Below, piece after piece: positions 1-34,535 of a DNA stretch of 34,535 nucleotides. A model generated the notes under the pieces. It worked only from the letters and a program-made list of their open reading frames with translations, ran no database searches and was not told where the DNA came from. The stretch is taken from positions 1 through 34,535 of the forward strand of contig DATIGQ010000199.1 of the NCBI GenBank assembly GCA_035454605.1. The letters run 5' to 3'. Position 1 is the first letter of the stretch. Each line of letters begins with the position of its first letter. Source of the DNA: Terriglobales bacterium (lineage in GTDB: Bacteria > Acidobacteriota > Terriglobia > Terriglobales > Acidobacteriaceae). Position numbers and translations under genes: made by a program.

Positions 1-2
1 TG

Positions 3-458
3 GAAATGTGGGAACGGATTGCGGACATGCTGGTGCAAGCCGCCGAGAACTTCCCCGAAGAAAAGTACGATTACAAACCTGTCCCCGATGTGCGCAGCTT
101 CCGCGAACAGTTGCTCCACGCGGCCAGCGCCAACTACTTCTTCGTCCGGTTAGCCGGAGGAGAGAAGACGAAGCCCGCTCATACTGCTGATGACACCAAA
201 GCGCAGGTGGTAGCGGTGCTCAAGGAGTCCTTCGCCGACGGCGCCGCACTCATACGCAAGCTGGGAGACGCGGGAATGGGCCGCCAGGTCAAGCATCCTT
301 TCGCCGAGCACATGATTTCCCTGCACCGGTTGTGGACCATGGCAGCAGCGCATGACGGGGAGCACTATGGACAACTGGTCGTCTACTACAGGCTGAACGG
401 ACTGGTGCCCCCAGCCACACAACAGGAACAGGCGGAGAGAGCACGCCGCAAGCCCTGA
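3..458 (+). CDS. DinB-like family protein, 5' end cut by the window
   Basis: The reading frame is open to the left edge, and an ATG at 6 is the first visible start. The true start is probably upstream, because the visible protein begins inside what looks like the first helix of a DinB four-helix bundle. The phrase PEEKYDYKP is typical of the family. A histidine triad expected for a DinB metal site is visible, counted from the ATG at 6: H38 in QLLHAAS, and H116 and H120 in HDGEHYGQ. The family includes metal-dependent thiol-related enzymes and many DNA-damage-inducible proteins of unknown role, so no substrate can be given. The C-terminus is a short charged tail. The TetR gene follows 87 bases downstream with its own candidate promoter. 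Confidence 0.8.
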   Translation, partial: EMWERIADMLVQAAENFPEEKYDYKPVPDVRSFREQLLHAASANYFFVRLAGGEKTKPAHTADDTKAQVVAVLKESFADGAALIRKLGDAGMGRQVKHPFAEHMISLHRLWTMAAAHDGEHYGQLVVYYRLNGLVPPATQQEQAERARRKP

Positions 459-477
459 GAGAGCGGTCACGCGCGAT

Positions 478-514
478 CCTGGAAGACCCTGGGGACTTGA
501 CTGTTCGTTCCAGG
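478..514. promoter_or_regulatory. candidate TetR-type operator (inverted repeat)
   Basis: CCTGGAA at 478-484 is matched by its exact inverse TTCCAGG at 508-514. The centre-to-centre distance is 30 bases, about three helical turns. The right arm lies in the spacer of the candidate promoter for the TetR gene, as expected for autorepression. The spacing is wide for a single TetR dimer, so the call is tentative. Confidence 0.3.
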
Positions 515-525
515 CGGGATAACGT
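497..525 (+). promoter_or_regulatory. candidate sigma70 promoter of the TetR gene
   Basis: TTGACT at 497-502 matches the -35 consensus at five of six positions. After a 17-base spacer comes TAACGT at 520-525, a weak -10. The predicted RNA start is just upstream of the ribosome binding site GGAGAAG, which precedes the ATG at 546. Confidence 0.35.
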
Positions 526-545
526 CCAGCCCTGGAGAAGAACGC

Positions 546-1127
546 ATGCCCTGGGAAAAGCAGTTCGACGTCGAAGACGCGCTGGAGCGCGCCCAGAACA
601 CGTTTTGGGCCGAAGGCTACGAAGCCACCTCGATGGACTGTCTGCTCAAGCGCATGGGCATCAACCGTGGCAGCTTCTATGACACCTTTGGCAGCAAGCG
701 CGACGTGCTCATCCAGGCCCTGCACCGATACTACTGGCGCGATCGCGTTCCCTTTTTCAGAGCGATCACCCAGGGCAAGCGTCCGCGAAAAGCGATCGCG
801 GCGGTGTTCCAGAGCATGATTGACTCCTCTGCCGGCCTGCAGGCGCGCCACGGCTGCTTTCTGGTCAACTCCGCGCTCGAGATTGCACCCAAGGACCAGG
901 AGGTGGCTCGGATCGTGCGCCACGCCTTCTCAGACATCGAAGGGTTCTTCGTCGAACTGGTGCGGCAGGGCCAGAAAGCCGGTGAGATCCGCAAGAGCAG
1001 CAATGCCGCAGAGATGGGCCGCAACTTGATGAATCACCTGCTGGGGCTGATGGTCTTGGTCCGCTCCCGCGCTCCCCGGCCGGTGCTGGAATCCGTGGTC
1101 AAACAAGCCGGGCGCCTGCTCGCTTGA
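546..1127 (+). CDS. TetR/AcrR-family transcriptional regulator
   Basis: The 193-residue protein has an N-terminal TetR DNA-binding domain. The helix-turn-helix spans roughly residues 25-55, including the motif RGSFYDTFGSKRDVL that ends in the conserved F-x-SK turn. The C-terminal part (about 80-190) is helical and would bind a ligand and dimerise; RHGCFLVNSALE is typical of a common TetR C-terminal type. The ATG at 546 has GGAGAAG about six bases upstream. The gene converges on the cytochrome P460 genes (stops 1127 and 1178), so it is not in an operon with them. It may still control the nearby redox cluster, which is inference. A candidate operator at 478-514 suggests autoregulation. Confidence 0.88.
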   Translation: MPWEKQFDVEDALERAQNTFWAEGYEATSMDCLLKRMGINRGSFYDTFGSKRDVLIQALHRYYWRDRVPFFRAITQGKRPRKAIAAVFQSMIDSSAGLQARHGCFLVNSALEIAPKDQEVARIVRHAFSDIEGFFVELVRQGQKAGEIRKSSNAAEMGRNLMNHLLGLMVLVRSRAPRPVLESVVKQAGRLLA

Positions 1128-1177
1128 GTTGCAAGCGCCCGGGCCGAGAGAATCGTCAGACTCTACGATCCTCAGCC

Positions 1178-1792
1178 TTATTCGGCCTTGGGAGCCGCTG
1201 CCTGCCCCGGCTTGCCGAGCGGCGATTCCGAACTCAAGATCGGGTAACCCTGGACAAAGACCCAATCCGTTTGTTTGGCAGGTGTATGGCATCCTAGGCA
1301 GTCCGTCCTCCAGTTCCGGGTGACGGTCTTCATGGGGTCGCTACTGTTGAAGAGCACCCAACCCCAACCCCCACCCCAGCGTGGGTTGTTCGGGAAGCGG
1401 CCTTGGTCATCCTTAACCATGATGAACCAACCCTCCACTTCGGTGGCCCAACTGACCTTCCCGGTGGTCAGATCGCCGGTTTCGCTCTTGAGCAGTTCTT
1501 TTACGATCACCGTTCCGTCCGGAAACTTGCCTGTCTTGCGATAGGACTCGACGGCGCCGGGCGGCACGTACACGTTGTGGAAACCGGCAGCACCAACGGC
1601 ATCGCCTTCCCCCTCTCCAGGAGCGAGGTGCCAGCTGCCCAGGAGAGTCCAATTGCGATAATCCCTCGGGATGCTGATGTTTCCGGTGGCGTCCACATAG
1701 GGGGAGAAGCTTGCCGGAACCTCGCCCCCGTGAACCGCCACCACGGTGACGACAACGATCACAGTCAAGATGGGCACAATGAGATTTCGCAT
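1178..1792 (-). CDS. cytochrome P460 family protein (distal copy)
   Basis: The 204-residue protein has an N-terminal hydrophobic segment (residues 3-20) that acts as a signal peptide or anchor, so it works in the periplasm. The family block KTGKFPDGTVIVKEL is at about 86-100, and the heme-c attachment motif CLGCH is at 165-169 near the C-terminus, as in cytochrome P460 proteins. Classical members oxidise hydroxylamine through a lysine-crosslinked heme, and relatives (cytochrome c'-beta) bind nitric oxide. The crosslinking lysine cannot be assigned here by eye. The ATG at 1792 has GAGAGG upstream. Only nine bases separate it from the stop of the upstream P460 gene, so the two form an operon. 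The sequences are similar but not close duplicates. Confidence 0.87.
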   Translation of the reverse strand: MRNLIVPILTVIVVVTVVAVHGGEVPASFSPYVDATGNISIPRDYRNWTLLGSWHLAPGEGEGDAVGAAGFHNVYVPPGAVESYRKTGKFPDGTVIVKELLKSETGDLTTGKVSWATEVEGWFIMVKDDQGRFPNNPRWGGGWGWVLFNSSDPMKTVTRNWRTDCLGCHTPAKQTDWVFVQGYPILSSESPLGKPGQAAAPKAE

Positions 1793-1802
1793 GACCCACC
1801 TC

Positions 1803-2393
1803 TCACTGCGGCTTGGCCGCGCTCAGTACCGGGTAGTACTGGGTGAAGACATAGTCCTCGGCAGCGCTTTCCTGGTGGCATGTGTTGCAGCTCGCAACCG
1901 GTTGCTTCGAGGCTGCCTTGGCCAAGGGGTACTTGTGGCCGAAACTGAAGTAGGCCCAATAACCGGGCTCCTTGGCAAAGCGCTTGGAATCCTTGACGGC
2001 CGCTTCCAACCCGATGAACTCACCCTGGAAGTAGCCGTTGCCGCTGGCAGCCTTCTTCGTGCCGACGCTGACCAGCTCTTTGATGAAGACGGTCCCATCC
2101 GGGAACTTCCCCGTCTTGCTAAACACGGCGAAGTCCGCGGGATGGATGTAGACGTTATGGAACTCCGGGAATGCCGCTTCGGGTGGATTCATGTCATTGG
2201 GTGTCACAGGAGTCCCTACAAAGACCCACTGGCGGTACCCGGTTGGCTGCATAAGCTTGCCATCGCTGGTGAACTGCGGCTTGTCTCCGCCCGAACCATC
2301 CGGGGATGCCCCTGAAAGGCTAGCCGAAAGTCCCACCGCCACGACCAGGACCAGCAGCGCGGCGATTCGACACGTAACCGAGCGTAACGTCAT
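1803..2393 (-). CDS. cytochrome P460 family protein (proximal copy)
   Basis: The start at 2393 is chosen because GGAGG sits seven bases upstream and the protein then begins with a clear signal peptide (MTLRSVTCRI followed by a hydrophobic run to about residue 25). The frame stays open further upstream but without a signal or binding site. The 196-residue product carries the family block KTGKFPDGTVFIKEL at about 93-107 and the heme-c motif CNTCH at 169-173. It is the first gene of a two-gene operon with the second P460. Retention of both paralogs side by side suggests different redox roles or a shared substrate such as hydroxylamine or nitric oxide, which the sequence alone does not decide. 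Confidence 0.88.
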   Translation of the reverse strand: MTLRSVTCRIAALLVLVVAVGLSASLSGASPDGSGGDKPQFTSDGKLMQPTGYRQWVFVGTPVTPNDMNPPEAAFPEFHNVYIHPADFAVFSKTGKFPDGTVFIKELVSVGTKKAASGNGYFQGEFIGLEAAVKDSKRFAKEPGYWAYFSFGHKYPLAKAASKQPVASCNTCHQESAAEDYVFTQYYPVLSAAKPQ

Positions 2394-2518
2394 TTCCTGC
2401 CTCCGAATGGGAAGGACATCAGTTGCTGTGGCCGAACTCAGCCCTTCCGAATGTAGCGTCCGGACGGCGACTCCATGCCGTCCACCCGCTGGGATGTGTG
2501 GACCGGGGAAACGATTCA

Positions 2519-2530
2519 TGTGAGCTCACA
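2519..2530. promoter_or_regulatory. perfect 12-bp palindrome, candidate operator
   Basis: TGTGAGCTCACA reads the same on both strands and lies 126 bases upstream of the P460 start and 205 bases upstream of the DUF417 start. The half-sites TGTGA and TCACA look like CRP half-sites, but they are separated by two bases instead of six. A GntR- or LacI-type dimer is a better guess. Confidence 0.4.
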
Positions 2531-2609
2531 ATATTCGTTTTGTCCCCCTGCCACTTTCCTTGCGACTCGCACATCTCAGTCTGGACCGCTCATTCCAGAT
2601 ACGACCCGT

Positions 2610-2626
2610 CGTCGGCTCGACCGACG
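2610..2626. promoter_or_regulatory. short inverted repeat upstream of DUF417 gene
   Basis: CGTCGG at 2610-2615 and CCGACG at 2621-2626 form six-base arms around CTCGA. It could be an operator or a small hairpin in the 5' leader. There is no T-tract, so it is not a terminator. Confidence 0.25.
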
Positions 2627-2735
2627 GTGTGAACGTGACATTCAGACATCCGGGTTGAGAAGCAACATCTGATTCCTGCTTTTCGGCATGATGCCAACGA
2701 ACGAAGACCGACACTAAACGAAAGGATGACGGAAC

Positions 2736-3215
2736 ATGACCCATCGAGAAATCGGCCGCCTATCGAGCGCATCTGGAGAGTGGATCCTCCGCCTGGGCCT
2801 GGCGTTGGTCCTGCTGTGGATCGGAGGGATGAAGTTCACGGAATACGAGGCCCTGGCCATCAAGCCCATGGTGGAGCGGAGCATCCTGATGAGCTGGGTC
2901 TACAGCTTTTTCAGCGTGCGAGCGTTCTCGAACCTCCTGGGCGTGGTCGAAATCGTTGCTGGAGTTCTGATTGCGTTGCGTCCCTGGGTCGCCAAGCTGT
3001 CCGCCATGGGAAGCGCCCTGGCGGCGGCGATGTTCTTGGTGACTCTGTCTTTCCTTGTGTCCACGCCAGGCTGGGAAGCCAGCGCCGGAGGCTTTCCTGC
3101 GCTGTCCGTGGCTCCCGGTCAGTTCCTGATCAAGGACATCGTGCTTTTGGGGGCCGCGCTTTGGGCGACGGGTGATGCCTTGGCGCCCGCGGGGCGCGGT
3201 GTGCGCGCCCAGTGA
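2736..3215 (+). CDS. DUF417 (RclC/YkgB-like) inner-membrane protein
   Basis: The 159-residue protein has about four transmembrane segments and family-typical motifs. These are the LWIGGMKFTEYEA block near residues 27-39, the LGVVEIVAGVLIA segment near 69-81, and LVTLSFLVSTPGWEA near 101-115. The closest known relative is E. coli RclC (formerly YkgB), an inner-membrane protein of the reactive-chlorine resistance system; its molecular function is not known. The ATG at 2736 follows AAAGGA by about ten bases. It opens a plus-strand series of exported redox proteins and is divergent from the P460 operon. A role in oxidant defence of the envelope is inferred from family and context. Confidence 0.85.
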   Translation: MTHREIGRLSSASGEWILRLGLALVLLWIGGMKFTEYEALAIKPMVERSILMSWVYSFFSVRAFSNLLGVVEIVAGVLIALRPWVAKLSAMGSALAAAMFLVTLSFLVSTPGWEASAGGFPALSVAPGQFLIKDIVLLGAALWATGDALAPAGRGVRAQ

Positions 3216-3293
3216 GTGACGTATGGAATGTATAGTCCAGACTGTTTGCGTGGCACTATGAAACAAAACGCTCGGTCTTGCATCCCAGCACAA

Positions 3294-3318
3294 GAACGGT
3301 TGTCTTGAACGGCCGTTC
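3294..3318. promoter_or_regulatory. palindromic box upstream of DUF4142 gene, SOS-box-like
   Basis: GAACGGCCGTTC at 3307-3318 is a perfect 12-bp palindrome of the form GAAC-N4-GTTC. A further GAACGG half-site lies at 3294-3299, 13 bases upstream. The palindrome sits immediately before the ribosome binding site AAGGAG, so a bound protein would block transcription or initiation. The form is close to the LexA box known from Gram-positive bacteria, but one position breaks that consensus. Confidence 0.35.
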
Positions 3319-3337
3319 CATAAGGAGAAGACGCTAC

Positions 3338-3904
3338 ATGACCCGACTCAAGATGTTCCGCATCGCCGCCATTGCGGCCTTCGCCATCGCGGCCGTTACC
3401 GGTTCGCAGGCCCAGATGGCAGAGCCACCCCTCACCGACGCCAACATCGGCGCCATCGTGATTGCCGCCGATCAGATCGACATTGACTACGCCCAGCTGG
3501 CCTTGGCCAAGTCCAAGAACCAGCAGGTCCGCGAGTTCGCCCAGCGCATGATCACGGACCACGGCGCCGTGCAGGAAGCTGTGTTTCAACTTGCCGCCAA
3601 GCTCAACCTCAGTCCGGTAGAGAACTCCATCAGCGAAGGCTTGAAAAAGAACGCAGTCGAAATCACGGCCAAGCTCAAGTCGCTGAAGGGCGCAGAGTTC
3701 GACAAGTTCTACATTGACAACGAGGTCGCCTACCACAAGCTGGTTACCGATGCGGTAGAGGCGGCCCTGATCCCGAGCGCCAGCAATGCGGAGCTCAAAG
3801 CTGCTTTGGTGGGAGCGCAACCGCTGTTCCTCAAGCATCTGGAGCACGCTCGAGTGATCCAGCAAGGCAACGGGATGAACGCCGGCATGCAAGGCTCGAA
3901 GTAA
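3338..3904 (+). CDS. DUF4142 domain exported protein
   Basis: The start at 3338 is preferred over a TTG at 3278 because AAGGAG lies about ten bases upstream and the protein then begins with a signal peptide (MTRLKMFRIAAIAAFAIAAV, cleaved near TGSQAQ). The 188-residue product is mostly helical. It matches the DUF4142 family, a ferritin-like or four-helix periplasmic protein: IGAIVIAADQIDIDYAQLAL near the N-terminus, then VREFAQRMITDHGAV, then FDKFYIDNEVAYHKLV and a final HLEHARVIQ. DUF4142 has no proven reaction. The repeated H/D/E residues on helices could bind metal, which is inference. It sits between DUF417 and cupredoxin genes in the same direction, 122 bases after the former. Confidence 0.86.
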   Translation: MTRLKMFRIAAIAAFAIAAVTGSQAQMAEPPLTDANIGAIVIAADQIDIDYAQLALAKSKNQQVREFAQRMITDHGAVQEAVFQLAAKLNLSPVENSISEGLKKNAVEITAKLKSLKGAEFDKFYIDNEVAYHKLVTDAVEAALIPSASNAELKAALVGAQPLFLKHLEHARVIQQGNGMNAGMQGSK

Positions 3905-3929
3905 TCAAGCAGAACTCAGGAGGACACCC

Positions 3930-4289
3930 ATGTCATCGCGAATCTCCATCCGGCATCGACTGCTTACGATGTCACTGGTGTTGCTGGCTGCGGTGCTCAT
4001 AGGTACGGGTTCCCGGGCCGTCGATCAGGAGGCGGCCCGTCCCCAAACCCACACCGTCCTCATCAAGGGCTTTGAATTCCTACCGCCCACCCTGGAAGTC
4101 CGCTCTGGCGACACAGTGATCTGGAAGAACGAAGACATCGTTCCTCACACCGCTACGGCAGAGAACGACTTTGATTCGGGCGGGCTCGACAAAGGGGAAT
4201 CATGGAAGTTCGTAGCCAGAAAGAAAGGCTCGTTTCCTTACATCTGCGACTATCACCCGACGATGAAAGGCAGCCTGATCGTCCGGTAG
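3930..4289 (+). CDS. type 1 copper cupredoxin (plastocyanin/amicyanin-like)
   Basis: The 119-residue protein has a signal peptide (hydrophobic run at about residues 11-28) and one cupredoxin domain. All four type 1 copper ligands are visible: H73 in VPHTA, C106 and H109 in CDYHPTM, and M112. The C-x2-H-x2-M loop has the same spacing as the short ligand loop of amicyanin. The conserved GDTVIWKNED strand precedes the first ligand. It would shuttle single electrons in the periplasm. The partner is unknown, but the neighbouring Haem_bd, P460 and peroxidase-type proteins are natural candidates. The ATG at 3930 has AGGAGG about seven bases upstream and lies 25 bases after the DUF4142 stop, so the two are probably cotranscribed. 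Confidence 0.9.
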   Translation: MSSRISIRHRLLTMSLVLLAAVLIGTGSRAVDQEAARPQTHTVLIKGFEFLPPTLEVRSGDTVIWKNEDIVPHTATAENDFDSGGLDKGESWKFVARKKGSFPYICDYHPTMKGSLIVR

Positions 4290-4338
4290 CCGTTCCCGGC
4301 CCCACAGTGAGGCCGGCGAGACAGGCCGGAGTCAAAGC

Positions 4339-4845
4339 ATGCTTATGAAACCTACAGCTTGGGCGTGGATGGGAGCGTTGGGAGCGGGTCTGGTCCTCGC
4401 TCTGAGCTTTGTTCACCCCGGCGGAACAGTCAAGACGGTGGAACCTACGGGTCCACTGCTCGCCACAGGGAAGGCCGATCCGCAAGTGCTGGCAACTTTT
4501 CAGCGTAGCTGCCAGGATTGCCACTCCAACAACACGCGGTGGCCTGCCTACAGCTACGTTGCGCCCGTCTCCTGGCTGATCGAGCACGACGTACGGTCCG
4601 GGCGCAAACGACTGAACCTCTCACAATGGGCGGAATACGGCGAGGGCGGGCAGCCACACCTGCTTTCCGCAATCGCTCGGATGATGGAAAGCGATCAAAT
4701 GCCGCCTCCTGCTTACATCTTTCTTCATCCCGAAGCCAGGCTTTCAGACTCCGACCGGCAAAGGATCATCGAATGGACGCGGCAGGAATTGAGCCGACTT
4801 GACGCGGCGTCGGAGCCCCGCTCCGTTCATTGGTCTTCGCATTAG
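4339..4845 (+). CDS. Haem_bd family single-heme protein
   Basis: The 168-residue protein has an N-terminal hydrophobic signal or anchor (about residues 9-25), then the heme-c motif CQDCH at 58-62 followed by SNNTRWPAYSYVAPVSWL. That is the hallmark of the Haem_bd family. A conserved QMPPPAY...LHPEARLSDSDRQRIIEW block follows. The role is probably periplasmic electron transfer or heme sensing; no partner is proven. The last roughly nine codons and the TAG stop lie inside the direct repeat shared with the tRNA-Ser locus, so the native C-terminus may have been replaced at that junction. The gene is 49 bases after the cupredoxin, with GGAG upstream of the ATG at 4339. Confidence 0.85.
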   Translation: MLMKPTAWAWMGALGAGLVLALSFVHPGGTVKTVEPTGPLLATGKADPQVLATFQRSCQDCHSNNTRWPAYSYVAPVSWLIEHDVRSGRKRLNLSQWAEYGEGGQPHLLSAIARMMESDQMPPPAYIFLHPEARLSDSDRQRIIEWTRQELSRLDAASEPRSVHWSSH

Positions 4846-4921
4846 GCGCAGGCATTCCCTTCGTCCGACCCGGTACTCCTAGAGTGCGCAAAGCCCCCGC
4901 GGGGGGATGCGTGAGCGGCTG
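4818..4921 (+). repeat. left direct repeat of the tRNA-Ser upstream region
   Basis: This 104-base stretch aligns without gaps to 26767-26870 at a constant offset of 21949. I count 12 mismatches, about 88% identity, with 30 identical bases in a row at 4840-4869. The right copy runs into an intact tRNA-Ser; this one loses similarity just after the 5' part of the tRNA. The repeat also covers the 3' end of the Haem_bd gene. Both copies are in the same orientation and bracket the carbohydrate locus. Confidence 0.9.
4901..4921 (+). pseudogene. 5' fragment of a tRNA-Ser gene
   Basis: GGGGGGATGCGTGAGCGGCTG matches the first 21 bases of the intact tRNA-Ser(UGA) at 26850 with two substitutions, one of them in the acceptor strand. 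After that the sequence diverges, and no anticodon arm, variable arm, T-loop or 3' acceptor strand can be found. It is therefore a non-functional remnant. Confidence 0.75.
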
Positions 4922-4944
4922 GTGTTTGGCCACCCCTTCGTCTT

Positions 4945-4974
4945 TTGACATTTCCAGCACGGTTACCCTAGCCT
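4945..4974 (+). promoter_or_regulatory. candidate promoter of the GH31 gene
   Basis: A perfect -35 TTGACA at 4945-4950 is followed by an 18-base spacer and a weak -10 TAGCCT at 4969-4974, just upstream of the GAGGGAG ribosome binding site. It lies immediately after the tRNA remnant, so it belongs to the island side of the junction. Confidence 0.4.
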
Positions 4975-5005
4975 GCCACAGCGGTTCTCCGCCGAGGGAG
5001 AAATC

Positions 5006-7441
5006 ATGAAACGGGCTGGAGCGTTTCTGCTATTCGTTCCCTTACTCGCGTTGCTCGGGCAGCCAGCCGAGGCGCAAGGGGTTGCGCAGGCCAGCCGCGT
5101 GACGGGAGTGCGCGTTCTTTCCAGCGGAGTCGAGCTGGCCGCAGGGAAAGCACGATTGCGCGTCGTGGCGGTGGGTGAGTCGGTCATCCGCGTGCGGCTG
5201 GCGCCGGAAGGCGTGTTCGCCAAGGAGCACTCGTGGGCGGTCCTGCCCGAAGCGCTGGCATCGGATGCAAAGGTGAAGGTCACGCAATCCAGAGAGGCGG
5301 TGGAGTTTGCGACCGCCCGAGTACGAGTGCGCGTGATGCGAGCGCCGCTGCGTGTAGTGTTCCTTGACGCGGAGGGGAAGGTGATCTTGGAGGATGCCCC
5401 GGCGCGGCCGACGGCGTGGGGGCCCTGGGGCTTTCGGGTGTGGAAGTCCATGCCGGAGGACGAACACTACTTCGGGCTGGGCGAGAAAGCGGGCACCATG
5501 GATCGCCGCAACCAGGCCTTCACCATGTGGAACACGGATGCGTTCGGCTGGCAGGAATCGACCGATCCGCTTTACAAGAGCATCCCCTTCTTCCTGGCGA
5601 TGCGGCACGGCCGGGCCTATGGCCTGTTCCTGGACAATCCCTGGCGTACAAGCTTCGATTTCGGCAAGGAATCGCGGGACGCCTATTCGTTCGGGTCGGA
5701 CGGCGGCGAGCTGGACTATTTCTTTTTTTATGGGCCGCATCCGAAACAGGTTGTGGAAGGGTTCGCGGCGCTGACGGGACGCACGCCGCTGCCACCGCTC
5801 TGGGCGCTGGGTTACCAGCAATGCCGCTACAGCTACTTCCCGGAAGCGCGGGTGAGGGAAATCGCGCGCACCTTCCGGGATAAACAGATTCCCGCCGATG
5901 TCATCTACCTGGACATCGATTACCAGGACGGCAACCGGCCGTTCACCATCGACCGGCAGAAGTTCCCCAATTTCGAAGGCATGATCAAAGACCTGGGTTC
6001 GCAGGGGTTCAAGGTCATCGCCATCACCGATCTGCATCTGAAAAAGGAGGCGGGCTACGCGCCGTACGATCAGGGCCACGCCGGCGACCACTTCGTGAAG
6101 AATCCCGACGGTTCGGAATACGTGGGGGTGGTGTGGCCGGGGGAGAGCGTGTTTCCGGAGTTCACGCTTTCCCGCAGCCGGGAATGGTGGGGAACGCTCT
6201 ACAAGGATTTCGTGGGCATGGGCATTCGCGGTTTCTGGAACGACATGAATGAACCTGCCATCTTCCAGCGCGACGACAAGACCATGCCGCTCGCCACCCG
6301 GCATCGCATGGATGATGGAATCGTCCTCGACCATCGCGCGGTGCACAACGTTTTCGGGATGCTGAACGCGCGCGCCACCTATGAGGGCCTGCGGCGGTTG
6401 CGCCCGGAGGAGCGCCCGTTCGTTCTCACGCGTGCGGCCTATGCCGGGGCCTGGCGCTATACCGCGACTTGGACGGGAGACAACAGCAGCTCCTGGAACC
6501 ATTTCCGTCTCACCATGCCCACGCTCCTGAGCTTGGGTATCTCTGGCTATGCGGTGGTGGGCAACGACGTGGGCGGCTTCTGGGGCGATCCGTCGCCCGA
6601 CCTGCTGACGCGCTGGACCGAACTCGGTGTGTTCACTCCCATCTTCCGTAATCACACCACCAAAGGAACCCGGGACCAGGAACCCTGGGTGCACGGAGCC
6701 AAGCACGAAGCCATCCGGAGGCGCTACATCGAGCTGCGTTACCGCCTGCTGCCTTACGTCTACACGGTGACCGAGGAGGCGTCCCGAACGGGTCTGCCCA
6801 TCATGCGACCGATGTTCCTCGAGTACCCGGATGAAGCGGACTTCTACAAGAAGGACTACTACCAGTTCCTGTTCGGGCGCGACCTGCTGGTGGCGCCTCC
6901 GGCCTACGAATTCCTGAGCACGTATGACGTGAAGCTGCCCGCCGGCGACTGGTTTGACTACTGGACCGGACAACGCGTCGCCGGGGGAAAAGTGATCCAG
7001 GTGACTCCCCCGCTGGACGCACTGCCGGTGTACGTGCGTGCCGGCGCCATCCTGCCGCAGCAACCCGTAGTGCAGCACACGGACGAGATCCCCAACGGCC
7101 CACTGGAGGTGCGCGTCTATCCGGGTTCCGATTGCCGCGGCTCGCTGTACGCGGACGACGGAAAGACCTTTGACTATACCCGCGGAGAGTATTACCGAGT
7201 GGAGCACACCTGTACGGTGGCTCCCGATTCCCTGCGCGTGAACCTGGGCGCCCCGCAAGGCAGCTTTGCACCCTGGTGGAAGAACCTGCAGATCGAAGTC
7301 TTCGGCGTGGACCGCCGTCCTCGCCAGGTCGCACTGGGCGAATCGCCGCTGCACGATTGGAATTACGATCCCGCGCAGCGCAAGCTTGTGCTGTTCGTCT
7401 CCGAGACCGGCCGGACCCAGGAGCTTCGCGTGACCTACTAG
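5006..7441 (+). CDS. exported GH31 alpha-glucosidase
   Basis: The 811-residue enzyme starts with a signal peptide (cleavage near AEAQG, about residues 22-26). It continues with an N-terminal beta-sandwich (roughly 30-240), a catalytic (beta/alpha)8 barrel and C-terminal beta domains. The GH31 nucleophile signature FWNDMNEP places the nucleophile at D413, and the acid/base is D492 in WTGDNSSSW. LPPLWALGYQQCRYSY is a typical GH31 barrel entry. It should release glucose from the non-reducing ends of alpha-glucosides in the periplasm or outside; alpha-1,4 preference is inferred from the genes around it. The ATG at 5006 has GAGGGAG upstream. It is the first gene of the carbohydrate locus and converges on the debranching-like gene with only nine bases between the stops. 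Confidence 0.93.
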   Translation: MKRAGAFLLFVPLLALLGQPAEAQGVAQASRVTGVRVLSSGVELAAGKARLRVVAVGESVIRVRLAPEGVFAKEHSWAVLPEALASDAKVKVTQSREAVEFATARVRVRVMRAPLRVVFLDAEGKVILEDAPARPTAWGPWGFRVWKSMPEDEHYFGLGEKAGTMDRRNQAFTMWNTDAFGWQESTDPLYKSIPFFLAMRHGRAYGLFLDNPWRTSFDFGKESRDAYSFGSDGGELDYFFFYGPHPKQVVEGFAALTGRTPLPPLWALGYQQCRYSYFPEARVREIARTFRDKQIPADVIYLDIDYQDGNRPFTIDRQKFPNFEGMIKDLGSQGFKVIAITDLHLKKEAGYAPYDQGHAGDHFVKNPDGSEYVGVVWPGESVFPEFTLSRSREWWGTLYKDFVGMGIRGFWNDMNEPAIFQRDDKTMPLATRHRMDDGIVLDHRAVHNVFGMLNARATYEGLRRLRPEERPFVLTRAAYAGAWRYTATWTGDNSSSWNHFRLTMPTLLSLGISGYAVVGNDVGGFWGDPSPDLLTRWTELGVFTPIFRNHTTKGTRDQEPWVHGAKHEAIRRRYIELRYRLLPYVYTVTEEASRTGLPIMRPMFLEYPDEADFYKKDYYQFLFGRDLLVAPPAYEFLSTYDVKLPAGDWFDYWTGQRVAGGKVIQVTPPLDALPVYVRAGAILPQQPVVQHTDEIPNGPLEVRVYPGSDCRGSLYADDGKTFDYTRGEYYRVEHTCTVAPDSLRVNLGAPQGSFAPWWKNLQIEVFGVDRRPRQVALGESPLHDWNYDPAQRKLVLFVSETGRTQELRVTY

Positions 7442-7450
7442 GCGTACGGT

Positions 7451-10075
7451 CTAGCGCGCGGCGAATGTGAGTTGGACGCGCTGCGGTTGAAAGCTCGCGG
7501 CATCCCCGGCCGGGAAGCGGACGCGCAAGAGGTAGCGTCCGGTGCCGTCCTTCACCAGTTCCGCTCCCTCGACGCGCGTGATGGCGGCTCCGCCCAGCGT
7601 GGAGAGCTCGTGCACGCTCGCCGCAGGCCCCGTGAGGTCCAGGACCAGGCGGTCGCGCGCTTCATTCCAACTCTCCGCAACCAGCTTCGGGTTGCCGCTC
7701 ATGTCGCCGAGGGGTGGCAAAGTGAACGGCACCTCCACGCCGAATTCATTCCGATAGCGGATGCGTAAGGTGTTGTGCCCGCCGTACACAGGAAAGCGCG
7801 CCACCACGTGCTGATCCACAGCCCCGGCTTCGCGGCGGAAGGGCAAGGGACGGTCGTTCAGCTCCACCGCCGCAATCTCTGCGCGCAGGCTGAACGCAGG
7901 CGCGACCTCGATCTCGAGTGGGCTGCTCCCGGTGCGTGACAGGTCGAGCGTGATGGCGCCTTCGGAGCGTTGGTAGCGGAGATCGAGCCGGGCCTCGCCC
8001 ACCTGCAGGTGACGGATCTCGAACCCTTCCCAACTGGCGGGCACGTGCGGGGCGAATCGCAGGCGACCGTTGAGCGCGTCCGCTTCCAGTCCCAGCAGCC
8101 CGCGCAGCAGGGGGCTGACGATCATGGCCGCCGACCAGATCTGGTGCGGCGTGCTGGTGGAGAGGGGTTCGTAGAAGGACCCGGATAGAACCTCAGTCAC
8201 GTGTCCGGCGGCGCCGTCCAGCGCCAGCAGCGAGTTGGCCGTCAGGTTGGCCAGCGCGGGATGGCTGCGGTGATATCGGTACTCGCCCACCGAGGCCCAG
8301 CCCGTGAACAGCGGCCACACGCTGCCGAAATGGTAGCCCGCCGGGCTGTAGAGAGGGTCGCGATCGGAGAGGATGCGCATCCCCCAATCGGGGGCGTGGT
8401 CGGACTGCGCGAGCTGGCTGATCATGGCGTCGGCCTTTTCCGCATCCAGCAGGTCCCACCACATGGGAACGGTGGCAAGAACGCTGGCCACGTCCACAGG
8501 GCGGTCCTGCCGGTCGAGGGCAAAGGCATAGCGCTGCTTCTCGGGAATCCAGAAGGTTTGGTTTAACGCCGCCCGGCCGACCGCGAAGGCGCCCTCCATT
8601 TCATCTGCGACCTCAGGCTTTCCAACCTGCCGCGCCAGGCGCCCCAGCGACCGCAGGGCCTGCACCCCCAGTCCGCTCTGGTAGAGCTCGGTCTTCACCG
8701 GCAAGAGCGGACCGCCTTCCACCCAGCCGTGCCCCACGTTGTCGTTCTTTGCGAATCGCCGCTCATCCCCCGTGGAGCGCAGGAACTCGTACGCCTTCCA
8801 GATAGCGGTCCAGTGATCTTGGGCGAAGCTCGCGTCCCCGCTGCGCGTCACGTAGTCGTCCGCTGCGATGAGGAACAGCGGCGTGGCATCGGCGGACGCG
8901 TAGGCGTAGGGGTAGTCCTGGAACCAGGGGACCAGACTGGCGCTTTGCGCAATCTCGTGCGGCATCTTGCCGTCCGCGCGCTGGTACTGGATGAGGAATT
9001 CGAGCGCCGTGCGCGCGGTCAGGAAGTCACCGGCGGAGTTGAGGGCGAATGCGGTCCACAGCGAATCGCGTCCGAAGAACCAGGCAAAACCCGGACGAGC
9101 CTCGCTTCCCGAATGACCGTAGCCGGCGATCAGTCCGGTTCCCAGGTACGGATTCTTTACCAGCCCCTGGATGGTGCTGATGCGCGCCCAGTCGTAGGCC
9201 TGCTCCAGTCGCGCATCGGGCAAGCGGACCGCGACCGTCTGGTCCAGGTACTGGGCGTAGAAGCGGGCGGCCTCCTCACGCAGGCCTCCATGATCCTCCA
9301 TCAACCGGCGATACACCTTTTCGGCAGCTTCCGCGCTTTCGGTCGAGGCGGCGATGACGATGCTCTGCGTATGTCTTCCGGGCCCGACGCGCCCCAGCCG
9401 GAACGAAGCCCGTGCGGAGGACGCGTAGTGGCTGCGGAAAGTGGGCCGGGCATCGGTCGCGCCCGGCGTACCCACCAGCCCGAAGAAACGGCGCTGCTCC
9501 TCGCCGAAACTGAAGGCGCCCAGCCTGTCGTCCCAATTCGCATACGTGGCTCCCAGGGCTGCCGGCCACATGAGTTGGAAATCGCGCTCGAAACCGACTT
9601 CCACGTCCAGCGGTTCCAGCGTCTCGATCTCAACCAGAATCACGGCGCCGGGCTCCTCCAGCGGAACAAAGAACGTTTCCCGCACAGAAAACGAGTCGCC
9701 GGCGTAGAGCAGAGTGGTGGATTCGGGACGAGCGATGAGCGTGCGGGCCAGTGCGGCTGCCGGAATCCTCCGTTGCCCGACGTGGAAAGCCAGTTCAAGA
9801 TTGCGCAACAGCTTCAGCGGATAAACCCAGGCCTCCGCGCGCCCGTCTTCATAACCGAGAACGGCGGCGCGCCGGCCGACGGCGCTCAGAAACTCCCAGG
9901 GCCGCGCGGGCCGTGAGAGCTCCATGTCGCGCGGCCCCTCCTGAACCGCGGGCACAGGCGGAACGGACGTTTCCTGAGATGAACTTGTCTGCGGCGCCAG
10001 GCTGCCGAGCAGGAGAACAACGAACAGGCCGCTGCCCATCCGGTTTCGCAAGTGGAATCGTGATCCGCTGATCAT
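7451..10075 (-). CDS. exported amylo-alpha-1,6-glucosidase / debranching-like enzyme
   Basis: The 874-residue protein has an N-terminal hydrophobic signal (about residues 14-28), a beta-rich N-terminal domain (about 60-280) and an (alpha/alpha)6 toroid from about 285. WFFGRDSLW at 332-340 contains the conserved FGRDS motif of glycogen-debranching-type glucosidases, where D337 is the likely catalytic carboxylate. GKMPHEI at 369-375 and ADATPLFL follow as expected. A long C-terminal beta region (about 690-874) may bind glycan. It probably removes alpha-1,6-linked glucose from limit dextrins, but family members vary, so the linkage is inferred. The start is uncertain: the ATG at 10075 lacks a strong ribosome binding site, and M13 would give an equally good signal peptide. 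It is divergent from the first CRTAC1 gene. Confidence 0.8.
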   Translation of the reverse strand: MISGSRFHLRNRMGSGLFVVLLLGSLAPQTSSSQETSVPPVPAVQEGPRDMELSRPARPWEFLSAVGRRAAVLGYEDGRAEAWVYPLKLLRNLELAFHVGQRRIPAAALARTLIARPESTTLLYAGDSFSVRETFFVPLEEPGAVILVEIETLEPLDVEVGFERDFQLMWPAALGATYANWDDRLGAFSFGEEQRRFFGLVGTPGATDARPTFRSHYASSARASFRLGRVGPGRHTQSIVIAASTESAEAAEKVYRRLMEDHGGLREEAARFYAQYLDQTVAVRLPDARLEQAYDWARISTIQGLVKNPYLGTGLIAGYGHSGSEARPGFAWFFGRDSLWTAFALNSAGDFLTARTALEFLIQYQRADGKMPHEIAQSASLVPWFQDYPYAYASADATPLFLIAADDYVTRSGDASFAQDHWTAIWKAYEFLRSTGDERRFAKNDNVGHGWVEGGPLLPVKTELYQSGLGVQALRSLGRLARQVGKPEVADEMEGAFAVGRAALNQTFWIPEKQRYAFALDRQDRPVDVASVLATVPMWWDLLDAEKADAMISQLAQSDHAPDWGMRILSDRDPLYSPAGYHFGSVWPLFTGWASVGEYRYHRSHPALANLTANSLLALDGAAGHVTEVLSGSFYEPLSTSTPHQIWSAAMIVSPLLRGLLGLEADALNGRLRFAPHVPASWEGFEIRHLQVGEARLDLRYQRSEGAITLDLSRTGSSPLEIEVAPAFSLRAEIAAVELNDRPLPFRREAGAVDQHVVARFPVYGGHNTLRIRYRNEFGVEVPFTLPPLGDMSGNPKLVAESWNEARDRLVLDLTGPAASVHELSTLGGAAITRVEGAELVKDGTGRYLLRVRFPAGDAASFQPQRVQLTFAAR

Positions 10076-10123
10076 GATGCGCCGTGAACTCTGCGCTGCG
10101 GACGCGTTGACCGCAACGACCAG

Positions 10124-10152
10124 TTGCAGCCGGTTCGCACTTCCAATATAAA
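10124..10152 (+). promoter_or_regulatory. candidate promoter of the first CRTAC1 gene
   Basis: TTGCAG at 10124-10129, a 17-base spacer, and TATAAA at 10147-10152 form a good sigma70 promoter in the divergent region. The predicted RNA start near 10159 means that an apparent TTG start at 10124 is the -35 box and not a start codon, so the coding sequence must begin further downstream. Confidence 0.55.
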
Positions 10153-10207
10153 GAGCGCGAAAGCAGCGCGAATTCTAGCACGACGCTCCCGAGGATTATT
10201 TACCTCC

Positions 10208-12022
10208 TTGTCCTTCAGCCGCCGCAGATTCCTGAGTTCGTTGAGCCGCTCGCTGCTGGTGTTGCCGCTCGAGGAAGTGTTCGCGATGGCGTTCTCGCCG
10301 GTCCGCCAGAGCGCCGGGACGAACCTGGCAACGCCCGCACCGGAAAGCGAGCTCGGAGTTTCCTTCCTCAATGTGGCCAAAGAATCGGGCCTGAACGCCA
10401 AGACGTTGTTCGGAAGCGAGCACAAGAACAAGTACCTGTTGGAAACGACCGGCTGCGGAGTCGCCTTTTACGATTACGACAATGACGGCTGGCTGGACAT
10501 TTTTCTGGTCAACGGTTGGCGACTGGAGGGCTTCCCGGCCGGCCAGGAACCCACGTGCCACCTGTTCAAGAACAACCGCGACGGCACCTTCACCGATGTG
10601 ACGCTGAAAGCCGGCGTGGCGCATTCGGGTTGGGGACAGGGCGTCTGCATCGGCGATTACGACAATGACGGTTACGAGGATCTTTTCGTCGCCTACTACG
10701 GGCACAACGTCCTCTTCCACAACAACGGCGACGGAACCTTTACCGACGTAACCGCCAAGGCCGGAGTGGGTGGCAAGGGAATGCGCTGGAACACGGGATG
10801 CGCGTTTGTGGACTACGACCGCGACGGCTGGCTCGACCTGTTCGTGGCCAACTACATTGATTTGGACCTGGCGACCGCGCCCGTGCCCGAGTCCGGTCCT
10901 TGCCTCTACAAGGGCGTGATGGTGGCCTGCGGCCCTCCGGGCTTGAGGGGCGGCAAGAACATCCTTTTCCGCAACAACGGCGACGGGACGTTCACGGATG
11001 TTTCCGAGAAGTCCGGTATCACCGAGGCCATGGGAACCTACGGCCTGGGCGTGCTCACCCTGGACTTCAACGATGACGGCTGGCCGGATATCTACGTCGC
11101 CAACGACTCGACGGCCAGCGCGCTCTACATGAATCAGAAGAATGGCAAATTCACGGATACCGCCATCGCCTCGGGTTGCGCCTACAGCGTGGACGGCAAG
11201 CCGCAAGCGGGCATGGGGGTCTCCGCCGGCGACTATGACCTGGATGGACGCCTCGACATCGTGAAGACCAACTTCGCGGGCGACACTCCTTCGCTCTATC
11301 GCAACCGCGGCAACGCGACCTGCGAGGACACCACCTATGCCTCGGGCCTGGGCGCCAACACCCGCTATCTGGGTTGGGGCTGCGGCTTCTTCGACATGGA
11401 TAACGACGGCTGGGTCGACATCCTGCTGATCAACGGCCACGTCTATCCGGAAGTTGAGCAGCTCAAGACGGAAGCGGGATATGCGCAGCGCAAGCTGCTC
11501 TACCGCAACCTGCGCAACGGCCGCTTCGAGGATGTTTCCATGAAGGCCGGCCCGGGCATCAGTACGCCCATCGCGGGCCGCGGCTGCGCCTTCGGCGACT
11601 TCGACAACGATGGCGACCTGGATGTGATCATCAATCCCGTCAACGACTATCCCGAATTGCTGCGTTGCGACCTTGCGCTCGAGCACAACTGGATCAAAGT
11701 GCGGACCATCGGTACGAAATCCAATCGCAGCGGTATCGGGGCGCGCCTGAGGTGTGTCACTCCGATGCCCGGAGGAAAGCTGCACAGCCAGTTGGATGAA
11801 GTGCGCAGCGGCGGAAGCTACTTTTCGCAAAACGATCTGCGCGTGCACTTCGGACTCGGCCCGGCGCAGAAGGTCGAGCTGCTCGAAATCCGCTGGCCCA
11901 GCGGTCTGGTGGAAACGCTCAAGGACCTTGCCGTCAACCAACTGATCTACGTGAAGGAAGGTGAAGGCATCATCCGCACGGTGAAGTTCCCGCCGTCCAA
12001 GAGCAAGTCGACGCAGCGCTAG
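10208..12022 (+). CDS. CRTAC1-type FG-GAP/ASPIC repeat protein, Tat-exported
   Basis: I start at the TTG at 10208, giving 604 residues that begin with a twin-arginine signal (SFSRRRFLSSLSRSL). GAGGA lies about 13 bases upstream, a little far. A run of FG-GAP/VCBS repeats follows, each with a calcium-binding DxDxDG loop such as DYDNDGWLDIF, DYDRDGWLDLF, DFNDDGWPDIY and DFDNDGDLDV; these form a beta-propeller. The C-terminal part (RSGIGARLRC, then LDEVRSGGSYFSQNDLRVHFGLG) is the ASPIC/UnbV domain. The family has no known reaction. Surface adhesion or glycan binding is plausible from the fold and the neighbouring receptor and glycosidases. It meets the second CRTAC1 gene tail to tail with overlapping stops. 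Confidence 0.85.
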   Translation: MSFSRRRFLSSLSRSLLVLPLEEVFAMAFSPVRQSAGTNLATPAPESELGVSFLNVAKESGLNAKTLFGSEHKNKYLLETTGCGVAFYDYDNDGWLDIFLVNGWRLEGFPAGQEPTCHLFKNNRDGTFTDVTLKAGVAHSGWGQGVCIGDYDNDGYEDLFVAYYGHNVLFHNNGDGTFTDVTAKAGVGGKGMRWNTGCAFVDYDRDGWLDLFVANYIDLDLATAPVPESGPCLYKGVMVACGPPGLRGGKNILFRNNGDGTFTDVSEKSGITEAMGTYGLGVLTLDFNDDGWPDIYVANDSTASALYMNQKNGKFTDTAIASGCAYSVDGKPQAGMGVSAGDYDLDGRLDIVKTNFAGDTPSLYRNRGNATCEDTTYASGLGANTRYLGWGCGFFDMDNDGWVDILLINGHVYPEVEQLKTEAGYAQRKLLYRNLRNGRFEDVSMKAGPGISTPIAGRGCAFGDFDNDGDLDVIINPVNDYPELLRCDLALEHNWIKVRTIGTKSNRSGIGARLRCVTPMPGGKLHSQLDEVRSGGSYFSQNDLRVHFGLGPAQKVELLEIRWPSGLVETLKDLAVNQLIYVKEGEGIIRTVKFPPSKSKSTQR

Positions 12023-13794
12023 GGTCTTTGGGGTGGAGCCGTGACGGCCGGCTGCTTCGTTTCAGGCGGCTCCACACGTTTGCCGGTTCCTTCCTTCAGA
12101 AGGTGGATGGCGTCGACCCCGAAGCCCTCGAATCGCTCGCGCAACCCGCTGGGCCAGCGCACCTCCAGCCCGTCCACGCGCGTGGCCGCGCCCAGCCCGA
12201 AGTGCACCCGCTGATCGTTGCTGGAATTGTAGCTGGACCCGCTGCGGACTTCGTCGACCAGCACGCGGTTCCCGGCCTTGAGCGTGAGCCGGGCGCCGAT
12301 TCCATCGCGATTCGATCGGCTGCCCGCCAGCTTGAAGGCCACCCAGTGATTCGCTGAGCGGACCTCATTGACCAGCAGGCTGGGCTTGCCGTGCATGTTG
12401 CTGATGACGGCGGACATCCGGCCGTCGTTCCACAGGTCTCCGACCGCCAATCCGCGGGCTGAACTGGGCGTGTTGATTCCCGGCCCGGCGCTGCGTGAGA
12501 TGTCGCGGAACGTGCCGTTCCCCTGGTTCTGATAGAGCACCTTGGGCTCGCTGTAGGAGCTGCCGAGGTTGTACGTGTCTACTTCCGGGTAGACGTGCCC
12601 ATTCACCAGCAGCAGGTCGGGCCAGCCGTCGTTGTCGAAGTCGAAAAACATCGTGCCCCAGCCCAGGTACTTCGTATTCAGACCGAGGCCTGCGGCATAC
12701 GTGACGTCGTTGAAGGTGCCGTTCCCGTTGTTTCGGTAGAGGGTCGAGGTGTCGTCGGAAAAGTTGGACTTGAACAGGTCGAGGTGGCCGTCTCCGTTGT
12801 AATCGGCGACGGTCGAGCCCATGCCCGCCTGCTCGCGCCCGTCTTCGTTGTAGGCGGCCCCGGCGATCACTGCCACGTCGCTGAACGTGCCATCGCCCTG
12901 GTTGCGGTAGAGAATGCTAGGAGTGCTGTCGCAGGCGATGTAGATGTCCGTCCATCCGTCGTCGTCATAGTCGAGGGTCGAGACGCTGAAACAGTAATGA
13001 CCCGGCGTCTTGTTGACGCCGCTGCGCTCGCTCACGTCCTCGAACGTCCCGTCGCCGCGATTGTGATAGAGGACGTTCGATTCTCTCTGCAGCCCTCTCG
13101 GCCCGCACATCACCGGGATGCTCTTCCACACGCAGTTGGCGGTCTGGCCGGGAACGGGTGCCGTGGCGAGATCGAAGTACACGTAATGGGCGACGATGAG
13201 GTCGAGCTTCCCGTCCTTGTCGTAATCCAGGAAGGCGCAGCCTGTTCCCCACTGACTCTCTGTGCCCCCGACGCCGGCTTTCTCGCTGACCTGTTCGAAC
13301 ACGCCGCCACGGTTGCGGTATAGGCGATTCTGTCCGTAATACGTGACGTAGAGGTCCTGCCAGCCGTCGTTGTCGTAGTCGCCCACGCAGGCTCCCTGGC
13401 CCCAGCCAGCCGCTTCCAGACCGGCGGCTTCGGTCACGTCGGCGAACTTCCCGTTGTGCAGGTTCCGGTAAAGCCGGTTGGAGGGCGTGCTTTGCGGGCC
13501 GGTTCCCTTCAGCGTCCGGCCGTTCACGAAGAAAATATCCAGCCAGCCGTCGTTGTCGTAGTCCAGCAGCGCCACACCCGTGCCGGTGGTCTCGATGATG
13601 TACTTCTTGGTGTCTTTTCCCCCGTAAATGATCTCCATGTCCAGCCCCGCCGTTTGCCCGACGTCCACGAAGTGCGCGACTGGCTCTTCCCTCGTTGCCG
13701 GACCGGGTTGCCGCTGACCGGGAGCCGCCCCGGCCAGGAAGGTGGCCATGGCCAGGGCGATCCCAAACAGAGAGAGGAACGAACGCGTATTCAG
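12019..13794 (-). CDS. CRTAC1-type FG-GAP/ASPIC repeat protein, Sec-exported
   Basis: The ATG at 13749 gives 576 residues but begins inside a hydrophobic segment. Extending 15 codons to an in-frame CTG at 13794 yields NTRSFLSLFGIALA before that ATG, completing a good Sec signal peptide. GGAG lies nine bases before the CTG, and no ATG, GTG or TTG is in frame nearby. The mature part has FG-GAP repeats with calcium loops (DYDNDGWLDIF, DYDNDGWQDLY, DYDKDGKLDLI, DYNGDGHLDLF, DFDNDGWPDLL) and a C-terminal ASPIC domain (RDGIGARLTL, VDEVRSGSSYNSSNDQRVHFGLG). It is a diverged paralog of the preceding gene in opposite orientation, and its stop overlaps that gene's stop in the palindrome CTAG. Function is unknown. 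Confidence 0.82.
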   Translation of the reverse strand: MNTRSFLSLFGIALAMATFLAGAAPGQRQPGPATREEPVAHFVDVGQTAGLDMEIIYGGKDTKKYIIETTGTGVALLDYDNDGWLDIFFVNGRTLKGTGPQSTPSNRLYRNLHNGKFADVTEAAGLEAAGWGQGACVGDYDNDGWQDLYVTYYGQNRLYRNRGGVFEQVSEKAGVGGTESQWGTGCAFLDYDKDGKLDLIVAHYVYFDLATAPVPGQTANCVWKSIPVMCGPRGLQRESNVLYHNRGDGTFEDVSERSGVNKTPGHYCFSVSTLDYDDDGWTDIYIACDSTPSILYRNQGDGTFSDVAVIAGAAYNEDGREQAGMGSTVADYNGDGHLDLFKSNFSDDTSTLYRNNGNGTFNDVTYAAGLGLNTKYLGWGTMFFDFDNDGWPDLLLVNGHVYPEVDTYNLGSSYSEPKVLYQNQGNGTFRDISRSAGPGINTPSSARGLAVGDLWNDGRMSAVISNMHGKPSLLVNEVRSANHWVAFKLAGSRSNRDGIGARLTLKAGNRVLVDEVRSGSSYNSSNDQRVHFGLGAATRVDGLEVRWPSGLRERFEGFGVDAIHLLKEGTGKRVEPPETKQPAVTAPPQRP

Positions 13795-13907
13795 AGCGGC
13801 TGTCTCCGAGTGGTGACGATGCTGCAGATTCCCTGCAAGAGCAGAATTGTGACATGCTTTCTGTCGGGCCGACCAGCAAAGCTGCCATGGGGTCCCGGAC
13901 TATCTAG

Positions 13908-15716
13908 ATGCCGTCGAACAGTTTCGGTGTAAGGCGGGCTGTTGGTGCACTCGCGCTGATTCTCGCCGCAACCTGGTTGGGGCTGGCGACGGCACGCGCG
14001 CAGCCGCCCAGCCCGCAGGCCCAGGCTTCCAGTGCCCGCAAACAACAGCGGCTGGCCGACGCCTATAAGAGAGCTCAGGAAGCGATTGAACGGCGCGACT
14101 TCGCGGCTGCCGCCCGCGCCTTTGACGATGCCGTACGGCTCGACCCGCGAAGTCCGGAGGCCCAGAACGGACTGGGCTGGGCGCTGCTGGCCCAGCGGCT
14201 CTACGAACAGGCGATTCCGCCCTTGCGTGCGGCAGTGCGCCTGCGGCCCGATTTTGGCGCAGCCCAGCGCAATCTGGGCGAAGCGCTCTCCGGATCAGGC
14301 CGGCGGGACGAAGCGCTCACCCACCTGCGGCGCGCAGCAGAACTGGAGCCCCACGACCCCGACTCACACCGTGCTTTGGCACGCCTGCTGGTCAGTCAGA
14401 GAAAACTTCCCGAGGCCATTGCCGAACTTCGCCGCGCCGTCGAACTGGGGCCGGGCCGCGCCGACCTGCGCGACGATTACGGTTCCGCTCTCGCCCAGGA
14501 CCAGCGTATGCCGGAGGCGGCCGAGCAATTCTCCGAGGCCGTCCGCCTCGATCCCCGCCTCGCACAAGCGCACTTCCATCTCAGCATCGCGCGCTGGCGG
14601 CTGGGAGATGCCGACTCCGCTTTGGCCTCTCTGCAGACCGCGCTGGATTTGAATCCCCAGCATGCGGACGCGCGCTATTACCTCGCCCTGGTCCTCGACC
14701 GCAAGGGGCAGCGGGAGGAGGCGATCGAGCAGCTTCGCCGCGCCATCGAGCTGAAGCCCGACCATGCCCAGGCGCACAACCGACTGGGACTGCTGCTGCA
14801 GAGGGCGGGCGAGCCGGAGGGTGCGATCGCCGCTTTCCGGCGCGCGCGAGAACTTGACCCGGACAATCCCGAGATTCCCAACAACCTCGGTTTGGCGCTT
14901 CTGCAACGCGGAGACGCGAATTCCGCCATCGAGCAATTCCGCACCGCCATGAGCATGAACCCGGCGGACGCTACGTTCCGCGGAAATCTGGGCATCGCCT
15001 ATCTGCAACAAGCCGACTTCGATTCCGCCATCGCCGAACTGCGTGGCGCGCTCGCGGTCGCTCCCCGGATGGCCCCACTGCATTACAACCTGGGCTTGGC
15101 GCTGAAACTGAAGGATCAGCTCCTGGAGGCGATGGCGGAATTCCGCCGGGCCATCGAACTCGATCCTCAGCTCGCGGACGCACACTACACGCTGGGCGTC
15201 ACCTACTGGCAGCAGGGCAGCTTCCCTCAGGCGGCCGACGAGCTGCGCGCCGCCATTGCCATCACCCCGGAATATGCCGAGGCACATTACACGCTGGGCA
15301 CGGTATTGAAGCAGCTCGGAAACCTGCCCGAGGCCGCCACCGCCCTGCGCGAAGCCTTGCGCCTGCAGCCCGATTTCGCCGGCGCCCACACCACGCTGGC
15401 CGCCGTTCTGGAACAACTGGGCGATCCGGAAGGCGCCGCCGCCGAACGCAAGGCTGCCGAACAGATCACGCGCGAGAAGACCGCCCTGCAAGCCGCCATG
15501 TTCGCGACCAACTCCGGTCTGCGCATGCTGAACGCAGGAGACCTGGACGGAGCCATCGGACAATTCCAATCGGCAATCAAGTCCGCACCCGATTACGCGC
15601 TCGCCCACTACCACCTCGGTCAGGCGTTCAGGCGGAAGGGACAATCTGCCCAAGCCCAGGGCGCCTTTCAACGAGCAGCCGAACTGGATCCGAAGCTAAA
15701 ACCGCCCGAACATTGA
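13908..15716 (+). CDS. exported TPR-repeat protein (about 15 repeats)
   Basis: The 602-residue protein has a signal peptide (hydrophobic segment about 11-28, cleavage near ARAQP). It then consists almost entirely of 34-residue tetratricopeptide repeats from about residue 45 to the end, visible as recurring A-x-LG-x-A ... A-x-x-LRRA-ELDP units. Such solenoids act as binding scaffolds; no enzyme domain is seen. It is divergent from the Sec-exported CRTAC1 gene, with 113 bases between the proposed starts, and lies 113 bases upstream of the TonB-dependent receptor on the same strand. It could scaffold the receptor or glycosidases in the periplasm, which is inference. No strong ribosome binding site precedes the ATG at 13908. 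Confidence 0.87.
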   Translation: MPSNSFGVRRAVGALALILAATWLGLATARAQPPSPQAQASSARKQQRLADAYKRAQEAIERRDFAAAARAFDDAVRLDPRSPEAQNGLGWALLAQRLYEQAIPPLRAAVRLRPDFGAAQRNLGEALSGSGRRDEALTHLRRAAELEPHDPDSHRALARLLVSQRKLPEAIAELRRAVELGPGRADLRDDYGSALAQDQRMPEAAEQFSEAVRLDPRLAQAHFHLSIARWRLGDADSALASLQTALDLNPQHADARYYLALVLDRKGQREEAIEQLRRAIELKPDHAQAHNRLGLLLQRAGEPEGAIAAFRRARELDPDNPEIPNNLGLALLQRGDANSAIEQFRTAMSMNPADATFRGNLGIAYLQQADFDSAIAELRGALAVAPRMAPLHYNLGLALKLKDQLLEAMAEFRRAIELDPQLADAHYTLGVTYWQQGSFPQAADELRAAIAITPEYAEAHYTLGTVLKQLGNLPEAATALREALRLQPDFAGAHTTLAAVLEQLGDPEGAAAERKAAEQITREKTALQAAMFATNSGLRMLNAGDLDGAIGQFQSAIKSAPDYALAHYHLGQAFRRKGQSAQAQGAFQRAAELDPKLKPPEH

Positions 15717-15750
15717 GTTGTGACGAACGACGCTAACCTCTTGAAAAATC

Positions 15751-15779
15751 TTGACAATGGCGCGTTCAGTCGATAAGCT
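15751..15779 (+). promoter_or_regulatory. candidate promoter of the TonB-dependent receptor gene
   Basis: A perfect -35 TTGACA at 15751-15756, a 17-base spacer and a weak -10 TAAGCT at 15774-15779 precede the receptor gene. The overlapping GATAAG could serve as an alternative -10. The perfect -35 is shared with the GH31 promoter. Confidence 0.45.
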
Positions 15780-15829
15780 TTCGCGCCATCTAGAGCACCC
15801 GACCGGGTAGCTGACGTCAGGGGGAGACG

Positions 15830-18800
15830 ATGCGCGTCAAACGACTTTCCTCGGGCCTTCTGCTTTTGGCTTTGATCTGCGGTTTCCTACTTCTGTCGCC
15901 GAAGCGGGCTGCGGGCCAAGCAGTCTTCGGCCAGATCTATGGTGTAGCCATCGACCCGGCTGGGGCGGCCGTGCCGGGGACCAAGGTTACCGTGACCTCG
16001 GTCAGCAAGGGCGCCACTCGAGAAGTGACCACCAACGAGACCGGCAACTACACCGTCACACACTTGATTCCCGACACTTACGATGTGCGTGGCGAGGCCC
16101 AGGGCTTCAAGGTTTTTGAGGTCAAGGGCATCAAGGTGTTTGCCGACCAGGGCGCGCAGGTCAACATCAATCTCCAAGTGGGCGCCGCCGTCGAGACGGT
16201 CACGGTGACCGCCGAAGACGTCCCGCTGCTGAAGACCGACCGGGCCGACGTAGCCACCACGTTCTCCGAGAAGACCGTGACGGAGCTACCGGTTTCCCTC
16301 GGCCGCAACTTCACCGATTTGCAGCTCCTCACGCCCGGCACGCAGAAGCTCACCTGGCAGCACGCTTCCAGCGAGAACCCGCAAAGCAGCACGCAAATCT
16401 TCATCAACGGCCAGCACTTCAGCGGCACCTCGTTCCAGCTTGACGGCACCGATAATCGCGACCCCATTCTTGGGATCATCGTCGTCAACCCCACGCTGGA
16501 ATCGGTGACGGAAACCAAGATCGCCACCCAGAACTATGACGCCGAATTTGGCCAGGCGCTGGCCGCCGTCATCACCGCCCAGACCAAGTCGGGCAGCAAT
16601 GAGCTGCACGGCAGCGCCTACTGGTTCCGGCACAGCGACGAGCAGCAGGCCGTGGACGCCACCATCGGCGTTGACCCCATCACCGGAAGGCAGATCGCCG
16701 ATGCGTTGCATAACCAGTTTGGCGGCACGCTGGGCGGCCCCATCCTCAAGAACAAGCTGTTCGTGTTTGGCGCCTACGAAGGCACGCGGGACAAAGTCGG
16801 ACGCGCCGCCCAGTTGAGCGTCCCGACAGACTTGGTGCGCAGCACCTGCCTGAACCCGGCCAGCCTGGTTTGCGACCTGAGCGAATACACAGCGCCCATC
16901 TTCAATCCTTTCACCGGCGACCCGGGGCTTGACGGTGTTATCGGTACTCCGGATGACCCGGGAACCGGACGCACACAGTTTGCCGGGAACATGATTCCCA
17001 GCAACCTCTTGTCACCCCAAGCGGTGGCCCTGTTGTCCCTGCTGCCCTCTGCGAGTGCAGCCGGCACGCTGGGCAACTTCACGGCTACGGGCACGGGCGG
17101 ATTTAACGCCAACCTGTTTTCCATCCGCACCGACTACGCGGCTACCGACCGGCTGCACATCTATGGGCGCTACAGCTTTGCCCAGTACGCCCTCAGCGGC
17201 CGGGGCGCCTTCGATACCGACAGCATCGCGGTGGGCGGGCGCGGCCTGGGCACCAACGGTTTTGCCGGCCAGTCCAACACTCGCAACCAGAGCATCGCCG
17301 CCGGCTTCGACTACAGCTTCAGTCCCAGCCTGCTGATGGATTTCCGCTTCGGCTGGTTCAAGTATCGCGTGAATGTAAACCCCAACGGTTTGGGAACCAC
17401 GCCGGCGACGGATGCTGGCCTGGCCGGCCTGAATTTCGGCAATGACTTTACCTCCGGCATGCCGGCGTTCTTCATCGGCGACCAGGGCCAGGAGGGCGGC
17501 GATATTGAGTTCGGTTATGCGCTGGCCGACCGCCTGACGCGCTGCAACTGTCCGCTGATCCAGAACGAGGACCAGTTCCAGTTCGTCAACAATTGGACCA
17601 AGATCCACGGCAACCACGCCATCAAGTGGGGCGCCGACATCCGTTACGCGCGCAACCTGCGCGTGCCCAGCGACCGGCATCGCGCCGGCGAGCTGAGCTT
17701 CGACCGCCGGTTCACCTCCGATAACGGCACCGACGGCCTGGGCATTGCCACCTTCCTGCTGGGTGGTGTGACCCGGTTCACGCGTTATCCTCCCGACTCC
17801 CCCACCGATGCCGGCGAGCGCCAGAAGCGCTGGTTCTTCTACGGGCAGGACACCTGGCGCGCCACTCCCAAGCTGACCGTCAACCTGGGATTGCGCTGGG
17901 AGATCTACTTCCCGGAGAGCGTCACCGGACCCGAGAAGGGCGGGTTCCTCGACCTCGACACAGGCAATATTCGCGTGGCTGGGGTCGGGGGCATCAGCAG
18001 CAACATGGATGTGGAGAACAGCTTCAGCAACTTTGCCCCGCGCCTCGGCATTGCCTACCAGGTCACGCCCAAGACCATTCTGCGCATGGGCTACGGCCGC
18101 AGCTTCGATATCGGCGTGTTCGGCTCCATCTTCGGGCACGCGGTAACCCAGAACCTGCCGGTCCTGCCCATTCAGGAGAACGATAGCGCCACGGCCAACG
18201 CGCAGGAATTCAACCTCTCGGATCCGGGTGGGGTGCCCGGAGTGGCTCCACCGGTGGTTCCTTCCGATGGCTTGATCCCGTTGCCAGACGGCATCTTCCA
18301 GCGGGCGCGCCCCAACCGCATGCGGCTGCCCACGGTGGATGCGTGGAACATCACCATCCAGCGGGAGATCACGCCCACGCTTTCTGCCGAGATCGCCTAC
18401 GTCGGCAACAAGGGCACGCACGTCTTTGCCGGAAATGGCCCCGCCTTCAATGTGAATCAGGCTACGGTGGTCGGCTTCCCCACGGTTTCCAACAACGATC
18501 GCAAGCTCTTCTTCCCGCTCTTCGGTTGGACACAGAGCATCGATTACTTCGGCAACCTGGCCGACAACAACTACCACGCCTTGCAGATGAAGGTGGAGAA
18601 GCGCTTCTCCAAGGGCTACCAGTTCCTGGCCCACTACACCTGGTCGCAGGCCTTCAACGAAGACGCCGATTACTTCCCCATCAATCCGCGAGTGAACTAT
18701 GGCCCCAACGACCTGAACCGGCGGCACGTGTTCGTGTTCACCAATCTGGTCGAGTTGCCCTTCGGCCGGGGCAGGAAGTTCGGTAACGACGTCGGCCGAG

Positions 18801-19315
18801 GGCTGGATTACCTGATCGGCGGCTGGCAGATCAGCAGCGTGACCAACTGGAGCGGTGGCATTCCCTTTTCGGTGCGGTACGACGAATGCGGGGCGGATCG
18901 GGACACCGGCCCGTGCCGTCCTGACCTGATTGCGGGCGTTGACACTGGGGATGAAACTGGCTGGCTGCCGACCGGGGCATCGCTGACAACCAACGGATCC
19001 AACAACGGTCCCTGGCAGCGGCCGCAGGTGGGCGAGTTCGGCACGAGCGGACGCAACTCCTTCCGCGGGCCTCAGTTCTTCAACACCGACCTGTCGATCT
19101 TCAAGAACTTCACCATCACGGAGCGCGTGCGGGCCCAGTTCCGCTTCAACGCCTTCAACGTGTTTAACAAGGTCAATTGGGGTACCCCCAACGTCTTCTG
19201 GTCCGAGTTCGGTTTTGGCGGAGACAACTGCGTCGATTGCAACAAGCCCATGACCATCGACCACCACGGTGGCACCATGCGGCAGTTGCAGTTCGCTGCC
19301 AAGCTCACCTTCTAG
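15830..19315 (+). CDS. TonB-dependent outer-membrane receptor (Oar-like, carboxypeptidase-regulatory domain)
   Basis: The 1161-residue protein begins with a signal peptide (hydrophobic segment about 9-23, cleavage near RAAGQA). A carboxypeptidase-regulatory-like beta domain follows (about 30-120: GVAIDPAGAAVPGTKVTV, then TNETGNYTV, then YDVRGEAQGFK). Next come a plug domain (about 125-240) and a long outer-membrane barrel ending in the aromatic residue of KLTF. This type is frequent in acidobacteria. Its place among glucosidases and a sugar symporter suggests import of alpha-gluco-oligosaccharides driven by TonB. No TonB/ExbBD genes are in the window. GGGGAG precedes the ATG at 15830, and a strong terminator follows at 19336, so it is probably transcribed alone. 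Confidence 0.92.
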   Translation: MRVKRLSSGLLLLALICGFLLLSPKRAAGQAVFGQIYGVAIDPAGAAVPGTKVTVTSVSKGATREVTTNETGNYTVTHLIPDTYDVRGEAQGFKVFEVKGIKVFADQGAQVNINLQVGAAVETVTVTAEDVPLLKTDRADVATTFSEKTVTELPVSLGRNFTDLQLLTPGTQKLTWQHASSENPQSSTQIFINGQHFSGTSFQLDGTDNRDPILGIIVVNPTLESVTETKIATQNYDAEFGQALAAVITAQTKSGSNELHGSAYWFRHSDEQQAVDATIGVDPITGRQIADALHNQFGGTLGGPILKNKLFVFGAYEGTRDKVGRAAQLSVPTDLVRSTCLNPASLVCDLSEYTAPIFNPFTGDPGLDGVIGTPDDPGTGRTQFAGNMIPSNLLSPQAVALLSLLPSASAAGTLGNFTATGTGGFNANLFSIRTDYAATDRLHIYGRYSFAQYALSGRGAFDTDSIAVGGRGLGTNGFAGQSNTRNQSIAAGFDYSFSPSLLMDFRFGWFKYRVNVNPNGLGTTPATDAGLAGLNFGNDFTSGMPAFFIGDQGQEGGDIEFGYALADRLTRCNCPLIQNEDQFQFVNNWTKIHGNHAIKWGADIRYARNLRVPSDRHRAGELSFDRRFTSDNGTDGLGIATFLLGGVTRFTRYPPDSPTDAGERQKRWFFYGQDTWRATPKLTVNLGLRWEIYFPESVTGPEKGGFLDLDTGNIRVAGVGGISSNMDVENSFSNFAPRLGIAYQVTPKTILRMGYGRSFDIGVFGSIFGHAVTQNLPVLPIQENDSATANAQEFNLSDPGGVPGVAPPVVPSDGLIPLPDGIFQRARPNRMRLPTVDAWNITIQREITPTLSAEIAYVGNKGTHVFAGNGPAFNVNQATVVGFPTVSNNDRKLFFPLFGWTQSIDYFGNLADNNYHALQMKVEKRFSKGYQFLAHYTWSQAFNEDADYFPINPRVNYGPNDLNRRHVFVFTNLVELPFGRGRKFGNDVGRGLDYLIGGWQISSVTNWSGGIPFSVRYDECGADRDTGPCRPDLIAGVDTGDETGWLPTGASLTTNGSNNGPWQRPQVGEFGTSGRNSFRGPQFFNTDLSIFKNFTITERVRAQFRFNAFNVFNKVNWGTPNVFWSEFGFGGDNCVDCNKPMTIDHHGGTMRQLQFAAKLTF

Positions 19316-19335
19316 ACGAAAGTTGGCAACAGTCC

Positions 19336-19362
19336 AAGGGAGCCCAATCGGGCTCCCTTTTT
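19336..19362 (+). terminator. Rho-independent terminator of the receptor gene
   Basis: A perfect 10-bp stem, AAGGGAGCCC at 19336-19345 and its inverse at 19350-19359, closes a four-base loop AATC and runs into a T-tract. It ends receptor transcription 20 bases after the stop and separates it from the TPR lipoprotein gene. Confidence 0.9.
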
Positions 19363-19406
19363 GTTGCTCTCATGGCCCGCAAGGCGGACGCTATACTGGT
19401 GTGGTT

Positions 19407-20438
19407 GTGGCCTACACATCACAACGCAGGTTTCAGCCGAAAGCCTGTCTGCTCCTGGCACTGCTGTTGGTCGCCTGCAGTCTGGCCGCTTCCCAGCAGG
19501 AAACCTCCGATGCTCCGGCCGGCACCCGCACGCTGATTAAGGAAGGCAAGCTGGACGAGGCCATCGTGCGGCTGGAGGACCTCGCACGCGCCGACTCTGC
19601 CCGCCCAGGCCTTGCCCGCGAGTTAGGTGTGGCGTACTACCGCCGGGGCGAGCATGCGCGCGCCATCCCGCATCTACAGCAAGCCCTGAAGGAAGACCCT
19701 GGCGACCGGGAGGCCACGCAGCTCCTGGGGCTTTGCTACCACTTCATCGGCAGAATGGCCGACGCCATCCCGCTGCTGGAGAAGGTGCGCTCGTGGATGC
19801 CCTCCGCGAACGTGAACGCCGATTACGTACTCGGCCTTTCCTACATCCAGATCAAGGACTTCGAGCGCGCCCGCGGGGCCTTCGCGTCCATGTACGGCGT
19901 TCCGCCGGACTCGGCAGCTGCGCATCTCTTCCTGGCCCGCATGCTGCTCCGCCAGGAGTTCGATCCGGTGGCCGAAGAGAATGCGCTCAAGGCGGCGGAA
20001 CTCGACCCCAAGCTGCCGGGTGTCCACTTCCTGCTGGGCGAGCTGTATGTGTTCAAGTCCAGGATCCCGGAAGCGATTGCCGAATTCGAGAGGGAGCTCG
20101 CCCTCAACCCCGGCCACGCGGCCACCTACTACAAGCTGGCCGACGCCTACACCCGCATCCAGAAATGGGATGAGGCGCAGCGCCTGTTGCAGAACTCTAT
20201 CTGGCTCGATTCCACCGCCAGCGGGCCGTTCGTGCTGCTGGGCAAAGTGCTGATGAAGAAAGACGAGCACCAGCTTGCCCTGCGCACCTTGCAGCGCGCC
20301 GTTCAGATGGATCCCAACAATTTCGTGGCGCACCACTGGCTGGGGCAGGCTTTCCGGGCGGTGGGCAAGAATGAGGATGCCGAGCGGGAATTGCGGCTCG
20401 CCCAGGAACTGCAGTCCCAGCAGAACTCCGGCCGCTAG
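19407..20438 (+). CDS. TPR-repeat lipoprotein
   Basis: The frame is open into the receptor gene, but the useful starts are GTG at 19401 or 19407, after the terminator. From 19407 the product is 343 residues. It opens with a lipoprotein signal: QRRFQPKAC, a leucine run, then the lipobox LVAC with the lipidated cysteine at residue 24. The rest is TPR repeats (about 40-340) with recurring A-x-LG-x-Y and A-x-x-LE/LQ-A patterns. It is therefore a membrane-attached TPR protein, as are SusD-type glycan-binding lipoproteins, which share a TPR scaffold but differ in sequence. TATACT at 19392-19397 could be a -10 so close to the start that the mRNA would be nearly leaderless; no good -35 was found. It converges on the trehalase-family gene. 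Confidence 0.82.
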   Translation: MAYTSQRRFQPKACLLLALLLVACSLAASQQETSDAPAGTRTLIKEGKLDEAIVRLEDLARADSARPGLARELGVAYYRRGEHARAIPHLQQALKEDPGDREATQLLGLCYHFIGRMADAIPLLEKVRSWMPSANVNADYVLGLSYIQIKDFERARGAFASMYGVPPDSAAAHLFLARMLLRQEFDPVAEENALKAAELDPKLPGVHFLLGELYVFKSRIPEAIAEFERELALNPGHAATYYKLADAYTRIQKWDEAQRLLQNSIWLDSTASGPFVLLGKVLMKKDEHQLALRTLQRAVQMDPNNFVAHHWLGQAFRAVGKNEDAERELRLAQELQSQQNSGR

Positions 20439-20455
20439 GTAGGCGGCAACTCGGT

Positions 20456-22246
20456 CTAGCGCTTGTCGGCAGCCCCTGCGGCAGCACGTGGTGCATCTGT
20501 TGCCAGCCGGTTCACTTCTTCCTGCGGGAGCTGGTGGAGCAGTTCGAGGAACACGCCGTTCGTCCACCCGAAGCCGATGACGTTCTCCGCGTAGCCGACC
20601 TTCACCTGTGTCTCGGAAGAACGAGTCACCACGTTGTACTTCTCGCGGATGGTGCCGTCCCGCCGAAAGTTTTCCAGCACACTGGAGAGAAATTCGTAGG
20701 AGACGCGGTCAGCGTCTTCGGCGAAACCATAGCGCCGCAAGCCTTCCGCGGCCAGGAGCTGGATCGGCGCCCAGCCATAGGGATAGTCCCACTGCGTGCC
20801 GGTCTCATTGCGGCTCATGGCCAGCCCGCCCGGGTGCTCGAAGCGCCCCAGGTTTCGTGCCAAGGCTCGGGCCTGCTCCGGCGTGGCCAGCCCTGCCCAG
20901 AGTGGGTAGAACGTGGTCGCGTACTCGTATGACGACCGCTTTCCGGTCGTGAAATCGTAGTCCATGAACAGCCCGCGCGCTTCGTCCCACAGGTACTTCT
21001 GCATGTTCTCCTTGCGCCGGGCGGCGCGCTCTCGCCATTCGCGCGCATCCTGTTCCCGGCCCAGCATCCGGCTGATTCGCTCCAGGTCGGTCTCTGCCTT
21101 GTAGAGCAGGCTGTTCAGGCAAACGGGCGCGTAGTGGTGCGTCTGTCCGCTGAACGGGCCGAAACGGAAGGAGATGTCGAAGCCCGACTCGCGCATCGCG
21201 CGGTCTCCCTTGTAGTAATCGGGAACAAGGCCCAGGGAATAAACAGGGTCACAGCGGTCGGCGCCTCCCGGACGCTTCTCCGGGTTGCAGATATAAACGG
21301 GAAACTGGGGGCCGGGCGAGTCTGCCGCGCTCTTGGGGTTCACCACCACGAACGGCTTTGCTCCTTCCCAATGCAGCAGGAAGTAGCGCAGCGCTCCCCG
21401 ATAGTCGCTCAGGTCGCTATCGTCGATTTCCGGCACCGGCCCTTCGCCGAAGTCGTAATAGCGGGAGAGGCCGGTCTCGCCGGCGAGCTTCGGCCCGGTC
21501 GTCCACAGGCGGTGATCCTGTACCGCATAGTCGTAGGCCTTGGCCAGCCATTCCCGCTTGGCGCTTTCCGGACGCGGGTCCGCTTCATAGACATGAAGAA
21601 TCATCGAGGTCAGGAAGGGCGGCTGCGAGCGCGTCAGGAAATACGTGCGATTCGCGTTGAGGACAGCTCCATAGTGCTCGATCTCGAAGAAGAAGTTCTC
21701 CACCATGCCGCGCGCCAGCTCCAGTCTTCCGTCGCGGAGCAGTCCCAGCAGAATGAAGTAGCTGTCCCAGCCATACATCTCGTTGAAGCGTCCGCCCGGT
21801 ACGACGTAAGGGTGCGGAAGGTACAGGACCCCGTGCGTGCGGATCTGGCGCATGTCCACTTGACCTAGGCGCTCGATTTCATGCGGCAGGCGATCCACCC
21901 GAAGACCGGCGCATCGCTTCTCCAAATCGGAGACGTTGCCCGGCGTCTCCAGTTCGGATGGCAAATACAGCACCGACAGATCGCCGACTTTGGGATCGTG
22001 CACGACGGCGCAGTCGCTCATGGAGCGCGTCAAGCGGTCCCAGCCTTCCTGGATGTAATGTGAAACGTCCTCCAACCCTCGTGGCGGGGCCGCCGGATTC
22101 TCGGCCCCCAAACACGGCAGCCAGAGAGTGCACAGCGCTGCCGCCAGCAGCCACGCCGCGCGCCCTCGCCGCCAACGCTTCTTGCCCGGCGCGAACCACC
22201 CCCGCCAGGACTCGCCGATGTACCGCGAGCTTCGGATTCCGCTCAC
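20456..22246 (-). CDS. exported GH37 trehalase-family protein with altered motifs
   Basis: The GTG start at 22246 has GGAGGG about five bases upstream. The 596-residue product has a long basic N-terminus and hydrophobic signal (about 31-47), so it is exported. Trehalase signature 1 is at 150-163 (PGGRFNEMYGWDSY) and signature 2 at 485-493 (QWDYPYGWA). The catalytic acid is expected at D357, in ESGFDISFRF instead of the usual ESGWDFSSRW. The base is probably E535 in REKYN. The glycine-rich GGGGEY stretch normally before GFGWTNGV is replaced by VKVGYAENVI. It may split trehalose to glucose, or a related alpha-glucoside given these changes. It is divergent from the sodium/sugar symporter gene. 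Confidence 0.85.
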   Translation of the reverse strand: MSGIRSSRYIGESWRGWFAPGKKRWRRGRAAWLLAAALCTLWLPCLGAENPAAPPRGLEDVSHYIQEGWDRLTRSMSDCAVVHDPKVGDLSVLYLPSELETPGNVSDLEKRCAGLRVDRLPHEIERLGQVDMRQIRTHGVLYLPHPYVVPGGRFNEMYGWDSYFILLGLLRDGRLELARGMVENFFFEIEHYGAVLNANRTYFLTRSQPPFLTSMILHVYEADPRPESAKREWLAKAYDYAVQDHRLWTTGPKLAGETGLSRYYDFGEGPVPEIDDSDLSDYRGALRYFLLHWEGAKPFVVVNPKSAADSPGPQFPVYICNPEKRPGGADRCDPVYSLGLVPDYYKGDRAMRESGFDISFRFGPFSGQTHHYAPVCLNSLLYKAETDLERISRMLGREQDAREWRERAARRKENMQKYLWDEARGLFMDYDFTTGKRSSYEYATTFYPLWAGLATPEQARALARNLGRFEHPGGLAMSRNETGTQWDYPYGWAPIQLLAAEGLRRYGFAEDADRVSYEFLSSVLENFRRDGTIREKYNVVTRSSETQVKVGYAENVIGFGWTNGVFLELLHQLPQEEVNRLATDAPRAAAGAADKR

Positions 22247-22369
22247 TTCACCCTCCGTCAGCCAGTCTGCGAGCGCCTATTCTATGTCATCGCCATGGGG
22301 CTGCGATGGATCGAAGCCAGGGAGTCAGCTAACCACGGCCCCTGGATCGTGTCACCCGGCCGAAGCTGG

Positions 22370-22398
22370 TTGAGCCATCGCGTGGCATGGTGTAAAGT
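22370..22398 (+). promoter_or_regulatory. candidate promoter of the symporter gene
   Basis: TTGAGC at 22370-22375, a 17-base spacer and TAAAGT at 22393-22398 precede the symporter start at 22448 by about 50 bases. The element lies inside the open frame that extends to an ATG at 22295, which argues that translation starts at 22448. Confidence 0.4.
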
Positions 22399-22447
22399 TC
22401 CGGCTTCATGTGCAGCCCGGGGGAGGCTGCCGCCTGGACCGACTGCG

Positions 22448-24148
22448 ATGATACAGACAGCTAACAACGCCCTGACCCACCGCGCCCTGGAAACCCTGGA
22501 TCTGGTCATCATCGCGGTGTATTTCGTCATCGTTTTCGCCATCGGTTTCTACTTTGCGCGCCGCGAGAAGACATCGGCCGATTACTTCCTGGCCAGCCGC
22601 AACGTGGGCTGGTTCGCCATCGGCGCTTCGCTCTTCGTCTCCAATATCTCGACCGAGCACTTCATCGGTTTGGCCGGATCCGGAGCCACCTCCGGCCTGG
22701 CGGTCGGCCACTTCGAGTGGCTCGCCTGCCTGATTGTGCTCATCCTGGGCTGGGTCTTTGTGCCGTTTTACCTGCGCTCGAACGTGTTCACCATGCCGGA
22801 GTTTTTGGAGCGGCGCTTCAACCGGTCCTGCGCGATTTACCTGGCCGGCATTTCCATCATCGCTTATGTGTTCACGAAGATTTCCGTGCACCTCTACGCG
22901 GCGGCGGTCGTGCTGGAGCGAGTAGTGGGCTGGAGTCCGCTGACCGCCTCCATCATTTTGGTTGTGCTGACCGGGATTTACACCATTGCCGGCGGCCTTT
23001 CCGCGGTGATCTATACCGAGGTCCTGCAGACGCTGATCCTGATTGCGGGTGCCGTGGCCTTGACGGTGATCGGGCTTGAGCGCGTCGGAGGATTCGAAGG
23101 CTTGCGGGCAGCGGTCCCGCCTGACTACTTCCACATGATGAAGCCGATGAGTGATCCGGAGTTCCCGTGGACCGGGATCTTCATCGGTGCTCCCATCCTT
23201 GGCATCTGGTATTGGTGCACCGACCAGGTCATCGTGCAGCGCGTACTGTCGGCCAAGGATGAAGGCCATGCCCGCGGCGGGTGCATCATGGCCGGCTACC
23301 TCAAGATTCTGCCCGTGTTCATGCTGGTGCTTCCCGGACTCATTGCGCTGGCCCTCTACCCGGGCGCTTTTCACGTCGTGGATGGGCGGGTGACCAACGG
23401 CGATGTCGCCTATCCCACGCTGGTGATCAGCCTGCTCCCTACCGGGCTGGTTGGAGTCATGATCGCGGCCCTGCTGGCGGCGCTGATGGGCTCGATGGCT
23501 TCGGTTTTCAATTCGGCTTCGACGCTGGTGACGCTCGACTTCTACAAGAAGGTGCGGCCACAGGCCAGCGAACACCAACTGGTGTTTATCGGGCGCATCG
23601 CCACCGCCGTGATGGTGTTTCTCGGAATCCTGTGGGTGCCGTTCATCAACCTGCTGAGCGCGCAGTTGTTCATCTACCTGCAGAGCGTGCAGGCCTACGT
23701 GAGCCCCCCTATCGCGGTCTGCTTTCTCCTGGGGATCCTCTGGCCGCGCTTAAACGGCAGCGGCGCCATCAGTTCCCTGTTGACCGGATTCGTGCTGGGT
23801 AGCGTGCGCTTCGTGCTGGAGGTGCTGGACAAGACCCGTCACTACGAGTCCTCTGCCGTCCGCTGGCTGGTGGATATGAATTTTCTCCATTACGCCATTC
23901 TCATGTTCGCGGTGTGCGCCGCGGTCCTGATTGTGGTCAGCCTCATGACGGCCGTCCCCGACCGCGCCAAGCTCGCCGGGCTGACGTTCGCCACCCTGGG
24001 TGCGAAGATCGACGTCAGCACTCTGCGCGACCCCTCGGTGCTGGATTACAGGCCGGCGCCCGAAACCACTCTCGAACACCGCATCAACCTGGCCATGAGC
24101 GCCTTGCTGGTGATCACGGTCGTAGCGCTGTGGATCTATTTTGCGTAG
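22448..24148 (+). CDS. SGLT-type sodium/solute symporter (SSS family)
   Basis: The start at 22448 gives 566 residues and a normal first membrane helix (TLDLVIIAVYFVIVFAIGFY). An upstream ATG at 22295 would add 51 non-membrane residues and lie before the likely promoter. About 14 transmembrane segments are visible. SSS features include RREKTSADYFLASRNVGWF, the SNISTEHFIGLAGSG segment of the first core helix, and the family signature YTIAGGLSAVIYTEVLQT. The length and the sequence around WYWCTDQVIVQRVLSAKD resemble the sugar-transporting SGLT branch. It should import glucose or galactose with sodium across the inner membrane, matching the exported glucosidases around it. It is divergent from the trehalase-family gene and followed by a coupled small gene. 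Confidence 0.9.
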   Translation: MIQTANNALTHRALETLDLVIIAVYFVIVFAIGFYFARREKTSADYFLASRNVGWFAIGASLFVSNISTEHFIGLAGSGATSGLAVGHFEWLACLIVLILGWVFVPFYLRSNVFTMPEFLERRFNRSCAIYLAGISIIAYVFTKISVHLYAAAVVLERVVGWSPLTASIILVVLTGIYTIAGGLSAVIYTEVLQTLILIAGAVALTVIGLERVGGFEGLRAAVPPDYFHMMKPMSDPEFPWTGIFIGAPILGIWYWCTDQVIVQRVLSAKDEGHARGGCIMAGYLKILPVFMLVLPGLIALALYPGAFHVVDGRVTNGDVAYPTLVISLLPTGLVGVMIAALLAALMGSMASVFNSASTLVTLDFYKKVRPQASEHQLVFIGRIATAVMVFLGILWVPFINLLSAQLFIYLQSVQAYVSPPIAVCFLLGILWPRLNGSGAISSLLTGFVLGSVRFVLEVLDKTRHYESSAVRWLVDMNFLHYAILMFAVCAAVLIVVSLMTAVPDRAKLAGLTFATLGAKIDVSTLRDPSVLDYRPAPETTLEHRINLAMSALLVITVVALWIYFA

Positions 24149-24161
24149 GAGAAGAAAGCGC

Positions 24162-24704
24162 TTGGATGTGATCCGTTCCTTGCGTCCGAACCTGAGCCGT
24201 GAGCAGGCCCTCGCGCGCTGGCGGCGCCCAGGCTTCCTGGGGCGATGGCTGGGTCGCGGCCCCTTGCGCTCGCTCGCCGAGGTGTACGTTCCGTTTCGGC
24301 TCTACCACGTGGAGATACGGAACGCAGGCAAATGCGACCGTCGCCTGCTGGCTCTGGACTCGGTCACCGGGACGCTCGACCTCTACGGCTTCGACCATGT
24401 TCCCGAGGCCGAGGAAACCATCGCCGTAGAGACGCGTAACCATCCGCGGCCCGCCATCGATGCGGATCGGGCGCGGGATTTGGTGGTGGAAAAAGTGCGC
24501 CGGCTGTTGTTTCTCACCGGATTCTTCCGGATTCGAGACTTGACCGTGCGCGTGGAACCGCTGGACTTCGAGTTTTATGTCCCGTACTGGGTGGGATTCT
24601 TCGGCCGTGGACAGAGTCCCCGCCTGGCCGTGCTGGATGCCGTCCGCGGCAGTCCCGAAGGCGCCAAGATGCGGGCACTGCTCCACGACTGGCTGGCCCA
24701 TTAG
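24162..24704 (+). CDS. small protein of unknown family with an internal duplication
   Basis: I do not recognise this 180-residue protein. The TTG at 24162 is chosen because AGGAG lies ten bases upstream and overlaps the symporter stop codon, so translation is probably coupled; a GTG at 24168 is also possible. There is no signal peptide or membrane span, so it should be cytoplasmic. It contains two similar halves. Residues 42-70 run from YVPFRLYHVEI to LLALDSVTG, and residues 139-163 run from YVPYWVGFFG to LAVLDAVRG. The N-terminus is basic (REQALARWRRPGFLGRWLGRG). Coupling to the symporter suggests a regulator or partner of it, which is inference. It converges on the GH13 gene. Confidence 0.7.
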   Translation: MDVIRSLRPNLSREQALARWRRPGFLGRWLGRGPLRSLAEVYVPFRLYHVEIRNAGKCDRRLLALDSVTGTLDLYGFDHVPEAEETIAVETRNHPRPAIDADRARDLVVEKVRRLLFLTGFFRIRDLTVRVEPLDFEFYVPYWVGFFGRGQSPRLAVLDAVRGSPEGAKMRALLHDWLAH

Positions 24705-24730
24705 AACCGCTGCAGGACGGAGGCGCGTCC

Positions 24731-26533
24731 TTAGCGAGCGCTCCCGGCCTCCGCAATCACCACCCCGAACGGCTCTAAAGTCACGTTCCGAAGATCGATA
24801 TCCTTGGCGTCTGAGGTGCGCAGCAGCGGCTTCGCCGAACTCCCGCCAAGCTGAGTAGGACTGAACGAGACCTTCTGCGGCGAAGCTGTCATGTTCAGCA
24901 GCACGACCCCCGTCTTGTCCTTCGACTTGCGCGCGTATGCCAACACGCTGTCGCTGTCTTCGAGCAGCGGCACGTACGCTCCCTCGTAGAATGCGGGATG
25001 GCTGCGGCGCAGAGTGATGAGCTGTCGATACCAGTTCAACATCGACTTCGGATCCGAGGTCTGCGTCTCGACGTTCTTCGTCTTGTAATTCTCGTGCACC
25101 GGGAGCCAGGGCGTGGCGCCGTCGTTGAAGCCGGCATTCGCGCTCGCGTTCCATTGCATAGGGGTGCGTTCGCCGTCGCGCCCCTTTTCCTGGGGCCAAC
25201 CGCGCTGGCCGATCACGTCCTTAACGTCTTCCTTGCGCTTGGGATCGTTGTTTTCCATCGCAATCTCCTCCCCGTAGTACAGGACGGCGGTACCACGGAG
25301 GGTCAGGTACAGCGCGGCCATCACCCTGGCGATCTTGTCGTTGTTTTGCCCGTCGCCATAACGATCGATATGCCGCCGGATGTCGTGATTGCTCAGCACG
25401 TAGACCGGCCAGCCGCCTACCGGGTTGCTCTCGATCACCCTGATCTTCTCGCGGAAGGCCGCGGGCGAGAGCCGGTTGATCACGGTCAGGTTGAAGTACA
25501 TGGGCATATGCACTTCATTGTTCTTCGGCCCATAGTAGTCGGCCAGTTCTTCGGCCTTGTTGGTCCAGGTTTCGCCCACCAGCACCCGCCCGTGAAACTC
25601 ATCCACCACGCGGCGCAGCCCCTGCAATTGGGTGTGAACCTCGGGCAGCTTGCTGTCCATGACGTGTCGTTGGTTCGGATCGCCGTAGGCGTTCTTGCCG
25701 GGATCGTTCGGGTTGTCGCGAAAAGCCGGGTCCTCGAAGAGCGTGTCTACGGCGTCAAGGCGAAAGCCGTAAACGCCTTTCTTGAACCAGTAGCGCACGA
25801 CGTCGAACATTTCCTGTTCGACTTTCGGATTGCGCCAGTTCAGGTCCGGCTGCTGCGGATAAAAGAAGTGGTGATACCACTGGTCCGTCCGCGCTTCGTA
25901 GGTCCAGCCCGAGCCCCCGAACAGGGAGATCCAGTTTGTGGGCGGCTGGCCGGGACCCTGGCCGTCGCGCCACACATAGTAGTCCCGATAGGGATTGTCC
26001 CGCGATTTCTTCGACTCCTGAAACCATTTGTGCTGGTCGGAGCTGTGGTTCATCACGAAGTCGAGGATGATTTTGATGTTGCGCTTTTCTGCCTCCGCGA
26101 TCAGGCGGTCCATGTCCGCCAGCGTGCCGTATTGGGGATCGATGTCGCGATAGTCGGAAACGTCGTAGCCGAAATCGACCTGCGGGGAGGGAAAACAGGG
26201 GGTGATCCAGATCGCGTCTACTCCGAGCGCCTGCAGGTGGTCGAGGTGCTGGGTGATTCCCTTCAGATCGCCAACACCGTCATTGTCGGTGTCCGCGTAG
26301 CTGCGCGGATAGATTTCGTAGAACACGGCGCGCTTCCACCACTCGGCATCCTTGGCGAATCGGTTCGGGGGAACAGTGATCGCGGGCTTCTGAGCGATTG
26401 CGGTGGAGCGAGCGGCCGCTCGGACGGCGGGCGCTCCACCGACCTCTCTTGCGGCCGGTTGCCCCGGTGCGGCGAGGGAGCAACAGGTGATCAGGATCAG
26501 GCCGGCAATCTTGCGCAGTAGTAGCGTCCTCAT
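24731..26533 (-). CDS. exported GH13 alpha-glucosidase
   Basis: The start at 26533 is preferred because GGGGAGGG lies just upstream and a signal peptide follows (MRTLLLRKIAGLILITC). The 600-residue enzyme shows all GH13 regions: DFVMNH at 158-163, nucleophile D260 in GFRLDAVDT, acid/base E321 in VGETWT, and the stabilising D384 in LSNHD. QPDLN at 228-232 marks the oligo-1,6-glucosidase/alpha-glucosidase branch. Alanine directly after the nucleophile is more usual for alpha-1,4 than alpha-1,6 specificity, so I favour alpha-1,4-glucosidase; trehalose synthase-like activity cannot be excluded. LITCC could be a lipoprotein-like site, but it is not a good lipobox. It is the last gene of the island and reads away from the tRNA-Ser. 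Confidence 0.92.
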   Translation of the reverse strand: MRTLLLRKIAGLILITCCSLAAPGQPAAREVGGAPAVRAAARSTAIAQKPAITVPPNRFAKDAEWWKRAVFYEIYPRSYADTDNDGVGDLKGITQHLDHLQALGVDAIWITPCFPSPQVDFGYDVSDYRDIDPQYGTLADMDRLIAEAEKRNIKIILDFVMNHSSDQHKWFQESKKSRDNPYRDYYVWRDGQGPGQPPTNWISLFGGSGWTYEARTDQWYHHFFYPQQPDLNWRNPKVEQEMFDVVRYWFKKGVYGFRLDAVDTLFEDPAFRDNPNDPGKNAYGDPNQRHVMDSKLPEVHTQLQGLRRVVDEFHGRVLVGETWTNKAEELADYYGPKNNEVHMPMYFNLTVINRLSPAAFREKIRVIESNPVGGWPVYVLSNHDIRRHIDRYGDGQNNDKIARVMAALYLTLRGTAVLYYGEEIAMENNDPKRKEDVKDVIGQRGWPQEKGRDGERTPMQWNASANAGFNDGATPWLPVHENYKTKNVETQTSDPKSMLNWYRQLITLRRSHPAFYEGAYVPLLEDSDSVLAYARKSKDKTGVVLLNMTASPQKVSFSPTQLGGSSAKPLLRTSDAKDIDLRNVTLEPFGVVIAEAGSAR

Positions 26534-26766
26534 GGACCCTCCCCGTAGAGGCAATGAGTATACGGCGTGGCGTGGAGTCGGGATGGCAGTGCTGGTGGGT
26601 CGGCCTGAACCAGCGACCTGGCAACGTGATTCCGTTTCCGCCCACTGACAGCAAAGAAAATCAATCACTTGGCTCGGCGGAATCCTCAGCGCAGCGAGTC
26701 TCACGGTCCCCGTCGTCTCCTGCTCTTGGGCGGCAGGGATCGAACGGAACGCAGACCCTGCTGCAT
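26534..26766. other. gene-free stretch upstream of the GH13 gene
   Basis: No convincing gene lies here. On the minus strand TATACT (plus-strand 26557-26562) sits about 24 bases upstream of the GH13 start codon and could be its -10, but no matching -35 is present. The right side continues into the direct repeat and the tRNA-Ser gene. Confidence 0.5.
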
Positions 26767-26870
26767 CCGCTCCGCCCATTCGCCTTCACATTAGGCGCAG
26801 GCATTCCCTTCGTCCGACACGGTACTGCTAGACTGTGCAAAGCCGCCGCGGAGGGATGCGTGAGCGGTTG
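26767..26870 (+). repeat. right direct repeat: tRNA-Ser upstream region and 5' end
   Basis: This is the counterpart of 4818-4921, ungapped, with 12 differences in 104 bases. It holds 83 bases upstream of the tRNA, including a possible -10 TAGACT at 26829-26834, plus the first 21 bases of the tRNA itself. A 30-base block at 26789-26818 is identical in both copies, suggesting it is the older promoter or upstream region of the tRNA gene. Confidence 0.9.
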
Positions 26871-26939
26871 AAACGGGCGGTCTTGAAAACCGCTAGAGTC
26901 GAAAGGCTCTCCTGGGTTCGAATCCCAGTCCCTCCGCCA
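26850..26939 (+). tRNA. tRNA-Ser (anticodon UGA)
   Basis: The acceptor strand GGAGGGA at 26850 pairs with TCCCTCC near the 3' end, followed by discriminator G and an encoded CCA ending at 26939. The anticodon stem GCGGT/ACCGC encloses the loop CTTGAAA with anticodon TGA. A long variable arm (TAGAGTCGAAAGGCTCT region) typical of serine tRNAs and a GGTTCGAATCC T-arm are present. It reads UCA and related codons. Confidence 0.96.
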
Positions 26940-27022
26940 GAGCTCCTCGCTTGTTTCGCCGGTTCGCGTTCCGGTGATAGCATCCTTCGTCCAGCGGCGA
27001 CTGCGTCCACGGAGGAAGGTGC

Positions 27023-28384
27023 TTGCTGACCCGAAAGAACCTGCTGGCCATCGGGATCCTGGCCGTGGTGTATTTCGTGGTCGGCAAGCTGGGGTTGCGC
27101 CTGGCATTCGTGCATCCCAGCGCGTCGGCGGTTTGGCCGCCTTCGGGGATTGCGCTGGCGGCGGTGTTGATGTTCGGTTCGCGGGTGTGGCCCGGCATCA
27201 TGCTGGGCGCGCTCCTGGTGAATCTGACGACCGCGGGCTCGTTGGCGACCTCCCTGGGCATAGCCGTAGGAAACACCCTGGAAGCGGTGGTGGGCGCGCA
27301 CCTGGTGAACGAGTTCGCGGGCGGCCGGCAGGCTTTCCAGCGCGCCCAGGACAAGTTCAAGTTCGCCATCCTGGCCGGCATGGTCAGTACCACCGTAGCT
27401 GCCACCTTCGGCGTTACCAGTCTTGCTCTGGGGGGCTTTGCGCCCTGGAACCACTACGGTTCCATCTGGCTGACGTGGTGGCTGGGCGACGCAGTGGGGA
27501 TCGTAGTGGTGACTCCGCTGGTGATTCTGTGGGCTACTCGCAACCATGAGCGCTGGACGGTGATGCGGGGTGTGGAAGCCGCGGCCCTGGCGGTCTGCCT
27601 GCTGCTGGTGAGCCATCTGGTGTTTGCCGGGAATATCCTGGCCCCCAAGCGCTACCCGCTGGAGTACCTGTGTCTGCCGTTCCTGGTGTGGGCGGCCTAC
27701 CGCTTCAGCCCGCGGGAAGCGGCCACGGCCATCCTGCTGCTGGCCACAGTGGCGTCGGTGGGCACTTTGCGCGGCTCCGGACCCTTCGCGCGGGCGACGC
27801 CGAATGAGTCTCTACTGCTTCTGCAGTCTTTCCTGGGGATCGTGACGGTGATGACGCTGGCGTTTGCGGCCGCACTGGCCGAACGAAGGCGCGCCGAGGA
27901 GCGCGCCTACTACCTGGCCATCACCGATTCGTTGACCGGGCTGGCCAACTACCGGCGGCTGATCGAGGAAATGGAAGCGGAGATACGGCGCTCGGCGCGC
28001 AGCGGCAAGCCGTTCGCGCTGCTGCTACTGGACCTGGACGAACTGAAGAAAATCAACGACGCACAGGGCCACCTGGTAGGCAGCCGCGCGCTGTGCCGGG
28101 TGGCGGACGTGCTGCGCGCCCAATGTCGCGATATCGACACGCCCGGGCGCTATGGCGGGGATGAGTTCGCCGTCATTCTTCCCGAGTCAGGCTCCACTGC
28201 GGCCAGCCAGGTGGCCAGCCGCATCTACGAACGCCTGGCACGCGACGGTGAGCAACCAACCCTCTCCGTAAGCATCGGCGTGGCCGAGTATCCGCAGGAC
28301 GGGGAGACCGTGGAGGCTTTGCTGCGCGCCGCCGACCGCGTCCTCTATGAGATGAAGAAACGACTGCATCGGGAAGTGACCTGA
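27023..28384 (+). CDS. MASE1-GGDEF diguanylate cyclase
   Basis: The TTG start at 27023 has GGAGGAAGG a few bases upstream. The 453-residue protein has an N-terminal MASE1 sensory membrane domain (about 5-285, about eight helices; GKLGLRLAFVHPSASAVWPPSG is characteristic in part). A short linker leads to a GGDEF domain (about 295-450). The catalytic GGDEF is at 378-382, and the inhibitory I-site RDID at 369-372 lies exactly five residues upstream, so product inhibition is expected. It should make cyclic di-GMP in response to an unknown membrane-sensed signal and so control attachment or motility. It begins 83 bases after the tRNA-Ser and is followed at 19 bases by the hydrolase gene. Confidence 0.93.
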   Translation: MLTRKNLLAIGILAVVYFVVGKLGLRLAFVHPSASAVWPPSGIALAAVLMFGSRVWPGIMLGALLVNLTTAGSLATSLGIAVGNTLEAVVGAHLVNEFAGGRQAFQRAQDKFKFAILAGMVSTTVAATFGVTSLALGGFAPWNHYGSIWLTWWLGDAVGIVVVTPLVILWATRNHERWTVMRGVEAAALAVCLLLVSHLVFAGNILAPKRYPLEYLCLPFLVWAAYRFSPREAATAILLLATVASVGTLRGSGPFARATPNESLLLLQSFLGIVTVMTLAFAAALAERRRAEERAYYLAITDSLTGLANYRRLIEEMEAEIRRSARSGKPFALLLLDLDELKKINDAQGHLVGSRALCRVADVLRAQCRDIDTPGRYGGDEFAVILPESGSTAASQVASRIYERLARDGEQPTLSVSIGVAEYPQDGETVEALLRAADRVLYEMKKRLHREVT

Positions 28385-28403
28385 GAACCGGGCGAAACAC
28401 GTC

Positions 28404-29060
28404 ATGGCGGAAGCCGAACCGTTCTTCGATGACTCCAGCGATCCGCCGGTGCGCGGACATGTTCACCACCCGGCGCACCCTTCCGGTGATGGTCTTGCGT
28501 TGACGCACGGGGCGGGATCGGACTGTCGCGCGCCGCTGCTGGTTGCCGTGGCCGAGGCCTGCGCCGCAGCGGGCATGATCGTACTGCGGTACGACCTGCC
28601 TTACCGGCAAGCGCGACCCAAGGGACCACCGCGCCCTGGCGATGCGGCGCGTGACCGCGAGGGCATTCGACGCGCCGCCGGCCTGCTGCGCAGCATGGCG
28701 GCAGGACGCGTTTTCCTGGGCGGACATTCCTACGGCGGACGGCAGTCGAGCATGGTTGCCGCCGAAGATGCCGGCCTGGCGAATGCCTTGCTGTTGCAGT
28801 CCTATCCGTTGCATCCACCCGGGCGGCCGGAACAGCTCCGGACCGCTCACCTTTCACAACTTGGAATGCGGGCCTTCTTTGTGCACGGCTCGCGCGACGC
28901 TTTCGGCTCCCTGGAAGAGATGAAGGCTGCCCTCAAGCTCATCCCCACAGCGACACGGCTGTATCCGGTCGAAGGATCGGGACACGACCTGGGCTTCCGC
29001 CGCACGCGGGGCATCGACGTGGCGGCGATGGTTCGGGAATTCCTCGCGTTCCTTGGCTGA
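28404..29060 (+). CDS. alpha/beta hydrolase (KANL3/TEX30-like or dienelactone-hydrolase-like)
   Basis: The 218-residue protein has the alpha/beta-hydrolase nucleophile elbow GHSYGG with S109, a likely acid Asp in VHGSRDAFG and the histidine in EGSGHDLGF, so the triad looks complete. LTHGAGSD near residues 33-40 forms the oxyanion region, and IVLRYDLPYRQ is typical of the TEX30/KANL3-like branch. No signal peptide is seen, so it is cytoplasmic. The substrate is unknown. The ATG at 28404 lies 19 bases after the GGDEF gene and may be cotranscribed with it. Confidence 0.82.
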   Translation: MAEAEPFFDDSSDPPVRGHVHHPAHPSGDGLALTHGAGSDCRAPLLVAVAEACAAAGMIVLRYDLPYRQARPKGPPRPGDAARDREGIRRAAGLLRSMAAGRVFLGGHSYGGRQSSMVAAEDAGLANALLLQSYPLHPPGRPEQLRTAHLSQLGMRAFFVHGSRDAFGSLEEMKAALKLIPTATRLYPVEGSGHDLGFRRTRGIDVAAMVREFLAFLG

Positions 29061-29289
29061 CCCCGGCGCGAACTCCGGCGCCCCGATCCTGCAACATTTC
29101 GCATCTTCATAGCCGCAAGGTGCATCTTTTGCATTTCGGCAATGCGGCGTCACACATCATGGTGAGCAAGATTGTCGGTCGAAAGGAGGCACCGCTAGCA
29201 TGGGAATGAACTCCGCAGGATGAGCCGCTCGTCGCGCGGCTCACGTGGTCGCAGCATGGATTGCATCTTCGGAGGCACTGGAACACATC

Positions 29290-30438
29290 ATGAAGAACCG
29301 TAAACTCATTTGGTTTCTCCTGTTAGTCGTCGCGCTGGTCGTGGTGTTCTGGCCGCGCAAACCACAGGCTCCCGCGCCGGCTCCGCGACCGCAGCAGGCC
29401 GCGATGCAACCTGCGGCCCGCCCGACTGGCACTACGGTCGAGATCAAGGCACCGCTCGGACTGGCTCCAGTCCCCATTCCCGCGGACAACCCGCCGACCG
29501 CGGCCACCATCGCGCTGGGCCGCCGGCTGTACTACGACCCCATGCTCTCCGTGGACAACACCGTTTCCTGCGCGACGTGCCACGACCCGAAGTTCGGATT
29601 CTCAGACGGCAAGTCGTTCTCCGAGGGCGTAGGCAAGAAGACGGGCACGCGCAACTCGCCGACGGTGTTCAATGCCGCCTATTACAGCGTGCAGTTCTGG
29701 GATGGGCGCGCGCCCAGCCTGGAAAGACAGGCCGAGGGGCCGGTGCAGAATCCGGTGGAGATGGTGCATACGCTCGAAGGCTGTCTAAAGCGGCTGGAAG
29801 CCGACCCGTCATACAAGCAGGCGTTCGAGGAGGCGTTCGGGCCCGGACCCATCACGTTCGACATGGTGGGCAAGGCCATCGCCAGCTTTGAGCGCACCGT
29901 GGTCAGTGGCGACTCGCCCTTCGACCGCTACTTCTACGGCGGGCAGAAGAACGCACTCAGCGCTTCGGCGCGTCGAGGCCTGGAAGTCTTCCGTGATCCC
30001 GCGAAGGGCAACTGCGCGGTGTGCCACACCATCGGCGAGAAAAACGCGCTGTTCAGCGACGACAAGTTCCACAACATCGGCGTGGGGGTGAAAAACGGCC
30101 AACTCACCGACCTGGGACGCTACGGGGTGACCAAGAAAGACGCCGACCGGGGCGCCTTCAAGACGCCATCCCTGCGCAACGTGGCCCTGACCGCGCCCTA
30201 CTTCCACGACGGCAGCCGCAAAACACTCAAGGAAGTCATCGACTTCTACATCGGCGGCGGCAACTCCAACCCGCACCTCGACAAGGAAGTAAAGGTGCTC
30301 GACTTCCTCAGCGGCCAGGAACGCGCGGATCTGCTGGCGTTCCTGGAATCGCTGACGGGAACCATGCCGCCCGACGTCGGCCCGCCGGAAGAAGAGAAGA
30401 AAGCGGCAACCAACACGAGCGGCAAGAGCGGTAACTAG
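29290..30438 (+). CDS. diheme cytochrome c peroxidase / MauG family protein
   Basis: The start at 29290 gives 382 residues beginning with an N-terminal membrane anchor (LIWFLLLVVALVVVFW) and a proline/alanine-rich linker; GGAGG lies about 15 bases upstream. A GTG at 29245 is an alternative. Two heme-c motifs are present: CATCH at 94-98 and CAVCH at 242-246. Family blocks include RNSPTVFNAAYY, FWDGRAPSLERQAEGP and FKTPSLRNVALTAPYFHDGS. It should reduce hydrogen peroxide in the periplasm, or act as a MauG-like oxidant, taking electrons from small cytochromes or cupredoxins such as those at 1178-4845. A strong terminator follows. Confidence 0.92.
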   Translation: MKNRKLIWFLLLVVALVVVFWPRKPQAPAPAPRPQQAAMQPAARPTGTTVEIKAPLGLAPVPIPADNPPTAATIALGRRLYYDPMLSVDNTVSCATCHDPKFGFSDGKSFSEGVGKKTGTRNSPTVFNAAYYSVQFWDGRAPSLERQAEGPVQNPVEMVHTLEGCLKRLEADPSYKQAFEEAFGPGPITFDMVGKAIASFERTVVSGDSPFDRYFYGGQKNALSASARRGLEVFRDPAKGNCAVCHTIGEKNALFSDDKFHNIGVGVKNGQLTDLGRYGVTKKDADRGAFKTPSLRNVALTAPYFHDGSRKTLKEVIDFYIGGGNSNPHLDKEVKVLDFLSGQERADLLAFLESLTGTMPPDVGPPEEEKKAATNTSGKSGN

Positions 30439-30454
30439 CGTGACCAGGGGAGAC

Positions 30455-30489
30455 GCGGCTGACGTCGTGGGGGCGTCAGCCGCTTTTTT
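30455..30489 (+). terminator. Rho-independent terminator of the peroxidase gene
   Basis: GCGGCTGACG at 30455-30464 pairs perfectly with CGTCAGCCGC at 30474-30483 around a nine-base loop and is followed by six T. It lies between the convergent peroxidase and NTF2-like genes and acts on the plus strand. Confidence 0.92.
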
Positions 30490-30497
30490 CAGAAGAT

Positions 30498-31394
30498 TTA
30501 TCGCCCCGAATCCAGGTGCCAGCCGGAGTTCACCCAGTGGCCGTCGCGGCGGATGAAAATCTCCGTGCCACGGCCCGAGTAGCGTTCTCGCTTGCCGCCG
30601 TTTTCCAGTTCGAAGGCCCACTTGGTATACAGGATGGCGACGTCTCCGTAGACCTGGATGCGGGTTTCAGGGAACTCGAGCGCGACCAGCTTCCCGCCCG
30701 AGGTCACAAAGTCTTTCGCCGCGGTGATGGTGGACTGTGTATCCACCCAGGCCTCCTCTCCGGCGTTGATACCGATGAGTTCGGGCGGCAACACTTTTTG
30801 TAGGGCGACTTCATCGGCGACGAAGTAGGCGCGCCACACAGCTTCGCGCTCCGCCAGCAGTTGGCGCCGCTCCTCCTCGGCAAGCTCACGCAGTGGTGGC
30901 GCGGCGCCGGCAAAAGTCACCACATCCGGATGAGCGGCCACCTGCGACGCTACCTGGTCCCACTCGCCATTTTCCTTGGCATACAGATCGAGCACGCGAA
31001 GGGTGGTTTGTTGGGGCGAGCCATTCACATCGAGCGTGATATCGGCGATGTAGGGAACGATGGCGAGATCGCCACGAAAGCGGACATCGAAGTCGCGCAT
31101 GCGGTAGGCGGTGATGCGAACCGGACTGGCCAGGATGGCATCGGCTTCGCGCATGTATTCACCGATACCGCGGATGATGCCGCGGGACCGCGTAAGGAAG
31201 CCCCGCCACTCCCTGGCGTGGGTGGCTTCGACGGTGGCGCGATCGCGAGCCATGTAGGCGTGAAAGACACGATCGATATGGGCGCGAATGGCCTCCCGGT
31301 CGGCCGGGCGCATTTCCGCGGGAGCGGCGGCAGCGTCGCTCGCGGCCGCTCCTGCCGCCATCAGCGACGCCAGTAGAAATCCGGTTGCAATCAT
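30498..31394 (-). CDS. exported protein with two NTF2/SnoaL-like domains
   Basis: The start at 31394 has GGAGGAGG upstream and gives 298 residues with a signal peptide (MIATGFLLASLMAAGAAASD). Two similar halves follow. The first (about 30-155) starts with DREAIRAHIDRVFHAYMARDRATVEA, and the second (about 175-297) with RRQLLAEREAVWRAYFVADEVALQKV and ends with GRGTEIFIRRDGHWVNSGWHLDS. Both look like the DUF4440/SnoaL fold of the NTF2 superfamily. Such domains bind small ligands or act as isomerases; no active residues can be assigned. It is divergent from the AraC-family gene, with the four-box CTTGC element between them, so it is a likely target of that regulator. Confidence 0.8.
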   Translation of the reverse strand: MIATGFLLASLMAAGAAASDAAAAPAEMRPADREAIRAHIDRVFHAYMARDRATVEATHAREWRGFLTRSRGIIRGIGEYMREADAILASPVRITAYRMRDFDVRFRGDLAIVPYIADITLDVNGSPQQTTLRVLDLYAKENGEWDQVASQVAAHPDVVTFAGAAPPLRELAEEERRQLLAEREAVWRAYFVADEVALQKVLPPELIGINAGEEAWVDTQSTITAAKDFVTSGGKLVALEFPETRIQVYGDVAILYTKWAFELENGGKRERYSGRGTEIFIRRDGHWVNSGWHLDSGR

Positions 31395-31445
31395 CAGATT
31401 CCTCCTCCTTCGGGCACCAATCTGCCGGGGGCAGGGCTGTCCCAG

Positions 31446-31492
31446 CTTGCGTTTTCTTGCTGAATCCGCCGGGCCGACTTGCACTTTCTTGC
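31446..31492. promoter_or_regulatory. four-box CTTGC direct-repeat operator (AraC type)
   Basis: CTTGC occurs at 31446, 31456, 31478 and 31488. The boxes form two 15-base direct repeats, CTTGCGTTTTCTTGC and CTTGCACTTTCTTGC, which are 13/15 identical and 32 bases apart. Within each repeat the half-boxes are ten bases apart, one helical turn. This is the layout expected for two AraC-family monomers, each contacting two successive major grooves. It lies in the divergent region between the NTF2-like and AraC genes. Confidence 0.65.
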
Positions 31493-31554
31493 GATTCCTT
31501 GGGTGCCGCGCCGCATCTATGACTGCAGCTGCCAGAGGAGGTAGACTAGCTGTC

Positions 31555-32379
31555 GTGATTCGCCAGGTTCCATTGGCCGGTACCGGGCAGGTTGCGCTGG
31601 CCCGCTTTGACCATCCCCACACGGTCCCGCATCACGACCCGCACGAAGAAGTAGCCCCGGACTTCACGGTGAACTTCGTCGAGCAGGGCGCTTTCCGTTA
31701 CACGGCTGGACACGCCCACTGGCGTTTGGAAGCCGGTACGGCGTTCGTGGTTTCGCCCGGCCTGGTCTACCGTTGTCGGCACGAAGAACAGTTCCCCAGC
31801 GACGTTTGCCTTTCGCTTGTCTTCCACGATGGTTTGGCCGAGGACGTCCGCAGAGCGGCGGGAGTCCCGAGGTGGCCGAGCCTGTTGGTCCGGAGGAGTA
31901 GCAACCGGCTGGGTTATCTGAAGTGGCTGTTGGAGCGGACTCCGGCCGACGACGGCATGGCGCTCGAGACAACCGCCGGCGACATCTTGCGGGCAACACT
32001 CACGAACGCAGCGACGTCGACGCGCGCGGTTTCGACCCGCCAGCTTGCCTGGTACGCCGAGCGTGTGCGCGCGGTCTGCGACATCTTCGAGAAAGACCAT
32101 GCGCAGGACCACTCCCTGGCCTCGCTGGGACGTAGGGTGGGAATGAGTCCGTACCATTTTGCGCGCGTGTTCCGGGACCTGACGGGGACGCCGCCCCACC
32201 GCCGCCTGCTGGAGATCCGGTTGCAGCGCGCCGCCGAGCGACTGCGCGACGGCTGCTCCGTGACCGACACCTGCTTTGCCGTGGGCTTTTCCAACCTGAG
32301 CCACTTCATCCGACTCTTCCGGCGGCGCTTTGGGACTTCTCCTTCGCGCTACGCGTGCTCGGCAAGGACGCGCACCTAG
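31555..32379 (+). CDS. AraC-family transcriptional regulator
   Basis: Starts at 31519 (ATG) and 31555 (GTG) are both in frame. The GTG is preferred because GAGGAGG lies about 13 bases upstream and the N-terminal domain begins directly after it, giving 274 residues. The N-terminal part is a cupin-like sensor domain (HTVPHHDPHEEVAPDFTVNFVEQG, then LEAGTAFVVSPGLVYRCR, shown here only in parts). The C-terminal part (about 165-270) has two helix-turn-helix motifs, SLASLGRRVGMSPYHFARVF and the signature VTDTCFAVGFSNLSHFIRLF. It probably binds the CTTGC boxes upstream and controls itself and the divergent NTF2-like gene. The inducer is unknown. Confidence 0.88.
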   Translation: MIRQVPLAGTGQVALARFDHPHTVPHHDPHEEVAPDFTVNFVEQGAFRYTAGHAHWRLEAGTAFVVSPGLVYRCRHEEQFPSDVCLSLVFHDGLAEDVRRAAGVPRWPSLLVRRSSNRLGYLKWLLERTPADDGMALETTAGDILRATLTNAATSTRAVSTRQLAWYAERVRAVCDIFEKDHAQDHSLASLGRRVGMSPYHFARVFRDLTGTPPHRRLLEIRLQRAAERLRDGCSVTDTCFAVGFSNLSHFIRLFRRRFGTSPSRYACSARTRT

Positions 32380-32421
32380 CCACGGCTGGGCCTGCGGTAT
32401 CCTCTTCCTTCCCAAACCGTG

Positions 32422-33132
32422 ATGACGCTCCCCATCCGAGACCGCGACCGGGTGTTCGTGCTGACGGGCGCGGGTGTGAGCGCCGAGAGCGGCCTGCCGA
32501 CGTTCCGCGGCGCCGACGGGTTGTGGCGCGGCCACCGCGTGGAAGAAGTAGCGTCACCCGCCGCCTGGCAGCGCAACCCACAGATGGTTTGGGAATTCTA
32601 TTCGTGGCGACGCGACGTGCACCGCACGGTGCGTCCCAATCCCGGTCACCTGGCGCTGGCCCGGCTTGAGGAACGGCTGGGTGAGCGCATGTTCCTGTGC
32701 ACGCAGAACGTGGACAGCTTGCATGAGCGGGCAGGTTCGAAAAGGGTCGTCCACATGCATGGACGTCTGCTTGAGAGCCGCTGCGACTGTTGCACGCGGC
32801 CGCCCTTGGAGGATACGCGCAGCTATACGTCGTTGGACGACGTGCCCCGCTGCCCGTGCGGAGGCCGGTGGCGGCCGAACATTGTCTGGTTCGGAGAAGT
32901 GCCGATGCACCTGGATGAGATTCTGGCTGCGATCGGGCGCACAACCCTGTTTCTCGCCGTGGGCACCTCGGGAGCGGTCTATCCGGCGGCGAGCCTCGCA
33001 CAGGCGGCGCGGCAGGCCGGCGCGCACACTTTCTACATCGGCCCTGAAGAACCGCTCAACCGCTATGCGTTCGATGAGTGCTTTCTGGGAAAATCAGGCG
33101 AGGTATTGCCGGAGTTGCTGGATGTCGGGTGA
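32422..33132 (+). CDS. cobB: NAD-dependent protein deacylase, class III sirtuin
   Basis: The ATG at 32422 gives 236 residues, a usual length for bacterial sirtuins. The NAD-binding motifs GAGVSAESGLPTFRG (16-30) and TQNVDSLHERAG (94-105), the catalytic histidine H113 in HMHG, and a four-cysteine zinc site (C121, C124, C144, C146) are all present, followed by NIVWFGE. The motif Y60-S-W-R63 matches the Y-x-x-R pair that lets SIRT5-type enzymes read succinyl and malonyl lysine, so it should be a desuccinylase/demalonylase as well as a deacetylase. It uses NAD and releases nicotinamide and O-acyl-ADP-ribose in the cytoplasm. It follows the AraC gene by 42 bases; a link between the two is not evident. 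Confidence 0.92.
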   Translation: MTLPIRDRDRVFVLTGAGVSAESGLPTFRGADGLWRGHRVEEVASPAAWQRNPQMVWEFYSWRRDVHRTVRPNPGHLALARLEERLGERMFLCTQNVDSLHERAGSKRVVHMHGRLLESRCDCCTRPPLEDTRSYTSLDDVPRCPCGGRWRPNIVWFGEVPMHLDEILAAIGRTTLFLAVGTSGAVYPAASLAQAARQAGAHTFYIGPEEPLNRYAFDECFLGKSGEVLPELLDVG

Positions 33133-33172
33133 ATAACAGAATGGGATTGGGACAGTTCGATGAAAGGCTGGC

Positions 33173-33394
33173 CTACAATGCGATTATCCGCAGGCCTACG
33201 AGCACGCCCACCACGGCGATTAGGACACCCAGCACGCCGAGAATCCTCTCCCAAAGCTTCGCGTCAAGGCCGCTACTACCAGGGGCTAATCCGTGACCCG
33301 CCAACCTCTTGGCAAGTCGCTTGGCAAAGTATGCCAACGCAAAACCAGCGGCCAGGAGTGCTGATCCAAGTGCCCACAGCTCGAGGACATCCAT
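33173..33394 (-). CDS. small two-span membrane protein, unknown
   Basis: The start at 33394 gives 73 residues with two hydrophobic segments, LELWALGSALLAAGFALAYF and ILGVLGVLIAVVGVLVGL. They are separated by a basic stretch (KRLAKRLAGHG) and a polar loop. No family is recognised. A longer frame starting with TTG at 33505 would overlap the upstream gene and add a non-membrane segment, so the shorter form is preferred, though its ribosome binding site is weak. It is the second of two small membrane-protein genes on the minus strand, 35 bases after the first. Confidence 0.55.
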   Translation of the reverse strand: MDVLELWALGSALLAAGFALAYFAKRLAKRLAGHGLAPGSSGLDAKLWERILGVLGVLIAVVGVLVGLRIIAL

Positions 33395-33429
33395 AGTCTC
33401 GTCGCGAGAAACGGTGAGTTGAAAGCTTT

Positions 33430-33696
33430 TCAGCCAAGGCTTATAACCTGCAGCAACAATAGCGATCCGATGACCGAGAAAGCTAGGCCAGTGATCGACG
33501 CCCAAATTTCAAGGGCGGAGGAATCGAATTTCGGGCCAGGGATCGTTCGCTGGAATCGTTCATACCTTCCCACAGCGTCCTTCCGAAAGATCAGACAGTA
33601 TAGGCCGAAGAGAAGAAACATGATTCCCCAGGCTCGTGATTCCAGCGGCGAACTGGCCGCGAGAACGTCGGGATAAAGTAGGGCGGAGAATGTCAT
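33430..33696 (-). CDS. small two-span membrane protein, unknown
   Basis: The 88-residue protein from the ATG at 33696 has two predicted membrane helices, WGIMFLLFGLYCLIF near residues 23-37 and ITGLAFSVIGSLLLLQVISL near the C-terminus. They flank a charged loop (RKDAVGRYERFQRTIPGPKF). A short AGG lies before the ATG. It is not recognised. Its layout resembles the next gene, and the pair probably forms a small operon. No similarity to toxins, phage holins or transporters could be argued from the sequence alone. Confidence 0.6.
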   Translation of the reverse strand: MTFSALLYPDVLAASSPLESRAWGIMFLLFGLYCLIFRKDAVGRYERFQRTIPGPKFDSSALEIWASITGLAFSVIGSLLLLQVISLG

Positions 33697-33882
33697 GCCT
33701 GTACTTTCAACGGGTTCTACCTACTGCTCTTTCCTCTCGGCCCTCAAACGGTCACGGGGTGGCTTTGCCATTCGTACCTCAGGGGCAAAAGCCCTCTTAG
33801 AAGGAACCTCTCGGCACGGCTAAAGCAGTGCCCTCCCAGTCTCGACCCATGACTGCATGGCGGAACCCATGCCCTCTGGCCC

Positions 33883-34182
33883 TCACGCCTTGCCGCGCAT
33901 CTTCGCTAACCACCAGCGAACCCCTACGAACAAAAAACGTGGGTCCTTGAAGAATTCCGGCGGCTTGCCCTCAAAGGCATGGCCAACGAACTGGAAGATC
34001 CAGCCCACCACGAACATGGCGAGCGCGATCTTCCAAAGTCCGGCAATGAACCACTCCCCGATCAGCACGAGCAACGAAAGAACAATCATAGGAATCCCGA
34101 TGGTGTGGCAGAACCGGTTCACGGGATGGGTATGGCTGGTGGCGTATTGCGCTACCCATTCTTCACTGCTGCGAGGAGCCAT
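33883..34182 (-). CDS. DUF962 / Mpo1-like protein
   Basis: The 99-residue protein matches the short form of the DUF962 family. HPVNRFCHTIGIP at 19-31 and VGHAFEGKPPEFFKDPRF at 66-83 are the family's two conserved blocks, on either side of two hydrophobic segments. H19, H26 and H68 are the conserved histidines. Yeast Mpo1 of this family is an iron-dependent dioxygenase in alpha-oxidation of 2-hydroxy fatty acids. Whether the bacterial form has the same activity is not shown. It lies between the small membrane-protein pair and the MscS-type gene on the same strand. Confidence 0.88.
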   Translation of the reverse strand: MAPRSSEEWVAQYATSHTHPVNRFCHTIGIPMIVLSLLVLIGEWFIAGLWKIALAMFVVGWIFQFVGHAFEGKPPEFFKDPRFLFVGVRWWLAKMRGKA

Positions 34183-34240
34183 GGCTTTTCCTGCTCGAGG
34201 AATTCATCTTACACGCGATGGTTTCCCTTCCCAAGACTGC

Positions 34241-34535
34241 CTAGGCCTGAATGGCCGAGTGGCCCGTTACGACCACCGGCACCGCCGACCGGAGATGCAG
34301 GTCGCGCTGCGGGAAGGGGATGTGAATGCCCTTCTCGGCGAAGGCCTGGAAGATAGCGAAGTACAGGTCACTCTTGAGTGAGGGCGGCGAGGGCACCTTG
34401 CTGGTAGTGAATACACGCAGATGGAAATGCAGGGCGCTGTCGCCGAATTCGGTGAAAATCACGTCGGGCTCAGGATCTTGCAGAACGTCGGGATTCTGCC
34501 GCGCCACCGCGAGCAGTGTCTCGCGCACCTGATCA
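34241..34535 (-). CDS. MscS-family mechanosensitive channel, C-terminal part only
   Basis: The frame runs off the right edge, so only about 98 C-terminal residues are seen and no start can be given. The sequence FTEFGDSALHFHLRVF, then SDLYFAIFQAFAEKGIHIPFPQRDLHLRS is the cytoplasmic C-terminal alpha/beta domain of MscS-type small-conductance channels. These open under membrane tension to release solutes after osmotic downshock. The membrane pore helices lie outside the window. Confidence 0.88.
   Translation of the reverse strand, partial: DQVRETLLAVARQNPDVLQDPEPDVIFTEFGDSALHFHLRVFTTSKVPSPPSLKSDLYFAIFQAFAEKGIHIPFPQRDLHLRSAVPVVVTGHSAIQA

What the first reader, a model, noticed from the sequence alone, without database searches (positions are those of the whole stretch)
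4818..26939. A 22-kb sugar-utilisation island bracketed by direct repeats of a tRNA-Ser locus
Seen: 4818-4921 and 26767-26870 align ungapped at a constant offset with about 88% identity, in the same orientation. The right copy enters an intact tRNA-Ser(UGA); the left copy contains only the first 21 bases of the tRNA. All carbohydrate genes lie between them, starting 85 bases after the left copy and ending about 230 bases before the right copy. Known: tRNA genes are common integration sites, but islands usually duplicate the 3' end of the tRNA and carry an integrase. Here the 5' end and upstream region are duplicated and no integrase is present. Inference: an old insertion, or a duplication followed by decay, acting at the 5' side of the tRNA.
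Basis: partly seen in the sequence, partly recalled or inferred. Interest (0 to 1): 0.75.

Follow-up and report, generated by a model that had tools for sequence, protein, structure and literature searches.

The report
Relocated sugar cluster beside tRNA-Ser gene
A resident block of sugar-digestion genes appears to have moved a few tens of kilobases along its own bacterial chromosome, probably by tandem duplication and partial loss, leaving a broken copy of a tRNA gene's front end at the seam; it does not look like an imported genomic island.

Summary
Window 4818-4921 and 26767-26870 are ungapped direct repeats (12 of 104 mismatches); no third copy was found in the genome. The right copy runs into an intact tRNA-Ser(UGA); the left stops after 21 nt of it. 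The repeat also begins inside the last codons of the Haem_bd gene, so it copies a 'Haem_bd end / intergenic / tRNA 5' end' stretch.

The island reading fails. The core of the enclosed sugar cluster recurs in 11 of 11 outgroup loci examined, its divergence from the one same-genus relative (G001) is no greater than the right flank's, and no tyrosine-integrase match falls on these contigs. In G001 the cluster lies elsewhere, between block D and tRNA-Met (after undoing a G001 inversion), 24-52 kb upstream of tRNA-Ser; there the window's genome has no cluster.

So the cluster was relocated within the chromosome. The repeat copies are closer to each other than the two species are, which places the event in the window's lineage. 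Orientation, short distance and the 5' tRNA remnant fit tandem duplication followed by reciprocal loss, as known from mitochondria. That mechanism is inferred; a one-step insertion with a 104-bp target duplication is not excluded.

The parts
4339..4845 (+). Haem_bd gene; its last eight codons and stop lie inside the left repeat copy
   Evidence: Pfam PF14376 1.4e-39; homologue C-termini
4818..4921 (+). left repeat copy: Haem_bd 3' end + intergenic + tRNA-Ser nt 1-21 (remnant)
   Evidence: no RNA family hit
4901..4921 (+). tRNA-Ser 5' fragment, broken off after nt 21
4922..5005 (+). region upstream of GH31; similarity to G001 begins at 4964 in the search, perhaps some 20 nt earlier in an end-free alignment
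5006..20438 (.). sugar cluster part C: GH31, MGH1-like GH, ASPIC1, ASPIC2, TPR1, TonB-like receptor, TPR2; collinear with G001 C26:140.1-124.6 kb at 84-86% DNA identity
20456..24695 (.). sugar cluster part B1: trehalase, SSF transporter, short ORF; G001 C26:111.66-115.9 kb (inverted there together with block B2)
24731..26533 (-). alpha-amylase; in the same stretch as MGH1 in 9 of 11 outgroup loci; no match in G001
26767..26870 (+). right repeat copy, running into the intact tRNA
26850..26939 (+). intact tRNA-Ser(UGA)
   Evidence: ARAGORN; Rfam tRNA 53.9 bits
27023..28384 (+). MASE1-GGDEF gene; right flank collinear with G001 next to its tRNA-Ser
1..4289 (.). left flank (DinB-like ORF, TetR-like ORF, two P460-type proteins, DUF417, DUF4142, cupredoxin); no DNA match in G001. 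Names of the first two ORFs and of the second P460-type protein (1178-1792) are recalled from sequence, not from a call

Best explanation
The feature is the scar of an intrachromosomal relocation of a resident sugar-utilisation cluster, most likely by tandem duplication followed by reciprocal loss. Proposed ancestor, all co-oriented: D - [GH31...TPR2 - trehalase - SSF - amylase] - tRNA-Met - kdsB...coaD (B2) - A - [DinB...Haem_bd] - tRNA-Ser - GGDEF (kdsB, coaD and DinB are names recalled from sequence). Step 1 (inferred): a tandem duplication joined tRNA-Ser nt 21 to the DNA just upstream of GH31, making the joint at 4921/4922. Step 2 (outcome shown, mechanism inferred): the first cluster copy was lost, leaving D near tRNA-Met on contig C48. 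Step 3 (inferred): the second copy lost everything from tRNA-Met to the last codons of Haem_bd, so the amylase now abuts a Haem_bd-end / intergenic stub that leads into the intact tRNA. What remains is the cluster in a new place between two 104-bp direct repeats. Shown: the different locations in the two species, the cluster-free D/tRNA-Met site in G000, the tRNA-Ser site without cluster in G001, the repeat content and its lower divergence. Not shown: the tandem intermediate and the ancestral order itself.
For: (1) In G001 the cluster is on contig C26 at 111.66-115.9 and 124.6-140.2 kb, with tRNA-Ser at 87.6-87.7 kb on the same contig. (2) G000 contig C48 runs D - UspA-like gene (name recalled) - tRNA-Met - kdsB without the cluster. 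(3) The block-A end joins the coaD end of B2 in G000 (C44) and the same two genes are neighbours in 7 of 20 outgroup kdsB loci fetched; trehalase is convergent with TPR2 in outgroup G014 as in the window (1 of 11 loci, the only one where both were seen). So G001's inversion of B1-B2 is derived, and undoing it puts the cluster between D and tRNA-Met in the same orientation as in the window. (4) Outside its 21 tRNA bases the repeat differs at 10 of 83 positions, while four-fold sites differ by 28-49% between the two species in 13 genes, so the duplication probably post-dates the split. (5) The repeat contains the Haem_bd end. (6) Source and target lie roughly 37 kb apart in the inferred ancestor, co-oriented. 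(7) No tyrosine-integrase match falls on C199 or on G001 C26.
Against: No degraded second copy of tRNA-Met was confirmed in the 233 bp before the right repeat: a 23-nt resemblance to the tRNA-Met T arm (7 of 300 shuffles reached it; one of ten comparisons) was not supported by the tRNA covariance model. No cluster remnant above chance level was found at the D/tRNA-Met site. Only one same-genus genome was available. Outgroups do not show the cluster at D/tRNA-Met, and in outgroup G022 a GH31 (57% identity over 782 aa), with distant relatives of the receptor, amylase and SSF (25-33%), lies within about 12 kb of tRNA-Ser(UGA), which could hint at an old sugar-gene/tRNA-Ser neighbourhood, although MGH1, ASPIC, TPR and trehalase labels are absent there. 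The order A - left flank - tRNA-Ser in G000 depends on joining contigs C134 and C199, inferred from a split secreted-protein reading frame. The final structure does not separate duplication-loss from a single insertion with a 104-bp target duplication.
Confidence: 0.55

Rival explanations
1. One-step relocation: the cluster was cut out of the D/tRNA-Met site and inserted upstream of tRNA-Ser at a staggered break, so that 104 bp of target were duplicated, with no tandem intermediate.
For: Gives the same final structure, and the Haem_bd-end + tRNA-5' content of the repeat is what a target duplication would hold. No larger remnants were confirmed.
Against: Needs a separate clean excision; 104 bp is far longer than transposase target duplications (recalled, no call); same orientation within about 37 kb of 3.29 Mb would be a coincidence (about 1% by a rough estimate made after the fact, own arithmetic).
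Confidence: 0.22
2. G000-like order is ancestral, G001 moved the cluster to tRNA-Met, and the repeat is an unrelated or older partial tRNA-Ser duplication.
For: In none of 11 outgroup loci is the cluster next to orthologues of D, B2 or A (weak 33-37% hits to one A protein in two loci and a 34% hit to the sigma-like protein in one were taken as paralogues), so outgroups do not fix its ancestral place. In outgroup G022 a GH31 of 57% identity lies about 6 kb from tRNA-Ser(UGA).
Against: The repeat exactly brackets the cluster and is less diverged than the species (10 of 83 versus 28-49% differences), unless gene conversion kept the copies alike. The G022 neighbourhood lacks the other cluster orthologues and has no copy of the 84 bases before the tRNA.
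Confidence: 0.13
3. Classical integrative genomic island imported at tRNA-Ser, integrase since lost.
For: tRNA-adjacent direct repeats; tRNA-Ser site without cluster in G001.
Against: No integrase match on these contigs; 5' rather than 3' end of the tRNA duplicated; cluster core is family-wide, divergence from G001 no greater than the flank's, GC similar to the right flank, cluster present in G001 elsewhere.
Confidence: 0.06
4. Assembly artefact: a chimeric contig joined at the repeat.
For: G000 is in 222 contigs; no reads were available.
Against: The longest identical run between the two copies is 30 bp (4840-4869, from the mismatch list); a simple exchange between the repeats would leave the cluster without a chromosomal place, since C48 is contiguous across D/tRNA-Met.
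Confidence: 0.04

Closest known systems
Tandem duplication-random loss (TDRL) rearrangements of mitochondrial genomes (e.g. PMC4223735, passages seen)
   Same: Gene order changed, with partial or pseudogene copies, tRNA genes among them, left behind and no recombinase
   Different: Here a bacterial chromosome and a 20-kb block; the duplicated intermediate is not observed
tRNA-integrated genomic islands (recalled)
   Same: Direct repeats that include part of a tRNA gene bracket a gene block, with a relative lacking the block at that tRNA
   Different: No integrase match, 5' end rather than 3' end duplicated, content present elsewhere in the sister species
Spontaneous duplications and deletions in bacterial populations (PMC3411829, abstract seen)
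   Same: Supplies both event types needed, at high frequency in Salmonella
Family-wide sugar cluster around the MGH1-like hydrolase
   Same: MGH1-like GH and ASPIC1 in 11 of 11, amylase in 9, ASPIC2 in 8 of 11 outgroup loci
   Different: GH31, SSF, trehalase, TPR and receptor orthologues were seen in only 1-3 of 11 fetched stretches; a tRNA beside the cluster was seen only in the two members of this genus

Membership tests
Integrase-borne tRNA genomic island | Site-specific recombinase gene in or beside the element | tested here: not met
   PF00589 matches lie on G000 C35, C55, C114 and on G001 C1, C2, C15, C20; none on C199 or C26. Serine recombinases were not searched by family; none appeared in the Pfam scans of 20 window ORFs
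Integrase-borne tRNA genomic island | 3' end of the tRNA regenerated or duplicated at the junction | tested here: not met
   nt 1-21 plus 83 upstream bases are duplicated
Integrase-borne tRNA genomic island | Sporadic, foreign content | tested here: not met
   Cluster core in 11 of 11 outgroup loci (loci were picked for holding the MGH1-like gene, which 164 of 298 genomes of the order match at E<=1e-60); G001 divergence no greater than the right flank's
Tandem duplication-loss relocation | Block missing from its former site in the same genome | tested here: met
   C48 D/tRNA-Met without cluster; that this is the former site rests on G001 and on the repeat's low divergence
Tandem duplication-loss relocation | Order and orientation compatible with one local tandem duplication | tested here: met
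   Block map after undoing the derived G001 inversion; contig joins C134/C44 and C134/C199 are inferred
Tandem duplication-loss relocation | Remnants of both duplicate copies | tested here: inconclusive
   The 104-bp repeat is one such remnant; no others confirmed
Tandem duplication-loss relocation | Observed duplicated intermediate in a relative | not testable with these tools
   Only one other genome of the genus appeared in the searches; the genome-contig scan gave no close relative, but that tool may leave out records near the window's genome

The most novel reading that the evidence does not exclude
A resident sugar-utilisation block moves between tRNA genes without any dedicated recombinase: it abuts tRNA-Met in one species and tRNA-Ser in the other, with tRNA 5' ends serving as preferred breakpoints of duplication.
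Probability: 0.08. Interest if true: 0.6.

Novelty: new member of a known kind. Interest (0 to 1): 0.36.

Why it matters
It shows how a tRNA-flanked 'island' with direct repeats can arise from internal rearrangement alone. Island callers that rely on tRNA plus repeats would misread it as acquired DNA. It is also a datable candidate for duplication-loss gene-order change in a bacterial chromosome, with a tRNA 5' stub as the marker. My literature searches listed no paper that I recognised as a bacterial TDRL case; they cover open-licence papers only, and one search showed 15 of 129.

Tried and rejected
Integrase-mediated island: rejected on integrase, tRNA end, conservation and divergence. Dispersed repeat: rejected, two places only. 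Left copy as a known RNA: no hit. Left copy as a promoter for GH31: no sigma-70-like site met the scan threshold in 4780-5020 or in 26520-26960, so the scan does not find the tRNA's own promoter either and is uninformative; a shared TAGAxT near the tRNA start is only read by eye. Second tRNA-Met remnant before the right repeat: marginal by shuffles (7 and 9 of 300), not supported by Rfam. A 26-nt resemblance to DNA upstream of G001's tRNA-Ser (2 of 300 shuffles, one of ten comparisons) was not pursued. Cluster remnants at the D/tRNA-Met site: five blastn matches of 17-19 nt at E 0.08-0.29 and one blastx match at E 0.19, taken as chance. Inverted repeats at the G001 inversion breakpoints: best 14 nt at E 0.18.

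tRNA-Ser loci of other genera: of 18 fetched, none carries the GGDEF gene or the start of block A as a labelled neighbour; 5 carry some cluster-like label (receptor 27-34% in three, ASPIC 42-47% in two), and one of these, G022, a GH31 at 57%. I followed G022 over 80 kb after the report was first held back; it lowered my best explanation from 0.58 to 0.55 and raised the 'G000-like ancestral' rival from 0.10 to 0.13.

Rows dropped by my scripts: one search left out L001-L003 (the window itself); one search printed blastn matches over 60 nt and tblastn matches over 45% identity only; searches used E<=1e-20 (1e-10 in 72), query proteins over 120 aa from G001, and the best label per place. Outgroup cluster loci were 11 of 39 near-full-length matches (47-57% identity) printed; kdsB loci were 20 of the 54 genomes with a match.

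Literature (accepted searches): searches listed mitochondrial papers, 59 none, 60 one mycobacterial genome paper, 61 eight papers, mostly genome papers, 64 six papers naming tycheposons, 65 fifteen papers on rearrangement and related topics, several bacterial. PMC3411829 abstract and PMC4223735 passages were seen; all others as listings only.
Full report
Observation. The two copies, 4818-4921 and 26767-26870, align without gaps at offset 21,949 with 12 mismatches: 5 of 28 in the Haem_bd end, 5 of 55 between the genes, 2 of 21 in the tRNA. A search of the window's own assembly (3,287,330 bases, 222 contigs) with the left copy finds these two places and no third at E<=1e-3. The right copy leads into tRNA-Ser(UGA), 26850-26939, the only tRNA ARAGORN reports in the window. 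The left copy stops after nt 21. The repeat starts within the Haem_bd ORF. In an alignment of 13 homologues (L052-L064) the proteins end 0 to 11 columns before the window protein's last residue; one of them (L058) has a stop inside the aligned part. The tails are not conserved in sequence, so that the window gene's stop in the repeat is its original one is inferred from length. On that reading the repeat is a copy of a once contiguous Haem_bd end - intergenic - tRNA start.

What lies between. Pfam names GH31, an MGH1-like hydrolase, two ASPIC/UnbV proteins, two TPR proteins, a CarboxypepD_reg/beta-barrel receptor, trehalase, an SSF transporter and an alpha-amylase. The MGH1-like protein matches in 164 of 298 genomes of the order at E<=1e-60, many of them at 31-38% identity and probably paralogues. 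I took stretches around 11 of the 39 near-full-length matches at 47-57% identity. ASPIC1 is beside it in 11 of 11, amylase is in the stretch in 9 of 11, ASPIC2 in 8; TPR1 and the receptor in 3 each, SSF in 2, GH31, trehalase and TPR2 in 1 each (several stretches end at contig ends). So the core, not the full set, is shown to be family-wide. ARAGORN reports no tRNA in the 19 loci scanned, which cover these stretches except one 261-base piece.

Where it lies in the sister species. Of 60 relatives searched besides the window's own genome, one (G001) is of the same genus. On its contig C26 the tRNA-Ser - GGDEF - hydrolase - CCP - DUF4440 flank is collinear with the window (79-82% DNA identity), but the sugar cluster is 24-52 kb away: GH31 to TPR2 at 140.1-124.6 kb and trehalase-SSF at 111.7-115.9 kb, 84-87% identical to the window. 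The window's left flank 1-4817 has no counterpart in G001 apart from a distant Haem_bd paralogue on C24. No amylase match was found in G001 at E<=1e-3 (run without a positive control).

Where those G001 neighbours lie in the window's genome. G001 block D (141.9-161 kb) continues on G000 contig C48 into a UspA-like gene, tRNA-Met and kdsB, with no cluster between. Contig C44 joins G001 111.658 kb to 124.588 kb, and the window joins 124.613 to 111.660 kb: the two genomes differ by an inversion of the trehalase-SSF-tRNA-Met-kdsB...coaD stretch. In 20 outgroup kdsB loci fetched, coaD is followed by the block-A gene (G001 109941-111005), in the G000 arrangement, in 7 (L140, L141, L144, L145, L148, L152, L157); in 7 others coaD is seen without that gene in the stretch (L143, L149, L150, L151, L153, L154, L155; most of them end within about 3 kb of it); in 6 coaD itself is not seen. 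None of the 20 shows the G001 arrangement of coaD beside TPR2. Outgroup G014 has trehalase convergent with TPR2 as in the window. The inversion is therefore derived in G001. Undoing it places the cluster between D and tRNA-Met, upstream of tRNA-Ser and in the same orientation as in the window.

Direction and age. The outgroup cluster loci do not place the cluster at either site, so direction rests on the repeat. It differs at 10 of 83 positions outside the tRNA bases; four-fold degenerate sites differ by 28-38% between G000 and G001 in nine cluster genes and 31-49% in four right-flank genes. The repeat is thus probably younger than the split, unless gene conversion or constraint on the tRNA's upstream region has kept it alike, and the move belongs to the window's lineage. 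The cluster genes are on average slightly closer to G001 than the four flank genes are; that is not the signature of import from outside the genus, but does not exclude exchange between close relatives. A result on the other side: in outgroup G022 the tRNA-Ser(UGA) has a GH31 of 57% identity (782 aa) about 6 kb away, with distant relatives of the receptor (25-33%), amylase (26%) and SSF (29%) around it, though no MGH1, ASPIC, TPR or trehalase label over 80 kb and no copy of the 84 bases before the tRNA. Whether this GH31 is the orthologue was not tested by a tree. For it I lowered the best explanation slightly.

Mechanism. Contig C134 carries block A down to G001 87.836 kb and then, at its end, the first 19 codons of what looks by eye like a secreted protein. 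The window opens inside a protein whose homologues have about 40 further N-terminal residues. I infer that C134 precedes the window, so the order was A - left flank - Haem_bd - tRNA-Ser. From there one tandem duplication with its joint at tRNA nt 21 / upstream of GH31, then loss of the first cluster copy and of everything between amylase and the Haem_bd end in the second, gives the present order and the 104-bp repeat. Estimated source-target distance is about 37 kb (8.6 kb B2 + 23.8 kb A + about 5 kb left flank, from the block map). No further remnants confirm it, and a one-step insertion with a 104-bp target duplication would look the same.

Comparison. Island features were tested and not met: no tyrosine-integrase match on the contigs, wrong end of the tRNA, non-foreign content. 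GC of the cluster (0.60-0.68 per kb) resembles the right flank (0.57-0.67); the left flank is 0.58-0.61. The process resembles mitochondrial TDRL (PMC4223735, passages) and uses event types that are common in bacterial populations (PMC3411829, abstract). My searches for bacterial TDRL cases listed mitochondrial, eukaryote and general bacterial rearrangement papers; that is no proof of absence.

Verdict. A real, well-defined scar with a good comparative explanation; ordinary in kind (chromosomal rearrangement), useful as a warning against calling every tRNA-flanked repeat-bounded block an island.

Noticed in passing
G001 C26:111659-124600 (L047): A derived inversion of trehalase-SSF-tRNA-Met-kdsB...coaD in the sister species, with breakpoints at 111,658/111,660 and 124,588/124,613 and no clear inverted repeats there.
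   Followed up: partly
window 1-4817: The left flank (cupredoxin, Haem_bd, P460-type proteins, DUF417, DUF4142) has no DNA match in the sister species and is slightly lower in GC (0.58-0.61) than the rest; it, rather than the sugar cluster, may be the acquired part.
   Followed up: partly
G022 C9:33666-53159 (L173, L189): In another genus of the family the tRNA-Ser(UGA) sits among other carbohydrate-type genes: a GH31 (57%), receptor-like, amylase-like and SSF-like genes (25-33%), with genes of G001 block 61-66 kb some 20-28 kb away.
   Followed up: partly
G000 C48:35440-36300 (L085) versus G001 C26:140300-141900 (L048): At the D edge the two species carry different genes: a UspA-like gene in G000, a sigma-factor-like/anti-sigma-like pair in G001 (names recalled from sequence).
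   Followed up: no
window 26940-27022 versus G001 C26:87000-87630 (L033): Between tRNA-Ser and GGDEF, G001 has about 550 further bases with a YjbQ-like reading frame (name recalled) that are missing in the window.
   Followed up: no
window 10124-13749: The two neighbouring ASPIC/UnbV genes are convergent paralogues; each matches the other's G001 counterpart at about 50% identity.
   Followed up: no
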